Below are positions 1-64,000 of a stretch of 64,000 nucleotides of DNA, in pieces. This DNA is from a virus. The first letter of the stretch is position 1. Every line of letters starts with the position of its first letter. The DNA lies in the IMG/VR virus record IMGVR_UViG_3300034061_005227, positions 34,378-98,377 of that record. The stretch is one strand, 5' to 3'. Below the pieces are notes generated by a model. That model was given only the letters and a program-made list of their open reading frames with translations. It did no database searches and was not told where the DNA came from. Position numbers and translations under genes: made by a program.

Positions 1-897
1 ACAACATCATATTCTGTAACTGGTACATACAATGGTATGATTAATGGTTTGGGTACGAGAAATACTTGTAGTTCAACCTCTTCAACTAATGTTGTGGTTA
101 AACCAATACCAAATATACCAACATTAAATCCTGATACTACAATATGTCCAAGTGATTTTGCTGTGTTATATGGTTCATCAAATATTGGAACATTACAATG
201 GTACGATGCTTCAACAAGTGGAACATTGTTAGGTACTGGATATAGTTATACAACATCGCCCTTACTTAATAATACACCATTTTATGCTGAGGCGGAACTG
301 AATGGTTGTATTAGTTCAAGAGCAATGGTAAATGTTTTTGTTGACCCCAATTGTATATTACCAATTTACTTAGCAACCTTTGATGGTCACAATGAAGGTA
401 GAGAAAATCATTTGTACTGGTTAACAGAACAAGAAATTAATAGTTCACACTTTGAAATAGAGAGAAGTAACAATGGATATGATTTTATTAAAATAGGTAT
501 TGTGGAAACTGACCCATCCAAAAGTTACAACTTTATAGATAACTCACCTTATAGTGGTTCAAATTATTATAGATTAAAAATGGTAGATTTAGATGAAACC
601 TTTTCATATTCCTCAATCATTTATTTAGAAACAAAAAACCAAATAGAATCCAAAGTTTATCCCAACCCATTTGAAGATTCATTAATTTATACTTACGAAA
701 GTGAACAAAATGAAGAATTGGAGATACAAGTCATTAATATATTAGGACAGAAAGTATTTCAATATAATGTAAGTTGTCAAACTTGTGGAAATTATGTTTC
801 GATTAATACCTCCAATATTCCATCAGGAAAATATACCATAAGGATAAAACACCTATCATCCTTACACGAGACAATCCAAACAATGATAAAGAAGTAA
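1..897 (+). CDS. Secreted protein with Ig-like repeats and T9SS sorting domain (5' end missing)
   Basis: The reading frame is open to the first base, so the gene starts outside the window. The visible 298 residues hold Ig-like/cell-surface repeat sequence with paired cysteines. The last ~80 residues form a type A T9SS sorting domain: KVYPNPFEDSL, then a beta-rich stretch with NILGQKV and IPSGKYTIRI. In Bacteroidota such domains direct export through the type IX system and anchoring at the cell surface. A T9SS client is odd in a phage-like genome and implies use of the host export system. It is followed by a strong bidirectional terminator. Function beyond surface display is unknown. Confidence 0.8.
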   Translation, partial: TTSYSVTGTYNGMINGLGTRNTCSSTSSTNVVVKPIPNIPTLNPDTTICPSDFAVLYGSSNIGTLQWYDASTSGTLLGTGYSYTTSPLLNNTPFYAEAELNGCISSRAMVNVFVDPNCILPIYLATFDGHNEGRENHLYWLTEQEINSSHFEIERSNNGYDFIKIGIVETDPSKSYNFIDNSPYSGSNYYRLKMVDLDETFSYSSIIYLETKNQIESKVYPNPFEDSLIYTYESEQNEELEIQVINILGQKVFQYNVSCQTCGNYVSINTSNIPSGKYTIRIKHLSSLHETIQTMIKK

Positions 898-902
898 ATT
901 AA

Positions 903-934
903 AAACCCCACCATTAAAAGTGGGGTTTATTTTT
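903..934. terminator. Bidirectional intrinsic terminator
   Basis: Perfect 9-bp stem AAACCCCAC/GTGGGGTTT with an 8-nt loop, flanked by A and T runs, between convergent genes. Confidence 0.85.
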
Positions 935-1604
935 ACCATAATCTTATTTCTTTTTTATCGGGGGTGAAATATCTAATCTCACAAATAGTGTGCATATAAG
1001 TGTTGTCGAATAGAGTTGGTATTTTCGACCAAGTATAATCCATTAAACTGGTGAATAAAGTAAAACTAATATAATCGAAATAACTATCCCATTCTTTATA
1101 ATAATCTAACCTATCCTTTAACCAATCATAACTTATATATTTGTTGGTTTCCTTATCAAATGGATTTTTACAGATTACACTAATAGTAAAATACAGTCCC
1201 TCACTATCCATCGTAGGATAGACATCAAAAGCCTGAATATCCATAAGTAATTCTTTATAGTTAAATGTGGTTGATTTCTTTGCGTATTGTAAAAACTTAT
1301 TTTCTTGTTCAGGTTTAATATAGATTGCTTGAGGTGTTTCTAACTTTTGTTTTTTATCAACTTCTTTGAAATAATCATTACTTGTCATTTTACTAAAATC
1401 GTGAGCCGCCTCCTCAACATAACCTCTTAATGTATAACTTGAATATGAACTATCGTTTGGATTATCCATAGTCCAATATACTTTATCGCTATATTCGTCA
1501 TATTCTGGTAATAATGTAATATCACCCACTTGTAATGTTTTCTTACCACCTCTTAAAAACTTATAGAAGTATAACTTGATTGGTGAATCTATTTTCGGTG
1601 TCAT
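933..1604 (-). CDS. Hypothetical protein, 223 aa
   Basis: No family recognised. It is rich in aromatic and acidic residues, with no signal peptide, membrane segment or leader motif. The ATG is chosen because an ATATTTAT box lies just upstream on the minus strand (1623-1630). It is divergent from the PcfJ-like gene and convergent with the T9SS gene, so it is a single-gene unit. Confidence 0.6.
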   Translation of the reverse strand: MTPKIDSPIKLYFYKFLRGGKKTLQVGDITLLPEYDEYSDKVYWTMDNPNDSSYSSYTLRGYVEEAAHDFSKMTSNDYFKEVDKKQKLETPQAIYIKPEQENKFLQYAKKSTTFNYKELLMDIQAFDVYPTMDSEGLYFTISVICKNPFDKETNKYISYDWLKDRLDYYKEWDSYFDYISFTLFTSLMDYTWSKIPTLFDNTYMHTICEIRYFTPDKKEIRLW

Positions 1605-1622
1605 TTAATTTTTTCTTTAACC

Positions 1623-1630
1623 ATAAATAT
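1623..1630 (-). promoter_or_regulatory. Late-type box ATATTTAT
   Basis: Read on the minus strand, 18 bases before the start of the 223-aa gene; back to back with the rightward box at 1646. Confidence 0.55.
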
Positions 1631-1645
1631 AAGTGGATTAACTTA

Positions 1646-1654
1646 ATATTTATA
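1646..1654 (+). promoter_or_regulatory. Late-type box ATATTTATA
   Basis: Lies 21 bases before the ATG at 1676 and supports that internal start over the longer open frame. Confidence 0.6.
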
Positions 1655-1675
1655 CAGATAGACAGAAACTTATTT

Positions 1676-3298
1676 ATGAAAAGAATACTACAAGAAAAGA
1701 AGATAATTGAGATACTGAAAGAATACAACAACAAGTATGGTGTATTGTTAGAAGCATCTAAACTCAAAATATTAACTGATAAAGTTGGTTTCAGTGAACC
1801 AATCGCAAAAATATTCGATGAATTATGTGGCCCTTTAGCTATATGGATGGCCAACAAATTATACAAACATTATGTTCAAAGAACTAAGAGTTATAATGTG
1901 GAAGGTAATATGACTCCACAAGAAATAAAAGAGTTTACTATTAGTGAAATTAATAAAATACATACACCAACATTAACTAGAATTATTATTCCAATGATGG
2001 ATTATATCCGTGTTGGATTAAATGGAAACAAGTCATCACTTGAAGATGATAAATGGTCAGAGATTTTTGAAAAACAAAAACAATGGCATGATAGTTTAGG
2101 TGTAGGTGAGGGAAAAATCAACTATATTGAAAATGCTCCAATTTTAATTGATTTTAGGAATGAAGATGGTGAAGGTTTTTATTGGGCTGATTTGAATGTT
2201 AAAAACTCCCCTGAAGAATGTGAAAGAATGGGTCATTGTGGAAGAAGTTCATATGGATATCTATATTCATTAAGGAGTGATAAAAAGTTACCAGGAGGAA
2301 AGTTTAAGATAAATAAAAGTCATGTTACAGCTTCAATTGGAACTGATGGAATATTATATCAAATGAAAGGGCCTAGAAATGAAAAACCAAAAGAAGAGTT
2401 TCACAAATATATACAACCATTATTCTATCTTTTAGGTGGTGGAGGTGAAGAGGATGATTATTTAATCCAAGGTTTTGGAACTGAATATGCCGCACAACAA
2501 GATTTCAAACTTACAGATTTACCAAACCAAACAATAAGAGAACTTTATAGTAATAGACCTGAATTATTCAATACAAGAAGTTTACAAAGAAAATTAAGTG
2601 AGATGGGTATTGTTGAAGTTCAACCACTACAAACAACATTTACATTAGAAATAGACCCAAAAGATGTTGGTGATTATTTATCAGGTGACTATGTTTATAA
2701 AACTTATGGTAGTGCAAAAGACCAAAAAGTAAAAAGAGTGTATTTCTATGAAACAATAATGTCTGATGACGCTTGGGAAATGTGGGATAACTATGATGCA
2801 GATTGGAAATCCGCTTTAGAATATAATGTAGATTCAGAGAACGAAAAGAAAATTGAGGAAATCATCAATAGTATGATAGAAAAACAAGGTGGTGAAGTTG
2901 ATGAAGATATGAGTTTGGTTGATAAGATTGAAGAATATGATGAAAACTATGATATAAGAAATGCTATTAGTAGTAGTATTAATGAAGTTGAAAGTAATGA
3001 ATATGTCAAATACTTAAGAGATACCATCAAAGATGCCTTAAATGAACTTGGTAATGTATTTGAGTTTACTAATGATAATATCAAAATACAAGTTGATTTG
3101 AATGATTTTGGCTTTCCTGAAGATGAATTGGACGAATACTATGAAAATTGTTATGATGACCCAGCTTGTGTTTTTAGAGAATTGGTGAGTGAAGATAATA
3201 TTGATTTACCAAAACCAAGTTTCGATGACAGATGGTATCCAAGTATTGATGAAGATGACTTCAATCAATATTTAAGTGACAGATTATACGATATATAA
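1676..3298 (+). CDS. Leader-tagged PcfJ-like protein, 540 aa
   Basis: The frame is open from 1580, but the ATG at 1676 follows a promoter box and gives the basic N-terminus MKRILQEKKIIEILKEYNN, ending GVLLEAS, like the leaders of this region (LxE site). At about residues 175-265 there is a PcfJ-like pattern: an ECERMGHCG motif, then YSLRSD, a beta strand with ASIGTDG, and QMKGPRNEKP. PcfJ-like domains occur in polyvalent proteins of phages and conjugative elements. The rest is very acidic, including the C-terminus. It is followed closely by the metallopeptidase gene, probably as one transcript. The PcfJ assignment rests on motif resemblance only. Confidence 0.6.
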   Translation: MKRILQEKKIIEILKEYNNKYGVLLEASKLKILTDKVGFSEPIAKIFDELCGPLAIWMANKLYKHYVQRTKSYNVEGNMTPQEIKEFTISEINKIHTPTLTRIIIPMMDYIRVGLNGNKSSLEDDKWSEIFEKQKQWHDSLGVGEGKINYIENAPILIDFRNEDGEGFYWADLNVKNSPEECERMGHCGRSSYGYLYSLRSDKKLPGGKFKINKSHVTASIGTDGILYQMKGPRNEKPKEEFHKYIQPLFYLLGGGGEEDDYLIQGFGTEYAAQQDFKLTDLPNQTIRELYSNRPELFNTRSLQRKLSEMGIVEVQPLQTTFTLEIDPKDVGDYLSGDYVYKTYGSAKDQKVKRVYFYETIMSDDAWEMWDNYDADWKSALEYNVDSENEKKIEEIINSMIEKQGGEVDEDMSLVDKIEEYDENYDIRNAISSSINEVESNEYVKYLRDTIKDALNELGNVFEFTNDNIKIQVDLNDFGFPEDELDEYYENCYDDPACVFRELVSEDNIDLPKPSFDDRWYPSIDEDDFNQYLSDRLYDI

Positions 3299-3333
3299 TT
3301 TTACTAAAATTAAAAAAAATACGAATTGGTAAT

Positions 3334-3984
3334 ATGAGAACGAACTTAAATGAAAGTGTAAACCAAATGTTGAAAAATATGGGTTTAGAAACAATAACTG
3401 AAGCTCGTATGAGTAGACAAGCTGTAAGAGAAGTTGTAAGAGATATAATAAAGATATTAAAAAGAGGTGAAGAAGGTTCTTTTATATTACCTGAGAACCC
3501 CGATGAAGATTTTTATTCATTTAATAACTACCCAGTTCAATTTAGTGTTGAATTACATTTAGTATTCAATCCTAATACTTTGAGGTTTATGACAAATGGA
3601 AGTTATAGTTTGGAAGATGATGTTGTTGAAGTAAAAATAATAGTTAATCCAAATAAATTGGAAGGACAATTATATGAGATTATAGAAGAATTAAACAATC
3701 TTATTGCTCACGAATTGGAACACGGATTACAAGAGTATCACGGGGAATTCAATTTAACTAGAAAAAAGAAAGAAAAAAAAGGTAAGAAATATTATATGTC
3801 ACCTGAAGAATTGGGGGCACAAATACAAGGATTTAGAAGAGTGTCAAAACTACAACAAACTCCATTTGAAGATGTTGTTAGAAAGTGGTTCAAAGACAAT
3901 CGTGAGATTCATAATATGAATCAAAAAGATGAAGAAAAAGTAATCCAAACCATATTAGATTACCACGAAGAAAAATACGGATAA
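3334..3984 (+). CDS. Leader-tagged zinc metallopeptidase-like protein, 216 aa
   Basis: The N-terminus (MRTNLNESVNQMLKNMGLE, then TITEARM) resembles the family C leader and ends in an ITE site. The core has HELEHGLQEY, an HExxH zinc motif, with a downstream glutamate in a SPEELGAQIQG segment as possible third ligand. From the TITEAR segment to the C-terminus it is related to the C-terminal half of the 637-aa protein at 11363, which carries a different leader. Starts 35 bases after the PcfJ-like gene with no promoter box between them. Substrate unknown. Confidence 0.6.
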   Translation: MRTNLNESVNQMLKNMGLETITEARMSRQAVREVVRDIIKILKRGEEGSFILPENPDEDFYSFNNYPVQFSVELHLVFNPNTLRFMTNGSYSLEDDVVEVKIIVNPNKLEGQLYEIIEELNNLIAHELEHGLQEYHGEFNLTRKKKEKKGKKYYMSPEELGAQIQGFRRVSKLQQTPFEDVVRKWFKDNREIHNMNQKDEEKVIQTILDYHEEKYG

Positions 3985-4033
3985 AATTAACCAAAACTTA
4001 ATGTAGATATATTGACAATGTGAATTATAATTC

Positions 4034-4042
4034 CTATTTATG
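4034..4042 (+). promoter_or_regulatory. Weak late-type box CTATTTATG
   Basis: Imperfect copy of the box, 17 bases before the TonB-dependent receptor start. Confidence 0.3.
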
Positions 4043-4059
4043 ATTCGCAACAACATTAT

Positions 4060-6888
4060 ATGAAAACATTATTATCGTTATTATTCGTTTTACTTCCCCT
4101 CCTCTCTTATTCACAAAATGTATTATTTGGTAAAGTAATTGATGCAACAACTGAAGAACCTTTGGTTGGTGTAACAATTATTATAAAGGGGACATCAACA
4201 GGTGTGATTACCGATTTTGATGGAACATTTTCAATTACAACAGAATTGGACACGATTGATTTGGTGTTTTCCTATATATCATATCAAAAGATTACAATAG
4301 AAAAAATCTCACTAGTTGGTGACCTGACAAGTTTGCCTGATATCTATATGAAAGAAGATATTTTACAGACAGGTGAAGTTGTGATTACAGCTGATAGGAT
4401 TGTAAAAAATGAAACAGCATTAATTGATATGAAAATGGAATCCAATATCTTATTGGATGGTATCAGTTCTGAGAAAATGAAAAGTACTGGTGACAATAAT
4501 GCGGTTGATGCAAGTAAAAGAGTTACAGGAGTTTCAGTCGAAAGTGGTAAATATGTTTATGTAAGAGGATTGGGTGATAGATATTCCAAGACATTATTAA
4601 ATGGAATTGAAATACCAGGTTTAGACCCAGATAGAAACTCATTACAGATGGATATCTTCCCAACCAATTTACTGAATAATATTGTCGTATCAAAAAGTTT
4701 TTCACCTGAATTACCTGCTGATTTTACTGGTGGATTGGTTAATGTGGAAACAAAAGATATACCTGAAACAAGTCAAGGTTCTTTCTCATTATCATTAGGT
4801 TATAATCCCCAAGTTCACTTCAATCCCAACTTCATAAGTGAAAAAGGTTCAGCGACTGATATATTGGGATTTGATGGTGGTTTAAGAAGATTACCTGACG
4901 AATTGAATAGAAGTTATATCCCAACCCCATTTAACAAACCATCAAATATCAGTTCAACACAACATCAACAAAACATAGTCAATTTGTTAAACAGATTGAA
5001 TCCTGTATTAGGGGCTACAACTGATTTAAGTATGATTGATTTCGGTGGTGGTATATCTTATGGTAAAACAAATAAGAACTTTGGATATATCTTATCAATC
5101 AATCATAAAACTGATTACAAGTTTTATACTGATGTAAAGTATGGTGAATATCAAAGGTCATCAAATCATAATGAGAATGAATTGATATATGCAACCAAAC
5201 AATCAGGACAACTTACTGAGATTAATAACTTCTTGGGTGGATTAGTTGGGTTTAACTATACCAAAGGTAAGAGTAAATACAAACTAAATCTTATTCATTT
5301 ACAGAGTGGGGAAAGTAGAGCAGGTGTATTCAATATAACTAACAACTCAAATGCCGTTGGACAATCAGGTTATGAAGCCAAATCATATAACTTGGAATAT
5401 AACCAAAGAGGTTTAACCAATTTATTATTAAGTGGAAAACATAACATCAATGATTGGAATGTTGATTGGAAATTATCCCCAACTTATTCTTCATCAGTTG
5501 ACCCTGATATTAGAAAGACACCATTCAGTTATGATGGAACATATACATTCTCATCTGGTGAAGCTGGTAATCCATCAAGGATATGGAGAAACTTAAGTGA
5601 GTTTAACAATAATGTTAAAGTTGATGTATCCAAACAATTTAATAACTTCAAATTAAACTTTGGTGTATCACATTCATATAAGTTAAGAGATTATAGTATC
5701 AAGTTATATGAATTGATGTTTTCCAAACCGCAATCTTGGACAACACCAGACCCAAATCTTGTTATGAGTACGGAAAACTTATATCCAAGTGAGATTAATG
5801 GAACATATATTCAATCTGGTAATGTTAACCCAAACCCAAATCAATATTCATCAAATGTGAATAACACTGGTGTATATGTTTCAGGTGAATATAATATTAA
5901 AAATAGATTCAAAATTAATGGTGGATTAAGAGCTGAATATTTTATCCAAAGACATACAGGAAGAGATATAAGATATGCCAATGGTGATATGAATGGAAAC
6001 AATCTTAAAAATGATATTGTATTAAATACATTTCATTTATTTCCATCTACTAACTTAATCTATTCAATAACCCCAAAACAAAATCTTAGATTATCATATA
6101 ACAGAACAATTGCCAGACCATCATTCAAGGAAATGTCTTATGCTCAAATATTAGACCCAATCACAAATAGAATATTCAATGGAGGTTTATTCAGTTATAA
6201 CGGAACTTGGAATGGTAATCTAAGAGAAACGAATATTGATAACTTGGATTTGAGATGGGAGTTGGCCAAAGATAAGGATTTTTACTCTGTATCAGGATTT
6301 TATAAACACTTTAATAACCCAATTGAATTGGTAAGAATACCTGAACAACAAACATCAACGGAATATCAACCAAGGAATGTTGGAAATGGGGATTTATATG
6401 GAATTGAGTTTGAGTTAAGAAAATCGTTTCTAAAGAACTTTTCTTTCAATACCAATGTCACCATTGCTCAATCCAAAATAACAATGACAGAGACAGAATA
6501 CCAAGCAAGGAAACAATATGAAAGAGATGGTGAGAACATAAACAATACCAGAGTTATGGCCGGACAATCACCATTTGTTATTAATACTGGGTTATCTTAT
6601 AATGTCGAAAAGATTGGATTAAATGTGGGTGTGTTTTATAATGTTAAAGGACAAACATTATCCATCGTTGGAACAGGATTATCACCTGATATCTATGATG
6701 AACCATTTCACTCATTAAACTTATCTGTAAGTCAAAAGATTAAGAATACATCAATAGATTTTAGAGTACAAAATATTCTTAATGATAGAGTGGAAAGTTT
6801 TTATCAATCATATAAAGCTGAAAAACAAATATTCAATTCAGTCAATCCTGGTGTGACATTTACATTTGGTGTAAGTCACAAGTTCTAA
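4060..6888 (+). CDS. TonB-dependent outer-membrane receptor, 942 aa
   Basis: Signal peptide (about residues 1-18, ending SYSQ), then a carboxypeptidase-D regulatory-like domain (about 20-105; GKVIDATTEEPLVGVTIIIKG), a plug domain (about 125-235; VRGLGDRYSKTLLNG) and a long beta-barrel ending in phenylalanine (VSHKF). Length and order are those of Bacteroidota TonB-dependent receptors, which import iron chelates, vitamins or glycans; the substrate cannot be read. No SusD partner or tonB/exbBD is nearby. It sits between leader-tagged phage-like genes and shares their AT-rich composition, so it looks like captured cargo, perhaps altering the infected cell's surface. It is intact. Confidence 0.9.
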   Translation: MKTLLSLLFVLLPLLSYSQNVLFGKVIDATTEEPLVGVTIIIKGTSTGVITDFDGTFSITTELDTIDLVFSYISYQKITIEKISLVGDLTSLPDIYMKEDILQTGEVVITADRIVKNETALIDMKMESNILLDGISSEKMKSTGDNNAVDASKRVTGVSVESGKYVYVRGLGDRYSKTLLNGIEIPGLDPDRNSLQMDIFPTNLLNNIVVSKSFSPELPADFTGGLVNVETKDIPETSQGSFSLSLGYNPQVHFNPNFISEKGSATDILGFDGGLRRLPDELNRSYIPTPFNKPSNISSTQHQQNIVNLLNRLNPVLGATTDLSMIDFGGGISYGKTNKNFGYILSINHKTDYKFYTDVKYGEYQRSSNHNENELIYATKQSGQLTEINNFLGGLVGFNYTKGKSKYKLNLIHLQSGESRAGVFNITNNSNAVGQSGYEAKSYNLEYNQRGLTNLLLSGKHNINDWNVDWKLSPTYSSSVDPDIRKTPFSYDGTYTFSSGEAGNPSRIWRNLSEFNNNVKVDVSKQFNNFKLNFGVSHSYKLRDYSIKLYELMFSKPQSWTTPDPNLVMSTENLYPSEINGTYIQSGNVNPNPNQYSSNVNNTGVYVSGEYNIKNRFKINGGLRAEYFIQRHTGRDIRYANGDMNGNNLKNDIVLNTFHLFPSTNLIYSITPKQNLRLSYNRTIARPSFKEMSYAQILDPITNRIFNGGLFSYNGTWNGNLRETNIDNLDLRWELAKDKDFYSVSGFYKHFNNPIELVRIPEQQTSTEYQPRNVGNGDLYGIEFELRKSFLKNFSFNTNVTIAQSKITMTETEYQARKQYERDGENINNTRVMAGQSPFVINTGLSYNVEKIGLNVGVFYNVKGQTLSIVGTGLSPDIYDEPFHSLNLSVSQKIKNTSIDFRVQNILNDRVESFYQSYKAEKQIFNSVNPGVTFTFGVSHKF

Positions 6889-6892
6889 AATA

Positions 6893-6918
6893 AAAACCCC
6901 CACTCTTAGGGTGGGGGG
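6893..6918. terminator. Bidirectional terminator hairpin
   Basis: Stem CCCCCAC/GTGGGGG (6897-6903 with 6911-6917) between the convergent receptor and the 98-aa leader gene. Confidence 0.75.
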
Positions 6919-6926
6919 AGATATAA

Positions 6927-7223
6927 TTAAAATTTACCAAATCCTTTATTTTTAGGTTTCACACATCTTTTAAGTAACTCACCAATATAATATGATAATT
7001 TTTCTTTTTCATCCTCATCTAAGGTATCTTCATCCCAAATTAAGTTATCAAAATCATAAAGTTTATTTTGAATTTCATCCAAATCTGATTCATCTTTATC
7101 CAAATCTGATTCAATTTTACTTAACATTTTTTTATAACTCTTCATAGATTCTTCATCCTCTTTGATTACTCTTTTAACCAATCTAGTTAAATCTCTTTCA
7201 GTCAATCTTACTATCTTTTTCAT
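6927..7223 (-). CDS. Family A leader protein, 98 aa
   Basis: Textbook family A leader: the first 20 residues are MKKIIRLTERDLTRLVKRVI, followed by KE, then a very acidic coiled-coil-like body (DLDKDESDLDEIQNK). If cut after IKE, a ~76-residue acidic product would be released. An ATATTTAT box lies 26 bases upstream on the same strand. No known domain; read as a small packaged protein by its leader only. Confidence 0.7.
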   Translation of the reverse strand: MKKIVRLTERDLTRLVKRVIKEDEESMKSYKKMLSKIESDLDKDESDLDEIQNKLYDFDNLIWDEDTLDEDEKEKLSYYIGELLKRCVKPKNKGFGKF

Positions 7224-7249
7224 TGTTTTTTTTTGAGTTTTATTTTTAA

Positions 7250-7257
7250 ATAAATAT
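7250..7257 (-). promoter_or_regulatory. Late-type box ATATTTAT
   Basis: Minus-strand box (GATATTTATTTA in context) 26 bases before the start at 7223. Confidence 0.6.
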
Positions 7258-7289
7258 CACTTAGATTAGAAAAAATAAAAACTATTCCT

Positions 7290-7297
7290 TACTTTTG
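7290..7297 (+). promoter_or_regulatory. Bacteroidota-type -7 element TACTTTTG
   Basis: Matches TAnnTTTG, 13 bases before the start at 7311; no clear -33 TTTG. Probably drives the small-gene cluster 7311-9956. Confidence 0.55.
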
Positions 7298-7310
7298 TAA
7301 AAAAACAACT

Positions 7311-7496
7311 ATGAACAGATATGACATATTCGTTATAACAGGTGATAATATTAAGAGTTTCAAGGTTTTTGCTGAAGATTTTGAAACTGATAATGGTTTC
7401 TACAGATTTTGGTATAATGACGAAACTGTTGCTTGTTACCCCATCAATTTCACAATTATCACATCAATTGAAAAAATATTAGAAGAAGATGTATAA
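7311..7496 (+). CDS. Small hypothetical protein, 61 aa
   Basis: First gene of a ten-gene cluster behind a host-type promoter. The protein is beta-rich and soluble-looking, with no leader and no family I recognise. Its end overlaps the next start by 8 bases, so translation is probably coupled. Confidence 0.65.
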   Translation: MNRYDIFVITGDNIKSFKVFAEDFETDNGFYRFWYNDETVACYPINFTIITSIEKILEEDV

Positions 7497-7743
7497 ACTA
7501 ATCAGAGAACGAGACAACTTAACCAAGGTTGGTAAAGATATTAAATATATTGAGTGGAATGAAGAGGGCAGAGTTTCCAACTCATATGATGAACCAGCTA
7601 TTGGTAGGTCATTAATATTAGACCCCCAGTATGTTGTTTATACTTGGTTAACAACTGAAATAACATCATTTACAAATGAAGATGGTGTATTGAAGTTCTC
7701 AACAAAAAACTCGAATTACACCTTGATACAAGAAAAGGGGTAA
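7489..7743 (+). CDS. Small hypothetical protein, 84 aa
   Basis: Overlaps the preceding gene by 8 bases. A soluble mixed alpha/beta sequence with no signal peptide or leader; no family recognised. Position in the early-type cluster suggests a role in takeover of the host, which is inference only. Confidence 0.65.
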   Translation: MYKLIRERDNLTKVGKDIKYIEWNEEGRVSNSYDEPAIGRSLILDPQYVVYTWLTTEITSFTNEDGVLKFSTKNSNYTLIQEKG

Positions 7744-7786
7744 AAATTAGGACTTATTGTTAATAGAAATGTAAAAACTAAATAAA

Positions 7787-7999
7787 ATGAAAATTATAGT
7801 AGAAAGAAACAACGATGAAAGACAATACCCAATCGTAACGATTGACACCAAAACTTGTCATTACCCATATGCTATCAGAGATGCACTTATGTTGGCTCTT
7901 GAGATTGATGGTTATCCTTTAAGTACTATCAATGAAGTTTTCTGTTTGACTCTCGATAAAGTCGAACCCGAAGAAACTAATTTCTCTGACATTTTTTAA
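7787..7999 (+). CDS. Small hypothetical protein, 70 aa
   Basis: Begins MKIIVERNN, superficially like a family D leader but without the ITExQ motif, so I do not count it as tagged. It is acidic at the C-terminus. The A-rich tract before the ATG is the usual start context here. No family recognised. Confidence 0.65.
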   Translation: MKIIVERNNDERQYPIVTIDTKTCHYPYAIRDALMLALEIDGYPLSTINEVFCLTLDKVEPEETNFSDIF

Positions 8000-8009
8000 T
8001 TAAAATAAA

Positions 8010-8384
8010 ATGAAAGATTTATTTGTCCCCTATGAACAATCCTTGGAATTAAGAGAACTTGGTTTTGATGAGATATGTTTGACTCATTACTGGGGTGAAA
8101 ATATATTGAATGAAGCTTATGGTGGTTGGATGAAAAACTCCAATACAAAATATGTTATGTCACCAACTTGGGAACAAGCGTTCAAATGGTTCAGAGACAA
8201 TTATAACTTAATTGGACTAGTTGAAGGTGGTTATGATAATGGTAAAAACATATTCACATATGTTATTTGGGATGGATTCAAGGATAATGTGATTGATGAA
8301 TATTTTGGAACATATGAAGAAGCCCAACTGAAATGTTTAGTTCAATTGAAATGTTTAGTTCAACTTATAAAAATAAATAAATAA
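8010..8384 (+). CDS. Hypothetical protein with duplicated C-terminal heptad, 124 aa
   Basis: Soluble protein with many tryptophans and aromatic residues (MSPTWEQAFKWFRDNYNL). The tail reads LKCLVQLKCLVQL because an ~18-bp unit (AAATGTTTAGTTCAATTG) is tandemly repeated in frame near 8332-8367, adding six residues. The pattern of aromatic residues is like phage proteins that read a sequence variable of the form 'display/edit' in T4-like genomes, but I cannot name the family. Confidence 0.6.
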   Translation: MKDLFVPYEQSLELRELGFDEICLTHYWGENILNEAYGGWMKNSNTKYVMSPTWEQAFKWFRDNYNLIGLVEGGYDNGKNIFTYVIWDGFKDNVIDEYFGTYEEAQLKCLVQLKCLVQLIKINK

Positions 8385-8387
8385 ATT

Positions 8388-8753
8388 ATGGAAGATAGAA
8401 TATTAATCAATGGTGTTTGGTATGTTAGAGAAACACAACCTGAAGAGGAAATAATACTTGATGATTTAACGCAAACCCTAAATATTATTTACGAAAATAG
8501 TGATTATTCTTGGGAAGCAACAAGAATCTTCAAAGATGATGGGGAAACATTTTACGATGGTTTTGATATCGAGTTTACAGATAAAACAAAAACCCCTTGG
8601 AAAACTGAAGATTGGGACAATATGCGATTTATTAATGGTGTTCTTGAAAATGATAACCATTCAATTAAACTTGCTGGGGAAGCAATGGATAATGAAGGAA
8701 TTAAACATTTAAAAGTATTTTTAAAATATCTTAAAGACAAACGATGGTTTTAA
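8388..8753 (+). CDS. Hypothetical protein, 121 aa
   Basis: Acidic soluble protein without leader or signal peptide; no family recognised. Ends 10 bases inside the next gene, consistent with one polycistronic transcript. Confidence 0.65.
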   Translation: MEDRILINGVWYVRETQPEEEIILDDLTQTLNIIYENSDYSWEATRIFKDDGETFYDGFDIEFTDKTKTPWKTEDWDNMRFINGVLENDNHSIKLAGEAMDNEGIKHLKVFLKYLKDKRWF

Positions 8754-9121
8754 CATATAAAGAATTGGATGATTACCTCGTTTCAATAGATGGTTTAATC
8801 CACGGATATACTGGTAATAAATTACTCAACTCTGACTTCTTTGAGGTTGGTGGAGGTTGGAATCAACTTATCAAAGACCTCATCTCTGACCTAATTAAAA
8901 TGGGTTGGAATAAAGAAGTAGTCCAAGTTAAAGAAAAGTATGGTACACTAAGATTCTATATCACAGAAGGAACTGATGACATACATAGAAGAATTGCCAA
9001 AGCTGAAATAGAAAGTTCAACAATCTGTGAAGCGACAGGAAAACCTGGTAAATTGAGAAATGATATTGGTTGGTGGAGAACTCTATGTGATGAAGAATAT
9101 GATAAAATCAAAAACAAATAA
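8744..9121 (+). CDS. Conserved hypothetical protein, 125 aa
   Basis: It contains the pattern QVKEKYGTLRFYI, a helix with IAKAEIESSTICEATGKPG, and a GWWRTLCDEEYD tail. I recognise this combination as a widespread bacterial and phage protein of unknown function whose paired C...C and W residues suggest a small metal- or ligand-binding fold. Overlaps the preceding gene by 10 bases and is followed after one base by the next. Confidence 0.7.
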   Translation: MVLTYKELDDYLVSIDGLIHGYTGNKLLNSDFFEVGGGWNQLIKDLISDLIKMGWNKEVVQVKEKYGTLRFYITEGTDDIHRRIAKAEIESSTICEATGKPGKLRNDIGWWRTLCDEEYDKIKNK

Positions 9122-9122
9122 T

Positions 9123-9266
9123 ATGTCAGTACTAGATTGGTTAAAAGAGCAATTGGAATCATATGGTGACCCATTCAAATGTGAAATAGAATGGACAGAA
9201 CTAGATGAATTAATCGAACAAGCAAAAGAAAAAGAATTAAATGAACAAACAGATATGTCAAATTAG
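9123..9266 (+). CDS. Very small acidic protein, 47 aa
   Basis: The ATG at 9123 is preferred over an upstream in-frame ATG at 9060 because it lies just after the stop at 9121. The product is acidic and helical (MSVLDWLKEQLESYGDPF). No family recognised; overlaps the next gene by 26 bases. Confidence 0.5.
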   Translation: MSVLDWLKEQLESYGDPFKCEIEWTELDELIEQAKEKELNEQTDMSN

Positions 9267-9540
9267 TTTTAACTCCAACAACACTGGTGATAGTGATAGA
9301 TGGAAGTTATTATATAATGGACAAGAAACCCTCCACCCAGATATTGTTATCAATTTAGGAACTTATATTTCAAATGACTATAGTCAAGAAACTAAAGACA
9401 ATTGGAATATTACTTGCTCAGGTTACTTGACAATGAAAGATAATGTTGCCTATATTGATTACATAAGACAAAAACTTGAAGAAGGGGAACAATCAGGTTT
9501 TGTAGATAATTTTGACCCCAATGAACACCTAAAAAACTAA
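9241..9540 (+). CDS. Hypothetical protein, 99 aa
   Basis: Soluble, beta-rich, acidic at the C-terminus. The start overlaps the preceding gene by 26 bases; no better internal start is evident. No family recognised. Confidence 0.6.
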   Translation: MNKQICQISFNSNNTGDSDRWKLLYNGQETLHPDIVINLGTYISNDYSQETKDNWNITCSGYLTMKDNVAYIDYIRQKLEEGEQSGFVDNFDPNEHLKN

Positions 9541-9546
9541 AAGAAA

Positions 9547-9756
9547 ATGGAGATTAAAGTATTAGACAGTAACAGAGTTTACTATCAAGAAACTAATGAA
9601 TATCTATTAGAGATTAATGGTGAATCACACTCATTCAGAGTATTCGATTCAAGTGATGAAGAACCACAATATTGGTTCGATGGTGAAGAATTTTATAACA
9701 CCTATGATTATGTAATGGATGGTTTAACAATTGAAGATTTATTAAGTTGGATATGA
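9547..9756 (+). CDS. Small hypothetical protein, 69 aa
   Basis: Acidic, beta-rich in the first half. The stop forms an ATGA overlap with the next gene. No family recognised. Confidence 0.6.
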   Translation: MEIKVLDSNRVYYQETNEYLLEINGESHSFRVFDSSDEEPQYWFDGEEFYNTYDYVMDGLTIEDLLSWI

Positions 9757-9956
9757 TATTAACACAAGTAGTATTTTTAACAAGTGATGTCGATGATATC
9801 GAGGTATATTTACCACACCCACCAAGTAAAGGTGAAATATTTGTATTCCCATTTGTAAAATCAGGTATAATGGATTTCAAAATCAAAGACATTGAATGGG
9901 TATTTGATGAATATAGTAAGTTCACCAAGATTAGAGTTTACCTTGAAGAAGATTAA
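9753..9956 (+). CDS. Small hypothetical protein, 67 aa
   Basis: The ATG at 9753 sits in an ATGA overlap with the preceding stop and is preferred over the ATG two codons upstream. Sequence pattern (VDDIEVYLPHPPSKGEIFVF, then FKIKDIEWVF) suggests a small beta barrel. It is the last gene of the early-type cluster. Confidence 0.6.
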   Translation: MILTQVVFLTSDVDDIEVYLPHPPSKGEIFVFPFVKSGIMDFKIKDIEWVFDEYSKFTKIRVYLEED

Positions 9957-9988
9957 AAAAAAGTAAATAGAAAATCGATGTGTTAATG

Positions 9989-9997
9989 ATATTTATT
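9989..9997 (+). promoter_or_regulatory. Late-type box ATATTTATT
   Basis: 16 bases before the holin-like gene at 10014; marks a change from the small-gene cluster to late-type transcription. Confidence 0.6.
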
Positions 9998-10013
9998 ATT
10001 AAAATACACATCT

Positions 10014-10301
10014 ATGAAAAAAAAGTACTTCTTCATTGAAATGTTCAAAGACCAAAATGACATCAACGAAAAATCTGTTGTTGGTTTCATTTCCTTTATG
10101 ATGATGGTTATTGCTATGGGTGTTGATATCGTTACTGGTGTAACAGGAAAAGAATTGTTAATCAATCAATTTATCTTTGATGGATTTATGTATCTAACAA
10201 TCGCTTCATTCGGTATCGCATCTGTTGACAAATGGATTGTTTCCAAAAGAGGAGACAAAGAATCCACAGAAACTCCTTCTGACCCAACATTACCAATGTA
10301 A
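10014..10301 (+). CDS. Holin-like small membrane protein, 95 aa
   Basis: Two hydrophobic segments (about residues 24-42 and 54-72) between a charged N-terminus and a polar, charged C-tail (KRGDKESTE). Size and topology suit a class II holin or a similar Bacteroidota phage membrane protein. It has its own late-type promoter and a strong terminator right behind it. No endolysin is adjacent, although hydrolases abound elsewhere. Holin is inferred from topology only; a second candidate is at 51319. Confidence 0.5.
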   Translation: MKKKYFFIEMFKDQNDINEKSVVGFISFMMMVIAMGVDIVTGVTGKELLINQFIFDGFMYLTIASFGIASVDKWIVSKRGDKESTETPSDPTLPM

Positions 10302-10319
10302 AAACAAAAAACAAACTTT

Positions 10320-10352
10320 AAAAGGTGATAGGTCAAACTTATCACCTTTTTT
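10320..10352 (+). terminator. Intrinsic terminator
   Basis: 10-bp stem AAAGGTGATA/TATCACCTTT with trailing T run after the holin-like gene. Confidence 0.85.
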
Positions 10353-10353
10353 A

Positions 10354-10362
10354 ATATTTATA
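10354..10362 (+). promoter_or_regulatory. Late-type box ATATTTATA
   Basis: Only 4 bases before the ATG at 10367; if it acts as a -10 element the transcript would be leaderless or nearly so. Confidence 0.55.
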
Positions 10363-10366
10363 TGTT

Positions 10367-11359
10367 ATGAAACTACAAAAAATTATCAGAAACATTTTGA
10401 TGGAAGAAACTACTTCAATTAGTAAAGAAGTTGAATATCTACTTGGGAATCAAATCTATGTTGACGAGATATACAAACAATTAAGAGAAATACACCAAAA
10501 CAATTCAAGAAATAACAAAGAAAATGTTCTAACATTCATCCAAGTTTTCTCAAAAAAATTAGATACCTTTTTTAATCAAATATTTTTAACAGGAACAAAT
10601 GCTGAAAAGATATTAAATCTAATTAACAAAACATCAAATTCAGAGGTATCTCCATTATTAGAAAGTGAATCAACTAGTAGTTTGGGGTTTGAAAAGTTTA
10701 ATGAGTATTTTAAGTATATGTACTACTTGTACAATGATATTCAAAAAGTTGTAAACGAAATCAAAGAAACCCCAACATCAGATATCAATACTTTGAAACC
10801 AAAAATTGAAAGATATTACAATTTAACAATCAAAGATAACAACTCAATGTTAGAGTTAATAAAAGCATTATTCCAATATCTTAAACAAAGTTATGGTAAT
10901 ATAAGTTCAGGTCAAACAACCAAGTCAACTGAAACACAAGGAGGATTTAATATTGATTGGAGTACCAAACAAATTGTTAAAAGATATAGTGACTCAACAA
11001 TAATATTCTTATCACCAGAAAAAGTATTGGAAAGAGTTGGTAAAGATATGGGTTCAGGTTTTGATATAAGAAATCAAGGTGTAAGAATTGGGGATAGATT
11101 AGAAAAGGCAATGGAATATCTGAAAAATCCAAATGTCGAAGCATACCAACCAACAATGTTATATGTTGAAAGTTTTGAGTATGATAAGAATAGTCAAAAA
11201 CAATATTATGATGTACCAAAAATTGGTATAAGTGATGGAAGACACAGATTATTAGCAGCATACAACTTAGGACTTAAAAGTTTCCCATTCGAAGTTTTCA
11301 ACAGAGATGAAGAACAACAAATTAAGGACTTAAAATATTTGGAATCAACATTAAAGTAA
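10367..11359 (+). CDS. Leader-tagged ParB-like nuclease-fold protein, 330 aa
   Basis: Family B leader (MKLQKIIRNILMEETTS), a helical middle region, and a C-terminal ParB/sulfiredoxin-like core with KIGISDGRHRLLAAYNLGL, the conserved DGRHR motif of that fold. ParB-like domains in phage and plasmid proteins bind or cut nucleic acid, or hydrolyse nucleotides. First gene of a rightward operon running to 17171. Activity is inferred from the motif alone. Confidence 0.65.
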   Translation: MKLQKIIRNILMEETTSISKEVEYLLGNQIYVDEIYKQLREIHQNNSRNNKENVLTFIQVFSKKLDTFFNQIFLTGTNAEKILNLINKTSNSEVSPLLESESTSSLGFEKFNEYFKYMYYLYNDIQKVVNEIKETPTSDINTLKPKIERYYNLTIKDNNSMLELIKALFQYLKQSYGNISSGQTTKSTETQGGFNIDWSTKQIVKRYSDSTIIFLSPEKVLERVGKDMGSGFDIRNQGVRIGDRLEKAMEYLKNPNVEAYQPTMLYVESFEYDKNSQKQYYDVPKIGISDGRHRLLAAYNLGLKSFPFEVFNRDEEQQIKDLKYLESTLK

Positions 11360-11362
11360 TAT

Positions 11363-13276
11363 ATGAAACTACAAGAACAAATAAATAGAATACACGAAAT
11401 GATGGGACTTCTTACTGAAGTATATAATCCTAATGAGGTTCGGTACAAATATGTCGATGAAAAAAAAATAGTTACGTCAGAAAAATTTGACGAATTGAAA
11501 AATACATTCAAGGAATACCAACAATTCATATGGATTTTGAAAAAATTAGAATCAAATTGTATTTCGTATAATAAAATACCTGATTTTGTGGAATATTTCA
11601 AAATTTTCGATAAACATAAAAAAAATTTTCCAATAAAAGATTTAGGTCAGATAAAAACTTGTTCAGATGTCAAAAATTTTATTTCAATATCAAATGAATT
11701 AATTGATAAAATTTCATTTGAAGATGAACATTTTATAAATTTTTCTGATATCAAAAAACTAAATGAAAATTTTATTGAATATATGGGTGTCCATAGTGGA
11801 TATCAAGTTTTTGTAATTCCTCATCTTGACTATAATCTTGAGTACGAATACATGTATGAACCTATGTACAAAGCATACAAGAATATATTGGGGGATTGTG
11901 AAAATCGTAATAGGAATAATTATGTTAGATTTTGTACATTAACAAATAAACGAAAATTTGTAGACTACATAAATAAAGATTATCTTGTTGTTTTCCATCA
12001 AAAAAATAATCCTGAAACTCCCATACAAATTAGCCCCTTTTATGACTCAGAGTGTAAAAACAAAAATAATAAATTCGATGAATTTTCAGATACTTGTGAA
12101 CAACTAATGAAAATAGCAAGAGATTTAGCACCAAAAGCTCAAAATAATTTTCTTGAAAAGTTATCGAAAAAAGAAGAGGAAAAAGAATTGGAAAAAAGAA
12201 AAAAAGAAGAGGAGGAAAGAAAAAAAGAAGAGGAGGAAAGATTGGCTTGGACTGAAAACATAACACAAGCAAAAATAGATGAATTAGAAAGTATTTATGC
12301 TCCCTCAATAGTGGATTACGGATTGTTTGAAAAAATGGTAAAATTGTATCCAAATTATGAAAAATTGAGTTGGTTATTGAAAAGAATGGAATTAGGTTGT
12401 ATTTCATATTATGATGTTGAAAATTATATTGAATATTTCACAACCTTTGAAAATAAAAGAGACCTCTATCCAATCAAAAATTTAAAAAATATTAAAATTT
12501 GTGATGATGTTTATGAATTTGTTAGGACATCCAAAAATTTGAAGAATTCAAATTTGAACGAACAAATAAATAGAATACACGAAATGATGGGAATATCCAA
12601 GGATGTTTTGACTGAAGGAAGATATAGTCAAACCATATTACAGATTTGGAGAGATATAAAAAGAGAGTTAATGGATTTCATCAGGGATGAAGAATCAACA
12701 GAACTTGAATGGGAGGAAGAATATTTCCAAGAAGAATTCGACTATGAAGATTTTATGGATGATGAAGAATATGATGACGAAGAGGAGGAAGAACAGTATT
12801 CAACAACTACTTTTACTGTGAGGCTTACAGCTATAACTGAAGATATACGCACACCATATGATATTCATGCTGAACAAAAGTGGGACGATGAAGATAGCAT
12901 AGATGTTGTTAATTTACAGATTTATATTGATACGAATTTCAAGATGGAGAATCTCAATAAATTGTTTGCTGAGTTAAAAGATGTATTAAGACACGAAATA
13001 GAACATTTATATCAATCTGAGAATCCATATAAAAAGGTCGAAGAAATACCCACCGATACATTTGCCGAAGAAGTATTAACACCAAAAGAAAAGGATGCTT
13101 ATTTACAAGGTTTTTATACTCAGGCAAAAACAAGGAAAATGAAAATGGATGATATTATCGATGAATGGGCGGATGAAAGAGAAGAATTATTCAGTTCAAT
13201 TGAGGAAAAAGAATATGTGAAAAAAGAATTGATTAAACACGGAAAGAAATTATTACCACAAGCAAAATGGAGATAA
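11363..13276 (+). CDS. Fusion of two leader-tagged units ending in a metallopeptidase-like domain, 637 aa
   Basis: The N-terminus is a family C leader (MKLQEQINRIHEMMG, then LLTEV). Two related ~90-residue domains follow (about 20-110 and 300-395; each with CISY...YFxxF and FPIKDL or YPIKNL), separated by a lysine/glutamate coiled coil (about 270-295). At about residue 400 a second, internal family C leader appears (NEQINRIHEMMG, then VLTEG), followed by a domain with RHEIEHLYQ (HExxH) related to the 216-aa protein at 3334. It reads as two tagged genes fused in frame. The C-terminus overlaps the next start by 10 bases. Confidence 0.65.
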   Translation: MKLQEQINRIHEMMGLLTEVYNPNEVRYKYVDEKKIVTSEKFDELKNTFKEYQQFIWILKKLESNCISYNKIPDFVEYFKIFDKHKKNFPIKDLGQIKTCSDVKNFISISNELIDKISFEDEHFINFSDIKKLNENFIEYMGVHSGYQVFVIPHLDYNLEYEYMYEPMYKAYKNILGDCENRNRNNYVRFCTLTNKRKFVDYINKDYLVVFHQKNNPETPIQISPFYDSECKNKNNKFDEFSDTCEQLMKIARDLAPKAQNNFLEKLSKKEEEKELEKRKKEEEERKKEEEERLAWTENITQAKIDELESIYAPSIVDYGLFEKMVKLYPNYEKLSWLLKRMELGCISYYDVENYIEYFTTFENKRDLYPIKNLKNIKICDDVYEFVRTSKNLKNSNLNEQINRIHEMMGISKDVLTEGRYSQTILQIWRDIKRELMDFIRDEESTELEWEEEYFQEEFDYEDFMDDEEYDDEEEEEQYSTTTFTVRLTAITEDIRTPYDIHAEQKWDDEDSIDVVNLQIYIDTNFKMENLNKLFAELKDVLRHEIEHLYQSENPYKKVEEIPTDTFAEEVLTPKEKDAYLQGFYTQAKTRKMKMDDIIDEWADEREELFSSIEEKEYVKKELIKHGKKLLPQAKWR

Positions 13277-14670
13277 GAAATATAATAAAAAGAATACTCA
13301 AAGAATCCCATGCAGAAAAAGTTCAAAAAACTTTGGACAAGTATGGATTAGTTACCACATTAAAAATGTTTGGTAATGATATCAATAGATTGTCTAATAT
13401 GTTACATATGACAGAAAAAGAATTATTAGAAAAATATAATCCTTTCGAAACAATTTTTACTGATGAAGAATTCGAAAATTCGTTATTTGACACAATGTCT
13501 TGGATGAGAGAAAGACCTGGTACATTTTATCCTAGATTGAAAAATAATCCAATGGATAATGTTATTGAATTTATTATTGATGTTACAATTGATGATTTCC
13601 ATTCCAAATTAGTTAATTTTGAAACAACAGAATGGATAATACCTGATACACCAAAATTATTGTATTTGAAATTTGGAGATTTGTTAAAAAACAATAGTTT
13701 CTTCAAAAACTTGTATAAACAATACAGAACAAATACAGAAAAATTGGATGAAGAAATGTCTGAGTATGCAAGAACCTTGAAAAATGCAAGACAACAAGGT
13801 GCAGGTCTAAGATTTCCAAAGTCAGCAATCAAAGCTAACCCCAATCGATTTAGACCCTATAATAGAGAAGAAATTGATGAAGCTGACCCCAAAGTTGGTA
13901 CTGGTAAAAAACCTGAAGGTTCTAGTAGAAGGTTATATACTGACGAAAATCCAAAAGATACAGTTTCAGTTAAGTTTAGAACCAAAGAGGATATTGTTGA
14001 TACCTTGAACAAAGAAAGTTTCAAATCAAAACCTCACAAAAGACAATCTCAAATCATTAATCTTATTCATCAAAGGGTGAGAGCTGCTTATCAAAATGCC
14101 AAAGACCCTGAGACAAAGAAAAGATTGAAAAGAGCTTATGATTATATCGAAACACAAAAAGAAAAATCAAAACAAAAGACAATAAGATTACAAAAAGAAG
14201 GTTTACACGATACATTTTGGGAAAATGATGAAGGTGATAGAATTACTCTTATTGATTTATTAGACGCGACTAAAGATATTCCAATTAAAAAGATACCAGT
14301 AGAAAAGTTAAAGTCAAAACTATTATCATGGGATGGTGATGAAGATGAAATAAAAAAAATAGATAAGGCCGATTTACAATATCCAATACTAATATTTGTT
14401 GAAGACGATGGTTCATTTATATCAATCATAGATGGTCACCACAGAGCACAAAAAGCAATAAGAAAAGGGTTAGAAACAATCAAAGCAAAGATAATACCAA
14501 TCAATTCACTTCCTAAAAATATTAGAAAAGTATTCAGTCATATGGGAAAACAAGGGGAAATCAGAGAGGGTGAATTAACAGAAAAATGTTGGCCTGATTA
14601 TACTCAAAAAGGAATGAAAACAATGTTTGGTAAAAGATATCCTAATTGCGTTAAAAAGACAAAGAAATGA
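13267..14670 (+). CDS. Leader-tagged multidomain protein with ParB-like core, 467 aa
   Basis: Family B leader (MEIRNIIKRILKES), then an HTH-like module (about 15-55; KYGLVTTLKMFGNDI) shared with several proteins here, a charged linker, and a ParB-like core at about 350-435 with SIIDGHHRAQKAIRKGL. The C-terminal ~30 residues have the spacing CWPDY-x3-GMK-x4-GKRYPNC. I associate that pattern with C-terminal tails of some marine phage proteins. The start overlaps the preceding gene by 10 bases, and the stop forms ATGA with the next. Confidence 0.6.
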   Translation: MEIRNIIKRILKESHAEKVQKTLDKYGLVTTLKMFGNDINRLSNMLHMTEKELLEKYNPFETIFTDEEFENSLFDTMSWMRERPGTFYPRLKNNPMDNVIEFIIDVTIDDFHSKLVNFETTEWIIPDTPKLLYLKFGDLLKNNSFFKNLYKQYRTNTEKLDEEMSEYARTLKNARQQGAGLRFPKSAIKANPNRFRPYNREEIDEADPKVGTGKKPEGSSRRLYTDENPKDTVSVKFRTKEDIVDTLNKESFKSKPHKRQSQIINLIHQRVRAAYQNAKDPETKKRLKRAYDYIETQKEKSKQKTIRLQKEGLHDTFWENDEGDRITLIDLLDATKDIPIKKIPVEKLKSKLLSWDGDEDEIKKIDKADLQYPILIFVEDDGSFISIIDGHHRAQKAIRKGLETIKAKIIPINSLPKNIRKVFSHMGKQGEIREGELTEKCWPDYTQKGMKTMFGKRYPNCVKKTKK

Positions 14671-14984
14671 AATTAGAACAAACCATAAGAAGAATATTGA
14701 GGGAAGAAACTCAAAAGGATTTATCACCAATCCTTGAAAATCTGTTAAATAAACTATTAGTTAAACATAATAAAGATATTTTATGTGGTGTTGAGGTTGT
14801 ACAATCTGTTGATGGAGAAAGTTATGAAGTAACATTTACATTCATCGTTCATAGAGGTAAAGTATCGTTTTATGCCAAAGAAAAACACGATTCAATAATG
14901 AACGAAGCTTGGGATTTGGTTTACGATTTTACCAACCAAACAATAGTTATGAAATCAAAATATGTAAGAACCTGTAATGAATAA
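14667..14984 (+). CDS. Family B leader protein, 105 aa
   Basis: Leader MKLEQTIRRILREETQ, with an ILRE site, followed by a beta-rich ~85-residue body containing two cysteines. ATGA overlap with the preceding gene and 8-base overlap with the next show translational coupling. No known domain. Confidence 0.65.
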   Translation: MKLEQTIRRILREETQKDLSPILENLLNKLLVKHNKDILCGVEVVQSVDGESYEVTFTFIVHRGKVSFYAKEKHDSIMNEAWDLVYDFTNQTIVMKSKYVRTCNE

Positions 14985-15360
14985 TATACAACAAACCATA
15001 AAAAGAATATTGAGGGAAGAATATACTGATATTGGTGAAAGAACCAAAATGGAAAGGTATATATCAAAACAAGTGGAAACAGATTTACCTGAAACAATCA
15101 AAAACGACAATTATTATGGTGTTGTTGTTGATATTTATGACACTGATTATGGAAAAGTTTGTAGGATTTCAGTTTTATTCAAAAGACCTTTTACTGAGAA
15201 TGAAGCTGATGAAGTCCATAATAAAAGAAGAGAAATACAAAAAACAATTAGAGATTTAGTACAAGATTTTTTCAAAGGTGGTATATCTATGGGTGTTTCT
15301 ACCTTAGATTCTTATAACGATACTTCTTGGTATTATGAATCAAAAAAGACAAAGAAATGA
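14977..15360 (+). CDS. Family B leader protein, 127 aa
   Basis: Leader MNNIQQTIKRILREE followed by an alpha/beta body (YYGVVVDIYDTDYGKVCRI). It resembles its 105-aa neighbour in layout (leader, helix, paired strands), so the two may be diverged paralogues. ATGA overlap with the next gene. Confidence 0.65.
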   Translation: MNNIQQTIKRILREEYTDIGERTKMERYISKQVETDLPETIKNDNYYGVVVDIYDTDYGKVCRISVLFKRPFTENEADEVHNKRREIQKTIRDLVQDFFKGGISMGVSTLDSYNDTSWYYESKKTKK

Positions 15361-16304
15361 ACCTAAAACAAACAATAAGAAGAATATTGAGGGAACAAAC
15401 TGAATCAGGTGGTGGTATTTTTTATCACAACTCAGATTATGATATCAATTCATTTAACACCCAAATCAATAAAGACAAGAGAACTAACTATCTTTTCTTC
15501 AGTAATGAACCAAACACATTTATCGACAGGAAATATACATATAAAGTTAAATTACAATTTGACCCCAACAAAATATTCAACACCTTCAAACATATTAATG
15601 ATTATGGTATAAAATATACCTTGGAAGATTATAAAGATGAAGTATTAGAATTGTTTGAAGACAACCTAAGTTACTTTCTAAATGAATGGGAAAAAACTGG
15701 TGTGGATAGCATAAATGAAGTAATGGAATATTATATTGATGCTGGTGGAGATGAAGATGATATGGTGGGATTATTATATTATTTTTTAACCAAGTTCAAT
15801 GATTCTTGGGCAATCTTGGAAACAGATAAGTTTTTAGATTTCATAGAGTCAAAAGGTTTTAATGGTTTTGTAACACACGAAGAAGGATTGATTAATATTG
15901 CTTGTAAAGATTTCAAATCAATAGAAATACTTGGAAAGAAAGAAATGTGGTCAGATGATGGCGAAGGCGTGAAATCATTAAAAGAAGATTCAAACAGAAA
16001 ACTATTAGCATTCCAAAAACTAATTGATAAATCTATAGATGGTATGAAAAAGGACTGTGAATTAGATAGTATAGATGATAGGAACATATCCATAGATACT
16101 TGTGATTTTTTAGAAGCATTAGTAGAAGCAAAAGTTGTAGATATTACGAGTGACAACACAATTCAAATTGTAATAAAATACTCATATCTTAGATATATTG
16201 ACGAAAATCAATTTATATATGAGCTGAAACACGAATTGAAAAAATATGGTAATGTTAAAATAGATGTTATTGACTCAATCAACATACATAATAGACAATG
16301 GTAA
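15357..16304 (+). CDS. Leader-tagged ADP-ribosyltransferase-like protein, 315 aa
   Basis: Family B leader (MNLKQTIRRILREQ). The body opens with GGIFYHNSDYDINSF, then a strand with YLFFSNEPN and a YKVKLQFDPNKIF strand, and later has ESKGFNGFVTHEEGLINIAC with DFKSIEIL. This succession (HxS/HxT start, F-[FT]-x-[ND] turn, KGFNG strand, D-x-K-SIEI end) resembles the ADP-ribosyltransferase domains of polyvalent and phage proteins. T4 Alt, an injected head protein, is a precedent for a packaged ADP-ribosyltransferase. The catalytic glutamate is not certain; a C-terminal ~100 residues is a separate domain. Confidence 0.5.
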   Translation: MNLKQTIRRILREQTESGGGIFYHNSDYDINSFNTQINKDKRTNYLFFSNEPNTFIDRKYTYKVKLQFDPNKIFNTFKHINDYGIKYTLEDYKDEVLELFEDNLSYFLNEWEKTGVDSINEVMEYYIDAGGDEDDMVGLLYYFLTKFNDSWAILETDKFLDFIESKGFNGFVTHEEGLINIACKDFKSIEILGKKEMWSDDGEGVKSLKEDSNRKLLAFQKLIDKSIDGMKKDCELDSIDDRNISIDTCDFLEALVEAKVVDITSDNTIQIVIKYSYLRYIDENQFIYELKHELKKYGNVKIDVIDSINIHNRQW

Positions 16305-16305
16305 T

Positions 16306-16683
16306 ATGAACTTACAAGAACAATTAAATAGAATACAAGAAATGATGGGGATTGATTATAAATTAATTCCAACTGATGAACTCAGAAGACCAAATGGTTC
16401 AGTAGGGACACAAGGATTTACTCCTGAATCAATGGTTAGTTTATTAAAGCATATATCAAATGAAGAAAATTTTGACTTACCCAATTTTAATTCATTTAAA
16501 GATTTGATACTCAAATTAAGAGAAATGCCAGAAATTATTGAATCAATATACAAATATGTTAAATCTGACCCAGTATTATTAATTAAATTACCTGATGATA
16601 CTTATCATTTAAAAGATGGAAATCATAGAGCAAACCTATTAAATTTGTTAAATGTTGATAAAATACCTGCAATTGTAAAATGA
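16306..16683 (+). CDS. Leader-tagged small ParB-like protein, 125 aa
   Basis: The ATG at 16306, directly after the previous stop, gives a clean family C leader (MNLQEQLNRIQEMMGI); the longer frame from 16264 does not. The C-terminus has YHLKDGNHRANLLNLLNVDKI, a DGNHR variant of the ParB-fold DGxHR motif, making this a minimal ParB-like protein. ATGA overlap with the next gene. Confidence 0.6.
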   Translation: MNLQEQLNRIQEMMGIDYKLIPTDELRRPNGSVGTQGFTPESMVSLLKHISNEENFDLPNFNSFKDLILKLREMPEIIESIYKYVKSDPVLLIKLPDDTYHLKDGNHRANLLNLLNVDKIPAIVK

Positions 16684-17171
16684 ACCTACAAGAACAATTA
16701 AATAGAATACAAGAAATGATGGGGGTAAATGAATCAATATCACCCAAAGATAAAATGATTAATCTAATTGAAAAAAAAGGATTAATCGAATCTATCAAAT
16801 TATTTGGTGTTAATAATGTTGCCAAAACACTTGACACCACACCAATTGATTTGGCCAAAGATTTCTTCATTGATAAAGAGTTCTCAATAAAAGATTTTGA
16901 AATTAAAACTGGTGGATATGATTTTAATTTTATGATTACAGATATTGATTGGGGAATGAATGATACTTGGGCTGTATATGTAAAAATATTAAAGGGTGAA
17001 GTTACACTAATTTTAATTGATGGTGAAACATATGACTTATGGGACTCTGATTTGTGGGAAAAAGATTTTTGGTGGGAAATACAAAGTGAAATAGATGATA
17101 TTATTTATGATATTGTTGTACCATTTACACCAATGAAAATAGATTTAGATATAAATCATAATTTGAGATAG
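16680..17171 (+). CDS. Family C leader protein with HTH-like module, 163 aa
   Basis: The leader is nearly identical at both protein and DNA level to that of the preceding gene (MNLQEQLNRIQEMMGV). Then comes the HTH-like module (IEKKGLIESIKLFGVNNVAKTL) and an acidic, tryptophan-rich C-terminal domain. Last gene of the rightward operon and convergent with the leftward family D operon; their stop codons abut at 17171/17172. Confidence 0.6.
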   Translation: MNLQEQLNRIQEMMGVNESISPKDKMINLIEKKGLIESIKLFGVNNVAKTLDTTPIDLAKDFFIDKEFSIKDFEIKTGGYDFNFMITDIDWGMNDTWAVYVKILKGEVTLILIDGETYDLWDSDLWEKDFWWEIQSEIDDIIYDIVVPFTPMKIDLDINHNLR

Positions 17172-17738
17172 TTACAATTCCCTCTCCTTAAAATCCTCTA
17201 AACTTTTTACAATAATATCATATGTTTTTGGAATATAGATTTCCCTAAACCAATCCATCAATTCATTAGCATTTTCAAATGATTTAGGACAATCGAATTC
17301 GTGTAAATAATCATTAATAGTTTCAAACTCTTTTTTATCCTCAGGTGAGTAAATTGGAGTTACTTCAACATTAAACATATCAATAGGTGTATTATTACCA
17401 TCCCAATATGGTGTAGCAGCAATAGTTAATCTATAATAGTTTTCATCATCCTTAAACCTACAATTCCATTCAACTATACCCTCTAATCCAGAATAATGTA
17501 ATTCACAAGTTTTGTATTCTCTATTTTGATTAACCAAATCTCTAAGTAAATCACCAACAACAATTTCGTTTTCACTATGGAATGTATCTCCTTTGATTGG
17601 TAATCCACTAAGTTCAGCTAATTTCAACTTATTCATACCTGTCATTCTGGCAGTATCAGTGAACCCATGTTTTTCAATACCCATTCTTAATTTTTGGGCA
17701 AACTTATCCATTTGATTTTCTGTAATTACTATTTTCAT
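17172..17738 (-). CDS. Family D leader protein with HTH-like module, 188 aa
   Basis: Family D leader (MKIVITENQMDKF), then the HTH-like module (KHGFTDTARMTGMNKLKLAEL, then SGLPIKGD) and a ~110-residue beta-rich C-terminal domain (WNCRFKDDENYYRL, ATPYWDG). Paralogue of the 191-aa protein two genes upstream at 18508. Its ATG overlaps the preceding stop by one base (TAATG). Confidence 0.65.
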   Translation of the reverse strand: MKIVITENQMDKFAQKLRMGIEKHGFTDTARMTGMNKLKLAELSGLPIKGDTFHSENEIVVGDLLRDLVNQNREYKTCELHYSGLEGIVEWNCRFKDDENYYRLTIAATPYWDGNNTPIDMFNVEVTPIYSPEDKKEFETINDYLHEFDCPKSFENANELMDWFREIYIPKTYDIIVKSLEDFKEREL

Positions 17739-18511
17739 TAGTCGTAATTTAATACCCCTTGAATATCAACCATTTCTTCGATTTCATTGGGGTCATATTT
17801 ATTAGATAATGGAGTTCTCCATATACTCATACTAGAACCAACAAACTTCAAATTACCCAAATCTTCTACTCGAGAATCGGTTAAATCTAACCAATCACCA
17901 ACATATTCCAAGTTACCCAAAGTTTCAATTTTACTTTTACTTAAATCAAGATACTTTTCAACCTTTCTCAACTCACCCAATGATTTAATATTTTCGGTAA
18001 TATCTACATCATTACCTCCCCAAAGATAACCAATTTCTTTAAGATTACCCAAACTTGTAACCTTTGTGGTCTCCAATCCTTTAATGGTTTTAACAGTTTC
18101 CAATTGACCCAAATCTTCCAATTCAACACAATCTTCAATAGACAATTCACCACCAACTTCTCTAAGATTACCAAGAGATTTTAAATGGTCAGACCCTTTC
18201 AAATACACATTACCACCAACATATTCCAAATCACCAAGGTCTTCAACAAATGAAAATCTTAAATATAAATCACCATCAATTTTCTTAATCTCACCCAATG
18301 ATTTAATAAATGCCGTGCTCAAGTTCAAATCATCAATGATATGAATACCAGTGAAACCTTTAGCTTCCTTGGCCTTCTTATATAGTTTCATAAAGTTAAG
18401 ATATCTCTCTTCATTAGAATCACCAGGTAAAGATTTCAAACTAATCTTGGCCAATTTTCCTTTTGATTCTTTAATCAATCTATGTTGTTCTTCAGTTATT
18501 ATTATTTTCAT
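17738..18511 (-). CDS. Leader-tagged leucine-rich-repeat protein, 257 aa
   Basis: Family D leader (MKIIITEEQHRLIKES) followed by about nine irregular leucine-rich repeats of ~20-22 residues, typified by LGNLEYVGDWLDLTDSRVED. The longest of five such proteins in this operon. LRR solenoids usually bind proteins. The array-like organisation with different repeat numbers points to expansion by duplication. Confidence 0.7.
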   Translation of the reverse strand: MKIIITEEQHRLIKESKGKLAKISLKSLPGDSNEERYLNFMKLYKKAKEAKGFTGIHIIDDLNLSTAFIKSLGEIKKIDGDLYLRFSFVEDLGDLEYVGGNVYLKGSDHLKSLGNLREVGGELSIEDCVELEDLGQLETVKTIKGLETTKVTSLGNLKEIGYLWGGNDVDITENIKSLGELRKVEKYLDLSKSKIETLGNLEYVGDWLDLTDSRVEDLGNLKFVGSSMSIWRTPLSNKYDPNEIEEMVDIQGVLNYD

Positions 18512-19083
18512 AATTGTTCTTTTTTAAATCTATCAAGTAAAGTTTTAATGTAATTATATGTTTTTGGTTTATATTCATTCTCAAACCAATCAACAAATTC
18601 ACTCACATTTTCAAATGATTTAGGACAATCAAACTCTTCATCATATATGTTTATTACATATTCTTCTTTGTCCTCAGGTGAATCAATTGGTGCTATATGA
18701 ATATTTGTTATAGATACTTGTGTTTTCTCATAACCCGCCCAATATGGTGTTGCATCAACACCAACATAATAATAATTTTCCTCATCCTTAAATCTACATT
18801 CCCACAATAATACTCCATCAATAAAATATTCAAGATTACAAGTTTTATATTTGTCATCTTTCTTTACCAAATCAGACAACAAATCACTTGCAACAATTTC
18901 ATTATCATCAGTAAATCTTGAATCTCTGATATCACCTTTTATAGGAAGATTACTCATTTCAGCAAGCTTCAATTTATTGATACCCATCATTTCACTCGCC
19001 TCAATAAAACCTTGGTTGTCAATTAGTTGTCTAATCTTAGTTGTGAACTTATCAAATTGTTCTTCAGTTATTATTACCTTCAT
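18508..19083 (-). CDS. Family D leader protein with HTH-like module, 191 aa
   Basis: Leader MKVIITEEQFDKF, module NQGFIEASEMMGINKLKLAEM then SNLPIKGD, and the same C-terminal domain as the 188-aa paralogue (LWECRFKDEENYYYV, ATPYWAG, EFDCPKSFENV). The two copies flank the 257-aa LRR gene, as expected after a segmental duplication. 4-base overlaps on both sides. Confidence 0.65.
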   Translation of the reverse strand: MKVIITEEQFDKFTTKIRQLIDNQGFIEASEMMGINKLKLAEMSNLPIKGDIRDSRFTDDNEIVASDLLSDLVKKDDKYKTCNLEYFIDGVLLWECRFKDEENYYYVGVDATPYWAGYEKTQVSITNIHIAPIDSPEDKEEYVINIYDEEFDCPKSFENVSEFVDWFENEYKPKTYNYIKTLLDRFKKEQL

Positions 19084-19424
19084 TTATCCATTCTTTTTCT
19101 AACCAATCTTTTAATGTATTCACCATACTTGTCCATTATGTTGGCGGCCATTGTATCGTGATATTCAAATAATTCCATATTAGTATTTGCACCCATTTCA
19201 TCAGGTATAGTTTCCCATACGACATTACTAATAACCCTTGTAACTAAATAATGAAATGTCGCGGTCTTATCATAAAATCTGTCAATATTTTTAATTACCC
19301 TATCAATTGCCTCAGGAATATTAATATATTTAATTCTCCTCCTAAAATAAGGTTTCAATCCATCATAGACATCATCAATCTTATTTAGTTCGTCATATTG
19401 AGATTCATTAATTATTATCCTCAT
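19080..19424 (-). CDS. Family D leader protein, 114 aa
   Basis: The internal ATG at 19424 gives the leader MRIIINESQYDELNKIDD; the ATG two codons upstream is also possible. Helical and basic, with YFRRRIKYI and a VVWETIPDEMG segment. Paralogue of the adjacent 132-aa protein, which has the same leader and the same YDGLxPY+RRRI motif. Function unknown. Confidence 0.6.
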   Translation of the reverse strand: MRIIINESQYDELNKIDDVYDGLKPYFRRRIKYINIPEAIDRVIKNIDRFYDKTATFHYLVTRVISNVVWETIPDEMGANTNMELFEYHDTMAANIMDKYGEYIKRLVRKRMDK

Positions 19425-19806
19425 CTTCAAGCATTTTAAGTAATTTACCCATTATATAACCACGATATTTCTTTTTAACTCTATCTGTCATTTCATTAAC
19501 ATAATCAAATAATCTTTCATCTTCACTTCCACCCCACTCATCAGGTATTGTACTCCAAACAACATTATGAATTATATCATCGATATGTCCATCAATACCA
19601 CGAGGACTTTTCTTAAGAACATTCATACGCCCGTGCAAAGCTTCCCTTTGAGAAGGAAAAACTTGCCTAAATCCAATCCTCATATCAATATCGTCCTTTA
19701 TATCAATATAATCAATCCTCCTACGATAATATGGGTCTAAACCATCATAGATATCATCAATCTTATTAAGTTCCTTATATTGAGATTCTGTAATTATTAA
19801 CTTCAT
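19408..19806 (-). CDS. Family D leader protein, 132 aa
   Basis: ATG at 19806 in an ATGA overlap with the preceding gene, giving MKLIITESQYKELNKIDD. It shares YDGLDPYYRRRIDYI and VVWSTIPDEWG with the 114-aa neighbour; a basic insert (residues ~45-65) distinguishes it. The pair is a tandem duplication. Confidence 0.65.
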   Translation of the reverse strand: MKLIITESQYKELNKIDDIYDGLDPYYRRRIDYIDIKDDIDMRIGFRQVFPSQREALHGRMNVLKKSPRGIDGHIDDIIHNVVWSTIPDEWGGSEDERLFDYVNEMTDRVKKKYRGYIMGKLLKMLEDEDNN

Positions 19807-20375
19807 AACCATATGTTTCCTTCAACATTTATTTTACTTCTTAATTCTTTCTCAGTAGTTTTCTTAGAGAGGGATGAATCCATAATATTCAATACATCAC
19901 CAACATATTTCAATTTTGGCAAATCCTGAATAAAAGTTTCTCTTAATGATAATGACCCACCAACATATTCCAATTCAGGTAGTTCCTCAGTATCACTTCC
20001 TCTTCCTCTAAAATCACCCCCAACATATCTCAATTTTGGAAAATCAATATCCGAGTTCGCAATATTAACATCACCATCAACTTTAATTAATAAAGGAAAT
20101 TCAAATCTTTTTCTGTTTGACATTTCAAAATCACCTGTAACCTCAACTAAGTATTCACAGAAATCTTTAAGATGTTCGTCATCCTCATATGTTAAACTCA
20201 AATCACCAATTACCTTTATACCAACCCAATTCTTAGTGTCCTTGGTCTTGTCAAATAAACTATAAATCTTTGTAATACCACCATCTTGATTCCACATATC
20301 TTCAGGTACAGGAAGTAATCTACCCTCACCCTCAATCAATAATCTATATTGTTCTTCTGTTATTATTATTTTCAT
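19803..20375 (-). CDS. Leader-tagged leucine-rich-repeat protein, 190 aa
   Basis: Leader MKIIITEEQYRLLIEGEG, an N-terminal cap containing GIKVIGDLSL, and five to six repeats of the form LPKLKYVGDVLNIMDSSL. It ends in a conserved cap with KKTTEKELRSKINVEGN. Closest in design to the next two genes. 4-base overlap with the neighbour. Confidence 0.7.
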   Translation of the reverse strand: MKIIITEEQYRLLIEGEGRLLPVPEDMWNQDGGITKIYSLFDKTKDTKNWVGIKVIGDLSLTYEDDEHLKDFCEYLVEVTGDFEMSNRKRFEFPLLIKVDGDVNIANSDIDFPKLRYVGGDFRGRGSDTEELPELEYVGGSLSLRETFIQDLPKLKYVGDVLNIMDSSLSKKTTEKELRSKINVEGNIWL

Positions 20376-21022
20376 AAATTAAGATGTCCTCCTACTTGTA
20401 TTTTTCTTAGTTTCTCTTCATTTTTTTTATCAGCTAAAGGTGTATGTCTCAATGTCAATACACCCTGAACAATTTCTAACTTAGGTAAATCCTTAATAAT
20501 TGTGTTATAAAGATTCAAATGTAATCCAACAGATTTCAATTCTGGTAATGAATGAATACCTGTTCTTTGTAAATATAAACAACCATCAACCTCTTTCAGT
20601 TTCGGTAATTCACTAATACCACTATCTTCCAAACTAACATCACCAGTTACATATTCCAAATTGGGGAATGAAATATTATCAACCTCAGAACCTCTCAAAT
20701 TACCATCAATAACTTTCAATTTACCGAAATTATTATCAGGATTTTCTTCAGCCAAAATTAAAGTTCCATCAATATAAACAACCTCATTGGTGAAATTATC
20801 CAAGTCATCATTATCATCAGCGTCAATCTCATAATAATCCAATTTACCAATAACCTTAATTCCATCAAATCCTTTAACATCTTTTAATTTGTTATAAAGA
20901 TTTAAGGTCTTAGTTACACCACCTATTGTTTGTAAAAAAGCATTAGGCACATTAAATAATTTACCATCACCCTCACTTTCAATAATCAATCTTAATTGTT
21001 CTTCAGTTATTATTAGTTTCAT
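20372..21022 (-). CDS. Leader-tagged leucine-rich-repeat protein, 216 aa
   Basis: Leader MKLIITEEQLRLIIESEG, cap (GVTKTLNLYNKLKDVKGFDG), then six or so ~20-residue repeats (LPELKSVGLHLNLYNTIIKD). The terminal cap KKNEEKLRKIQVGGHL matches those of the paralogues. Part of the leftward family D operon. Confidence 0.7.
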   Translation of the reverse strand: MKLIITEEQLRLIIESEGDGKLFNVPNAFLQTIGGVTKTLNLYNKLKDVKGFDGIKVIGKLDYYEIDADDNDDLDNFTNEVVYIDGTLILAEENPDNNFGKLKVIDGNLRGSEVDNISFPNLEYVTGDVSLEDSGISELPKLKEVDGCLYLQRTGIHSLPELKSVGLHLNLYNTIIKDLPKLEIVQGVLTLRHTPLADKKNEEKLRKIQVGGHLNL

Positions 21023-21612
21023 AATAATATATTTCCTCCTACTTGTATTTTATTTCTTAGTTCCTCTCTATTTGTTTTCTTAGCAAAGGGTGTCCCCATC
21101 AAGCTCATTGCCTCACCAACATATTTTAATTTTGGTAATTCACTTATCTGTGTTTGCCTCAAATTCAAACCACCTCCAACATATTCTAGTTCGGGTAATG
21201 ATGTAAGATTACTAACAGATAACGATAAAAACCCCATAACCTTTTTTAATTTTGGTAATAACACTTCACCTGTCAAATGACCTCTAAAACTACCACCAAC
21301 ATATTCCAATTTATTAAAATCGAAATCAAAATCATATTCAGGTAATAAAATATTTCCCTTAACATAAACAATTTCAGGTAATAAACTAAATAAGTGAAAA
21401 GTATCGTCAAAGTTCATTATTCTCAAGTTCAAGTCACCCAAAATCTTTATACCAACCCAACCTTTTTTAGATTTAGTTTTATGATATAATGTGAATAGTT
21501 TATCAATACCTTCTTCATCCTTTATTAATTCAGTTGGTATAGTAAATAACTTACCACCATTTTCATTCTCAATGATTAATCTATATTGTTCTTCAGTTAT
21601 TATTAGTTTCAT
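21019..21612 (-). CDS. Leader-tagged leucine-rich-repeat protein, 197 aa
   Basis: Leader MKLIITEEQYRLIIENENG; cap with KGWVGIKILGDLNL; repeats such as LPELEYVGGGLNLRQTQISE; terminal cap NREELRNKIQVGGNILL. Very similar to the 216- and 190-aa paralogues, so duplication looks recent. Overlaps both neighbours by 4 bases. Confidence 0.7.
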   Translation of the reverse strand: MKLIITEEQYRLIIENENGGKLFTIPTELIKDEEGIDKLFTLYHKTKSKKGWVGIKILGDLNLRIMNFDDTFHLFSLLPEIVYVKGNILLPEYDFDFDFNKLEYVGGSFRGHLTGEVLLPKLKKVMGFLSLSVSNLTSLPELEYVGGGLNLRQTQISELPKLKYVGEAMSLMGTPFAKKTNREELRNKIQVGGNILL

Positions 21613-22061
21613 AGATATATTTCTCTTCCAACATTTATTTGTTTCTCCAATTCTTCTTTACTAATCTTCTTAGAGAGGGGAGTAAAAAGTAAAGCCAAAT
21701 AACCCCCAACCGATGATAACTTTGGTAATGATTTTATTTTGGTTTTTGTTATATTCAAAAAACCACCAACCTCAGTCAATCTTGGTAAAGATTCTATTTT
21801 TGTATTTGCCAAATAAAGATTACCACCAACCTTAACCAAATAATCCAAAGTGGTAACATCGGCCTCTCTTTCATATAAATCCAAATCCCCATCAATATAA
21901 TATCCATCATACTTCCCACCCTTCTTTTTATTAATATGTAAAAACATATCATCCAAAGCTGATGGTTTCAAATTCTCAAATGATGTTAAATCAATAAGAT
22001 TCTTACCATCTTCATTCTCAATCAGTAATCTATATTGTTCTTCAGTTATTATTAGTTTCAT
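21609..22061 (-). CDS. Leader-tagged leucine-rich-repeat protein, 150 aa
   Basis: First gene of the leftward operon. The ATG at 22061 (third codon of the longer frame) gives the standard leader MKLIITEEQYRLLIENEDG. Only about four repeats (LPRLTEVGGFLNITKTKIKS), making it the shortest LRR copy. A GTATTTAT box lies ~20 bases upstream on the same strand and probably drives the nine-gene operon to 17172. Confidence 0.7.
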   Translation of the reverse strand: MKLIITEEQYRLLIENEDGKNLIDLTSFENLKPSALDDMFLHINKKKGGKYDGYYIDGDLDLYEREADVTTLDYLVKVGGNLYLANTKIESLPRLTEVGGFLNITKTKIKSLPKLSSVGGYLALLFTPLSKKISKEELEKQINVGREIYL

Positions 22062-22081
22062 ATTCAAATTATATTATCTAC

Positions 22082-22089
22082 ATAAATAC
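22082..22089 (-). promoter_or_regulatory. Late-type box GTATTTAT
   Basis: Minus-strand box 20 bases before the first gene of the family D operon. Confidence 0.55.
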
Positions 22090-22213
22090 CATAATGTAAT
22101 ATTAATATACTCACTCACCTCCATTTCCATTCATTTTTCCCCCATCCCTACGGTCGGGGTCAAACCACTCCGTTATGAATGTCATTCCCCTCGTTCATAT
22201 ATTAATACTACAT

Positions 22214-22289
22214 TATATTCATTCACATATAATCCCCCATCTAAAAGACCATATTTTACCAATACTATATTCATTTACATATAATCCCC
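22214..22289. repeat. Direct repeat pair, 24 bp
   Basis: TATATTCATTCACATATAAT then CCCC at 22214-22237 recurs with one mismatch (TATATTCATTTACATATAAT) at 22266-22289, 52 bases apart. The phrase CATATATTAATACTA also occurs twice (near 22196 and 22577). Confidence 0.7.
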
Positions 22290-22850
22290 ACCATTATGGT
22301 AATCCATTATATAACCCACACAATTCCCCCATACAACACTTTTCTATATGTCTTCGACTCTACATATGGTAAGTGGGGAAATGTCCTCTAAGATAGTAAT
22401 TTACTATGGTATTTCATAATAGATATTCCATATCATTCCAGGAAATATATTGGTAAATTATATAAGGGGTTTATGAAAGGATTGTTATGGTAATCCATCA
22501 AAATATGATACGATTTGATACTTAAAGATACGATTAATTCCATCAAAGATGGGGGTTGAAGTATTCATTTTATAACATATATTAATACTATTCCTAAGAC
22601 ATTACATGTCCCACCCGACTCAAATATATAACTAACATTTTTATCTGGGAAATGTATATAGTAAAAAAAATACCTCTACAGATACCGCCAGACACAAAAA
22701 AGTGGGTTTTTAATACGCTGGAATGTATTTATCAGTGGTAAGTTGTGGGAAAAGGTGGGAATTAATTACCATAAAACCCTTCAAAGGGATTGTCCCCTCC
22801 ACCTGACATAATGACATTTTCAAATTTTTTAACAATTTTAACACATAAAC

Positions 22851-22872
22851 TTATCCACTGACATAGCGTCAG
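22851..22872. promoter_or_regulatory. DnaA-box-like site and TGAC palindrome
   Basis: TTATCCACT (one mismatch to the DnaA box) overlaps an inverted repeat CTGAC-N5-GTCAG, ~22 bases before the start of the 107-aa gene. Could be an operator, an origin site or both. Confidence 0.35.
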
Positions 22873-22893
22873 GTACATTTTATAAACAAAGTT

Positions 22894-23217
22894 ATGAACA
22901 ATTATCTATCCAATATCCCCACCATAATAGAACAAGTAGACAAGGAGTATCATGTTATATACACAATACAAGAAGATACAATGACAATAGTAGGGGGATG
23001 TAATTATAAAGAATGGGAACAAAGGTCCAAATACCAAACTGAACCTGTCTATCTGCTGACACAAGTATATATGTTCGAAATCATAGATTATATAAATGAA
23101 AAATCCCCACTCAACGAGGGGGATTTAACCAAGCTCCAAATGGAGATAAGAACTGATTCTCTTGCCAAACTAAAAGATTACATATCCTCGTTATCAGGAA
23201 TACCCATACAAATGTAG
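22894..23217 (+). CDS. Hypothetical protein, 107 aa
   Basis: Soluble protein with no leader or signal peptide. Its codon use is richer in C than in neighbouring genes, like the rest of 22-24.6 kb. It begins 22 bases after the TGAC palindrome, so may be controlled by it. No family recognised. Its last 40 bases overlap a small gene on the other strand. Confidence 0.55.
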   Translation: MNNYLSNIPTIIEQVDKEYHVIYTIQEDTMTIVGGCNYKEWEQRSKYQTEPVYLLTQVYMFEIIDYINEKSPLNEGDLTKLQMEIRTDSLAKLKDYISSLSGIPIQM

Positions 23218-23336
23218 TTATTCCAAAACTTGGCAAACAAAGAGGTGGGATATCTCTTGGAAACTTTCTCCCCAAGATAAAAGATAAACCACCATATTAA
23301 AACGAGGATGGTCGGTATTACTATTAAGTAAATCAT
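23178..23336 (-). CDS. Small membrane protein, 52 aa
   Basis: A short frame read by me: ATG at 23336, one base after the stop of the upstream gene (TAATATG), with an N-terminal membrane segment (MIYLIVIPTILVLIWWFIFY) and a basic cytoplasmic-type remainder (EKVSKRYP). The tight spacing to the two upstream genes supports it as the third member of a leftward operon. The 3' end overlaps the opposite-strand 107-aa gene. Confidence 0.5.
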   Translation of the reverse strand: MIYLIVIPTILVLIWWFIFYLGEKVSKRYPTSLFAKFWNNYICMGIPDNEDM

Positions 23337-23337
23337 A

Positions 23338-23763
23338 TTAACTATATGTATAACGGTTTATTCTAATCTCAGTAAGATGCGTAATTAATGTGTAATAGTT
23401 TCTATAAAAATGTGTAGAGAAGATTGGGGACACCCACTTATTCATATCTTGTCTAACAATATCCTGTACATCTCTATAGTCACTCCTATTACCCCTACCA
23501 TTCTTAAATAAGGTAATATTACGACCATAACCACTTCTAACACATTCAATCACCTTGATGTTCAAATCAATATACTTATACTCTCCCTTCCAATGTCTAC
23601 TATCAATCTTCACATTAACATTCACCTTGTAAGTAATGGTCAATCCATATCCCTGACAAGTAAATGTCTTTCCCTTCATAAGTTTCTTTACAATGTTTTC
23701 AATCATAGTGGTGGTGTTTGTGATACAACAAAGATAATAAACCATCCCCACACTACAAAACAT
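23338..23763 (-). CDS. Hypothetical protein with hydrophobic N-terminus, 141 aa
   Basis: The start at 23763 lies 2 bases after the upstream stop. The N-terminus (MFCSVGMVYYLCCITN) could be a short signal or lipoprotein peptide; an internal ATG at 23706 is the alternative. The body is basic and beta-rich with a DVQDIVRQDMNKWV helix. No family recognised; middle gene of a three-gene operon for envelope proteins. Confidence 0.5.
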   Translation of the reverse strand: MFCSVGMVYYLCCITNTTTMIENIVKKLMKGKTFTCQGYGLTITYKVNVNVKIDSRHWKGEYKYIDLNIKVIECVRSGYGRNITLFKNGRGNRSDYRDVQDIVRQDMNKWVSPIFSTHFYRNYYTLITHLTEIRINRYTYS

Positions 23764-23765
23764 TT

Positions 23766-24140
23766 CTAATTAATTCTTTTCCCCTTGCGATACATTACCA
23801 CAAACGGATTATCATAAGTCCTATTCAATACCTCCATCAACTTCAATGCCTCAGTATAACTATTAACAATGGTTGGGGATATGGTATATCTATATACTTC
23901 CCTACCACTCGGTAATAAACAATAGTCCACCTCACATCTATGCGTCCTCAAATACTTACCAAACTTATTCCTGTCTACATAGGATGATGATACAACCTGT
24001 ACACGATAGGTCATCTCACTCATATTAAGTGAGTCAATTAATTGAATGGTCTTATTGGTGGGGTTGAACATACTCGAACAATCTATTCCCTGAGAATACA
24101 ATGAACCCCCAACCAACATTAATAATAATGTCTTCTTCAT
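23766..24140 (-). CDS. Secreted protein with SPOR-like domain, 124 aa
   Basis: Start at 24140 gives a signal peptide (MKKTLLLMLVGGSLYSQG). The mature part (about 45-120) has YRVQVVSSS, a VYRYTI strand and an EALKLMEVLN helix followed by PFVVMYRKGKR, a pattern like SPOR peptidoglycan-binding domains. First gene of a leftward operon with two other envelope-type proteins. The SPOR assignment is tentative. Confidence 0.5.
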   Translation of the reverse strand: MKKTLLLMLVGGSLYSQGIDCSSMFNPTNKTIQLIDSLNMSEMTYRVQVVSSSYVDRNKFGKYLRTHRCEVDYCLLPSGREVYRYTISPTIVNSYTEALKLMEVLNRTYDNPFVVMYRKGKRIN

Positions 24141-24225
24141 ATTGGTTCTTGATTTAAGTGTGAACAACAAAGGTAATATATGGTGCCGGCATTACCAAAC
24201 ATTCCCCCATCTTTATTTTATTATT

Positions 24226-24258
24226 GTTATCCACATTGTCATCTTGTCAGTGGATAAC
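24226..24258. promoter_or_regulatory. Inverted DnaA-box-like repeat
   Basis: GTTATCCAC (24226-24234) and GTGGATAAC (24250-24258) are perfect 9-bp inverted arms around a 15-base spacer that holds two TGTCA half-sites. The left arm with the next base is the consensus TTATCCACA. Confidence 0.5.
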
Positions 24259-24558
24259 TATGTTCATATCCCCATCATATACGAGAGCATTACCTATGTC
24301 ATATTGTCATAGGGTTTCATTTGACATAGGAGGGGCTATCTATTTTATTTGATTGTTTGAAATGGTATGGGTGGGGTTGGTGGCCTATATGGGGGGTGGT
24401 ATGGGTATATACCCCCCTCCTCCGTATCCCCCCTCCCTATATTTGTCGTATTTTTCGTAAAAAGGGGGGACAATCCCCTAAACAAAGTATATGGGTGAAA
24501 AAATATTTATGGAAAAAATTCTGAAAATTGGAAAAATGTCCCTATATTGAAAAAAAAA

Positions 24559-24591
24559 TTTTGGGAAATTGGAAAATTACTCCTATCTTTA
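24559..24591 (+). promoter_or_regulatory. Host-type promoter TTTTG-N20-TATCTTTA
   Basis: Near match to the Bacteroidota TTTG/TAnnTTTG pair, 15 bases before the HNH gene at 24607. Confidence 0.45.
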
Positions 24592-24606
24592 AAAAAATCG
24601 AATAAT

Positions 24607-25356
24607 ATGTGTGGAGTAAAAAAAGTGTGTAGTTCTTGTAAAATTGGGAAGGTACTGGATGATTTTTTCAATGACAAAAAGGGGACATATGGTAAGGCTA
24701 GTTATTGTAAACCTTGTACTAGTATTAGAAAGAAAAATGAATATGAAAAAAACAAAGAATCAATATTGCTCAAGCGAAAAGAACGTCACAAAAAAACCTA
24801 TGTAAAAAAGGAAAAAGGAATTGACAATATAATAGGTATGAGGGTAGGTAGATTAGTTGTTACTGAATTTGTTGAGTCGGTAAAGAACTATGGTGTTAAA
24901 TGGAAATGTCAATGTGATTGTGGTAATGAGGTGGATGTTTTCAGAAAGGATTTGACAAAAAAACAAAATCCAACAAGGTCTTGTGGATGTTTGGTTAAAG
25001 ATATTGTTAGTGAAAGAATGTCGGGGTCTAATCATTATAATTGGAAGGGGGGTGAACCAATAGTTAATGGGAAGGGATATCTTGAATATAGACATGGTGA
25101 ATTCAGAGGGATGCGAGAACATAGGGTTATATATGAACAACACTACGGAATCAAATTATTACCCCACCAAAACATACATCATATAAATGGGATAAGGACT
25201 GACAATAGAATTGAGAATTTGGAGTTATGGGATACATCACAACCTGCGGGACAAAGGATAGATGAAAAGATTAATTTTTATTTTAGCCTATTGAAAGAGT
25301 ATAAAGAACATCCGTTATATAAAGAATTAATTGAGCAACAAATTGCGGAATTATAA
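24607..25356 (+). CDS. HNH homing-type endonuclease, 249 aa
   Basis: ATG at 24607 begins the conserved part; the longer frame uses a TTG and low-complexity sequence. Layout: N-terminal treble-clef-like CxxC pair (CSSCKIGK, then YCKPC), a basic linker, a second zinc module (CQCDCGNEVDVF then SCGCL), and a C-terminal HNH_3-type nuclease core (about 180-235) with EHRVIYEQHYG, NIHHINGIRTDNRIENLEL. This is the build of free-standing phage HNH endonucleases that cut DNA and spread themselves. Next to a region with unusual composition, consistent with mobility. Confidence 0.8.
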   Translation: MCGVKKVCSSCKIGKVLDDFFNDKKGTYGKASYCKPCTSIRKKNEYEKNKESILLKRKERHKKTYVKKEKGIDNIIGMRVGRLVVTEFVESVKNYGVKWKCQCDCGNEVDVFRKDLTKKQNPTRSCGCLVKDIVSERMSGSNHYNWKGGEPIVNGKGYLEYRHGEFRGMREHRVIYEQHYGIKLLPHQNIHHINGIRTDNRIENLELWDTSQPAGQRIDEKINFYFSLLKEYKEHPLYKELIEQQIAEL

Positions 25357-25400
25357 TTTTCTCGTTATCACTCGTATTCAAATCCCCAACCCATTTTTTG
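25357..25400. repeat. Intergenic repeat module, copy 1
   Basis: CTCGTTATCACTCGTATTCA followed by AATCCCCAACCC and a T run. Family of four copies found just behind genes between 25.3 and 29.7 kb. Confidence 0.6.
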
Positions 25401-25483
25401 GGAAAAAATCTGATGTGTACAAATATAAGTGAAATTGTAAAAAAAATATTTTTGGAAAAATTTTAGAAATTGTGAAATAGTAA

Positions 25484-25491
25484 TATCTTTG
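25484..25491 (+). promoter_or_regulatory. Host-type -7 element TATCTTTG
   Basis: TAnnTTTG match, 30 bases before the ATG at 25522; no -33 TTTG at the usual distance. Confidence 0.45.
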
Positions 25492-25521
25492 TTGAGATTA
25501 CTAACAAAAAAAAATACTAAA

Positions 25522-26064
25522 ATGAAAAAATTAAGTCCAAGTCAGCAAGTAAGAATTAAAGCTTGTTATATTCTTATCAAAGGATGTTTAAAAGATTGTA
25601 TTGAAGCTAGGAATAATGATATTATATTATACGATGCTTTGGTTAGTTCATTAAGGAGTCAGATATTTGATGTTTCTTTTTTTGATACTGGATTAAAATC
25701 TGTTGGTGTAATTGAATTGGAGAAAGTGATAAAGGAAATGAAAAAGAATGGGATGATTAGTGAACTTAAAAAGGATGAGTTTAAGATAGTTAAGGAGCAT
25801 GTTGTTAATAGGGTTGTTATTGTTGTGTTGTTATTGGAATATCTTCAACAAAACCCTGATATGACGATTGAGGAGTTTACTGATTTTTTATATAAGTACA
25901 ATGTTACGGTGACAGTAACCAAGATGGAACATAATAGTTTGTCGGCAACTACTGGTTATTACATAAAGGATATTACTGATTATGAAAGTAGAAATATCAT
26001 CATTTATAATTTTGACACTATATTTGAAAACATAAAGATAAATCCTAATCTTATTATTAGGTAA
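25522..26064 (+). CDS. Hypothetical protein, 180 aa
   Basis: ATG at 25522 is preferred to a TTG at 25489 that overlaps the promoter element. A helical, lysine-rich protein with KACYILIKGCLKDC and a VVNRVVIVVLLLEYL helix. No leader or signal peptide; no family recognised. Followed by a hairpin terminator and repeat copy 2. Confidence 0.55.
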   Translation: MKKLSPSQQVRIKACYILIKGCLKDCIEARNNDIILYDALVSSLRSQIFDVSFFDTGLKSVGVIELEKVIKEMKKNGMISELKKDEFKIVKEHVVNRVVIVVLLLEYLQQNPDMTIEEFTDFLYKYNVTVTVTKMEHNSLSATTGYYIKDITDYESRNIIIYNFDTIFENIKINPNLIIR

Positions 26065-26072
26065 ATTAGTTT

Positions 26073-26099
26073 CCCCATTCATTATAGAGTGGGGTTTTA
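26073..26099 (+). terminator. Intrinsic terminator
   Basis: 8-bp stem CCCCATTC/GAGTGGGG (one GT pair) followed by TTTTAT. Confidence 0.75.
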
Positions 26100-26101
26100 T
26101 A

Positions 26102-26143
26102 TTTTCTCGTTTCACTCGTATTCAAATCCCCAGCCCCTTTTTA
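26102..26143. repeat. Intergenic repeat module, copy 2
   Basis: CTCGTTTCACTCGTATTCAA then ATCCCCAGCCCC and T run, directly before a late-type box. Confidence 0.6.
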
Positions 26144-26150
26144 ATTTTGT

Positions 26151-26159
26151 ATATTTATA
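26151..26159 (+). promoter_or_regulatory. Late-type box ATATTTATA
   Basis: 13 bases before the ATG at 26173. Confidence 0.6.
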
Positions 26160-26172
26160 TTAAAATTGATTT

Positions 26173-26607
26173 ATGAAAAGAATTATAAGATTAACAGAGG
26201 GTGAATTAATTAAATTGGTAAATAGAATAATTTCTGAGCAGAATGTTGATTTGTATATTGACCAAGCTCCTCCTGGTGTTCCCACCTTTCAAGGTAAGAT
26301 TGATATGGAAAAGATTGGTAAGGAATTGGGGATGGTTTTTGTCAACAATCAATTATATTATAAGGGTAAGAATGGTGGGGAATTAGAGTTGAAGGTTGGA
26401 CCTAAGATTGTTGATGATGAGAGTACATATCGTTTGTTTGTTACTAGTCCCACATCTAATGTTGAACTGTCAAAGAAATTAATTAATGGAGTGGGTACGA
26501 CAATGAATATGGAGAATGGGAAGACATTGGTATGGCAGGGTTATTTTAAGATGCCTGATTTTGATAAATTGAAGATGGAGATTAAATCGATAATGGGGTT
26601 ATTATAA
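26173..26607 (+). CDS. Family A leader protein, 144 aa
   Basis: Leader MKRIIRLTEGELIKLVNRII then SEQ, followed by a ~120-residue body with DMEKIGKELG, paired strands and a KMPDFDKLKMEIKSI tail. No family recognised. Own late-type promoter directly after repeat copy 2. Confidence 0.65.
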   Translation: MKRIIRLTEGELIKLVNRIISEQNVDLYIDQAPPGVPTFQGKIDMEKIGKELGMVFVNNQLYYKGKNGGELELKVGPKIVDDESTYRLFVTSPTSNVELSKKLINGVGTTMNMENGKTLVWQGYFKMPDFDKLKMEIKSIMGLL

Positions 26608-26612
26608 TATAA

Positions 26613-26655
26613 TTTTTCTCCCTTCGGTCGTATTCAATCCCCAACCCCTTTTTTG
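26613..26655. repeat. Intergenic repeat module, copy 3
   Basis: Diverged copy (CTCCCTTCGGTCGTATTCAA then TCCCCAACCCC, T run), again directly before a late-type box. Confidence 0.55.
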
Positions 26656-26664
26656 AAATAAAAT

Positions 26665-26673
26665 ATATTTATA
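26665..26673 (+). promoter_or_regulatory. Late-type box ATATTTATA
   Basis: 11 bases before the ATG at 26685. Confidence 0.6.
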
Positions 26674-26684
26674 AATAAAAAATT

Positions 26685-27221
26685 ATGAAACATTTATTAA
26701 ACGATTTATCTGGTGAAGAAAAAAATAGAATCTTGGAACAATATAATAATTCCTTGATTGTTGAAACACAAAAATTCAATAAATTATTGAAATCAAGTTT
26801 GGGAAATGTAAAACCATTAATGGAAATGGATGGTGATGATGAATTTGAAATGACAAATGATGATGAATCAAGTGAATATCCTACCTATGAACAATTTAAG
26901 GATGAAATTGATGATTTCTTTTCTAACTATGGTGATTATATAAATCCTGAAAGATTAAAGCAAGAGGTTGATATGTTATTGGGTTTTATGAATGATGACT
27001 TTGAATATATTGGTGAGGGAAATGAGGAAAGGGTGGATGATGATGTTTCATATGAAAAAAAGGGTTCTCCATTGGTAACCATAACTGTGGATGGTGGTGA
27101 TTTAATCAAGGCATATCTTGATAATGATTATAGATATGACTATGGTGTTAATTCTGTGGAATTGGGGGGTAGATTTTTCTTTGATGAGAATGTATATAAT
27201 GACTTTATAAATAAAAACTAA
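26685..27221 (+). CDS. Family E-like leader protein, acidic, 178 aa
   Basis: Leader variant LSGEEKNRILEQYNNSLIVE with an IVE site, then a strongly acidic body (MDGDDEFEMTNDDESSEYP). A second protein of exactly the same length and similar design is at 57051. Acidic tagged proteins could be DNA mimics or packaged counter-charge; neither can be shown here. Confidence 0.6.
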   Translation: MKHLLNDLSGEEKNRILEQYNNSLIVETQKFNKLLKSSLGNVKPLMEMDGDDEFEMTNDDESSEYPTYEQFKDEIDDFFSNYGDYINPERLKQEVDMLLGFMNDDFEYIGEGNEERVDDDVSYEKKGSPLVTITVDGGDLIKAYLDNDYRYDYGVNSVELGGRFFFDENVYNDFINKN

Positions 27222-27224
27222 AAT

Positions 27225-27842
27225 ATGAAAAAAATAATTAGACTAACTGAAAGAGATTTATTAAGTTTGGTTAAACAAACAATAAATGAAATGGAAGAAA
27301 ACAAAAAAGAATTTCCAAAATCGTATAGAGAATTATATGATGATTTACCCCAAGAATTAAAAGAATTATTATTCAAACAATGGGATGCAAAACAGAATCC
27401 AAAATGGCATCCTGAGGGTAATTCATTAAAACATATTTTGGTTGTAATCAAGAGGGCGTATCATCATTATCCTGATGACCCCAATATGATAATGACCGCA
27501 TTATTTCATGATTTGGGTAAAATGGATACCTATGGAATTAATCCTAAGACAGGAGAACCTACCGCATATGGACATGAAGATAAATCAGAAAAATATGTTG
27601 AACAATTTAGAGATTGGGTTGAATCTTATGAAGGAACTGATGTTGATGAAATAAAATATTTGGTTAAAAACCATATGAAGATTAAGCCATCAACTTGGGA
27701 TGTTATGAAGGATGCAAAAAAAGAACCAATATCTTCTCATCCAGCATTTGATAAGTTGAAAGGTTTTACTGATAAGTTGGATGGTGGAGGTACAAATATA
27801 TCTGAAGCCAAGATACGAGAAATAATTAGAAGGTTGGTTTAA
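27225..27842 (+). CDS. Leader-tagged HD-domain hydrolase, 205 aa
   Basis: Family A leader (MKKIIRLTERDLLSLVKQTI, then NEME). The body has NSLKHILVVIKRAYHH, then ALFHDLGKMDTYG, GHEDKSEKYVEQF and an NHMKIKP segment: the H...HD...D pattern of HD-superfamily phosphohydrolases, in the subgroup near tRNA nucleotidyltransferase HD domains. Expected activity is metal-dependent cleavage of a nucleotide or phosphate ester. The leader suggests delivery with the genome. Follows the preceding gene by 3 bases. Confidence 0.75.
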   Translation: MKKIIRLTERDLLSLVKQTINEMEENKKEFPKSYRELYDDLPQELKELLFKQWDAKQNPKWHPEGNSLKHILVVIKRAYHHYPDDPNMIMTALFHDLGKMDTYGINPKTGEPTAYGHEDKSEKYVEQFRDWVESYEGTDVDEIKYLVKNHMKIKPSTWDVMKDAKKEPISSHPAFDKLKGFTDKLDGGGTNISEAKIREIIRRLV

Positions 27843-27847
27843 AATTT

Positions 27848-27884
27848 AATAATCCCCACTCTTACATAGGTGGGGATTATTATT
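27848..27884. terminator. Strong intrinsic terminator
   Basis: Perfect 12-bp stem AATAATCCCCAC/GTGGGGATTATT with a 10-nt loop. Confidence 0.9.
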
Positions 27885-27892
27885 TGACTGAT

Positions 27893-27901
27893 ATATTTAT
27901 A
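27893..27901 (+). promoter_or_regulatory. Late-type box ATATTTATA
   Basis: 11 bases before the ATG at 27913. Confidence 0.6.
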
Positions 27902-27912
27902 AATAAAAATTT

Positions 27913-28983
27913 ATGAAAGTTAGAATTACGGAGGAGGAAAAGGTTTTAATCAAATTATTGTATGGTATTTTGAGTGAACAAGAATCAAAACCTGAAATTA
28001 AAAAATCATCAGAGAGACAAAAACAATTTTGTCCTTATATTAATAAGGACTCTAAACAAATTGTTGATATTGAAAATATTTACGATTTTTACAAAAAACA
28101 ACTTAATTTACCATCGATTACAGTTGATACAACTATTTGGAATTATATTAATAATTTAATAAATAAAAGAGCTGAAATGTATTATAAAACAATAAAGAAT
28201 GATAGAATTTCTTGTGAAATTGCTTTGAATTGTATTAGACCATTGATGAGAACTTATAATTTGATTGTAGTTGACACTTTAAATCAATTGATATATCTGT
28301 TTGACCCGAATGGTAATTTTATTGCGAAAGATGTAATTATTTCAGGAAAAAACAAACAACCCACTAACCCTACGGATATAGCAAATGCTATGTTATCTTG
28401 GGATGAGTCAGCTATCAAAGCGGGTTTTAAATGGATTAATGGTAAGGGATATGTTGACCAAACAAGTCAGAATAGAAAATACAATCATGATTATGTGTAT
28501 GATTGGATAGATAGAAATAACAAGAGGTTTACCTCTCCTGGTGTTTATGATATGGGTACGATTACGAGTGACGCATCGTATGCGGGAAAGATAAATAATA
28601 TAAAACATTTGGTTCAAAATAACAAACAATACACACAAGCAATTCATGGTTATTACCTAGAACAACCACGAACATTAGTATTACAAAAGGCAAAAAAGTT
28701 TTTGGGAGATGTTAAAAACCCTGAGGCAAAAAAGGAATTTATAAATGCGGTATCCACTGGTGGTTTAAATTTAGATTTATCATATGGTTGCATAAATTTA
28801 ACAACAGAATTTTTGAATATTTTACAAAAATATTGGGATAAAGCTAAAGTTTTTGTATTATCAGAATCCAATGAGAACTATTTGGTTGATAATTCTAAAA
28901 ATTATTTCGATAAAATGTTAAATAGTGAGGTATGCCCATCTCCTCAATCACTTGGGGCTCAAGGTACTAGTAATTTTGTGTAA
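27913..28983 (+). CDS. Leader-tagged L,D-transpeptidase-like protein, 356 aa
   Basis: Family E leader (MKVRITEEEKVLIKLLYGIL, then SEQ). The body contains a YkuD-like N-terminal strand set (YNLIVVDTLNQLIYLF, VIISGK), then QAIHGYY and the catalytic-type SYGCINLT near residue ~298: the H...SxGC signature of L,D-transpeptidases. Such enzymes act on peptidoglycan peptide stems. In a tagged protein it may remodel or repair the wall at the entry site. The His and Cys are present; activity is inferred. Confidence 0.7.
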   Translation: MKVRITEEEKVLIKLLYGILSEQESKPEIKKSSERQKQFCPYINKDSKQIVDIENIYDFYKKQLNLPSITVDTTIWNYINNLINKRAEMYYKTIKNDRISCEIALNCIRPLMRTYNLIVVDTLNQLIYLFDPNGNFIAKDVIISGKNKQPTNPTDIANAMLSWDESAIKAGFKWINGKGYVDQTSQNRKYNHDYVYDWIDRNNKRFTSPGVYDMGTITSDASYAGKINNIKHLVQNNKQYTQAIHGYYLEQPRTLVLQKAKKFLGDVKNPEAKKEFINAVSTGGLNLDLSYGCINLTTEFLNILQKYWDKAKVFVLSESNENYLVDNSKNYFDKMLNSEVCPSPQSLGAQGTSNFV

Positions 28984-29000
28984 TTACAATAAGAAAATCT

Positions 29001-29031
29001 TTTGTAGTTAGGTCTTTGTTTATTATCTTTG
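29001..29031 (+). promoter_or_regulatory. Host-type promoter TTTG-N19-TATCTTTG
   Basis: Exact match to the Bacteroidota -33/-7 pair with 19-base spacing; the -7 element ends 4 bases before the ATG at 29036. Confidence 0.7.
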
Positions 29032-29035
29032 TATT

Positions 29036-29686
29036 ATGAAAAATACAATTATAATACTTACAACAATTTTGGTGACATCAATATTTCTATTATCGTGTAA
29101 ACCAACAAATGAAAAGATATCTAAAAATATTAAAAAAACAGATATTAAACCAAAAATTAATATCCTACCTTTAGGTGATGTTTCACCAGAATATTTAAAC
29201 ATCATCAAAAATTCAGTTGAGTCCTTTTACAATTATAAGTGTGAAATAAAACCACGTGTTGAATTAACTGATGATTTACTTTCCAAAAGTAAAAAAAGAT
29301 ATTGTGCAAGTACAATATTAAAAAAATTTGACTCAAATCAAAATCTATTAATTATTACTGAAATTGATATTACAATGAAAAAGGGTATGATTGATGAATG
29401 GGGTATTCTTGGTTTGGGATATAGACCTGGAAACACTTGTGTTGTATCAACATTCAGAATGAAAAAAAATGTATCTAAAGAAATTATAAAAGAAAGGGTT
29501 GAAAAAGTATGTTTACATGAAATAGGTCATAATTTAGGTTTAGAACATTGTGATTTTGATAATGAATGTTTGATGAATGATGCTAAAGGGACTATCAAAC
29601 AAATAGATAAAGAAAAAAAATGGTTGTGTAAAAAGTGTTGTCAAATAATAAAAAGACCTTTTTCTTTTAAACACCAAAATAATTAA
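29036..29686 (+). CDS. Archaemetzincin-like lipoprotein, 216 aa
   Basis: Lipoprotein signal peptide with LLSC box (cysteine near residue 22). The C-terminal part has HEIGHNLGLEHC then ECLM and, after a spacer, CKKCC: the HExxHxxGxxHCx4-5CM...CxxC signature of archaemetzincins (peptidase family M54), with the usual catalytic and structural zinc ligands. A membrane-anchored metalloprotease of unknown substrate. A second one is at 62119; both have host-type promoters. Confidence 0.75.
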   Translation: MKNTIIILTTILVTSIFLLSCKPTNEKISKNIKKTDIKPKINILPLGDVSPEYLNIIKNSVESFYNYKCEIKPRVELTDDLLSKSKKRYCASTILKKFDSNQNLLIITEIDITMKKGMIDEWGILGLGYRPGNTCVVSTFRMKKNVSKEIIKERVEKVCLHEIGHNLGLEHCDFDNECLMNDAKGTIKQIDKEKKWLCKKCCQIIKRPFSFKHQNN

Positions 29687-29700
29687 ATATTATCTGATGA

Positions 29701-29740
29701 TTTCCTTGTTTCACTCGTATTGAGTCCCTAACCTTTTTTT
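29701..29740. repeat. Intergenic repeat module, copy 4
   Basis: TTGTTTCACTCGTATTGAGT then CCCTAACC and T run, directly before a late-type box. Confidence 0.5.
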
Positions 29741-29749
29741 TATAGAAGT

Positions 29750-29758
29750 ATATTTATA
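29750..29758 (+). promoter_or_regulatory. Late-type box ATATTTATA
   Basis: 10 bases before the 40-aa gene at 29769. Confidence 0.55.
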
Positions 29759-29768
29759 TTAAAAAATT

Positions 29769-29891
29769 ATGGCAAAGAATAAAAGAGTTCCAAGAAACAA
29801 AAGACAAAGTAAAAAATCATTTAAGAAAACCTTGAAAAGAATGAATGAGAATAAAGAGGTTTTGAAAAAATGTTTAACAACCCAACAATAA
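29769..29891 (+). CDS. Tiny basic protein, 40 aa
   Basis: Reading by me: ATG at 29769 after a late-type box, stop at 29889-29891 inside the left arm of a terminator. The product (MAKNKRVPRNKRQSKKSFKK...) has about 16 Lys/Arg in 40 residues, suggesting a nucleic-acid-binding protein, perhaps packaged with DNA. Promoter and terminator on each side make it more likely than chance. Confidence 0.55.
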   Translation: MAKNKRVPRNKRQSKKSFKKTLKRMNENKEVLKKCLTTQQ

Positions 29892-29908
29892 AAGTTGGGT
29901 TTTTTATT
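29879..29908 (+). terminator. Intrinsic terminator
   Basis: Perfect 8-bp stem AACCCAAC/GTTGGGTT plus T run, overlapping the stop of the 40-aa gene. Confidence 0.85.
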
Positions 29909-29912
29909 TAAG

Positions 29913-29921
29913 ATATTTATA
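29913..29921 (+). promoter_or_regulatory. Late-type box ATATTTATA
   Basis: 4 bases before the ATG at 29926, which implies a leaderless or near-leaderless transcript. Confidence 0.55.
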
Positions 29922-29925
29922 TATT

Positions 29926-30249
29926 ATGAAAGTAGAAATCACGGATAAACAATTGGAGAAATTCAAAAAACACATTCAAAATTTGATTGATGGTGAATTG
30001 GATAATTTGAGAGAAGAATCTCAGGATTGGGGATTGGGTGAGATGGATGAATTGGAGGAGTTGGAATCTGTTAAGAGAATTGAGATTGATAGAATTGTGC
30101 CATATACAGGATTAAATGTTTATCTTAATTTTTATGTTAGTGGTAATAGAGAGGATTTTGATAATATTAGAGCAACAATTCAATATTTAATTGGTACACA
30201 TTTCCCAAATATAAAATTATTTTTCAACGATATAATATATGAAGATTAG
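29926..30249 (+). CDS. Family D leader protein, 107 aa
   Basis: N-terminus MKVEITDKQLEKFKKHI is a diverged family D leader. The body is acidic with a VKRIEIDRIVPYTGLNVYLN strand pair and a C-terminal helix. First of four overlapping or adjacent family D genes (to 31428). No family recognised. Confidence 0.6.
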   Translation: MKVEITDKQLEKFKKHIQNLIDGELDNLREESQDWGLGEMDELEELESVKRIEIDRIVPYTGLNVYLNFYVSGNREDFDNIRATIQYLIGTHFPNIKLFFNDIIYED

Positions 30250-30526
30250 AATTAACGAGAATCAATTTGATAGAGTATTACAAAAGTATTTGGATAAATT
30301 ATTAAATAGATATTCAGGTAAGATATGTCGTTTTGAGGTTGATGGTTATGATGAGGATGATGTGTTTTGGATAATGGCTATAATATCTCAAGATTGGAGG
30401 GATGAAAATAATACTGATGATTTTTGGATTGATGTTGTTAGATTAAAAAAAGAAATAAAAGAGGAATTGAAAACAATATTTTCAGGTATTAATTTTCACA
30501 TCGGTTCTTATGTTGGAAATTGTTAA
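30239..30526 (+). CDS. Family D leader protein, 95 aa
   Basis: Leader MKIRINENQFDRVLQKYLDK, then beta strands (ICRFEVDGY, DDVFWIMAIIS) and a C-terminal helix with GINFHIGSYV. Similar helix-strand-strand-helix layout to its neighbours, so perhaps distant paralogues. Overlaps the preceding gene by 11 bases. Confidence 0.6.
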   Translation: MKIRINENQFDRVLQKYLDKLLNRYSGKICRFEVDGYDEDDVFWIMAIISQDWRDENNTDDFWIDVVRLKKEIKEELKTIFSGINFHIGSYVGNC

Positions 30527-30538
30527 TATATATTGTAT

Positions 30539-30982
30539 ATGAGAATTATTATTTCGGAAAGTAAGTTGGAGAAATTAAAACAAACCATATCCAAAAAGGT
30601 TATGGAAGATGGTATCTATAATACGGCCAGAATGATGGGTATGGATACAAATCAATTTATTGATAGATTTGGTTTCGAGTTGGAGGATAAAAGAATTACT
30701 GATTTAATTGATTTCTATATGGAAAATAAATTTCATAAAGTTTATGACTTCGATAAGAAAATTGGTATGTGTGACCTTTATGAAACCCCAAGTCAATTTC
30801 TTATTGTCGTAACTGAGGCAATTAATGAGTTTTGTTATAATAATTTTAATTTTACTTCTCATTATAATATTGATGAAGAAGATATGGAGTTTGAAAATAT
30901 ATTTTATCAAATGGAACATTATCTTATCAAAAATTATGGTGAATTAATTACAAATACATTTATTAAAAATTGTGGGGAATGA
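30539..30982 (+). CDS. Family D leader protein with HTH-like module, 147 aa
   Basis: ATG at 30539 (third codon of the longer frame) gives MRIIISESKLEKLKQTI, then the HTH-like module EDGIYNTARMMGMDTNQFID followed by FGFELEDKR. The C-terminal domain is acidic and unlike those of the 188/191-aa proteins, so the same module is joined to another body here. Overlaps the next start by 4 bases. Confidence 0.6.
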   Translation: MRIIISESKLEKLKQTISKKVMEDGIYNTARMMGMDTNQFIDRFGFELEDKRITDLIDFYMENKFHKVYDFDKKIGMCDLYETPSQFLIVVTEAINEFCYNNFNFTSHYNIDEEDMEFENIFYQMEHYLIKNYGELITNTFIKNCGE

Positions 30983-31428
30983 AAATTATAATAACTGAAA
31001 GTCAATTTGAAGATGCTGTAATAAGATATGTCAAGAAATCATTTAAGAATGAAATTGTTGATGTTTACTTCACAGGCAAGATGCTTGAGATTATTCTTCC
31101 TGGTGAGGAAAGTTTCAAAAGAGAAAATGCTATCAAAGTTCAATTACATAATGAATTAAAAAATATTTTCAGTAAGAGTTTCCCAATCCAAGTTCATTTT
31201 GAACAAAAGTTTTATGGTAATGTTGAATTTGATGGTGATGATGTCACATTCACAAAGGAATTAGATAATGGTGAAATGTTTGAATTGACAGGAAGTATGC
31301 AAGAATTTCACGATGGTAGAGATTATGATTATGAGTTTGAGCCATCGTATATTTCCAACGAAGATTATTACTCAGATAATTGGGATATAATTGAACAATT
31401 CATACAAAATAAATTTTATTATAGGTAA
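30979..31428 (+). CDS. Family D leader protein, 149 aa
   Basis: ATG at 30979 (ATGA overlap with the preceding stop) gives MKIIITESQFEDAVIRYVKK. It is acidic at the C-terminus, with a DVYFTGKMLEIILPG strand pair. Last of the four-gene operon and followed by a terminator. Confidence 0.6.
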   Translation: MKIIITESQFEDAVIRYVKKSFKNEIVDVYFTGKMLEIILPGEESFKRENAIKVQLHNELKNIFSKSFPIQVHFEQKFYGNVEFDGDDVTFTKELDNGEMFELTGSMQEFHDGRDYDYEFEPSYISNEDYYSDNWDIIEQFIQNKFYYR

Positions 31429-31431
31429 ATT

Positions 31432-31462
31432 AAACCCCACCTGAGTAAGAGTGGGTTTTTAA
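31432..31462 (+). terminator. Intrinsic terminator
   Basis: Stem of CCCAC/GTGGG extended by AAA/TTT with one bulged C, then a T run. Confidence 0.65.
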
Positions 31463-31506
31463 TTACAATTTTTGAAGTAATCCACAGAATTTTATTTGTT
31501 TTTTTG

Positions 31507-31525
31507 ATATTTATAGTTATATTTG
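31507..31525 (+). promoter_or_regulatory. Overlapping late-type box and TATATTTG element
   Basis: ATATTTATA at 31507-31515 and TAnnTTTG at 31518-31525, both upstream of 31555; the gene could be read by either transcription programme. Confidence 0.5.
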
Positions 31526-31554
31526 AACTATAAACGATTAAAAAAAATCTTATT

Positions 31555-31947
31555 ATGAAAAATTTAATTCTGTTGTTAGTTTTTTTACTTGGTAGTTATA
31601 TCTCTTTTGGACAATCCGAGAAAACATTAATTAGGTCTTTTAATGTAAATGTGAATGAGGTTGTATTCCCTTTGGAGTGTAAAAAATCTGTTTTAACTTG
31701 GGACAAGACATATGTTAGGGTGGAATTGATGGTTAAAACAAATCTTAGGTATGAAATTTTGGATGTTTTGGCAAAAAATGGTCGATATAATTTTGAAAGT
31801 CAGATTAATAATCAAACATTGATTATAACTTTACCAAACCTAAAGGATAAAATAAAAATTGGTGAATTGGAACTGGTTGAAAATTTTGAGATAAAGATTT
31901 GGTTACCAAATGAAACAATAGTCAAGGATGGTATATTGAATTTATAA
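31555..31947 (+). CDS. Secreted hypothetical protein, 130 aa
   Basis: Signal peptide (MKNLILLLVFLLGSYISFGQ) followed by a beta-rich domain of ~105 residues resembling repetitive-strand adhesin-like bacterial proteins, but I cannot assign a family. No leader, so probably made and exported in the infected cell and not packaged. Confidence 0.55.
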   Translation: MKNLILLLVFLLGSYISFGQSEKTLIRSFNVNVNEVVFPLECKKSVLTWDKTYVRVELMVKTNLRYEILDVLAKNGRYNFESQINNQTLIITLPNLKDKIKIGELELVENFEIKIWLPNETIVKDGILNL

Positions 31948-31972
31948 TGGGTAATTTTTTTATTTTTATGAT

Positions 31973-31981
31973 ATATTTATA
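31973..31981 (+). promoter_or_regulatory. Late-type box ATATTTATA
   Basis: 30 bases before the ATG at 32012. Confidence 0.55.
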
Positions 31982-32011
31982 GACAATAATAAAATTATAA
32001 AAAGTATAAAA

Positions 32012-32923
32012 ATGAAAAGGATTATAACTCTAACTGAATCTGATTTGACAAGATTAATAAAAAAAATAATAGACGAACAAACAACATCTTATCAAGCAGG
32101 ACAACAACAAGGTCAAAAGGCCGCTCAAGCAACAAAACAAGCTGTAGGTCAGGCGGTAACTGCGGTAAAACAAGGTGCTCAGGTAGCCGGTCAAGCTATA
32201 TCTAGTGGAGCACAACAAGTAATGAAAGCTGGTAAACAAACTATTGTGACTTTGGGTAACATTACCTTTACAATTGTAATATATGGTGCTGCAGTTATTT
32301 GGTTGATTGGTAAAGGTGTTTATAGAATAGCTAAAGCCACATCCGATGCTTTATTAAAATTATTATCATCAACAGGTAAATTAGTTATTGGGGGGGCAAC
32401 TGAATTAGGTAAGAAATCAGTAGATACTTTAAAAGCTGGTGGTATATTAATTGATAAGGGTGCTCAATATGTAGGACAACAACTTTCTAACCTTAAAGAT
32501 TCATCAGTAACCTTAGGTAAATGGATTATTGGTCAAGCAAAACAATTTGGTTCCAAGATTTATGCTGCAGTATTAAGTGGAGCATCTAAAATAGGTACAA
32601 TTGCTAATTTGGTCGGAGATTATCTTAAACAACAATGGTCAACAGTTCAAGCACAGGTTGGTAAAACTTGGGAACAAGCTAAATCTTTAGCTTCAGGTGC
32701 TTATCAGACAGCAAAAAAAACAGCCCAAAATGTTGGTTCACAAATTTCGAAAACCGCAAGTGATATTGGTAGTGGTATTTCTAAGGCTGCAGGTAATGTT
32801 ACTGGATTCTTGGGTGGTTTAATGAGTGAAATGTTTGAAAGGTATTTCAGTTTCGAAGGTGAGACAACATTAGATATACTTTTTGAAGCAAGAAGATTCA
32901 ACGGAAAATCAATACTTTTATAA
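32012..32923 (+). CDS. Leader-tagged amphipathic/membrane pilot-like protein, 303 aa
   Basis: Family A leader (MKRIITLTESDLTRLIKKII, then DEQT). The body is rich in Ala, Gly, Gln and Lys, with 11-residue-like amphipathic periodicity (AGQQQGQKAAQATKQA), one clear hydrophobic segment at about 82-100 (ITFTIVIYGAAVIWLIG), and more amphipathic repeats. The C-terminus (LDILFEARRFNGKSILL) may be a second signal. The composition recalls apolipoprotein-like or membrane-surface proteins and suggests a role at the host membrane during entry. Confidence 0.6.
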   Translation: MKRIITLTESDLTRLIKKIIDEQTTSYQAGQQQGQKAAQATKQAVGQAVTAVKQGAQVAGQAISSGAQQVMKAGKQTIVTLGNITFTIVIYGAAVIWLIGKGVYRIAKATSDALLKLLSSTGKLVIGGATELGKKSVDTLKAGGILIDKGAQYVGQQLSNLKDSSVTLGKWIIGQAKQFGSKIYAAVLSGASKIGTIANLVGDYLKQQWSTVQAQVGKTWEQAKSLASGAYQTAKKTAQNVGSQISKTASDIGSGISKAAGNVTGFLGGLMSEMFERYFSFEGETTLDILFEARRFNGKSILL

Positions 32924-32952
32924 TTATAAATTTTAAACTATTTATCAGACAC

Positions 32953-32983
32953 ATCCCCATCAATAAGGTGGGGATTTTTATTT
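32953..32983 (+). terminator. Intrinsic terminator
   Basis: Stem ATCCCCAT/GTGGGGAT followed by TTTTTATTT. Confidence 0.8.
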
Positions 32984-32986
32984 GTG

Positions 32987-32995
32987 ATATTTATT
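32987..32995 (+). promoter_or_regulatory. Late-type box ATATTTATT
   Basis: 13 bases before the lysozyme start at 33009. Confidence 0.6.
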
Positions 32996-33008
32996 GTAAA
33001 ATTCATTT

Positions 33009-33695
33009 ATGAAAATTATAATTACTGAACAACAATACGATAATATTTTACAACAAGTAAATAAAACGATTGGAAATATAACTGACCCATATAAAATGGT
33101 GGGGATTCAAAGACCTTCTCAGAAAAAAATAGAAACAACAAAAAAGGTAAAACCAAAAGGTATTGCCAATCCTGAACCACAGAAAATTAGTGGGAAACAA
33201 TTGATGGATGGTTCTGTTATGAATATAACAAATGATTACAAAAAAATAGTTAGAGAATGGGAGGGTGACGCAGCAAATAGAATTGGTGGGGTAAAACAAC
33301 CTAAGTTGGTAGGATATCTTGACTCAAGGGGAATACCAACGATTGGATATGGTCATACCGATGGTGTTAGGGTTGGTATGAAAATAACCAAAAAACAAGC
33401 TGAAGATTTTTTGGTTCAAGATTCTGGCGATGCTATTGGTTGTATCAGACGAATAATGGATGAATGGAAAAAAAATGATTTAAAAACTTATAAATTAACT
33501 CAAGGACAATTTGATGCTATGGTTTCAATGACATTCAATGCTGGATGTACAAGTATGAGAAAATCTAGATTTATACAAGAACTAAAAAAAGGTAATACAA
33601 AAAAAGCTGCTGAACTTGTGAAAACTTTTTATATTGGTACAACAGAGGGATTAGCAAATAGAAGAGAACAAGAATACAATTTATTTATATCCTAA
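33009..33695 (+). CDS. Leader-tagged phage lysozyme (GH24), 228 aa
   Basis: Family D leader (MKIIITEQQYDNILQQVN), a ~55-residue basic linker, then a T4-type lysozyme domain (about 75-228): catalytic glutamate in VREWEGD, then YLDSRGIPTIGYGHTDG with the Asp and Thr of the E-8x-D-5x-T triad arrangement (longer spacing here), and QFDAMVSMTFNAGC. Cleaves the glycan backbone of peptidoglycan. The leader sets it apart from ordinary cytoplasmic endolysins and suggests packaging for entry, though a normal endolysin role is not excluded. Confidence 0.85.
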   Translation: MKIIITEQQYDNILQQVNKTIGNITDPYKMVGIQRPSQKKIETTKKVKPKGIANPEPQKISGKQLMDGSVMNITNDYKKIVREWEGDAANRIGGVKQPKLVGYLDSRGIPTIGYGHTDGVRVGMKITKKQAEDFLVQDSGDAIGCIRRIMDEWKKNDLKTYKLTQGQFDAMVSMTFNAGCTSMRKSRFIQELKKGNTKKAAELVKTFYIGTTEGLANRREQEYNLFIS

Positions 33696-33698
33696 TAG

Positions 33699-34157
33699 AT
33701 GAAAAAGATAATTAAAAAAATATTATTGGAAGAATACAATAACTCAATTCATAACTGGGAACTTCATCATCAACTTAATAAAAATGAATTTAGAATTACA
33801 AATAAGTTAAAGTTTGTTAATGAAAACAAGGAAGAAAGATTAAAAAACTTGTTTGATTCTATGATGGAGAAGTATGAAAATCTAATTGAAGTTCAGAGGG
33901 AGTATGAAGATTTTAAGACTTATGATATATACCAAGCATATGTTTATTATGTTGACCCTGAAATAGATTGGGAAGACGATGAATATGTGTTTAAAGTATT
34001 ACCAGTAGACAATTCAGACGATTACAATTTAGAATATCATGCTTGGGAACTTAAGAATGTTTCAGGTGCTTTTGGTAAAGAACTTTTCGAAAAAATGTTG
34101 AAAGCTTGGTTTGAAAAAACTTACCAACTCCAAATCAACGCAGTTTATCCAGTTTAA
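33699..34157 (+). CDS. Family B leader protein, 152 aa
   Basis: Leader MKKIIKKILLEEYNN (LLEE) and an acidic, aromatic-rich body with EVQREYEDFKTYDIYQAYVY and two strands. Only 3 bases behind the lysozyme, so cotranscribed. No family recognised. Confidence 0.6.
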   Translation: MKKIIKKILLEEYNNSIHNWELHHQLNKNEFRITNKLKFVNENKEERLKNLFDSMMEKYENLIEVQREYEDFKTYDIYQAYVYYVDPEIDWEDDEYVFKVLPVDNSDDYNLEYHAWELKNVSGAFGKELFEKMLKAWFEKTYQLQINAVYPV

Positions 34158-34186
34158 CACTTTGTGGCTTTACTTACTTAACTATT

Positions 34187-34195
34187 ATATTTATA
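34187..34195 (+). promoter_or_regulatory. Late-type box ATATTTATA
   Basis: 48 bases before the ATG at 34244, the longest spacing seen in this set. Confidence 0.45.
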
Positions 34196-34243
34196 ATGTA
34201 ATGGGGTAAAACGAATTGTGGTTTTACAAAAACAAAAAACAAA

Positions 34244-34876
34244 ATGAAAAAGATAATTGCAATCATTTTGTGGTTCTTGTTGGTTTCCTTGGATTCTAAT
34301 AGTCCACAAAAAATTTCAGTTTCTTCGGAGGTTGAAAAGAAAGTTCACAATGATGTTGTAGCAATACAATTATCAAACAAGGTGAAAATAAATCGAAAAC
34401 ACCCGTATAGTAAATTTTGTGATAATTACCACGAAATTGCAATGTACTATCACTTAGAACATGGTATACCTACAAGTGTTCAATTAGCACAAGCGATAGC
34501 TGAAAGTGGGGGTGGGTATTCACCAATTGCAAAGAATGCAAATAATCTATTCGGTATGAAGTATTATAAAGAATTGTACGATGGTGATTATTATGTATCT
34601 TTGGGTGGAACAAAATGGAGAAAGTATGAAAGTTTCTCTGAATCATTTGAAGACCATGCTTTATTTCTTAAGAAATATTACAAACACGCTGTTGGTAAAA
34701 ATTGGAAATATTGGACAAATCATTGTAAAGGTTATGGATTTGGTGAATATTGGAAACACATTGGTATGGTTATAGAAAAATACGAGTTATGGCGTTATGA
34801 TGAATTGATTATTAAACATCAAATTAATCAAAGTTATGATTTGTTATGTGATTCTTCTCTTAATTTATCTAAATGA
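34244..34876 (+). CDS. Secreted glucosaminidase, GH73/FlgJ-like, 210 aa
   Basis: N-terminal signal or anchor (MKKIIAIILWFLLVSLDSNS). The domain at about 60-185 has IPTSVQLAQAIAESGGG (catalytic glutamate in AESG), then NNLFGMK, a FSESFEDHALFL helix and a GYGFGEYWKHIG segment: the mannosyl-glycoprotein endo-beta-N-acetylglucosaminidase family that cuts peptidoglycan. Unlike neighbouring hydrolases it uses a signal peptide, so it acts in the periplasm of the producing cell, most likely in lysis. Its 3' end overlaps the convergent membrane gene by 43 bases. Confidence 0.8.
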   Translation: MKKIIAIILWFLLVSLDSNSPQKISVSSEVEKKVHNDVVAIQLSNKVKINRKHPYSKFCDNYHEIAMYYHLEHGIPTSVQLAQAIAESGGGYSPIAKNANNLFGMKYYKELYDGDYYVSLGGTKWRKYESFSESFEDHALFLKKYYKHAVGKNWKYWTNHCKGYGFGEYWKHIGMVIEKYELWRYDELIIKHQINQSYDLLCDSSLNLSK

Positions 34877-35334
34877 TGTTTATATAAAAGTATTGTAAGA
34901 TGGTATGACCCCAGTATTAAAACACAATAAATCTCGAACCACAACATACCTGAATACAACAATACAAATATTGACATATAATAAAGAATACCAAAAAATT
35001 GGAATCTTTTTAATGTCATAAGAGGATAGGAACAAGAGAGAAAGAAAAGACCTGCAATAATATTATGTGTTGTTGGGTATAGGTCTAAAGAAAACGCAGT
35101 CAGAAGTAATAACAGAATCGAAGGTACCAACCATTTGTCTGTACTAAAGAAGAAGTAACTTGTGGCTGCGTTTATTATTATGAACATTGGTTGAAGTGGT
35201 GTTCTCCAATAACTTGATAAAGACCATAATTCACCACATATTGACAAAAGAATAAATGGTTGTATTATTGATAGTATAATAACACTAAGTTTTATATAAA
35301 ACTCATATTTTTTGATAAAAAACATAAAATACAA
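34834..35334 (-). CDS. Polytopic membrane protein, 166 aa
   Basis: About five hydrophobic segments with short polar loops and a basic C-tail (YKHHLDKLREE). No family recognised. Overlaps the 3' end of the GH73 gene on the other strand; its start lies 2 bases from the divergent 61-aa gene at 35337, so the two promoters must lie inside each other's coding sequence or the gene be weakly expressed. Confidence 0.55.
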   Translation of the reverse strand: MYFMFFIKKYEFYIKLSVIILSIIQPFILLSICGELWSLSSYWRTPLQPMFIIINAATSYFFFSTDKWLVPSILLLLLTAFSLDLYPTTHNIIAGLFFLSCSYPLMTLKRFQFFGILYYMSIFVLLYSGMLWFEIYCVLILGSYHLTILLYKHHLDKLREESHNKS

Positions 35335-35336
35335 AA

Positions 35337-35522
35337 ATGACTGAAGAACAAAAAGCTCAAATTTATGGTAGTTTACTAAATGAACATACCAAATTATTTA
35401 ATGAAATAAATAGAATAAAAGGTGAAAGTTTGGAGTTGTCTAATCAACAAAAACAAAGAATTAATGATTTGGAACGAAGACAAGTACAAATTATGGAACA
35501 GGTTAAAAGATTATTGAGTTAG
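35337..35522 (+). CDS. Small coiled-coil protein, 61 aa
   Basis: Almost entirely helical, with heptad-like spacing of Leu and Ile (HTKLFNEINRIKGESLEL, DLERRQVQIMEQVKRLL). No leader. Possibly a scaffold or oligomerisation factor; no family recognised. Confidence 0.5.
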   Translation: MTEEQKAQIYGSLLNEHTKLFNEINRIKGESLELSNQQKQRINDLERRQVQIMEQVKRLLS

Positions 35523-35526
35523 ATAT

Positions 35527-35535
35527 ATATTTATA
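35527..35535 (+). promoter_or_regulatory. Late-type box ATATTTATA
   Basis: 12 bases before the ATG at 35548. Confidence 0.55.
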
Positions 35536-35547
35536 TTTAAAAACAAT

Positions 35548-35787
35548 ATGTCATACAGAAAAACAAAACTCATACAAGAAAGAAATGTTTTAATTGAAAA
35601 AAATAGATTAATGGAACAAGGTGTTGTAACAACAACAACCACTAAAAAGTTGGATAAAAAAACATATGAGAACTTATCGTTATGTTCGAGTGTTAAAAAT
35701 CCACCTAATCCTACTGAAATTAAAACAGAATTCGGAGTTGTACTACAAGACCCTTCAGGTAAAGTACCTTATTGTCGAAAAGAATAA
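35548..35787 (+). CDS. Small protein with leader-like N-terminus, 79 aa
   Basis: Basic helical N-terminus ending RLMEQG (LME site, as in other leaders), then a threonine run (VVTTTTTKK) and a soluble tail with two cysteines. Own late-type promoter. Probably tagged by an atypical leader; function unknown. Convergent with the muramidase-like gene at 35790. Confidence 0.5.
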   Translation: MSYRKTKLIQERNVLIEKNRLMEQGVVTTTTTKKLDKKTYENLSLCSSVKNPPNPTEIKTEFGVVLQDPSGKVPYCRKE

Positions 35788-35789
35788 TT

Positions 35790-36626
35790 TTATACTATAC
35801 CTGAGGCTTCTTTATCAATGAGAGCTTTTACCTTTTCGTTTGCTTTAGCCCATGCACCACCACCTAATCTTCTGTCTCTATCGTTTTTAGCGATTTTGAC
35901 TAATTCCTTCTCTGATTTGCCTTCATCAACACCTTTATTAATACTTTTTGCAAAATCTTTGAAGAAACCAGGACCATTCCACGTGGCGTATGAGAAGTGT
36001 AATAATAATGGATTACTATTATTTACAATATTTCTTGCTTTTTCAGATAAATAATTTTTTGAATTTTTATCAAACAAACTTTTCATAGTTTTTACTGCTA
36101 AATCAAGTAATTGATTTTTAATTTCACCACCCCTATAATTCCAAGTCCATTTTTTACAAAAATTATCCATACCCATCTTTTCTTTTTGGTCATCAATCAA
36201 CTGAAAGAATTTTTTTCCATCTGAGGATATATCTTCAATCTTACCTGCTTCTCTATCCAATCCGAACATTGTTTCACCTGACCTACTATACATTCCTGTT
36301 TTACGAGGATGTTTTGAACCTGGATAACCAGCACATTCAGGATTCCAATAACCGCCTTCAAAATTTTCAATAACCTTTTTTGTTATGTCATAAAAATCGC
36401 CTTTACCACTTGATTTATACGGAGTAGTTTTATCATCGATTTCAGTATCTGATTCGGTATCTTTATTATCGGCATCAGGTGAAATTTTACCACTTCTATA
36501 ATCATCTAGTTTTTTCATTGCGGTTTTAAAAATAATATCTAAAGGATTTATTTCTTGTTCAATTATTTTATACAAACTTTTGATTCTATTTTTCTCATTT
36601 TCTGAGATTATCATTCTTCTTGACAT
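35790..36626 (-). CDS. Leader-tagged muramidase/transglycosylase-like protein, 278 aa
   Basis: Family E leader (MSRRMIISENEKNRIKSLYK, then IIEQE). After an acidic linker, a domain at about 75-278 opens with KKVIENFEGGYWNP (possible catalytic glutamate in FEGGY), SGETMFGLDREAG, and later LHFSYATWNGPGFFKDFA. The EGGY...GETxFG arrangement resembles GH108-type N-acetylmuramidases. Activity is inferred. Leftward operon with the 431-aa gene upstream. Confidence 0.6.
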   Translation of the reverse strand: MSRRMIISENEKNRIKSLYKIIEQEINPLDIIFKTAMKKLDDYRSGKISPDADNKDTESDTEIDDKTTPYKSSGKGDFYDITKKVIENFEGGYWNPECAGYPGSKHPRKTGMYSRSGETMFGLDREAGKIEDISSDGKKFFQLIDDQKEKMGMDNFCKKWTWNYRGGEIKNQLLDLAVKTMKSLFDKNSKNYLSEKARNIVNNSNPLLLHFSYATWNGPGFFKDFAKSINKGVDEGKSEKELVKIAKNDRDRRLGGGAWAKANEKVKALIDKEASGIV

Positions 36627-36638
36627 AATTTAATATTT

Positions 36639-37934
36639 TTACACAAAGTTTTTAAAGTCACTAAAAAATTGACTTGGCATATCGGCATGTTTAACATTTC
36701 TTCGTACCTCAGGTTGAGTCGACTCTAAGTTTTTTAATCTTTCACCATGTTTTCTAAATTGCCCCGACCAATTTTCTTGTCTTGATATCATTTTGATGTT
36801 TGAGGGTAATTCACCATTAAAATTAGAACCAACAAATTGAGTTGCAAAATCAGGTACAACTGGGTCAATTAAACCCACCTTATAACCTTTAGTTGCTGCC
36901 TCCCAAGCATTTTTACCACCAGCTGAAAATCCACTTACTGAAGTTATTTTAGCCTTAGGGTCTTGTAATTTAATCTGATTCAAAACATTGTCCAATGAAT
37001 TTTCAAAATTACTATAAACTACATTTTTGTCTGAAAGTATTTTTGAACCTTTATCAAACATAAACTGAGCACCATATGAACTACTTGGTGAACCACCGAA
37101 AACAATTGCATAATTTGATGTATTATTATTTTTATCAACAATGATACCCCCCTTAGACATTTGTTTATCAAATCTTTTTTCTTCTTTTTTTGATGGCATT
37201 TTTGGAATCGTGCCAATACCACCTTTATCTGTCACAGGAAAATTGAATTCTATGTGAACAGCGTTATTATTCTTTTCTCTTAGAACCTTTCTTATCCCAG
37301 AGTTTGGGGTTTTCATTAATTTTTCTGCGGCACTTGCAAATTGTTCACTATATGGTGCAACATCGATAGCAAATCCAGGTATATGGTTACTTAAAACTTT
37401 ACCTCTTTTTTTATCTCTATCTTCTAAAAAATCAGCATATTGTTTTTGTGTTAATTCACCTGACATATATTTATCCCAAACATTTACCACATCTTGTCCA
37501 TACCAAGATGCTATATTTGACCTACTATTTTGTTTATTAACTCTCGCTTGGTCTTCATACGTTCTTAAAGTACTTGTAACTTTCAAATTTGATGTATTTG
37601 CTTGAGCAAAAATACTTTTAAGTAACAATTCAGAGGGTGAATTTAATTTTATTGCTGATGGTCCGTAAGTAATTTTAAAAGATTCAGCATTTGGATGTAC
37701 AAAAAATTCTCCAGGTTCGAAACTTGATACTAATGAAGAATCATATTCACTACTATCGGATGTTGAATCAGATGTTGTCATATCTTCAGGGTCAATTTCA
37801 CCTCTTCTAAATTTTTCTAATTTATCTAATGCTGTACTAAAAATAATGTCTAAAGGAGATTTTCCTTGTTCATTAATTTTGTATAGACCTTTTATATGTT
37901 TTTTTTCTTCTTCAGAAATGACAATTTTTTTCAC
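36639..37934 (-). CDS. Leader-tagged M15-like peptidase fused to alpha/beta hydrolase, 431 aa
   Basis: Family E leader (MKKIVISEEEKKHIKGLYKI, then NEQ). Domain 1 (about 75-250): TSTLRTYEDQARVNKQ, SNHIPGFAIDVAP (HxxGxAxD zinc motif) and AVHIEFNFP (second zinc His), as in D-Ala-D-Ala carboxypeptidases and M15 endolysins. Domain 2 (about 280-431): SVSGFSAGG (Ser nucleophile elbow), GLIDPVVPDF (acid) and a C-terminal KHADMPS histidine, as in alpha/beta hydrolases. The pairing suggests attack on peptide cross-links plus an ester or acyl group. A minus-strand late box lies 13 bases upstream. Confidence 0.65.
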   Translation of the reverse strand: MKKIVISEEEKKHIKGLYKINEQGKSPLDIIFSTALDKLEKFRRGEIDPEDMTTSDSTSDSSEYDSSLVSSFEPGEFFVHPNAESFKITYGPSAIKLNSPSELLLKSIFAQANTSNLKVTSTLRTYEDQARVNKQNSRSNIASWYGQDVVNVWDKYMSGELTQKQYADFLEDRDKKRGKVLSNHIPGFAIDVAPYSEQFASAAEKLMKTPNSGIRKVLREKNNNAVHIEFNFPVTDKGGIGTIPKMPSKKEEKRFDKQMSKGGIIVDKNNNTSNYAIVFGGSPSSSYGAQFMFDKGSKILSDKNVVYSNFENSLDNVLNQIKLQDPKAKITSVSGFSAGGKNAWEAATKGYKVGLIDPVVPDFATQFVGSNFNGELPSNIKMISRQENWSGQFRKHGERLKNLESTQPEVRRNVKHADMPSQFFSDFKNFV

Positions 37935-37947
37935 AACACTTTTTTAA

Positions 37948-37955
37948 ATAAATAT
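37948..37955 (-). promoter_or_regulatory. Late-type box ATATTTAT
   Basis: Minus strand, 13 bases before the start at 37934; drives the two-gene wall-hydrolase operon. Confidence 0.6.
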
Positions 37956-37990
37956 CAATAATTCATTGTTTATTTTAATTATAATAAATG

Positions 37991-37999
37991 ATATTTATA
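37991..37999 (+). promoter_or_regulatory. Late-type box ATATTTATA
   Basis: 3 bases before the preferred ATG at 38003, the shortest spacing in the window. Confidence 0.45.
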
Positions 38000-38002
38000 G
38001 AT

Positions 38003-38389
38003 ATGAAAGTCAAAATTGTATTTAAAGACGATAAAAAAAAGACCACACATAAGTTGTATTTGGAGTTTATTAAATTCATTCAAAAGAATTACCCTTTAAA
38101 ATACGACTTGACTATTGAATTACTTGGTGAAAGGGAAGGTGTAATGACTACTGGGTCTAGGAACACCAATCATACCTTGAAAGTATTAACATCAGGTAGG
38201 ATGAATCGAGATATATTGAGAACATTAGCTCATGAATGGATTCATGAATATCAAATGACAATTTTGGGAAGAGAAAGAGGACCTGACATTGGTGGAATTA
38301 ATGAGGATGAGGCTAACGCATATTCAGCAAGATTAATAAAGTTGTTTGAGAAAGAGTTCCCAAATGATGAAAAGTATATGTATGAATAA
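38003..38389 (+). CDS. Small metallopeptidase-like protein, 128 aa
   Basis: ATG at 38003 rather than 37988, because the latter would lie over the promoter box. Central RTLAHEWIHEYQMT is an HExxH zinc motif and NEDEANAYSARLI supplies a downstream glutamate as a possible third ligand. Small size and motif spacing fit minimal phage or plasmid metallopeptidases (SprT/ImmA-like). No leader. Followed by a hairpin shared with the convergent FKBP gene. Confidence 0.65.
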   Translation: MKVKIVFKDDKKKTTHKLYLEFIKFIQKNYPLKYDLTIELLGEREGVMTTGSRNTNHTLKVLTSGRMNRDILRTLAHEWIHEYQMTILGRERGPDIGGINEDEANAYSARLIKLFEKEFPNDEKYMYE

Positions 38390-38390
38390 A

Positions 38391-38418
38391 AAAAAGGTAT
38401 TTCCTAAGAAATACCCAT
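38391..38418. terminator. Bidirectional terminator hairpin
   Basis: Stem GGTATTTC/GAAATACC (38396-38403 with 38408-38415); it overlaps the end of the convergent FKBP gene. Confidence 0.6.
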
Positions 38419-38829
38419 AACTTCCAAATCAAAGATTAATTTTTTTCCTGCAAGAGGATGGTTAGCATCCAAAGTTACTGAATCATCAGTCACTTCAATT
38501 ACTTTTACAATAATCGGTCCATTAGGTGTGTTTCCTTGGAGGGTTTCACCAACTTGTATTGTTTCAGGTACTTGACTCTTGGATACTATTGTAATCATTT
38601 CTGATTGATAATTGCCATAGGCATTCTCAGGTTCAATTTCGATTGTTTTTGTCTCACCAACTACCATATCAATTAAACCATCCTCAAAACCTGAAATGAG
38701 TTGACCTTGACCTAATGTTGATGTTAATGGTTCACGTCCCTCATTAAGTGAAGAATCAAAGATTGTCCCATCTTCCAATCTTCCTGTATAATTGACTATA
38801 ACGGTGTCACCTACTTGAATTTTTTTCAT
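38404..38829 (-). CDS. FKBP-type peptidyl-prolyl isomerase, SlyD-like, 141 aa
   Basis: Opens KIQVGDTVIVNYTGRLEDGT and contains FDSS, LISGFEDGLIDMVVGE and NAYG, the FKBP core; an insert-in-flap region (about 70-120) and NHPLAGKKLIFDLEV near the end match the SlyD subfamily. It catalyses proline isomerisation and chaperones folding. It lacks the His-rich SlyD tail. With DnaK at 49437 it makes a small phage-encoded chaperone set. No clear promoter box upstream. Confidence 0.85.
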   Translation of the reverse strand: MKKIQVGDTVIVNYTGRLEDGTIFDSSLNEGREPLTSTLGQGQLISGFEDGLIDMVVGETKTIEIEPENAYGNYQSEMITIVSKSQVPETIQVGETLQGNTPNGPIIVKVIEVTDDSVTLDANHPLAGKKLIFDLEVMGIS

Positions 38830-38873
38830 TTTAAATTGTAATGTTTTATTGAATGAATAATAATCACATTAAT

Positions 38874-39149
38874 TTAAAATGTCAAATCAAAAGATATTTG
38901 TAGCATAAAATTTTTATCATAAAATCCCAAATACTTCCAAGATTCTTCAAATAGATAATTTAAACCTGTTTCACCTATGTCTTCATACAACTTAACATCT
39001 CCGATTTTTAACTTACAACTAATCACGTGAATTTTATTATTTGTACTGAATATAATGTTAGTTATTTCTACATCACTACCTATACCATAAAGAAGCTCTA
39101 AATCCTTTTTGAAAACTTTATTCAATAAAATCCATAATCCTTTCTTCAT
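38874..39149 (-). CDS. Hypothetical protein, 91 aa
   Basis: Mixed alpha/beta protein, basic N-terminus (MKKGLWILLNKVFKKDLELL) without an (I/L)xE site, so not counted as tagged. No family recognised. Divergent from the family E gene at 39198. Confidence 0.5.
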   Translation of the reverse strand: MKKGLWILLNKVFKKDLELLYGIGSDVEITNIIFSTNNKIHVISCKLKIGDVKLYEDIGETGLNYLFEESWKYLGFYDKNFMLQISFDLTF

Positions 39150-39183
39150 TTGATTAAAATAAGTAAATTTGTTATAATCATCA

Positions 39184-39192
39184 ATATTTATA
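39184..39192 (+). promoter_or_regulatory. Late-type box ATATTTATA
   Basis: 5 bases before the ATG at 39198; supports this start over one at 39150. Confidence 0.55.
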
Positions 39193-39197
39193 TAAAT

Positions 39198-39500
39198 ATG
39201 AAAAGAATAGTACTTACAGAAGAAGAAAAAGAGGATATACTTGCCAAATACACAGAAGCTGACGATAAAGTTTTAGTTTATTTGAGGAGAAATTTTCCAG
39301 TCAATGAAGTTCCAACAGAATTTCAGGAATACTTTGGTAAATATAGGATTTTAGTTGATGACAAGTCAGTTCCTGTAAGAGGTAACTTTAAAAAGTTGAT
39401 TGATAAAATTGATAATTTACTTGTTGATGTATTTGCGGATGTGGACGACAAAAAAAGAAGACAAACAATAAAAAAATATGTAAAATATTTTGAGGATTAG
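39198..39500 (+). CDS. Family E leader protein, 100 aa
   Basis: Start at 39198 gives MKRIVLTEEEKEDILAKYTE, a family E leader. The ~80-residue body is helical and charged (KRRQTIKKYVKYFED). No family recognised. Followed by a host-type promoter for the next gene. Confidence 0.6.
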   Translation: MKRIVLTEEEKEDILAKYTEADDKVLVYLRRNFPVNEVPTEFQEYFGKYRILVDDKSVPVRGNFKKLIDKIDNLLVDVFADVDDKKRRQTIKKYVKYFED

Positions 39501-39519
39501 ATTATAAAACTTATCTTTG
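39488..39519 (+). promoter_or_regulatory. Host-type promoter TTTTG-N19-TATCTTTG
   Basis: Full Bacteroidota -33/-7 pair overlapping the end of the preceding gene, 38 bases before 39558. Confidence 0.65.
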
Positions 39520-39557
39520 TCTGAGAAATATTTGTTCACCCAATAAAATAAATCGAA

Positions 39558-39812
39558 ATGACAAAGCACGAGTTACTAAATCAATACACTTGGGTTATGA
39601 AAGTTCTTGATTCTTGTCAGAACGAAGAACAAGTGAGAACAACTGAAAGATTGTTCGAGTTGTATGTCAAAAAATGGAACAAAGAATTAACTGACAAACA
39701 GATGGGGCAACTTAGTTCCAATTTCGAAAAAGAAAAAAAAGGTAAACTTTCTAAAACACGAAAAAAGAAAGGGAACTTTCTTTCAAACATTTCACAATTT
39801 TTCTTATTTTAA
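39558..39812 (+). CDS. Small basic protein, 84 aa
   Basis: Helical N-terminal half, then a lysine-rich tail (FEKEKKGKLSKTRKKKGNFL). No leader. Host-type promoter suggests early expression. No family recognised. Confidence 0.6.
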   Translation: MTKHELLNQYTWVMKVLDSCQNEEQVRTTERLFELYVKKWNKELTDKQMGQLSSNFEKEKKGKLSKTRKKKGNFLSNISQFFLF

Positions 39813-39827
39813 TCAAAACAAAAATTT

Positions 39828-40385
39828 ATGGCTTACGGATATACTTGGTATGATGAATTGCGAATATTCCTATTCAAAGATTTACCTAACTTTTTAAAAA
39901 ACATTTGGAGATTTAGAAAAGCCCTATGGAATCATCACTGGTGGGATTATAATGGGACTTTGAGGTTCATTGAGATATCTACTGAACATATGGCTAAAAA
40001 CCTCAAGGTGAAAGGAAATGAGGTAGAAAAACCACGATTCAAGAAAGTTGATAAAATGAACAGAGTTGTTGAAATCCTAAAGAATATCCGTGAGGACAGA
40101 TACTTTGACATCGTTGAAAAAGAATTGGGTAGAGGTTACAATACCAGTAAAATCGAATTTGTTCCTTGTGAGGATAAACCTGATTATTTTGAACTAGTTG
40201 ACTATGATTCTGATGAAGAAAAAGAATTCAACAACAAATATTTCAATAGGGTTACTGAGCTTGAAAATGAAGAATGGAATGAATTGTGGGAAATATTGAA
40301 GGGACAAGACTACGATAAGTTCGACAAGGAAAAAGATTGGGATGACCAATTTGATGGTTCTGGTATGAGAGGTTGGTGGGATTAA
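39828..40385 (+). CDS. Conserved phage-type hypothetical protein, 185 aa
   Basis: The N-terminal part has a tryptophan-rich, amphipathic segment (LPNFLKNIWRFRKALWNHHW) followed by a helical EISTEHMAKNLK domain and an acidic C-terminus ending GSGMRGWWD. I have an impression of similar proteins in T4-like phages but cannot name a function. 16 bases after the 84-aa gene, so probably the same transcript. Confidence 0.6.
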   Translation: MAYGYTWYDELRIFLFKDLPNFLKNIWRFRKALWNHHWWDYNGTLRFIEISTEHMAKNLKVKGNEVEKPRFKKVDKMNRVVEILKNIREDRYFDIVEKELGRGYNTSKIEFVPCEDKPDYFELVDYDSDEEKEFNNKYFNRVTELENEEWNELWEILKGQDYDKFDKEKDWDDQFDGSGMRGWWD

Positions 40386-40419
40386 ATTTTCTAAAACTTT
40401 TTTTTTGAGTATATATAAT

Positions 40420-40428
40420 TTATTTATA
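40420..40428 (+). promoter_or_regulatory. Weak late-type box TTATTTATA
   Basis: One mismatch, 20 bases before 40449. Confidence 0.35.
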
Positions 40429-40448
40429 AACATATAATATTAGTAAGT

Positions 40449-40937
40449 ATGAAAAATTTAATTTTATTTTTCTTGTTCGTTTTTACATCCCAAAATATTA
40501 ATTCTCAATCAAGAATACCTAATTCTGAACCAACATGGGATTCATTAGAATTAGAAGGACTCAAAGAAATTGGTTTTTATTTTAATAAAACTGATTTAAT
40601 TGATAGTAGAATAGACACTTTGGATTCTAACATAAAACAAATACGTACACTCGATGATGATAGAATAATTGAGGAACAAAATAATTTAATTACTTTTTAT
40701 GAATATGAAAATCTATTGGTGCTTAATAGTAATTCTGATATCGAAAAAAAATTTTTATTTTTAACCTTTTTGTATGAAGAGGGAACTCCTTATCATAGCT
40801 CAAGACATTTTTTATCGGATAAAGGTGAAAGAATCGTAATAGAATATAAATCAAAGAACTCATCAGAAAAAAAGATGTTTTTTGTGTCTATATATTATAG
40901 TCAAAAGAATGATTATTTAGTAACACACTTCGATTAA
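40449..40937 (+). CDS. Secreted hypothetical protein, 162 aa
   Basis: Signal peptide (MKNLILFFLFVFTSQNINSQ), then a soluble charged domain. No family recognised. Bounded by a weak late box and a strong terminator as a single-gene unit. Confidence 0.55.
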   Translation: MKNLILFFLFVFTSQNINSQSRIPNSEPTWDSLELEGLKEIGFYFNKTDLIDSRIDTLDSNIKQIRTLDDDRIIEEQNNLITFYEYENLLVLNSNSDIEKKFLFLTFLYEEGTPYHSSRHFLSDKGERIVIEYKSKNSSEKKMFFVSIYYSQKNDYLVTHFD

Positions 40938-40940
40938 ATA

Positions 40941-40976
40941 AAAAAAAACGAACTTAGTTTAAGTTCGTTTTTTTTA
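40941..40976. terminator. Bidirectional intrinsic terminator
   Basis: Perfect 9-bp stem ACGAACTTA/TAAGTTCGT with 3-nt loop, A run before and T8 after, between convergent genes. Confidence 0.9.
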
Positions 40977-40995
40977 TAATAATTATCCTTTTTTT

Positions 40996-41373
40996 TTATT
41001 TACCACCAGAACCTTTTACACAATTTACAAAAGCCCCAACTTTAGCTAAAGCAACAGCCATATCTTTATCCTCTTCTTTGTTGCCAAAATTAACAGAAGT
41101 TACACATGCAAATGCTGTCTTATTTGCTTTTAATGTTTCTGTACCAAATTGTACATTAGGGTTACTTTTTATGTAACTTTCAAGAGCACTACAATTTTGA
41201 ATAAGCAAATCTCTATATGGTTTCTTTTGGCCTTCTTTGAAATTAGGACCTAAGTTCATCATACCCTCTAAATGAGATTGTAATGGTTCCATACAACTTG
41301 TTGCTTGTTCACTGATTACTCTTTTTACTAATTTAACTAAATCACTTTCAGTTAATCTTACAGTTCTTCTCAT
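40996..41373 (-). CDS. Family A leader protein, 125 aa
   Basis: Leader MRRTVRLTESDLVKLVKRVI then SEQ. The body has four cysteines (SCMEPL, NCSALESYI, ACVTSVN, NCVKG), spaced as in a small helical disulphide-bonded domain, and a C-terminal GSGGK. No family recognised. A minus-strand late box lies 40 bases upstream. Confidence 0.65.
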   Translation of the reverse strand: MRRTVRLTESDLVKLVKRVISEQATSCMEPLQSHLEGMMNLGPNFKEGQKKPYRDLLIQNCSALESYIKSNPNVQFGTETLKANKTAFACVTSVNFGNKEEDKDMAVALAKVGAFVNCVKGSGGK

Positions 41374-41413
41374 AATTTATTTTTTAATTTTTTTTATTTT
41401 CTATTATTTTATA

Positions 41414-41421
41414 ATAAATAT
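41414..41421 (-). promoter_or_regulatory. Late-type box ATATTTAT
   Basis: Minus strand, 40 bases before the start at 41373. Confidence 0.5.
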
Positions 41422-41451
41422 GTTTATCTTGTAAAAAAAAACGATGAGATT

Positions 41452-42174
41452 ATGAGAACAAGTATTTTATTCCTTTCATTTTTGGTTTCCACATCTATTT
41501 TTTGTCAAGTTACAATGATGGTAGGTGATTTAACATTACCATCTAAATCAATTGACACAATTTCTGATGTTACTAATGGTATCATAAGAACTAACAAATT
41601 GTACATTGCTGAAGGTAATGATGTTAATAAAAACAAACATTACTTCGATGGTGATGATATTATGTTTGTTGATGCCCAAAAATATGTAACTGAGGTTAAT
41701 TCTGTTTTTTCAATTGACAATCATTCAAAACCTAGTTTCATTTCTTTCAATACCACAAGATTAAAAATTGACTTGAATCAAAAGGTAAATTATTCTTTGA
41801 ATTACATTCCTTTTTCTATTTTCTACGTTGATAGTATTGTTGAGTACAAAACAAAGTATGATTTTAGAGTGGAGTTGATTTACAATGGTAGATTAGTTGA
41901 GTCTGTTGAAGTTCACTTTGATAGAATAACTGATAAAAGTTACACATTAGCTATGACTTGGTTCAATTCACTATCCTCAGAAGAAAAGATGAATATCAAT
42001 AGTAATGACAAGGATGATGTATTAGCCGCTTGGATTGATAGAACATTTATGAGTTACTTATCTAAATCACTTCCAAACAAAGACTATTGTAAAACTCTAA
42101 TCAAGAATGAAAAGTTTTCATTTAACTACACTAATAAGGTTTACTACACAGACTTCCAAGACAAGGAATGGTAA
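41452..42174 (+). CDS. Secreted hypothetical protein, 240 aa
   Basis: Signal peptide (MRTSILFLSFLVSTSIFCQ), then a beta-rich domain and an acidic helical tail. No family recognised. Ends in a hairpin terminator shared with the convergent 326-aa gene. Confidence 0.55.
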   Translation: MRTSILFLSFLVSTSIFCQVTMMVGDLTLPSKSIDTISDVTNGIIRTNKLYIAEGNDVNKNKHYFDGDDIMFVDAQKYVTEVNSVFSIDNHSKPSFISFNTTRLKIDLNQKVNYSLNYIPFSIFYVDSIVEYKTKYDFRVELIYNGRLVESVEVHFDRITDKSYTLAMTWFNSLSSEEKMNINSNDKDDVLAAWIDRTFMSYLSKSLPNKDYCKTLIKNEKFSFNYTNKVYYTDFQDKEW

Positions 42175-42203
42175 AAAAAAACACTACGTAAGTAGTGTTT
42201 TTA
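42173..42203. terminator. Bidirectional intrinsic terminator
   Basis: Stem ACACTAC/GTAGTGT with 4-nt loop, A9 before and TTTTTAT after. Confidence 0.8.
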
Positions 42204-42207
42204 TATT

Positions 42208-43188
42208 TTAAGCAAGTTCTACACCTCCAGGATTTGGTGAATAAACCACAACAACAAGTTTACTTATTTTAGGATTTAGTTTGTTCATTCCCCCAATACC
42301 GCCTTTATCAATTTCGTTTTTAATTCTTGGACTCGCCTTAAACAATGATTCTAAAGAAGGTATAAAAATGTTATTCTGTTTTATTCCATTTTTTACAAAT
42401 TCCAAATATTGTTGTCCAATCATATCACGGAATGTTTCATATTTAGAATCCAATTGGTCATCACCTGTATCATCAACTTGTAATGTTAGATACACTTGCA
42501 TTTTATCACCAAAGTAAGCTTGACCATATTTTTCAACGTTAGAAAATTTACCTAAATCAAGTCCTTGAACACCCTTTTTTTCAAACTCAGTCTTGAAGTT
42601 TCCGAATGCTTTTCTGAAACTTTCTACAGCTCTCATAATATTATTTAATTCATCTCTAGTCATAGATGGTACTGAATTAACAAATGTCATAACGTTGTTT
42701 GGGTTCAGATTTCCTGACAAACCTAATCCTGAAGAAAGGTCACCAATCAATTTATTAAACTCATTACTAATTGTGTAAAAAGTAGGTCCTACATTTGGTT
42801 CGTCAACTGGTCTCCCTTGGTCTAAAGGTTGTCCATTTATTGTTAGTTTTCCTGCAAGACTATTTAGGTTCATAGTCAAAACGGAGTTCAAATAAGACTT
42901 CAGACTTTCTGATTCATCTTTAATAAAAAAATGAACACCATTTTCAATACCTGCAACATTGATAGGTTGTTTGGTAATTTGAGGTGATGGTATGTTACCA
43001 AGGGTTCTATCGAAGGTTATTGTTGCACTTTGTACATCTGGTCTTATTGGAAATAGACCTTTGAAAGAATATGGGACACTATTTTTAAGGTAATTTCCTG
43101 CTTTGTTTTCATCACTTACTTGTTCTGAGATTACTCTCTTAACAATTTTGTATAAATCATTTTCTGTTAATCTAATAATTGTTTTCAT
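42208..43188 (-). CDS. Family A leader protein, 326 aa
   Basis: Leader MKTIIRLTENDLYKIVKRVI then SEQ. The body is long, soluble and beta/alpha mixed, with a Gly-Ser-rich middle (IGDLSSGLGLSGNLNPNN) and an acidic dimer-like segment (QVDDTGDDQLDSKYETFRD). No family recognised. It has its own late box 17 bases upstream on the minus strand. Confidence 0.65.
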   Translation of the reverse strand: MKTIIRLTENDLYKIVKRVISEQVSDENKAGNYLKNSVPYSFKGLFPIRPDVQSATITFDRTLGNIPSPQITKQPINVAGIENGVHFFIKDESESLKSYLNSVLTMNLNSLAGKLTINGQPLDQGRPVDEPNVGPTFYTISNEFNKLIGDLSSGLGLSGNLNPNNVMTFVNSVPSMTRDELNNIMRAVESFRKAFGNFKTEFEKKGVQGLDLGKFSNVEKYGQAYFGDKMQVYLTLQVDDTGDDQLDSKYETFRDMIGQQYLEFVKNGIKQNNIFIPSLESLFKASPRIKNEIDKGGIGGMNKLNPKISKLVVVVYSPNPGGVELA

Positions 43189-43205
43189 TTTTGTATTTTT
43201 TATTC

Positions 43206-43224
43206 ATAAATATCTTTATATTTG
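43206..43224. promoter_or_regulatory. Divergent promoters: late box (-) and TATATTTG (+)
   Basis: ATATTTAT on the minus strand (43206-43213) for the 326-aa leader gene; TAnnTTTG on the plus strand (43217-43224) for the phosphoesterase at 43252. The two promoter classes sit back to back. Confidence 0.6.
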
Positions 43225-43251
43225 TATTAAAATAAAGACAATACAACAATT

Positions 43252-43932
43252 ATGAAAATAACATTTATATCTGACACACACAACAAACACAAGTTTGTTA
43301 CTGATGATTTACCTGGTGGTGATTTGTTAATCCATGCTGGTGATATATCTTCTATGGGTTATGAACACGAAATTCGTGAGTTCTGTAAATGGTACAATAG
43401 TTTGGACAATTACACTCACAAAGTATTCATTGCGGGTAACCACGATTGGGGATTCCAAATCAATACTGAGAAAGTAAAAGAAATCTTGGACTTCTATAGT
43501 GACATAACATATATAGAAGATAATGAAGTATTGGTGGGTGAAAAACTTGTAAGTGTTTATGGTAGTCCTTGGCAACCTGAGTTTTATAATTGGGCATTCA
43601 ATCTTCCAAGGAATGGTTATGAGTTAAAAGAAAAGTGGGGTAACATTCCAAATAATACAGACATATTAATTACTCACGGACCTGCTTATGGTTATGTTGA
43701 TAAAGTAATTGGTAGACCTGAAAATCTTGGTTGTGAATTATTGACTGATAGAATCAAAGAAATTAAACCAAAGATTCATGTGTGTGGACACATTCACACA
43801 GGATATGGTTACACATTTGATGGTGACACTCACTACATTAATGCCGCAGTATTAAATGAAAGTTATAATTACCATCACAAACCACTTACAATCGAATGGA
43901 ATCCTGAGACAAACGAAATTGAGTTCTTATAA
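43252..43932 (+). CDS. Calcineurin-like metallophosphoesterase, 226 aa
   Basis: All five motifs of the superfamily are visible: FISDTHNKH (D-x-H), HAGDIS (GD), IAGNHDWG (GNHD), THGPAYG (H) and CGHIHTGYG (GHxH). These bind two metals and hydrolyse phosphomonoesters or diesters, including cyclic nucleotides; the substrate cannot be read. Length is typical. Host-type promoter upstream and strong terminator downstream. Confidence 0.85.
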   Translation: MKITFISDTHNKHKFVTDDLPGGDLLIHAGDISSMGYEHEIREFCKWYNSLDNYTHKVFIAGNHDWGFQINTEKVKEILDFYSDITYIEDNEVLVGEKLVSVYGSPWQPEFYNWAFNLPRNGYELKEKWGNIPNNTDILITHGPAYGYVDKVIGRPENLGCELLTDRIKEIKPKIHVCGHIHTGYGYTFDGDTHYINAAVLNESYNYHHKPLTIEWNPETNEIEFL

Positions 43933-43936
43933 TAAA

Positions 43937-43971
43937 AAACCCCACCTAAAAAGTGGGGTTTAATTTTTTTA
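43937..43971. terminator. Bidirectional intrinsic terminator
   Basis: Perfect 9-bp stem AAACCCCAC/GTGGGGTTT with T run, between convergent genes; near-copy of the one at 903. Confidence 0.9.
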
Positions 43972-44772
43972 AGCTAAAAGTAATTTTTCGAATCTTTTGA
44001 ACTCGTGTTTTCTGTGGTCTAAACCATTGAATCCACCATTTACTCTTCTACTTACTTCTGTTACAACATCTTCACCAGTACCACGGTCGCAAACAGACCA
44101 AAGATTGTTACTATTGAAAAAGAATGCTGCGGAAGTTAAAGGGTATTTCGTTGCAACTAAGTCTGGATTTGTTACTAAATCTTCACCTAAAAACTCACCA
44201 AATTTTTTGAAGTTGTCTTTTCCTGTCAACTGTATAAAACCTGCTCCACGATATTTCCAACCTTCTTTAGTTGTTTCATCACCATTACCCAATCTACTTC
44301 CATAAACACGAGATGCAATTTTCTCAGGTTTATAAGCGTAAGATTCAGCTAAGTTACCAGGAAAATACTTTGGAAAAATTTTCATCAAACCATCCTTTGA
44401 GTAATTAAGATTCTCATTAACAGCTTTGAAGTTACCTGATTCTGTTGAACATTGTGCTAAAAAGTGTGTCAATCTCAAATTCGTGATAATACCGAACTTT
44501 TCACCATTGGCATTAATTTCATTGATTACTGAATCAGGAATTTGTCCTTTAAGTTTGTCCAATTTTAATGTCTCTTTTTCGACTTTTGGAAGAGATACCC
44601 CCATTTTCTCAAGTGTTGCAGGACCTGCAATACCATCAGCAACTAAACCATTTTTAGTTTGCCATTCTTTAAGTGCTTTGTCAGTACCAGGACCGAATGC
44701 ACCATCGGCAGTAACGCCTAATTTTGTTTGGAGTTGTTTAACTAATTCTCCTTGTGAACCGATTTTTAACAT
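43969..44772 (-). CDS. GH19 chitinase-like endolysin with peptidoglycan-binding domain, 267 aa
   Basis: N-terminal PG-binding-1 domain (about 2-58; GSQGELVKQLQTKLG, DGAFGPGTDKALKEWQ). The C-terminal GH19 domain (about 75-267) has LAQCSTESGNFKAVNENLNY with the catalytic glutamate, KYRGAGFIQLTGKDNF and a C-terminal RRVNGGFNGLDHR. This is a common endolysin build that cleaves the peptidoglycan glycan strand. It has no leader and no signal peptide, so it fits the classic cytoplasmic, holin-dependent endolysin of this phage. A GTATTTAT box lies 18 bases upstream on the same strand. Confidence 0.9.
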   Translation of the reverse strand: MLKIGSQGELVKQLQTKLGVTADGAFGPGTDKALKEWQTKNGLVADGIAGPATLEKMGVSLPKVEKETLKLDKLKGQIPDSVINEINANGEKFGIITNLRLTHFLAQCSTESGNFKAVNENLNYSKDGLMKIFPKYFPGNLAESYAYKPEKIASRVYGSRLGNGDETTKEGWKYRGAGFIQLTGKDNFKKFGEFLGEDLVTNPDLVATKYPLTSAAFFFNSNNLWSVCDRGTGEDVVTEVSRRVNGGFNGLDHRKHEFKRFEKLLLA

Positions 44773-44790
44773 AGTTTTATAGTTTTTTTT

Positions 44791-44798
44791 ATAAATAC
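44791..44798 (-). promoter_or_regulatory. Late-type box GTATTTAT
   Basis: Minus strand, 18 bases before the GH19 endolysin start. Confidence 0.55.
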
Positions 44799-44818
44799 CA
44801 ATTAACTAGGTTCAGTTA

Positions 44819-44827
44819 GTATTTATA
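44819..44827 (+). promoter_or_regulatory. Late-type box GTATTTATA
   Basis: 19 bases before the histidine kinase at 44847. Confidence 0.55.
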
Positions 44828-44846
44828 TAAAAAAAAGTTATCAATT

Positions 44847-46970
44847 ATGTCAATCAAGGTTAAAATTTCTATTTACTTTTCAGTTTTAATTATGTCAATT
44901 TTCTTTATAATGAAGATGATTTCATTATTTTTTATAAATGACGCACTACAATTAATCAAAATAATTGAATTATCTTGTTTTATTGTTTTTTTACCATTCT
45001 TTTCAATCTTGGTAAAAGAATATACTAATAAATTAAAACATAATATAAAATTAACACAATACTCCAAAAAACTTAACAAAGTTCTTATATCACAATCACA
45101 CAATTCATTATTTTATCAAGGAAATGTAAAGGATGGGGCAAAAACTTTAACAAAGGAAGTAACAGAATCAATTGATGCTGATAGATGTTCAATTTGGTTA
45201 TATAATTCAGATAAAACCTCAATTATCTGTCAACAACTTTATATTAAAAAAGAAGATGAATGGTATAGTGGGGCGGAAATGTATAAAAAAGATTTTATCG
45301 CCTATTTTGAACACTTAGAAATCAATCCGATTATTATTGCAAACAATGCTGAAACTCATACCGCAACATATTGTTTTGTTGAAGGGTATTTGAAACCCCT
45401 TGGTATTAAATCTATGTTGGATGTTCCAATTATGTACAGAGGCGATGTAATTGGTGTTGTGTGTATTGAGAGTAAAACATTAAGGGAATGGATTGGATTA
45501 GAAGTTAACTTTGCTCAAATGTTATCATCACTATATTCTTTTGCTTATTCGGTTAAAGAAAGTAATATTTTGAGAGGTAATTTACAAGAGTTCGAAAAGT
45601 TTGTTGATACATCTGTTTTGGTTTCTAAAGCGGACAATAAAGGTAGAATAACATATGTAAATAAAAAGTTTGAGGAAGTATCTGGATGGTCTTTAGATGA
45701 AGTAAGAGGAAAAGACCATAGTATTGTTAATTCGGGTAAACATCCCAAGGAGTTTTGGGCTAATATGTACAAAGATGTTGTCGTTGAGAAAAAGATTTGG
45801 AATGAGATTGTTACAAATAGGGATAAAAATGGTAACTTATATTGGGTTGATTCATATATAAAAGGTGATTTTGATGAAAATGGTAAGTTTTTGGGGTATA
45901 TGTCAATCAGATATGATGTAACAGAAGTCAAGAAAAAAGAAATTGATATAAAAAATAGGATGAATGCTATTAATACATCGAATATGGTTATTGAGTTTGA
46001 TTTGGATGGTAAAATTATGTTTGCTAATAGTTTATTCTGTGAAAAAATGGGTTATGAAGAAAAAGAATTAAAAGGTAAACATCATAAGATTTTTGTTTCA
46101 AAGGAATATTCAAAATCTCCTGAATATAAAGAGTTTTGGAAATTGTTAAAAAGTGGAGAATATGTTACTGATGAGTTTTTAAGGTTTACTAAAGATAAAA
46201 ACAAAGTTTGGATTCAAGCTTCATATAATCCTGTATTTGATATAGATGGTAAAGTACAAAGAGTAATGAAAATTGCAACAGATATAACTGATAGAATTAC
46301 ACAATCAATAGAAATTGAGAAAAAGAACACTTATTTAGAACACGCAGCAAAGATTCTAAGACACGATATGCACTCAGGTATTAACACATACATACCTAGG
46401 GGAGTTAGTTCATTAGAACGAAGATTAACTATTGAACAAATAGAGGAGTTAAAAATAACAGCACCATTTAAAATGATTAAAGATGGGTTGAGCCATGCTC
46501 AAAAAGTTTATAAAGGTGTTTATGAATTTACAAACTTAGTAAAAAAAGATGTTGTATTAAATAAAACAGAATGTAATCTAAAAAGTATTTTAGAAAGTTA
46601 CTTAACAACAACCTCATACAAAAGTCAGGTTCATATCGAGGAATTAATAACTAAAGATGTGAATGAGTCATTGTTTTGTACATCAATTGATAATCTGATA
46701 AGAAATGGTTTGAAATATAACGATTCTGATACGAAATTTGTTAAAATATTTATGGAGGGGGATTTGTTAATAATACAAGATAATGGTAGAGGAATCACTC
46801 AACAAGATTTCGACCATTTATCAAAACCATATACAAGAAAAGAAGGACAAAAAGAGAGTGGTACAGGATTAGGGTTAAATATTTGTGTTGCAATTTTAGA
46901 AGAACACGGATTTGAAATTACATGTGAAAAAAATGATATTGGTACTAAAATGAAAATAAACATAAAATAA
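44847..46970 (+). CDS. Membrane histidine kinase with GAF and two PAS domains, 707 aa
   Basis: Two N-terminal membrane helices (about 6-27 and 38-58) with almost no loop between, a GAF-like domain (about 90-235), PAS 1 (about 255-365; TYVNKKFEEVSGWSLDEVRG) and PAS 2 (about 375-490; MFANSLFCEKMGYEEKELKG). Then a dimerisation helix with LRHDMHSG (probable phospho-acceptor His) and a HATPase core (NLIRNGLKYND, QDNGRGI, GTGLGLNIC). All ATP-site boxes are intact. It probably senses a cytoplasmic signal and passes phosphate to the receiver gene that follows after 14 bases. A complete kinase is unusual in a phage. Confidence 0.85.
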   Translation: MSIKVKISIYFSVLIMSIFFIMKMISLFFINDALQLIKIIELSCFIVFLPFFSILVKEYTNKLKHNIKLTQYSKKLNKVLISQSHNSLFYQGNVKDGAKTLTKEVTESIDADRCSIWLYNSDKTSIICQQLYIKKEDEWYSGAEMYKKDFIAYFEHLEINPIIIANNAETHTATYCFVEGYLKPLGIKSMLDVPIMYRGDVIGVVCIESKTLREWIGLEVNFAQMLSSLYSFAYSVKESNILRGNLQEFEKFVDTSVLVSKADNKGRITYVNKKFEEVSGWSLDEVRGKDHSIVNSGKHPKEFWANMYKDVVVEKKIWNEIVTNRDKNGNLYWVDSYIKGDFDENGKFLGYMSIRYDVTEVKKKEIDIKNRMNAINTSNMVIEFDLDGKIMFANSLFCEKMGYEEKELKGKHHKIFVSKEYSKSPEYKEFWKLLKSGEYVTDEFLRFTKDKNKVWIQASYNPVFDIDGKVQRVMKIATDITDRITQSIEIEKKNTYLEHAAKILRHDMHSGINTYIPRGVSSLERRLTIEQIEELKITAPFKMIKDGLSHAQKVYKGVYEFTNLVKKDVVLNKTECNLKSILESYLTTTSYKSQVHIEELITKDVNESLFCTSIDNLIRNGLKYNDSDTKFVKIFMEGDLLIIQDNGRGITQQDFDHLSKPYTRKEGQKESGTGLGLNICVAILEEHGFEITCEKNDIGTKMKINIK

Positions 46971-46984
46971 AAAAAAAACAAAAA

Positions 46985-47419
46985 ATGATTGATTCGTTAA
47001 TGTTGGTAGATGATGAGGACTTGTTCCATTTAGTTTTTGAAGACGCTTGTTCTTTATTAGATATTAGTTTATCACTAAAATCATTGAATAGTTCTGATGA
47101 AGCCGCTAAACTTTTTCAAAAATGGTTGGGTGGTGATTATTCAGATAGACCTGAGTGTGTATTTGTTGATTTAAATATAATTGGTTCTTCCTTTGATGGT
47201 ATAGAATTGATTAGAAAGATTAACTTTGAGTATGGTAATAATGTGGTTATAGGGATTATATCCTCATCTAATGAACCTGAAGAACAAGCTAAAGCTGTTC
47301 AAGCTGGCGCACAATTTTGGATTATAAAATCTGATGATATCGAACCTAGATTAGAAGAATTCAAAAAAGATTATGAAGGCTATAAAAAAAGAACTGCCTC
47401 ATTTAAGGTGTATAAATAA
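46985..47419 (+). CDS. Stand-alone response-regulator receiver, 144 aa
   Basis: A CheY-like receiver: acidic pair in MLVDDEDLFH, phospho-acceptor aspartate in CVFVDLNIIGSSFDG, IGIISSS (Ser/Thr switch) and FWIIKSDD with the conserved lysine. No output domain; it ends in a short charged helix. Presumed partner of the upstream kinase. Its stop overlaps the next start by 1 base (TAATG). Confidence 0.85.
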   Translation: MIDSLMLVDDEDLFHLVFEDACSLLDISLSLKSLNSSDEAAKLFQKWLGGDYSDRPECVFVDLNIIGSSFDGIELIRKINFEYGNNVVIGIISSSNEPEEQAKAVQAGAQFWIIKSDDIEPRLEEFKKDYEGYKKRTASFKVYK

Positions 47420-48096
47420 TGAAATTTAATAAGGAAACAAAACAAGAGTTAATAGAATTACTCGAAAAGAAAAATATTGGTTTAGAAGGTAATATTTTGA
47501 AGATTATTGACTCTTCAGATGACCCTGATTTTGCTAAATATGTTGAGAATTGTAAGGATAAAGATAAAGAAACAAGAAAAAAAAGGTTAGAAATAACAAA
47601 ACAAGTTCAGGAAAAGAACAAAGAACTAATTGAACTCAATACTGAAAATCAAAGAATAATGGATGAACTCCAAGTTTCTTTGAAAGAGGTTGAGGAGGCA
47701 AAAATGACTTTCGAAGTTCAAAATAGAGAGTTACTTGCTTGGCAACAAGACAACCAAAGAATGAGTGTGGAACTTCAACAAGAGATGGCCAAGTCAGAAT
47801 TAGCAAGAATCCAAGCAGAAGAAGCCAAAACTGCAGCGGTTAATGATTTGGATGTTCTACAAAAGAAAAAACAAACCGAATTAATTGGTAACATCGTGAG
47901 AATTGCATTAGGTGTTATTATATCTATCGGTATTATAACCACATTTATGTATATTTTGGCTTTAGTAATAAACAAAGATACACAAATGATTGGTTCTACT
48001 TGGTCAAATATGTTAGGTATATTATTAACTAACGCATTTAGTATAATCGGTACAATAATGGGGGTTAAATACTCAGGAAAAGAGGAAAAAGAATAA
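47419..48096 (+). CDS. Coiled-coil protein with two C-terminal membrane helices, 225 aa
   Basis: About 150 residues of continuous coiled coil (QEKNKELIELNTENQRIMDE, EVEEAKMTFEVQNRELLAWQ), then two hydrophobic helices near 158-180 and 195-215 and a charged tail. Translationally coupled to the receiver, so it may be the output or a scaffold of the phosphorelay at the membrane. No family recognised. Confidence 0.65.
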   Translation: MKFNKETKQELIELLEKKNIGLEGNILKIIDSSDDPDFAKYVENCKDKDKETRKKRLEITKQVQEKNKELIELNTENQRIMDELQVSLKEVEEAKMTFEVQNRELLAWQQDNQRMSVELQQEMAKSELARIQAEEAKTAAVNDLDVLQKKKQTELIGNIVRIALGVIISIGIITTFMYILALVINKDTQMIGSTWSNMLGILLTNAFSIIGTIMGVKYSGKEEKE

Positions 48097-48127
48097 AAAA
48101 AAGGGGGTCTATTTCGACCCCTTTTTT
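48095..48127. terminator. Bidirectional intrinsic terminator
   Basis: Stem GGGGTC/GACCCC with A run before and T6 after; between convergent genes. Confidence 0.85.
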
Positions 48128-48294
48128 AATTTACTAAACTTAGCTTCCCCTTTATAAACATTTTCCACTTCATAGGCATTTCTACCCAATTTTTTGTCAT
48201 ATTTCCATATTTGGATGATATCTCCGTGGTCTATAACAACTTCTGATTTGGTATCTTGTGTCATTTGAGGTTCAGGGTTTAGTTTTTTCGCCAT
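48109..48294 (-). CDS. Small hypothetical protein, 61 aa
   Basis: Basic ends and a central VIDHGDIIQIWKYDKKLGRN strand pair. It starts 2 bases after the stop of the class II enzyme gene and is probably cotranscribed with it. No family recognised; overlaps the terminator at its 3' end. Confidence 0.55.
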   Translation of the reverse strand: MAKKLNPEPQMTQDTKSEVVIDHGDIIQIWKYDKKLGRNAYEVENVYKGEAKFSKLKKGSK

Positions 48295-48296
48295 AA

Positions 48297-49130
48297 TTAA
48301 ATGATTGCTTCAGTAAGTTTTTTTGTAAGATTCAATTCATAAGCTCTTGCCAATCTTGTAAGGCCACAACCCCATCCAAATCTTGGGAAGAAATCCAAAG
48401 ATAAGAAATGTTCCAATTCTTTTTCTACTCTTTCCTTACCAAATAATTCAAAAAGTTTTGCTGAGTAGTTCCCACCTTCGATTGTGTAGAACATTTCTTT
48501 CATACTTTCTTTATCACAACTTCTTTCAGCAGAACCGATTGTTTCTTGACCGAAAAGGATAACATCAACCTTTTGGAATTTGTCACCTTCACCCTTTTGC
48601 ATATTCCAAAAAGGATTTGTTCTCAATGGGAAGTTTTGAAGTGAGATAGAATCACCGATTTCATTCCACATTTTTGTTTCGTGTTCAGCTTCAAGGATTT
48701 CAGTTCCGTATTTTTCACAAAGTTCATTATAATCTACAACTATTGGAATATCAAATCCCAAATATTCTAACATTTCCGCTTGAAGTTTAACCATATCTTC
48801 TTTAGTTCCTTTTGTTTCAACTTCGAACATAGGGAAGATTAAGTCGTGACGACCAGGGATTGGGTTTGCTTCTTGTCTGTATGATGTGGAGATACAATAT
48901 ACACCAGGAAATTCAGGATTTAGAAGTAATTCATATTCCAACCACATTTGACCTGTTTGTGGTAAAGGCCAAATTTCACCTGAATATTCAAATTTTGTGA
49001 TGCTATGTGGATTTTCACAAGCGGCAAGGATTGAAAGTCTAGATTGTGTTGGAACCTCCAAGAAACCTTTGGCTTGGAAAAAGTTTCTCATCTTTTGTAC
49101 TAACTCGTTGTAGATTTGTGTGTTTTTCAT
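48297..49130 (-). CDS. Class II synthetase-fold enzyme, asparagine-synthetase-like, 277 aa
   Basis: A catalytic domain of the AspRS/AsnRS type without an anticodon-binding domain. Visible motifs: motif 1-like helix region with GFLEVPTQS, motif 2 with STSYRQEANP then RHDLIFPMFEVE, and motif 3 GWGCGLTRLARAYEL. Proteins of this size and build include the archaeal-type asparagine synthetase related to AsnRS, which makes Asn from Asp. The leader peptide upstream is Asn-rich, which fits an asparagine role. Alternative: amino-acid activation of another acceptor. Lies behind a promoter box, leader peptide and terminator. Confidence 0.75.
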   Translation of the reverse strand: MKNTQIYNELVQKMRNFFQAKGFLEVPTQSRLSILAACENPHSITKFEYSGEIWPLPQTGQMWLEYELLLNPEFPGVYCISTSYRQEANPIPGRHDLIFPMFEVETKGTKEDMVKLQAEMLEYLGFDIPIVVDYNELCEKYGTEILEAEHETKMWNEIGDSISLQNFPLRTNPFWNMQKGEGDKFQKVDVILFGQETIGSAERSCDKESMKEMFYTIEGGNYSAKLFELFGKERVEKELEHFLSLDFFPRFGWGCGLTRLARAYELNLTKKLTEAII

Positions 49131-49160
49131 TTTTGTTATTAATTTTGTTTATTGGTTTAT

Positions 49161-49188
49161 AAAAAAAAGCCCCCTAATAATAAGGGGG
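49161..49188 (-). terminator. Terminator/attenuator upstream of the class II enzyme gene
   Basis: On the minus strand: CCCCCT/AGGGGG stem (49183-49188 with 49170-49175) followed by T8. It lies between the leader peptide stop and the enzyme start, so leftward transcription must read through it to reach the enzyme gene. Confidence 0.75.
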
Positions 49189-49195
49189 TTATGAA

Positions 49196-49231
49196 TTAAA
49201 AATTGTATATGTTGTTTAGATTGATGTCCAT
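49196..49231 (-). CDS. Asn-rich leader peptide, 11 aa
   Basis: Reading by me on the minus strand: MDINLNNIYNF, four Asn in eleven residues. It lies 16 bases after a GTATTTAT box and ends 7 bases before a terminator hairpin. Architecture as in attenuation leaders of amino-acid genes. No alternative antiterminator pairing was found, and Asn codons are common in AT-rich DNA, so this stays a candidate. Confidence 0.5.
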   Translation of the reverse strand: MDINLNNIYNF

Positions 49232-49247
49232 TTTTTTTCTTTTAGGA

Positions 49248-49255
49248 ATAAATAC
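49248..49255 (-). promoter_or_regulatory. Late-type box GTATTTAT
   Basis: Minus strand, 16 bases before the 11-codon leader peptide; no such box lies between the terminator and the enzyme start. Confidence 0.5.
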
Positions 49256-49310
49256 GATAAGATTTTAGAAAAATCAATTTTTTTATAAAAATAATAAAAA
49301 AAATTATGTT

Positions 49311-49337
49311 TTGTCATTAAAACTGACAATTTGTCAG
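49311..49337. promoter_or_regulatory. TTGTCA/TGACAA operator-like inverted repeats
   Basis: Three half-sites: TTGTCA (49311), TGACAA (49324), TTGTCA (49331). The last two form CTGACAA-T-TTGTCAG, a 7-bp perfect palindrome, ~100 bases before DnaK. Likely binding site for a regulator; similar half-sites occur at 22.8 and 24.2-24.3 kb. Confidence 0.5.
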
Positions 49338-49436
49338 GTTAAAAAGGTTTGGATTAATTTTTTATAACAAATGTTTGTGAGTAGAATTGACTACATAAAA
49401 AATAAACAATATAATTCAAACAAAAACGAACAAAAT

Positions 49437-51302
49437 ATGAGTAAAATTATTGGAATCGATTTAGGGACTACAAACTCGTGTGTAGCCGTAATGGAAAATG
49501 GAGAACCAATTGTAATAACAAACAATGAAGGTAAAAGAACAACCCCTTCAATCATTGGATTTGTTGACAATGGTGAAAGAAAGATTGGAGACCCAGCAAA
49601 AAGACAAGCTGTAACCAATCCTGACAAAACAATTTATTCAATCAAACGCTTTATGGGCTCAAATTATGACGAAACCAAGTCAGAGGTTAAGAGAGTTCCT
49701 TATAAGGTCGTAAAAGGGAAAAACAACACCCCAAGAGTAGAGATTGATGATAAACAATTCTCACCTCAAGAAATCTCAGCAATGGTGTTACAGAAAATGA
49801 AACAAACTGCTGAAGATTATTTGGGTCAAGAAGTAACTGAAGCCGTTATCACAGTTCCTGCTTACTTCAATGATGCTCAAAGACAAGCAACAAAAGAAGC
49901 TGGTGAGATTGCGGGTCTGAAAGTTAAGAGAATTATCAATGAACCAACTGCAGCTGCTCTTGCTTATGGTCTTGATAAGAAAAACAAGGACTCTAAAATC
50001 GTTGTTTTTGACTGTGGTGGGGGTACACACGATGTATCTGTACTAGAATTAGGTGGTGGTGTATTTGAAGTATTATCAACCGATGGTGATACACACTTAG
50101 GTGGTGATGACTTTGACAATGCTATTTCTGATTGGTTAAAAAACGAGTTCAAAAATGAGAACAATGGTGCTTGGAATGATGATTCTATGGCAATCCAAAG
50201 GTTAAGAGAGGCAGCTGAGAAGGCAAAAATTGAATTATCTTCATCTCAAAGTACTGAAATTAACTTACCTTACTTTATGGTAATTGATAATCAACCAAAA
50301 CACCTTGTAAAAACACTTACAAGAGCAAAGTTTGAACAAATTATTGATAAATTGGTTGAAAGAACGATTGCACCTTGTAAATCAGCTCTTAAAAACGCTG
50401 GATTGACAATTAATGACATTGATGAGGTTATTTTGGTTGGTGGTTCTACTAGAATCCCTGCAATTCAAGAAGCAGTTAAGAAGTTTTTCGGAAAAGAAGC
50501 GTCAAAAGGTGTAAATCCTGACGAAGTTGTTGCTTTGGGTGCTGCGATTCAAGGTGGTGTATTAGCTGGTGATGTAAAAGATGTTCTTTTATTGGATGTT
50601 ACCCCACTTTCATTAGGAATTGAGACAATGGGTGGTGTAATGACAAGATTAATCGAAGCAAATACAACAATTCCAACCAAAAAGTCACAAATCTTCTCAA
50701 CTGCGGTAGATAATCAACCTTCTGTTGAAATTCACGTAATACAAGGTGAAAGACCAATGGCAAAAGACAACAGAACTATTGGTAGATTCCATTTAGATGG
50801 TATTCCACCATCAATGAGAGGTATTCCTCAAATCGAAGTTACTTTTGACATCGATGCAAATGGTATTATCAATGTTTCGGCCTTAGACAAGGGAACAAAC
50901 AAACAACAAACGATTAGAATTGAGTCATCATCTGGACTTTCACAAGAAGAAATCGACAGAATGAAGAGAGAAGCTGAGGAAAATGCTGAAAGTGATAAAT
51001 TAGCTAAAGAAAAAGCTGAAAAAATCAATGAGGCTGATAGTACAATCTTTAATATTGAGAAAACTTTGAAGGATTTGGATGAAAAAATCTCTGATGAACA
51101 CAAAGAAGAAGTTAAAAAAGGTTTGGAGGAATTAAAAGAGGCTAAAAACACTGGTGAAATTGAAAAAATTGACCCTGCGTTAGATAATGTTAATTCAATT
51201 ATGCAAAAAATTACCCAAGAACTTTATAGTAATGTGAGTGAACAAACTGAAAACACTGATGGTTTTACAGGTTCAGATGTAGAGTTTGAAGAAGTAAAGT
51301 AA
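49437..51302 (+). CDS. dnaK: Hsp70 chaperone DnaK, 621 aa
   Basis: The ATG at 49437 ([20 protein letters not shown]) is the family's normal start; an upstream in-frame ATG at 49371 adds 22 non-conserved residues. The nucleotide-binding domain has [29 protein letters not shown] and [11 protein letters not shown]; the substrate-binding domain has [14 protein letters not shown] and [10 protein letters not shown]; the helical lid and an EEVK-like acidic end (FEEVK) are present. Phosphate-2 motif reads [10 protein letters not shown] where LGGGTFDVS is usual, a visible variant. Full-length and probably active. No DnaJ or GrpE nearby. Preceded by an operator-like palindrome. Confidence 0.95.
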
Positions 51303-51306
51303 AACA

Positions 51307-51338
51307 AAAAACCCCTGACTATTCGTTGGGGGTTTCTT
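51307..51338. terminator. Terminator after DnaK
   Basis: Stem AAACCCC/GGGGTTT (from 51309 and to 51335) with flanking A run; overlaps the end of the convergent holin-like gene. Confidence 0.75.
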
Positions 51339-51615
51339 CTTTTTGTTCTTCAGTTTTCTTTTCTTTTTGGATTTGGTGAATAATATAACCTGAGATTGCA
51401 AACTCAACACCTGCCCACATAATCAAATCAGTCATTGTTAGAACTGAATGTTTTTCTAATAAAAAGAAAATCATTCCCCATTGTGCAATGATGAAAGCGA
51501 TTCCGGACTCAATCCTTTTTTTGGAAAAAAATGATTCTTTAGATGAATACATATTAGTAACTTCTCTAATTAACCATTTAATATTTTCCCATCCGAAAAA
51601 TAGTTTGTTTTTCAT
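51319..51615 (-). CDS. Holin-like membrane protein, 98 aa
   Basis: Basic N-terminus, two hydrophobic helices (about 35-52 and 60-80; GIAFIIAQWGMIFFLL, MWAGVEFAISGYIIH) and a highly charged C-tail (KEKKTEEQKEETPNE), the build of class II holins. It shares overall design with the 95-aa protein at 10014. Function inferred from topology only. Confidence 0.5.
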   Translation of the reverse strand: MKNKLFFGWENIKWLIREVTNMYSSKESFFSKKRIESGIAFIIAQWGMIFFLLEKHSVLTMTDLIMWAGVEFAISGYIIHQIQKEKKTEEQKEETPNE

Positions 51616-51645
51616 AGTAAATTTTCTTAATAAATAGGATATAAA

Positions 51646-51679
51646 AGAAAAAGAGGACGTAGCGATGTCCTCTTTTTTT
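51646..51679 (-). terminator. Intrinsic terminator
   Basis: 9-bp stem AAAGAGGAC/GTCCTCTTT behind the leftward 175-aa gene; T runs on both strands. Confidence 0.85.
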
Positions 51680-51680
51680 G

Positions 51681-51726
51681 TTGCCGTAACAGCAAACGGT
51701 CCTAATAGTCCTCCTAAGAGGTTAGA
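51681..51726 (-). ncRNA. Structured 3' untranslated segment
   Basis: Between a stop codon and a terminator: two short hairpins (CCGT/ACGG with 8-nt loop; CCTC/GAGG with 4-nt loop) plus possible CTAA/TTAG pairing. Like the segment at 61431. Could be a stabilising 3' end or part of a small RNA; weak evidence. Confidence 0.25.
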
Positions 51727-52254
51727 TTATTCACCTTTAACTAAAGCCAAAGCTCTTTTCAGGTATTCTTTCGCTCTTGGTGATGGAGTTAATTCATCAT
51801 CTTTAGTTTGAAGATTTAAAACTCTCTCAATATCTTTAACAAGTTCAGTTCCGTGTTCGTTTTCTTTGTATAATTCAATAATTTTGTCCATAGCTTTATT
51901 ACAACCACCTGTTGTTTCATCGTAATAATTTTTGTTTCTGAACTTATTTAAATGGTGCATCATATCGTAAGCTAAGTGAGAACCACCATCTTTGATGTCT
52001 TTGAATAATCTTAAATTATTCAAAATACCTAAAGTATCTACCATAGAATTAACTCCCATTTTTCTTTTTGTAACACCAGGTGCGTATGTTACATACTCTC
52101 CAGCATTTCCTACAATTTCCTCCAATGGCATAATATTTTCAGGAACACATCTAACTTTTTTTTCTTCCTTTGGTTCAGACGTTTCCATTTGTTCCATTAA
52201 TTTTTGTCGGATAACTTTACGTATATTAGATTCTTTTATATTGTAACCTTTCAT
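51727..52254 (-). CDS. Leader-tagged protein, 175 aa
   Basis: Family B-like N-terminus (MKGYNIKESNIRKVIRQKLM then EQME) followed by an acidic/basic linker and a helical domain with two cysteines. No family recognised. Late box 14 bases upstream on the same strand; ends in a structured 3' segment and terminator. Confidence 0.6.
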   Translation of the reverse strand: MKGYNIKESNIRKVIRQKLMEQMETSEPKEEKKVRCVPENIMPLEEIVGNAGEYVTYAPGVTKRKMGVNSMVDTLGILNNLRLFKDIKDGGSHLAYDMMHHLNKFRNKNYYDETTGGCNKAMDKIIELYKENEHGTELVKDIERVLNLQTKDDELTPSPRAKEYLKRALALVKGE

Positions 52255-52268
52255 AAACTTTTTTCTTT

Positions 52269-52276
52269 ATAAATAT
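52269..52276 (-). promoter_or_regulatory. Late-type box ATATTTAT
   Basis: Minus strand, 14 bases before the start at 52254. Confidence 0.6.
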
Positions 52277-52304
52277 AACAAGATTAACAAAATAAAAAAA
52301 TCCC

Positions 52305-52535
52305 TCAATCGATGGACTCATCTTTTTTTTCTATTACTTTTTCTATTTTTTTGTTATTCAATAAATGGTCAATCCATATATCAAAAATTAAAAAATAAAT
52401 CCACCAAGTTAATAATGAAATAGGATATGTTTCGGGATAATAATAAGTCATACACATTAGATAAAATACTTTAGCAAAAATGTATATTCTTATAAAGGTA
52501 TGAACGATTAAAAATAAAATTAGTAACATAGTCAT
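52305..52535 (-). CDS. Small membrane protein, 76 aa
   Basis: Two hydrophobic segments (residues ~3-22 and ~38-56) and a charged C-tail (KKIEKVIEKKDESID). No family recognised. Confidence 0.5.
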   Translation of the reverse strand: MTMLLILFLIVHTFIRIYIFAKVFYLMCMTYYYPETYPISLLTWWIYFLIFDIWIDHLLNNKKIEKVIEKKDESID

Positions 52536-52575
52536 TTATTAATTGTGATTATAAAATATCATTACTAATATAAGG

Positions 52576-52584
52576 ATATTTATT
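52576..52584 (+). promoter_or_regulatory. Late-type box ATATTTATT
   Basis: 15 bases before the ATG at 52600. Confidence 0.6.
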
Positions 52585-52599
52585 TTAAAAACAAAATAT

Positions 52600-53226
52600 A
52601 TGAGTACCAAGTTAGATAACTTAATAAAGAAAGTTCTAAGAGAATCACTAAATCCGGTAATGAAATTGACTGAACATTGTATGATTTCTGAGGATTTAAA
52701 ATATCATTTGGAAAATAAGATTCCATTGAATGAAAATATTTTTAGAATATACTCTGAGAAATATTTTAAGTTAATTAATGAGGTAAGAAACTTATATTAT
52801 GATGGTAAAATAGAATTGAATGAAGAGGACACTTGGTTGGTTGAGTCAGATTTAGGTAAAAAAGTTTTATTAGAAAATGGGGATGAGGTATGGTTAGATG
52901 CTCCAATGTATGAAGAGGAAGTTGAAGAATTATTGTTTGAAGCAAAACATCACGGAAAAAATGTTAAACTTAATTCACCATTTAGAACACCAGGAGGACC
53001 TAAAAAGTTTGCGGTATATGTTAAAACACCAAAAGGAACAATCAAGAAAGTAACATTTGGTGACCCCAACCTAAAGGTGAGAAATAGAAATCCAAAAGCA
53101 GCAAAATCATTTAGAGCAAGACATAAGTGTGACCAAAAGAAAGATAGAACAACTGCTGGTTATTGGAGTTGTAATGTTGGTCGACACGCAAAAAAATTGG
53201 GTTTAAAGTCAAGTGCTAGTTGGTAA
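52600..53226 (+). CDS. Leader-tagged protein with phage FGDP/RARH-type domain, 208 aa
   Basis: Family B-like leader (MSTKLDNLIKKVLRESLNPV, LRE site). The C-terminal ~80 residues have KFAVYVKTPKGTIKKVTFGD, then SFRARHKCDQKKD and GYWSCNVGRH. I recognise the combination (strand pair, FGDPN, FRARHxC, YWSC) as a domain seen in many T4-like and marine phages near capsid-assembly genes, with a likely structural zinc site. Ends in a TAATG overlap with the cupin gene. Confidence 0.65.
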   Translation: MSTKLDNLIKKVLRESLNPVMKLTEHCMISEDLKYHLENKIPLNENIFRIYSEKYFKLINEVRNLYYDGKIELNEEDTWLVESDLGKKVLLENGDEVWLDAPMYEEEVEELLFEAKHHGKNVKLNSPFRTPGGPKKFAVYVKTPKGTIKKVTFGDPNLKVRNRNPKAAKSFRARHKCDQKKDRTTAGYWSCNVGRHAKKLGLKSSASW

Positions 53227-53495
53227 TGGAAAAACTACCTTTCGAACAAGAAATAATTGGTAATAAACGATTAAGAACATTTTCACCTGATGTTGACGAT
53301 GAGGAATTAAAATGGCATCGTGATAGGGAAAATAGATTAGTTGAAATATTGGATGGGGATGATTGGTTTTTACAAATGGACAACGAATTCCCTAAAAAAT
53401 TAGTTATTGGTGAAAAGTATTATATACCTGAAGGTGTATATCATAGAGTAATAAAAGGTAATCAAGAATTAAAAGTCCTGATTACCTTTGTTTGA
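53226..53495 (+). CDS. Small cupin-like protein, 89 aa
   Basis: ATG at 53226 in a TAATG overlap. The sequence KWHRDRENRLVEILDGDDWF, FPKKLVIGEKYYIPEGVYHR follows the small-cupin pattern (HxxxxE, G...P-x-G-x-x-H), a metal-binding jelly-roll. Enzyme or ligand binder; substrate unknown. Convergent with the GMP-reductase-like gene, whose stop is 3 bases away. Confidence 0.65.
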   Translation: MEKLPFEQEIIGNKRLRTFSPDVDDEELKWHRDRENRLVEILDGDDWFLQMDNEFPKKLVIGEKYYIPEGVYHRVIKGNQELKVLITFV

Positions 53496-53497
53496 TA

Positions 53498-54523
53498 TTA
53501 CTTATTAAATCTTTTCAAAGCATTTTCTGTTATAAACACATATTCGGTTTCTTTGAGCTCCTCAAGTGTTTTTGAATTAGTATAAGACATTGCTGATTTT
53601 AGATAGTCTACAAGATTTTCAATCCATTTATCTAATGTATATTCTACCTTATTGTATTTCGTAATACCCTCAGATGTAATCAACTTATTTTTACCCCACT
53701 TTCTTTGTACTTCTTTTGTACTCATTCCTCTAAATTTCTTATACATAAACTTTCTAAGGAATTTGAAATTATTCCAAACATATTTGGAGGTATTTTCATT
53801 TAATGGAATGAGTTTACCTAAATAAACAGGAGAACAAGATTCCAATGTTTTGTTTAATACTCCACCTAACATCACATAATCGGCACCAAGGGCTAATGCT
53901 TTGATAATATCATCATAGTTTCTAAATCCACCATCAGCAACAATATTTGTTGTATAACCTCTTTTCTTTTTGATGTTATAACACTCTGATATTAAAGAAG
54001 CCATTGGATAATGCACACCAGTATTTGCTGAAGTTAAACATCCTGAACCACCACCAATACCAACTCTAATATAATCGACACCAAGTTCGGCAAATAACTC
54101 GTATGTATTAGGATTTGCAATATTTCCAATCATTAATTGGTTTGTACTTTTCATATTTTCAGTGAAATACTTACACAAGTCATATAGTTTTGACATATGA
54201 CCATTTGCAATATCAACCAATATCCTTTTTTGATGAACCATAGTACCATAAGTTTTATGTTTATGTATCATTAATTCAAAGTCTGATAAAGAAATTGACC
54301 AAAATGTATTGTCGTAGTATGGCCTTTCACCTCTAGGTAAACATACCTCAAGGTTTTCATCTAGGAATATTTCGTAATTTTCTTTGTTAACTACAGTGTC
54401 CATTGGACTAACTATGATTGGGAGAGACCCCTCTGGTGTGAAAATATTAATTTCACTTCTTGATGATATTGTGGAAATTGTTTCAGGAACTAGTGTAATG
54501 TCCTTAAAGTCGAATTTTTGCAT
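53498..54523 (-). CDS. IMP dehydrogenase/GMP reductase-like enzyme, 341 aa
   Basis: A (beta/alpha)8 barrel of the IMPDH/GMPR family: start FDFKDITLVPETIST, IIVSPMDTVV, MIGNIANPNTYELFAELGVD, VGIGGGSGCLTS with the catalytic loop cysteine, and IVADGGFRNYDDIIKALALG then DYVMLGGVL. It lacks CBS domains, so it is nearer GMP reductase in size. It would interconvert purine nucleotides during phage growth. Start is typical. No neighbouring purine genes. Confidence 0.8.
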   Translation of the reverse strand: MQKFDFKDITLVPETISTISSRSEINIFTPEGSLPIIVSPMDTVVNKENYEIFLDENLEVCLPRGERPYYDNTFWSISLSDFELMIHKHKTYGTMVHQKRILVDIANGHMSKLYDLCKYFTENMKSTNQLMIGNIANPNTYELFAELGVDYIRVGIGGGSGCLTSANTGVHYPMASLISECYNIKKKRGYTTNIVADGGFRNYDDIIKALALGADYVMLGGVLNKTLESCSPVYLGKLIPLNENTSKYVWNNFKFLRKFMYKKFRGMSTKEVQRKWGKNKLITSEGITKYNKVEYTLDKWIENLVDYLKSAMSYTNSKTLEELKETEYVFITENALKRFNK

Positions 54524-54575
54524 AATTTATCCTTTTTGATTTAAGGATAAAATATAAATCTTGAAAACTCAAATA

Positions 54576-55199
54576 TTATGATTTGAATCTTTTAACTAAT
54601 TTGGATAATAATTCTTTGAAGATGATACCTGAAAGTGTTAAACCTGTAAAACTAATAATTCTGATAGCTAATTGTTTCAAATCCACATTTTCAGTACTTC
54701 CATCTTCAACCATTTGATATATCATAGGTAATATTGGGATAATAAAAGTATAGCTTAACATATTTGTTATTTTGTGGAAAGTTAAACCCAAGCTATCAAT
54801 AAAATTGATAAATGTATTTGTGAATGTATCAGTTTTTTTCAATATTCTATCAAAAATCCCACTCAAACCATCCTCTTGTATTTTTGTATAGATTTTTGTA
54901 ACAATTTTTTTGTTGTCTATAAAATATGTTGCAATTATACCAATCAAAATTAAAACTAACTCGTTCTCATCAATCTCAGGATATTTTCCTCTTACGAAAT
55001 CTTCAACAGGACCCATAAAACCACCAATACCAGCACCCCAAGTTAATAAAAATTGTAAGTTCATACCAATTTGGTCTTGAGCTTCATTTACAATTTTTTT
55101 TACCCTTTCAGTATTTTGTTTGATTAAATTACCAAGTTCCTCACCAGTACTTTCAGTGATAATTATTCTTTTTTGTTGTTCGGTGATTATAATTTTCAT
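54576..55199 (-). CDS. Leader-tagged membrane protein, 207 aa
   Basis: ATG at 55199 gives the family D leader MKIIITEQQKRIIITESTG; the longer start at 55232 would begin over the promoter palindrome. Four hydrophobic segments (about 45-60, 78-96, 143-162 and 178-198) with basic connecting loops. No family recognised. A tagged polytopic membrane protein is unexpected for head packaging and may be an inner-membrane entry protein. Confidence 0.55.
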   Translation of the reverse strand: MKIIITEQQKRIIITESTGEELGNLIKQNTERVKKIVNEAQDQIGMNLQFLLTWGAGIGGFMGPVEDFVRGKYPEIDENELVLILIGIIATYFIDNKKIVTKIYTKIQEDGLSGIFDRILKKTDTFTNTFINFIDSLGLTFHKITNMLSYTFIIPILPMIYQMVEDGSTENVDLKQLAIRIISFTGLTLSGIIFKELLSKLVKRFKS

Positions 55200-55203
55200 A
55201 ATA

Positions 55204-55227
55204 ATAAATATTGTATAAATATTTATA
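55204..55227. promoter_or_regulatory. Bidirectional late promoter palindrome
   Basis: TATAAATATTTATA (55214-55227) is a perfect palindrome with the late box on both strands: ATATTTATA rightward (55219-55227) for 55243; ATATTTAT leftward (55215-55222, and again 55204-55211) for 55199. Confidence 0.65.
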
Positions 55228-55242
55228 TACAAAACTAAAATT

Positions 55243-55539
55243 ATGATTAATCCAGAATTAAAGGTTGGTGATAGAGTTATTCTACTAACTATGGAAGGTG
55301 AACCAAATATGACTTACGAAGGAGGTGTTGTTGTTCCTATAGATAAGTTTAATAATCCATATGTAGTTGTGTTTGGACACAAACAATATAATGTCAAATG
55401 GGATAATGGCAGAACTTATAATTTATTAGAAGATGCTGATAAGTGGATGTATGAAAAAGATTTTAACAAAAAAAAGAAAAAGAAAAAAATAGAAGAAAGT
55501 TATACCATAACAAAAAAACAATTATTGGATAACATTTGA
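55243..55539 (+). CDS. SH3-like small protein, 98 aa
   Basis: The N-terminal ~65 residues look like a small beta-barrel (VGDRVILLTMEGEPNM, YVVVFGHKQYNVKWDNGRTY), then a lysine run (NKKKKKKKIEE) and a C-terminal ITKKQLLDNI. No leader. No family recognised; may bind nucleic acid through the basic tail. Confidence 0.6.
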   Translation: MINPELKVGDRVILLTMEGEPNMTYEGGVVVPIDKFNNPYVVVFGHKQYNVKWDNGRTYNLLEDADKWMYEKDFNKKKKKKKIEESYTITKKQLLDNI

Positions 55540-55558
55540 TTAAACAAAATAGTTTATA

Positions 55559-55567
55559 GTATTTATT
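55559..55567 (+). promoter_or_regulatory. Late-type box GTATTTATT
   Basis: 13 bases before the ATG at 55581; probably drives the pilot-protein operon to 59684. Confidence 0.55.
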
Positions 55568-55580
55568 AAAAAAAAACAAT

Positions 55581-57047
55581 ATGCAAAAGTTTATAATTTC
55601 TGAATCAGATAGAAGTCATATTTTAAATTTATATGGTATCGTAAAGGATGAGGTAAGACCTTTACAAAAATTGTTAGAGTGTAAGTACACACCTGATGGA
55701 AAATATATTATGTATGAAAACAAAATATATTCTTGTCAAACAGGTGAAGAAGTTCCAATTATGGAAGGTTGGAGTATCAGTGATATTCTTCATACAGGGG
55801 CTGATTTATTGTCTGCTGGAATGGACTTCGTAATTCCCGGTTCAGGAGCTATCGTAGATGCTTTGAATGCCCTCAGTTACATTATAGAAGCTCAATTTAA
55901 ACCTGCTGAGGAGAGAGATTCACTATACACTATGGCAGCAATAACTTTTGCTTTTGTAATATTACCCGGTCCACTACAAGCTGTTGCCCCAGTTTTAAAA
56001 AATGCAATAAAAACAGGTAGAGGATTTGCTTCAAAGGCTGTTTTGGGCGCGTTAGAAATTATTGGAAAAAATTTAGGAACAATTCTTGGTGGTATAAAAA
56101 ATTTACTTCAAAAAGCATTACAATCAAAGTTAGCTAGAAATATTTTAGGTAAACATGGAGATAATATATCCAAGTATATTCAAAAATTTTACGATAGAGT
56201 AAAAACTATTTTTGATGGTGTTTTGGCAAAAGCTAAAGGTACAAAAACACCTGGAGTTAAAGCCACTGCCGATGATGTTGTTAAAAAACCTGGTTTGTTG
56301 AAAACAACAGCAAAAGAACTAGGACAACTAACATTAAGTAAACAACTTAAAGTTAGGTTGCAAAACTTCTTTAAAAAATTACCAAAAATAAAAAGTGGTC
56401 CTCTTTTTTTGAGGAAGTTGGGGTTTGTTCCTGGTAAAACTTATCGTTTAAAAGGTGCTGCCTTCAAAACGGACAAAATAATGATTGATAATGTCACCGA
56501 TTCTAAAGTACTTGTTACTTATATTTCAAAAAATGGTGAAAAAATACCCGCAGAAATGTCTATCGAGAAATTTACGAAAGATGCCATTGGAGCACCTTGG
56601 AGTAGAAGAGGGTATTCTGTTGCAGTTCCATTTTTTGTCAAAAGAACTGCTGATTTGTTAAATAGTGATGGTAGTGATATAAATTATGATATACTAAATA
56701 GTATACCTGATGCTAACCCTGACCAAACATCTGCAGAATCATTAGCATTTATGGGTGAAGAGGTTGCTGAATTTGAAGGTGATACTGGTGCTTACACTAT
56801 TCAAGGGAATGTAAAAACATTCCAAGATGGGTTACAATTGTTAGGATATAAGTTAGCTAGATTTGGTGCGGATGGAAAATTTGGTGCTGAAACACAAGAA
56901 CAATTAAAAAAATTCCAAACAGATAATGGATTAACAACCTCAATTGGTAAAATGGATAGATTGACAGCGAAAAAAATAGCTGAATTACTAAAAACAAAAA
57001 ATATTCCTAATTCTCAGGAAATACAAAATCAACTTAATAAAATTTAA
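55581..57047 (+). CDS. Leader-tagged pilot-like protein with peptidoglycan-binding domain, 488 aa
   Basis: Family E leader (MQKFIISESDRSHILNLYGI, then VKDE). Next a small domain with two cysteines (about 35-60), then a hydrophobic Gly/Ala-rich region (about 70-190; SAGMDFVIPGSGAIVDALNA, FAFVILPGPLQAVAPVL) with helices able to insert in membrane. The C-terminal ~75 residues are a PG-binding-1 domain (FQDGLQLLGYKLARFGADGK, FGAETQEQLKKFQTDNG). Wall binding plus membrane-active helices suits a protein that forms or guides the DNA entry channel. Starts a six-gene rightward group. Confidence 0.65.
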   Translation: MQKFIISESDRSHILNLYGIVKDEVRPLQKLLECKYTPDGKYIMYENKIYSCQTGEEVPIMEGWSISDILHTGADLLSAGMDFVIPGSGAIVDALNALSYIIEAQFKPAEERDSLYTMAAITFAFVILPGPLQAVAPVLKNAIKTGRGFASKAVLGALEIIGKNLGTILGGIKNLLQKALQSKLARNILGKHGDNISKYIQKFYDRVKTIFDGVLAKAKGTKTPGVKATADDVVKKPGLLKTTAKELGQLTLSKQLKVRLQNFFKKLPKIKSGPLFLRKLGFVPGKTYRLKGAAFKTDKIMIDNVTDSKVLVTYISKNGEKIPAEMSIEKFTKDAIGAPWSRRGYSVAVPFFVKRTADLLNSDGSDINYDILNSIPDANPDQTSAESLAFMGEEVAEFEGDTGAYTIQGNVKTFQDGLQLLGYKLARFGADGKFGAETQEQLKKFQTDNGLTTSIGKMDRLTAKKIAELLKTKNIPNSQEIQNQLNKI

Positions 57048-57050
57048 AAT

Positions 57051-57587
57051 ATGAACGCTTATTTTTTCAAAATGAACCAAGCAGAACGAAATGATATTTT
57101 AGACCAACACAGAAAGGTTTATGATGGTTTCGTGACCACATATGGACAACAAATAAATCAACAACCATTATATGTCCAAGATTTTGCAAATGACAAACAA
57201 GGTCTTACTGTAAGTAACAAGGGTGTTGTCAAAACATATACAAATATGAATATCAACGAATCTGATGCAATGACAGGTGCAAAATACTTACCTGATATTT
57301 CATTTGATTTTGGTGGCCCTGATGATGAATTTGAGTCAGAATATGTTGGTTTTGATGGTAGAGATATGATTGGTGATAGTAGTTCTGATATGGAACACGG
57401 AACATTTGATGATGAAGATGACGAGGTTACATATGAATTACATTTTGATGATGAAGATGATGAACCATCATTCAGTAAAATTTCAGTATTGGGTTTTGAC
57501 GAAAATTTAGATGAGGAGATGGTTGAACCATTACAAGAGCAAGTCAACAAAACATTAGAAATGTTTAAAAAATTTAAAAATTACTAA
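57051..57587 (+). CDS. Family E-like leader protein, acidic, 178 aa
   Basis: Leader variant KMNQAERNDILDQHRKVYDG, like that of the 178-aa protein at 26685. Then a linker and a very acidic region (FDDEDDEVTYELHFDDEDDE) and a helical, glutamate-rich tail. It may be the paralogue of 26685, with matching length and layout. 3 bases after the pilot-like gene. Confidence 0.6.
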   Translation: MNAYFFKMNQAERNDILDQHRKVYDGFVTTYGQQINQQPLYVQDFANDKQGLTVSNKGVVKTYTNMNINESDAMTGAKYLPDISFDFGGPDDEFESEYVGFDGRDMIGDSSSDMEHGTFDDEDDEVTYELHFDDEDDEPSFSKISVLGFDENLDEEMVEPLQEQVNKTLEMFKKFKNY

Positions 57588-57588
57588 A

Positions 57589-57897
57589 ATGGAAATTGTA
57601 GAAGTAATAACATTTCATCTGAATAATTTGGAAGAAGTATTAGAAGTTACTTTTAGAACTAACACTGATTCTGAAGAAATGTGTAGAGAGACAAAAATAC
57701 CATTTATCGACATTTCTGATTTTGGTTATAAATTTCATAATGATATACCTGATGAATTATTTGAAGAAGATAATGATGAATATTATGAAGATTTTGAGGA
57801 TGATGACTTATTTGTTGATGAAAATGAAATCCTTTCATTCCTAAATGAATATTTCGTTCTATTTATAGATAAATTACCTAAACCTGAAATTTTTTAA
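57589..57897 (+). CDS. Acidic hypothetical protein, 102 aa
   Basis: Beta-rich N-terminal half (VITFHLNNLEEVLEVTFRT) and strongly acidic middle (EEDNDEYYEDFEDDD). No leader. The stop overlaps the next ATG (TAATG). No family recognised. Confidence 0.6.
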   Translation: MEIVEVITFHLNNLEEVLEVTFRTNTDSEEMCRETKIPFIDISDFGYKFHNDIPDELFEEDNDEYYEDFEDDDLFVDENEILSFLNEYFVLFIDKLPKPEIF

Positions 57898-58142
57898 TGG
57901 GACAATACGAAATAGATACTCTTATTTCTTTGATGAAAAGATACACAACCAAAAAAAATGATGGTGAAATTGATGAACAAGACGCACCAGCAGGTGGAGG
58001 TGGTACTGGTGGAGGTACAAAATACCCAACCGTTACTAAGTGGGAATCAGGCGCAACAAGGGGTTTAGCAAATCCCATTGGTTTAACTAAATGGAGAGAT
58101 GTCTATAAAATAACGAGAGGTAAAGCAAATACACTACTTTAG
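57897..58142 (+). CDS. Small conserved phage-type protein, 81 aa
   Basis: Glycine-rich linker (APAGGGGTGGGTKYP) then TVTKWESGATRGLANPIGLT with TKWRDVYKITRGKANTL. I recognise the WESG-x-x-RGxANPIG...RGKAN pattern from other large Bacteroidota-type phage contigs; function unknown. It overlaps the preceding stop and lies just before a pilot-like gene, so possibly structural. Confidence 0.55.
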   Translation: MGQYEIDTLISLMKRYTTKKNDGEIDEQDAPAGGGGTGGGTKYPTVTKWESGATRGLANPIGLTKWRDVYKITRGKANTLL

Positions 58143-58145
58143 ACA

Positions 58146-59684
58146 ATGAATACGGAATTAAAAATACAAAGTATAACATATGATTTACAATATTTTTTCA
58201 CTGATAAAGGTATTGTAAAAATTTCATTAGATGAAAATGAAAATATCCTCGAATATAACTCTCAGAATCTAAAATTAGGTCTCGATATTTTAAAGGAAAA
58301 TCTCCAAGTTAAATTTGATATGGGATTGATAAATGAGAATGATTATATTTATTCCGCAAGAAAGTTCCTATATGAATCAATGAATATTGGGAGTATCAAA
58401 AATCAAATTTCTGTGATTAATGAGTGGGAAAATAAATATGGAAAAAATCTTTTGTTTATCAATGAAAGTTCAGATAGAACTGATTTAAGAAAAGTTTTTG
58501 AAAATAGTTGGAAAGGTTTAAATACTTTATATGCTGAAAGGTTGATTGACTCACTAATATTAGAAAGAACTTGGTTACAATGGGGTTGGGATAATATAAA
58601 ATCTACGATTTCAAAAGCATTTACTTGTGCTAAAGGTAGTGGATATATTGATTGTTTTATGGAAGGTTTAAGAACAATCGCAACCTCATTTTTGGGGGTA
58701 GCTGTTTTGACTGGTGTATCATTCATCCCTGTAATAGGAACAATCCCTAACGTAATAATTTTTGGAGCGTTATTAATTTATGATATCTATAAAATGATGT
58801 CTGGAAAAAAATGGAGTATTTCAGATATCATAGTTGATATTGTATCATTATTGGCACCAGCTTTAGCTAAAGGTTTAGGAGCATATACAAAAGGTTTGAC
58901 TAACTTTTATGGATTAGGAACGTTGGCCGGGAAGGGCACATTTGGAAAAGTAATCCAAACAATTTCTAAAGGTATTGGAAAATTAGCAACTTATATTGGT
59001 GAAAGTGTAGCTTACTTTTCAAGTAAGTTAGGTATAAAATGGTTAGGTGATATGGCAAAATATGCGTATAATGGTCTTACTAAAATAAGTTCAGATATTT
59101 CAGCGGGACAAAAGGCCGCTAATAAAGAAACTAAGAAATCTGAAAAATCTAAGTCAGCTACTGAATTACTTAAAGACGTGCCTGAAAGTTGGAAAAAATA
59201 TCCTTGTGTTGCGTTGTCTAAGAATGTAAAACAAAAGAAAACAAGTGATGGTACTATAGTTTATGAAGGTGGTGGTTTTGTGTGGTTTGATAATGGTAAA
59301 AAAATTGACCCCAAAACTGAGGAGGTTTCATCATATTCTTGTACACCAGATGGAAAAGTTAAATCTGGTGAATCTGAAAAAAAATCATTAGGTTTATTTG
59401 GTGCTCTGTTAGGACCTGATGGACTGAAAAAACAAATTATGTATAATAAATGTGATGATTTCCCATTTGAAGTTGGTTGTATTAATGATAAAATAAAGAG
59501 AGTCCAAAGTTGTTTGGAAGTCACAATTGATGGTAAGTTTACACCAACATTAAAAGAAAAAATGGTGGAAAAGGGTTATGGTGAAATCCTTACAACATCA
59601 GTATATGATAAAATTATGAAAGATTGTGGTGCTGCACCTGAAGGTTCTGCATTACCTACAGCAGGATTTGCAAAAGACATATAA
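58146..59684 (+). CDS. Pilot-like membrane-active protein, 512 aa
   Basis: N-terminal ~150 residues are soluble and helical without a standard leader. A hydrophobic region (about 180-235; LGVAVLTGVSFIPVIGTIPN) and Gly/Lys-rich helices follow. The C-terminal third has four cysteines in a small domain (PCVALSKN, YSCTPDGK) and a degenerate PG-binding-like end (IKRVQSCLEVTIDGKFTPTL). Similar layout to the 488-aa protein but diverged. Its stop overlaps the promoter box of the next gene. Confidence 0.6.
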   Translation: MNTELKIQSITYDLQYFFTDKGIVKISLDENENILEYNSQNLKLGLDILKENLQVKFDMGLINENDYIYSARKFLYESMNIGSIKNQISVINEWENKYGKNLLFINESSDRTDLRKVFENSWKGLNTLYAERLIDSLILERTWLQWGWDNIKSTISKAFTCAKGSGYIDCFMEGLRTIATSFLGVAVLTGVSFIPVIGTIPNVIIFGALLIYDIYKMMSGKKWSISDIIVDIVSLLAPALAKGLGAYTKGLTNFYGLGTLAGKGTFGKVIQTISKGIGKLATYIGESVAYFSSKLGIKWLGDMAKYAYNGLTKISSDISAGQKAANKETKKSEKSKSATELLKDVPESWKKYPCVALSKNVKQKKTSDGTIVYEGGGFVWFDNGKKIDPKTEEVSSYSCTPDGKVKSGESEKKSLGLFGALLGPDGLKKQIMYNKCDDFPFEVGCINDKIKRVQSCLEVTIDGKFTPTLKEKMVEKGYGEILTTSVYDKIMKDCGAAPEGSALPTAGFAKDI

Positions 59685-59692
59685 TATTTATA
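59684..59692 (+). promoter_or_regulatory. Late-type box ATATTTATA
   Basis: 13 bases before the ATG at 59706. Confidence 0.6.
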
Positions 59693-59705
59693 GTTAAATT
59701 AGGAT

Positions 59706-61421
59706 ATGAATAAGTATAAAATTTTCGAACAATATAAACAAGATGAACCTTTAGAAAAGTTCAAAGCTATAGAAAACCCAGTTTTGAGAGCAGCTGCCGC
59801 GGCGAATTGTTTCCCTGAAGGATATGTAATTACTCAACATCCAGAAACAAATGAATTAGTTATTTCGGCTTTGAGTAAAAAACCTGAAAACGCGAACAAC
59901 AAGTTTGTTTATTACAAACCAGATTACACTTTAGAATATCGTACAACAAATGATAAAACAGGTAAAGTAGCTAGAACTTCAAAATGGAGTTGTTATGCTT
60001 TGTTAGAACGAACAAATCCTGAGACATCAAAAGTTCAACAAGAATTGTTATCAGCTTTAGAAAATAGTTTAGGTTGGAAACAATTTGCAAGTGTACAAGG
60101 TAATGACATATTAAATTATGATATAACTGATGTTGCGAAAGACCCAGACTTAAAACCTGGTGGTATGTATTATAATGTTGTAAAAGGATTACAACAATAT
60201 ATGGATGATTTAGTTAGTTCTAATAGACCATTCTATATGTGGAAAACTAAAAAGAAGGGGGTTGGAATTAAAAAAATGGAAGATGAACAAAAAAGAATTT
60301 TAGCACTTCCTGAGTTTTCGGGGTACAAGATTTGTTCAGTACCTGAACCTGAAAAGGGACCTGACGACATTATCGACATCGACATTAAGTATCCTGATTA
60401 CTTTGAAAAAGGTACTAAACTTTGTAAGCCTATGTCTGATTTTTCCCCTAAACAGATTTATAGTAAAACCTTATCATTGGTAGAAAAACTAGGTAAAGGG
60501 GCTAACAAAAAAGATTGTAGAAACCTAATTTTGTCCTATTACGAATTGATTCAAAAAGAAATTCCAATTAACCAAAACACTATTGACAAAATAAAACCAA
60601 TTGTAAGAAATTGTTCAACTGCAATAAATTTTCCTGGTCTTAAAGATAAAATACAATATATGCAACGAATAAAAATTAGAGGTGGACAAGGTAATATATT
60701 AAATTATAGCCTTAAAGAATCAAAGAATGATGAACTTTCTACACTAGTATCAGAAAGTTTAACAAGATTGAAAATTCAAAAAACAAAGAAGTTTATTACT
60801 GAAGGAAGAGAAGTAAGAAAAAGAATTGAATTCATTTTCGAAAGTATTGAGGTAAAGAATAGAAAGGATATTGAACTATTAGCTGATTGTTTATTGGGTG
60901 AAATGGTAAGATTGAGAAACGAGGGGTTTGATGAAATGATAATCAGTGAACAGATGGGTTTATTATCAAACCTCACTAATTTTTTTACAGGTGGAAAAGG
61001 TGGTGACTTTTTATCAGGTCTAAAGGGTGCTGCAGGTGGAGGTTTAATGTCAACCGTTATTGAAACTATAGCAGGTGGTATCCTAAAAACAATGGGTATC
61101 GACCCTAAAGGAACTTTGGGTACTTTAATTTTAAAAACAATTACAAACCTAACACCAGCTGACTTCCCTAAATTAAGTGATTGTAGATTTGTTTCAGGTT
61201 TAATCACAAAAAGTGTAATGGAAACTATTGCGGCTGAAGCGACAAAAAGTATTGGTGGAAAAACTATGGTTGGAAGTTTTATCGAAAACACTCTATTCGA
61301 ATTAGGTGAAGAAAGTGAAATATTCCAATCAATTAAGAACTTTATTGGTGATAAAATTGTTTGTCCATACCTAGAAGGTAAAGGTGGAAATGTTTTATCA
61401 AGTATTTTTGGAAAAAAATAA
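59706..61421 (+). CDS. Large pilot-like protein with hydrophobic C-terminus, 571 aa
   Basis: The N-terminus (MNKYKIFEQYKQDEPLEKF) is a possible short leader. Several conserved-looking cysteines in the first 300 residues (NCFPEG, WSCYALLE, KICSVPEPE, LCKPM) recur in pattern in the C-terminal domain of the previous gene. A leader-like segment (KKFITEGREVRKRIEFIFES) lies near 360-380. The C-terminal ~130 residues are Gly-rich and hydrophobic (LKGAAGGGLMSTVIETIAGG). Third of three large membrane-active proteins. Terminated by a structured 3' segment. Confidence 0.6.
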   Translation: MNKYKIFEQYKQDEPLEKFKAIENPVLRAAAAANCFPEGYVITQHPETNELVISALSKKPENANNKFVYYKPDYTLEYRTTNDKTGKVARTSKWSCYALLERTNPETSKVQQELLSALENSLGWKQFASVQGNDILNYDITDVAKDPDLKPGGMYYNVVKGLQQYMDDLVSSNRPFYMWKTKKKGVGIKKMEDEQKRILALPEFSGYKICSVPEPEKGPDDIIDIDIKYPDYFEKGTKLCKPMSDFSPKQIYSKTLSLVEKLGKGANKKDCRNLILSYYELIQKEIPINQNTIDKIKPIVRNCSTAINFPGLKDKIQYMQRIKIRGGQGNILNYSLKESKNDELSTLVSESLTRLKIQKTKKFITEGREVRKRIEFIFESIEVKNRKDIELLADCLLGEMVRLRNEGFDEMIISEQMGLLSNLTNFFTGGKGGDFLSGLKGAAGGGLMSTVIETIAGGILKTMGIDPKGTLGTLILKTITNLTPADFPKLSDCRFVSGLITKSVMETIAAEATKSIGGKTMVGSFIENTLFELGEESEIFQSIKNFIGDKIVCPYLEGKGGNVLSSIFGKK

Positions 61422-61430
61422 TTTTAAAGA

Positions 61431-61496
61431 AACCTGTGAGGTAGGACTCACATGGGATAAACTCGACTAAAGAAAGGGAGGTATCCAACATCTACC
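61431..61496 (+). ncRNA. Structured 3' untranslated segment with possible pseudoknot
   Basis: CC-TGTGAG/CTCACA-T-GG hairpin (61433-61455) with loop GTAGGA, a second stem GGATA/TATCC (61455-61459 with 61482-61486), and GGTAG (61440-61444) able to pair with CTACC (61492-61496). Lies between the pilot gene and a perfect terminator. May stabilise the mRNA 3' end or be a small RNA. Confidence 0.4.
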
Positions 61497-61520
61497 AAAA
61501 GGACGTTTACACGTCCTTTT
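61497..61520. terminator. Perfect intrinsic terminator
   Basis: 10-bp stem AAAAGGACGT/ACGTCCTTTT with a 4-nt loop; works on both strands between convergent genes. Confidence 0.9.
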
Positions 61521-61524
61521 GTGT

Positions 61525-62016
61525 TTAATAGAATGTTGTTTTGAATTCTTCCCAAATATCCCCAACTGATGAATTGATTATATCTGAAAATATAGTTGGT
61601 TCATAAGGTTTAATATTCATTTTCATATTTGCCTCGTCTGGTGTTCTATCACCCTTCAATCTATTACAAGATGAACAACAAGTTACTAAGTTCATCCAAG
61701 TATTTTGTCCACCTTTAGATTTTGGTATAATATGGTCTATTGTAAGGTTTCTTTTACTTCCACAATAAGTACATTCGTGACCATCACGTTTATATAATCT
61801 ATGTCTATTGATTTTCAATTTATGAACTCTGAACTTGACAAAGTTTAATAATCTGATAATTAATGGACGTATAAATTCACCCATACCTGATAATAAGGGT
61901 TTGTCACTCGCTTTTAACACTTCAGCTTTTCCTTTACTTACTAAAGTAAATCCTTTATAAACACTAGTTACATTAATAGGTGTAAAATCCGCATTCAATA
62001 CTAGTACCTTTTCCAT
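61525..62016 (-). CDS. HNH endonuclease, 163 aa
   Basis: An N-terminal domain with VLNADFTPINVTSVYKGF and a C-terminal HNH core: HECTYCGSKRNLTIDHIIPK, then GQNTWMNLVTCCSSCNRLKG with two CxxC zinc pairs and the DH catalytic site. This full-length arrangement is common in Bacteroidota and their phages; it cleaves DNA. Minus-strand late box upstream at 62041. Confidence 0.85.
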   Translation of the reverse strand: MEKVLVLNADFTPINVTSVYKGFTLVSKGKAEVLKASDKPLLSGMGEFIRPLIIRLLNFVKFRVHKLKINRHRLYKRDGHECTYCGSKRNLTIDHIIPKSKGGQNTWMNLVTCCSSCNRLKGDRTPDEANMKMNIKPYEPTIFSDIINSSVGDIWEEFKTTFY

Positions 62017-62040
62017 ATGAATATTTTTTTTCTTTCAATT

Positions 62041-62048
62041 ATAAATAT
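62041..62048 (-). promoter_or_regulatory. Late-type box ATATTTAT
   Basis: Minus strand, 24 bases before the HNH gene start. Confidence 0.5.
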
Positions 62049-62087
62049 TTTTTTTTGAAAGAATAACTAGTTATCAAAAACTTTTAC

Positions 62088-62095
62088 TACATTTG
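62088..62095 (+). promoter_or_regulatory. Host-type -7 element TACATTTG
   Basis: TAnnTTTG, 23 bases before the archaemetzincin gene at 62119. Confidence 0.5.
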
Positions 62096-62118
62096 TATAA
62101 TCAAAAGAAATAAATCAT

Positions 62119-62760
62119 ATGAAAACATTATTGAATCTTGCTGTTGTTGTATTTTTCATCTACATTTTGAAGGATGTTAACTTTGATAATTTAGCTAAGG
62201 ATGTTACCGAACAACCAAATCCTACACAATTTGATTCTTCATCACATAATGTAAGGGTATTCGATAATATTAAAATAAATCGGTCATTCAAGATAATTTG
62301 TTTGGGTGATGTAAATATTGATGAGTTACAAGATACAATAAATGAGGTTATCAATATTTTTAGTTCCCAAGGTATTAAAGTTGATTTTGAATATCACTCA
62401 CAAATAGAATCAATCAGTGAATTTATGATTACAGATGATTTTGGTAATTTGACTGAAATTATGGATAATCAAAAGTTATTACAAACATATTCAGAATATA
62501 CCTCAGTTGTTTTCTTGACAGATAAAAGATTGTTTGATAGTAATATAAGAGATTATGTTAGAGGATATTCCACAGGTTTTAATATATCGGTAAGAGTGGG
62601 CAATGGGTTTATAAAAGAAACTATGGTACACGAGTTAGGTCACATTCTTGGTTTGAAACATTGTGACGATTTATCTTGTGTAATGGCTATAAATAATGAT
62701 GATTATGATACTGGTCTTTTTTGTAAAAAATGTAAAAACACTTTGAACATATATGAGTAA
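62119..62760 (+). CDS. Membrane-anchored archaemetzincin-like metalloprotease, 213 aa
   Basis: An N-terminal hydrophobic anchor (MKTLLNLAVVVFFIYILKDV), then a protease domain with HELGHILGLKHC, SCVM and a later CKKC pair: the archaemetzincin (M54) HExxHxxGxxHC...CM...CxxC signature, though one spacing is one residue shorter than the copy at 29036. The two are paralogues sharing little outside the active site. Stop overlaps the next start by 8 bases. Confidence 0.75.
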   Translation: MKTLLNLAVVVFFIYILKDVNFDNLAKDVTEQPNPTQFDSSSHNVRVFDNIKINRSFKIICLGDVNIDELQDTINEVINIFSSQGIKVDFEYHSQIESISEFMITDDFGNLTEIMDNQKLLQTYSEYTSVVFLTDKRLFDSNIRDYVRGYSTGFNISVRVGNGFIKETMVHELGHILGLKHCDDLSCVMAINNDDYDTGLFCKKCKNTLNIYE

Positions 62761-63130
62761 TCCAAAAGAAAAAATGAAACAATTCTATACTGAAAATGGT
62801 ATAGTAGAAACATCCAAAGTAACAGGTTTATCCTATCAACGATTAATTGATGAACTTGACTTGAAGTACAAAAAATTTGAAGATATCCAATTCACACCCC
62901 ATCCTATGAGTGGTGTAAGAAGTGTAACTATGTTCGAAAATGGTTATGGTGCTTCAGTGGTTTCCCATCCAATGTCCTATGGTGGAAAGATGGGTTTATA
63001 TGAAATGGCTGTACTTGACAAAAATGGTGAATTAACCTATACTACACCAATAACTGATGATGTCATAGGTTACCTCACACCTGAACAAGTGACAGAAAAA
63101 TTAATTCAAATACAAGATTTAAAAAATTAA
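62753..63130 (+). CDS. Protein with HTH-like module and no leader, 125 aa
   Basis: It starts directly with the module (ENGIVETSKVTGLSYQRLID) that elsewhere follows leaders B, C and D. The C-terminal domain is beta-rich (SGVRSVTMFENGYGASVVSH). The absence of a leader makes it the untagged member of this family. Overlaps the archaemetzincin gene by 8 bases. Confidence 0.6.
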   Translation: MSNPKEKMKQFYTENGIVETSKVTGLSYQRLIDELDLKYKKFEDIQFTPHPMSGVRSVTMFENGYGASVVSHPMSYGGKMGLYEMAVLDKNGELTYTTPITDDVIGYLTPEQVTEKLIQIQDLKN

Positions 63131-63134
63131 AATT

Positions 63135-63407
63135 ATGCCAACCTTTTATCAAGATGTAGAAGCTGAAGTAGATATTGATGTTGAAGAATTTGTTGACTCA
63201 TGTTCAGGTAGAGAAATCGAAAAACTAATTCGTTATTTGGTTGAAGATGGTAGTTTACCAAAAACACTTACTACTTATACCCAAACACAAAATTTATCAC
63301 TTAATGACACCTTATGGTACGAAACCATAGAAAAAATTAGAAGTAATCGGTTAACTCTAACAGATGAGGAAATTGATATAATTGAGAATATTGCAAAACG
63401 ATTTTAA
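63135..63407 (+). CDS. Small acidic protein, 90 aa
   Basis: Acidic, with DVEAEVDIDVEEFVDSCSGR and a helical C-terminus. I have an impression of similar short phage proteins, but cannot name a family. 4 bases after the preceding gene. Confidence 0.55.
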   Translation: MPTFYQDVEAEVDIDVEEFVDSCSGREIEKLIRYLVEDGSLPKTLTTYTQTQNLSLNDTLWYETIEKIRSNRLTLTDEEIDIIENIAKRF

Positions 63408-63409
63408 TT

Positions 63410-63586
63410 ATGTATATTATTGTAAAACACATCAAAACAGACCACAATACGACTTTACCTGTTGTATTAGTTGATACACAATGTGAAGTATTAGAATTTG
63501 AAACTATTGAGGAGGCTGAAAATATGAAGAATCTTTTCGAAACTAATTCCGACTCAGGTTACAAATACGAAGTAAAAAAGATTTAA
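63410..63586 (+). CDS. Small hypothetical protein, 58 aa
   Basis: Reading by me: ATG at 63410, 2 bases after the preceding stop, ending at 63586. Ferredoxin-like strand/helix pattern (MYIIVKHIKTDHNTTLPVVL, EEAENMKNLFETN). No family recognised. Confidence 0.5.
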   Translation: MYIIVKHIKTDHNTTLPVVLVDTQCEVLEFETIEEAENMKNLFETNSDSGYKYEVKKI

Positions 63587-63646
63587 AAGTCCTTGACAAA
63601 TCAAAAACGATTACTTAAGTTTTAAAACACAATTAAACGAAACGAT

Positions 63647-64000
63647 ATGAACTTCATTGATGCCTTACAATCAGAGGACACTTACACGGAAAATGGAATG
63701 GTAACTAATTCTTCAACTTTGAACGAATGTGTAAACCTATTCTTTACTATTGGTGCTATGAGAAAACAAGATAAGGAAAGACTTATCTCAACATTCTCAA
63801 AAGCTTTCAATGAGAATCCGTTGTCAGCATTGAAAATCCTATTTTGGGTTAGAGATGTAAGAGGTGGAGCAGGTGAAAGACAAATCTTCCGAGATATCAT
63901 CAAGTATCTTGTGGAGAATCATCCAAATGTTGTTCAAAAGAACATCCAAGCAATACCATACTTTGGTAGATGGGATGACCTTTCAGTTCTTTTTGGTACC
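63647..64000 (+). CDS. DUF2828/Ro-like protein (3' end missing)
   Basis: Open to the window end; 118 residues visible. The segment NPLSALKILFWVRDVRGGAG then ERQIFRDI and IPYFGRWDDLSVL matches the N-terminal part of DUF2828 proteins, which resemble the TROVE/Ro fold that binds small RNAs. No leader. Function in a phage is unknown. Preceded by ~60 bases without a clear promoter box. Confidence 0.65.
   Translation, partial: MNFIDALQSEDTYTENGMVTNSSTLNECVNLFFTIGAMRKQDKERLISTFSKAFNENPLSALKILFWVRDVRGGAGERQIFRDIIKYLVENHPNVVQKNIQAIPYFGRWDDLSVLFGT

Follow-up and report, generated by a model that had tools for sequence, protein, structure and literature searches.

The DNA analyzed here, hereafter the window, comprises 64,000 nt of the viral record IMGVR_UViG_3300034061_005227, a 98-kb record of which it spans positions 34,378-98,377. 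A preliminary description had proposed that about 40 of its proteins, encoded on both strands, begin with one of five short leaders. A search with profiles for leaders A-E, which we built in this analysis, bore this out: 37 window genes on both strands were matched (A, 6; B, 7; C, 3; D, 14; E, 7), a count that includes one gene, at 35337, matched only at an E-value of 0.035. The genes below are profile matches unless stated otherwise, and a slash marks the predicted cut.

The leftmost profile match encodes a 98-aa protein with leader A and RVIKE/DEE (6927..7223, minus strand; E-value 2.5e-15). Genes with leaders B and C follow on the plus strand. Leader B begins proteins of 330 aa (10367..11359; NILME/E, with a DGxHR motif near the C-terminus), 467 aa (13267..14670; RILKE/S, with a DGxHR motif), 105 aa (14667..14984; RILRE/E), 127 aa (14977..15360; RILRE/E) and 315 aa (15357..16304; RILRE/Q, no Pfam match at 1e-3). 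Leader C begins proteins of 637 aa (11363..13276; GLLTE/V), 125 aa (16306..16683; no distal site, DGxHR motif) and 163 aa (16680..17171; MGVNE/S). Within the 637-aa protein, leader C occurs a second time, at residue 397; VLTE/G and an HExxH motif come after it, and the protein is apparently a fusion of two tagged proteins. Its second half, internal leader included, is homologous (blastp E-value 3e-11) to the product of 3334..3984 (plus strand), which has a divergent leader C with ITE/A and HELEH. The latter is one of six further N-termini (1676, 3334, 29926, 35548, 51727 and 57051) that resemble leaders by eye and fall below the model thresholds; two others are possible B leaders, MKRILQEKKIIEILKEY at 1676..3298 (plus strand) and KVIRQKLME/Q at 51727..52254 (minus strand).

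The minus strand from 17172 to 22061 holds nine D genes. Their products are of 188 aa (17172..17738; no distal site, paralogue of 18508), 257 aa (17738..18511; RLIKE/S, with Recep_L-like repeats, in a five-member paralogue group), 191 aa (18508..19083; no distal site), 116 aa (19080..19430; no distal site, paralogue of 19408), 132 aa (19408..19806; no distal site), 190 aa (19803..20375; LLIE/G), 216 aa (20372..21022; LIIE/S), 197 aa (21019..21612; LIIE/N) and 150 aa (21609..22061; LLIE/N). Further D genes lie on the plus strand at 30239..30526 (95 aa, no distal site), 30539..30982 (147 aa, no site in the tested stretch), 30979..31428 (149 aa, no distal site) and 33009..33695 (228 aa, no distal site, a phage lysozyme domain at residues 101-222), and on the minus strand at 54576..55199 (207 aa, IIITE/S).

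Leader A recurs on the plus strand at 26173..26607 (144 aa, RIISE/Q), 27225..27842 (205 aa, QTINE/M, HD domain at residues 87-157) and 32012..32923 (303 aa, KIIDE/Q, weak tape-measure-like match), and on the minus strand at 40996..41373 (125 aa) and 42208..43188 (326 aa), both with RVISE/Q. Leader E is found on the plus strand at 26685..27221 (178 aa, LIVE/T), 27913..28983 (356 aa, GILSE/Q), 35337..35522 (61 aa, LLNE/H, the weak match mentioned above), 39198..39500 (100 aa, site not detected with the test used) and 55581..57047 (488 aa, PG_binding_1 at residues 410-465, with only a late candidate site, LLE/C at residue 33), and on the minus strand at 35790..36626 (278 aa, KIIE/Q) and 36639..37934 (431 aa, KINE/Q, with a weak VanY-like match, E-value 0.037, that falls short of the cut-off). 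The two remaining B genes are on the plus strand, at 33699..34157 (152 aa, ILLE/E, with a cargo homologue in record L021 that bears leader D) and 52600..53226 (208 aa, KVLRE/S, with cargo homologues in phage immuto and other marine phages).

The likeness among these N-termini exceeds chance. When proteins were compared pairwise by ungapped BLOSUM62 scores, with cargo-homologous pairs taken out beforehand, the 123 proteins of at least 90 aa in the 98-kb record gave 46 pairs scoring at least 50 over residues 1-30, one over residues 31-60 and none over residues 61-90, and the 291 proteins of the relative G003 gave 91, 0 and 0; some lower-scoring N-terminal pairs come from signal peptides. The profiles matched 252 of 1528 deduplicated proteins versus 9 of 5258 internal-Met segments, the former being no natural rate since many of these proteins came from loci fetched because leader A was present. 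By profile, 41 of the 148 genes of the 98-kb record and 59 of the 343 genes of a 292-kb relative have a leader. Each of the five profiles finds genes, but families B and C intergrade (MNLQExIRRI-) and a proximal [LI][TSN]E is common to A, D and E, so that the five families described initially are, by inspection, probably two superfamilies.

The initial observation that most leaders contain or end in (I/L)-x-E holds in the broader form (I/L/V/M)-x-E, which occurs downstream of the leader core in 27 of the 37 window genes, but D leaders often lack it: by the test used, the distal site is absent from 8 of 14 D, 1 of 3 C and 1 of 7 E leaders (10 of 37 in all). For the seven window B genes the motif belongs to the leader definition. 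For the other families we compared the occurrence of [ILVM]xE after the core with that in equal stretches further downstream, leaving out unparsed members (A, 7; E, 7; C, 6; D, 0), and obtained 105/106 versus 9% for A, 22/24 versus 23% for E, 14/18 versus 25% for C and 33/56 versus 16% for D. Leader A has a hydrophobic-x-E at residues 20-22 or 24-26 in all 95 N-termini collected, ending at residue 22 in 78 and at residue 26 in 17; because of a stretch boundary, these numbers include one gene twice. For the set of 78, information amounts to 3.65 bits at residue 20, 1.45 bits at residue 21 and 4.32 bits at E22, a position fixed by the selection of these sequences, and to at most 1.17 bits beyond; conservation thus ends directly after I-x-E, with little kept downstream. 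Most leader A sequences have N, Q, E, M, D or S at the position after the predicted cut. Synonymous codons vary at the common residues (TTA, CTT, CTA and TTG for L7; at least five codons for R18), and we therefore conclude that selection acts on the protein.

The preliminary description had suggested looking for a gp21-like protease in the rest of the genome. The window's own 98-kb fragment has neither a protease of the Peptidase_S77 type nor a Gp23 capsid gene; both are present in record G007 (147,874 bases), which is at least 99.97% identical to window positions 11084-64000 (52.9 kb shared). There, a Peptidase_S77, the gp21-type prohead protease, lies at 56857-57285 (E-value 7.5e-24), and a Gp23 capsid protein is also encoded. 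The capsid protein has LINE/A (seven records) or LIYE/A (two records) near residue 60 in all nine lineage records read, and that of immuto has IVSE/A. The mature T4 capsid chain keeps 456 of 521 residues, so that 65 are removed, a position similar to that of LINE/A, the alignment with the T4 protein being weak in this N-terminal part (i-Evalue 2). By analogy with T4, the Gp23 propeptide is predicted to end at LINE/A. The tripeptide at which the leaders end is thus also the one at which the capsid propeptide is predicted to end; the residue that follows is Ala at the capsid sites, unlike in most leader A sequences. The protein in the scaffold position has an N-terminus of leader form, MRQEIKELVKESLNE/Q, and proteins adjoining the capsid gene also have leader-like N-termini. 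Together, the two overlapping records hold at least 46 tagged genes, the scaffold-position gene among them.

We also examined the sequences behind the leaders, which had been described as unrelated. This stands for most of them, as the window cargoes form 30 distinct groups by blastp at 1e-3, but 11 of the 37 are paralogues falling into four groups. Among 140 tagged proteins, the Pfam families include lysozyme (4), ART-PolyVal (3), PG_binding (3) and M23 (2); the 25 families listed sum to 36 member matches, with two more unlisted. HD and GNAT enzymes are also recognizable, at least about 100 of the 140 have no Pfam match at 1e-3, and PADLOC assigned eight families to the tagged proteins, with one weak member each. 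Eleven pairs of homologous cargoes bear different leaders. The best pair is a lysozyme with leader A in one protein and D in the other (45% over 205 aa), and the D lysozyme at 33009..33695 has a homologue with leader A in L021. Given this swapping between homologues, and because the recognized lysozyme, HD and PG-binding domains start well past the leader, the leaders are not part of the folded domain, an objection that the preliminary description had itself raised. Judged by the homology of their cargoes, they are swappable modules.

For genes separated by at least 40 nt from the gene upstream, the nearest 60 nt were searched for a promoter-like motif, TATTTAT. It precedes 17 of 19 leader genes versus 18 of 58 other genes (P = 8e-6), and in G003 24 of 29 versus 35 of 131 (P = 3e-8). 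It is likewise found upstream of the tail sheath, tail tube, prohead protease and scaffold-position genes and of a GIY-YIG endonuclease gene; in G003, the capsid and portal genes lack it within 60 nt. Operon-internal leader genes showed no enrichment (1/22 versus 6/48; in G003, 6/30 versus 25/153).

In T4, according to the available parts of PMC9026906, the capsid-targeting sequence has 10-19 residues, gp21 cuts after L/I-x-E, and three internal proteins (IPs; IPI, IPII and IPIII) plus Alt are tagged; the available parts of PMC12373910 state that the injected IPs have only the leader in common and that at least 10 IPs occur across T4-related phages. The system described here likewise combines short N-terminal peptides on unrelated proteins, an (L/I)-x-E end, a gp21-type protease, a Gp23 capsid and ADP-ribosyltransferases among the cargo. 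However, T4 has few tagged proteins, compared with at least 46 genes here, and there are probably two leader superfamilies in our case. The N-termini of T4 IPII and IPIII are both MKTYQEFIAE, and read by eye the T4 N-termini show no likeness to the leaders beyond I-x-E. In phiKZ, 201phi2-1 and SPN3US, many head and ejected proteins are likewise processed after x-E; their prohead propeptides end in S/A-x-E or A-x-E, and those of SPN3US include two of 20 and 24 residues and others of 111-254, but the available parts of these sources (PMC10052503, PMC9026906) describe no leaders that form a small, shared and swappable set. ART-PolyVal and peptidase cargo also recalls the polyvalent proteins and MuF-fused effectors, which the available part of PMC9503650 takes to be delivered with DNA. 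Those effectors are fused together or to head proteins, whereas the cargo here consists mostly of separate proteins with their own leaders.

From these sequence comparisons, the locus is best read as a greatly expanded T4-type capsid-targeting system, and the initial interpretation, that dozens of effectors are packaged and injected by means of several parallel tags, is supported in part. We consider it likely that the leaders are propeptides that send proteins into a T4-type prohead core and are removed by the S77 protease after (I/L/V)-x-E. The shared promoter-like motif suggests that the tagged proteins are made late in infection, alongside the virion proteins. As in T4, the leader, probably a helix, would bind the scaffold core, and at maturation the protease would cut after I-x-E at the predicted sites in the capsid protein (LINE/A), the scaffold and the cargo. 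Released cargo would then remain in the head alongside the DNA. On the basis of the cargo families and the T4 precedent, part of it may be ejected into the next host, where delivered lysozymes, peptidases and ADP-ribosyltransferases could act. New cargo may have been recruited by gaining a tag, if the direction of change is as we suppose. We offer a broader proposal tentatively, as possible but short of probable: that the head is a general delivery vehicle for 40-60 different proteins, loaded through at least two separate, interchangeable address codes that bind the prohead core at different sites, with about one gene in four to six given over to proteins delivered as infection begins.

Several other readings have to be weighed. 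Cleavage and head location are predictions, and with many D leaders having no distal site, the leaders might instead be uncleaved docking peptides for another assembly of the phage or the host (for example tail, membrane or replication compartment), with (I/L)-x-E marking the end of a helix. However, an invariant E followed by an instant loss of conservation is the expectation for a cut site, the capsid propeptide of the same virus has a predicted end with the identical tripeptide, and leaders of different build have converged on this motif; we regard uncleaved docking as distinctly improbable. That the leader is a DNA-level element (a promoter, a translation start or a recombination homology arm) translated by chance is scarcely credible: the leaders do lie at gene starts and are shuffled among cargoes, but their synonymous codons vary, their conservation stops at a residue, and an in-frame internal leader is kept in the apparent fusion at 11363..13276.

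Two further alternatives concern the fate of the cargo and the membership of family D. The tagged proteins may be packaged core or scaffold parts, either retained in the head or leaving it as fragments, and not injected effectors. The leader-like N-termini of the scaffold-position protein and of the capsid-gene neighbours fit this, as does the similar cutting of T4 core proteins in the available part of PMC9026906. It seems unlikely to us, however, given cargo that includes lysozymes, M23 peptidases, ART-PolyVal, HD and GNAT enzymes, and 30 cargo groups in the window, a variety beyond the needs of a scaffold. Family D may be something separate, for example an N-terminus serving dimerization or regulation in a paralogue cluster, with only A, B, C and E as capsid tags. 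Its rate of distal sites is the lowest (6 of 14 in the window and the 33 of 56 given above), which makes D a weak candidate for a cleavage tag. In addition, paralogue groups account for 9 of the 14 D genes in the window. Still, we find this reading somewhat unlikely, as one D gene encodes a lysozyme with a homologue that bears leader A, and the proximal [LI][TSN]E common to D, A and E could itself be cut.

To our knowledge, the T4 capsid-targeting sequence has been described chiefly in T4 and its close relatives, with few clients. If the capsid-targeting reading is true, it provides several new tags by which proteins could be loaded into phage heads, and a leader, I-x-E and a loss of conservation together become a short sequence rule for recognizing the likely virion cargo in huge phages that are uncultured; in each genome, dozens of unknown genes would then be candidates for injected host-takeover and anti-defence proteins.

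Finally, the leader A pattern was found in 59 stretches of viral contigs, and a looser form of it in a single stretch when 84,980 cellular genomes were searched; the contig in question, of 4 kb, also has other tagged genes. Among leader-bearing virus records, many of them fragments, S77 was detected in 9 of 23 and in 8 of 13, but three such records longer than 200 kb lacked it. Two Bacteroidota phages without S77 showed no leader families in 50 kb each, apart from one pair in phi38:1. The Flavobacterium phage immuto, a cultured relative, has both S77 and small leader families, and makes the capsid-targeting reading testable. Judging from such relatives, the host probably belongs to the Bacteroidota.

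N-termini were compared across all called genes, and each protein's residues 1-30, 31-60 and 61-90 were scored for pairwise similarity, leaving out cargo homologues (cargo being the otherwise different protein behind a leader). In the window's own record, 46 pairs scored at least 50 over residues 1-30, one over residues 31-60 and none over residues 61-90; in a 292-kb relative (G003) the numbers were 91, 0 and 0. This bears out the preliminary description, in which many proteins had been seen to have short N-terminal leaders in common. Profile models of the five leader families (A-E) tagged 41 of the 148 genes in the window's record, 37 of them inside the window, together with 59 of 343 in G003, 12 of 528 in a further record (G001; 390.5 kb examined of 412.5 kb) and 40 of 202 in an overlapping 147,874-base record (G007), where five lie outside the window and include a scaffold-like protein. 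As a control, the same models matched 9 of 5258 internal-Met segments. Among named phages, tblastn gave no match to leader A or to a 356-aa leader E protein. The families may be separate addresses, or else dialects belonging to two superfamilies, and family D is a less certain part of the tag system.

Homologous cargo was found behind different leader families in 11 pairs (A-D three, A-B three, B-C two, B-E two, B-D one), but all five A-B and B-C alignments span just 36-61 residues and have cargoes in common, so that the independent cases are fewer than 11. A further 40 cargo alignments joined tagged with untagged proteins, and 56 joined proteins with the same leader. The clearest swap is a lysozyme, which carries leader D at window 33009-33695 and leader A at a locus of another phage (L021), with 45% identity over 205 residues. 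Recognised domains begin well downstream of the leader. The gene at window 11363-13276 has kept an internal leader with LTE/G (the slash marks the predicted cut), and its second half is homologous to 3334-3984; the gene appears to have arisen from two tagged proteins by fusion.

Leader A was first found by a DNA pattern spanning residues 1-12 only, and its N-termini were then gathered across the available loci by a match to approximately the same residues; the later residues are therefore free of search bias. Among the 95 N-termini so obtained (one gene is counted twice and some close homologues are included), residues 1-20 are conserved save for a few positions, residue 21 varies freely, and Glu stands at residue 22 in 78; the other 17 are longer by four residues (about one helical turn) and have Glu at 26. 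Because the column table was built on the 78, E22 itself is selected in it, but the loss of conservation right after E22 is not. At the invariant positions the codons vary synonymously. Common leaders, their modularity and selection at the protein level are established.

Most leaders had also been said to contain or end in (I/L)-x-E. We found [ILVM]xE after the core of leader A in 105 of 106 cases, against 9% in equal downstream stretches, after that of leader E in 22 of 24 (against 23%) and after that of leader C in 14 of 18 (against 25%). The claim thus stands for these three families and is weaker for leader D (33 of 56, against 16%). Variation is seen both at x and at the position that follows the predicted cut. 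Near the N-termini of all proteins the motif is enriched about twofold or less overall, an excess that was not taken as the main test.

The preliminary description had called for a search for a gp21-like protease beyond the window. The window takes up positions 34378-98377 of an IMG/VR virus record of 98,377 bases, from which Peptidase_S77, the profile of this protease type, is absent because that record is a fragment. The matter was resolved by G007, also from IMG/VR, which overlaps window 11084-64000 in reverse orientation with at most six mismatches. On this agreement the two records are taken as the same virus. G007 contributes about 95 kb of extra sequence, including a T4-type head module in which profile matches identify the Peptidase_S77 prohead protease (56719-57441) and the Gp23 capsid protein (52857-54725). 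The portal (58957-60744), the terminase (60972-62735) and a scaffold-like protein (54762-56312) that occupies the place of gp22 were named from the look of the sequence and gene order only. A prohead protease is thus encoded by the same virus. The best named matches of the G003 capsid protein were an uncultured 484-kb phage, Microcystis phage Mel-JY01 and the cultured Flavobacterium phage vB_FspM_immuto_2-6A (immuto), whose laboratory host is Flavobacterium sp. LMO8; Tenacibaculum phage pT24 was considered as a possible cultured relative and then dropped. A 269-kb relative (G029) has two Peptidase_S77 genes, at 31291-31773 and 233494-233940.

Near residue 60 the capsid protein reads LINE/A in seven and LIYE/A in two of nine lineage records, and that of immuto reads IVSE/A. 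The conserved protease-type motif at the leader end resembles this predicted end of the capsid propeptide, which has the same tripeptide. The T4 capsid protein, with a mature chain of 456 of 521 residues, aligns downstream, and weakly in its N-terminal part. According to PMC9026906, cleavage by T4 gp21 takes place after L/I-x-E, and the 10-19-residue leaders of the T4 internal proteins (IPs) are capsid-targeting sequences. The same paper states that an Asp at position 10 of the IPIII leader inhibits processing, whereas targeting still occurs. The T4 N-termini read MKTYQEFIAE in IPII and IPIII, MLKEQLIAE in gp22 and MAKINELLRE in gp24, and have the same form as the leaders here. We take gp22 and gp24 to be cleaved exactly at the end of these stretches. 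In the window's virus the scaffold-like protein likewise has a leader-like N-terminus, MRQEIKELVKESLNE/Q. We infer that the leaders would bind the prohead core and be cleaved, and that the cargo would be packaged and ejected. AlphaFold2 models of two tagged proteins were discarded (mean pLDDT 48.5 with one sequence, 42.3 with two). In immuto, the scaffold-position protein (locus L118, 40627-41868) has the C-terminal end EQVSRWQKLAGIIK, resembling its leader EQFRRMQKLAGIITE, which possibly mimics a contact made with the scaffold.

The T4-type late promoter TATAAATA, tested first, was not enriched upstream of leader genes (5 of 41, against 12 of 107 others). In the very upstream sequences screened for it we noticed TATTTAT, a promoter-like motif that is the reverse complement of most of that promoter. 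Since the first test of TATTTAT, on the window's record, used the data that had suggested it, G003 provides the independent test. Where the upstream gap is at least 40 bases, 17 of 19 leader genes in the window's record have the motif within 60 bases upstream, against 18 of 58 other genes; in G003 the figures are 24 of 29 and 35 of 131, respectively. At smaller gaps there was no difference (1 of 22 vs 6 of 48, and 6 of 30 vs 25 of 153). In both records the motif is found ahead of tagged genes and of some virion genes, mostly at a distance of 10-30 bases from the start codon. In G003 it precedes the tail sheath, tail tube, prohead protease, scaffold-position and endolysin genes, and also a homing endonuclease gene; the capsid and portal genes have none within 60 bases. 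A PHROGs scan covered 20 G003 genes without a leader, all of them TATTTAT-bearing (18 from among the 20 longest listed, plus the hand-picked tail tube and prohead protease), and gave any match in eight: sheath, tube, protease, endolysin, peptidase/endolysin, a weak tape-measure match, a family of unknown function and the homing endonuclease. The distribution of TATTTAT suggests that the tagged genes are late genes.

The Pfam scan covered the 140 longest of 204 tagged proteins of 110-650 aa. It gave phage lysozyme (four), polyvalent-protein ADP-ribosyltransferase and peptidoglycan-binding (three each), M23 peptidase, LysM, Recep_L and GNAT (two each), and HD, HAD and PAP2 (one each); at least about 100 of the 140 had no match. 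Defence-protein models yielded eight matches among the tagged proteins, all of them single and weak. T4 Alt is described in PMC9503650 as a head-packaged, injected ADP-ribosyltransferase. Wall-degrading and host-modifying enzymes among the cargo fit delivery by the virion. Three tagged proteins (window 10367-11359, 13267-14670 and 16306-16683) have a DG(R/H/N)HR motif in common, which resembles ParB/sulfiredoxin-type domains, although Pfam gave no match of that type for them.

Leader A was found in 59 stretches on 54 viral contigs (hand count), leader D in at least 120 stretches in viral contigs, and the strict form of leader C in six stretches. When a looser leader A pattern was run against a collection of 84,980 cellular genomes, it matched once; the matching 4-kb metagenome-assembled contig, which has two more tagged genes by eye, is likely a misplaced phage piece. 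Of 23 large leader A records, 9 had Peptidase_S77, as did 8 of 13 virus records of a second set, G007 included again; many records in these surveys are fragments, yet three S77-less records of the second set measure 209-215 kb. The phages crAss001 and phi38:1 had no S77 and, in the 50 kb examined of each, no leader families save one MARIKNT-starting pair in phi38:1. Immuto has S77 and its own leader-like groups of four, three and two proteins; at the predicted cut its tagged proteins read FLVE, ILKE, IIKE or GIITE.

The principle of the system is that of T4 and is already known. The open-licence PMC full text searched contained T4 and giant-phage precedents, no account of these leaders and no occurrence of five leader strings; it describes neither tagged genes in such numbers, nor several leader types, nor their swapping.

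The window also contains a full-length TonB-dependent outer-membrane receptor gene (4060-6888, plus strand) with plug, barrel and CarboxypepD_reg domains, which has distant homologues in metagenomic phage records; one of these records is 634,780 bases long. At 44847-47419 (plus strand) there is a PAS/GAF histidine-kinase-like protein, with a response-regulator receiver protein after it. A class II aminoacyl-tRNA-synthetase-like protein is encoded at 48297-49130 and an IMP dehydrogenase/GMP reductase domain protein at 53498-54523 (both minus strand). Two M54 (archaemetzincin-like) metallopeptidases lie at 29036-29686 and 62119-62760 (plus strand), the former having, by eye, a lipoprotein-like signal. 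Where the minus-strand cluster of leader D genes ends, a stretch of about 0.8 kb (22068-22893) holds only frames of 65 and 44 aa, and the GC skew turns there.
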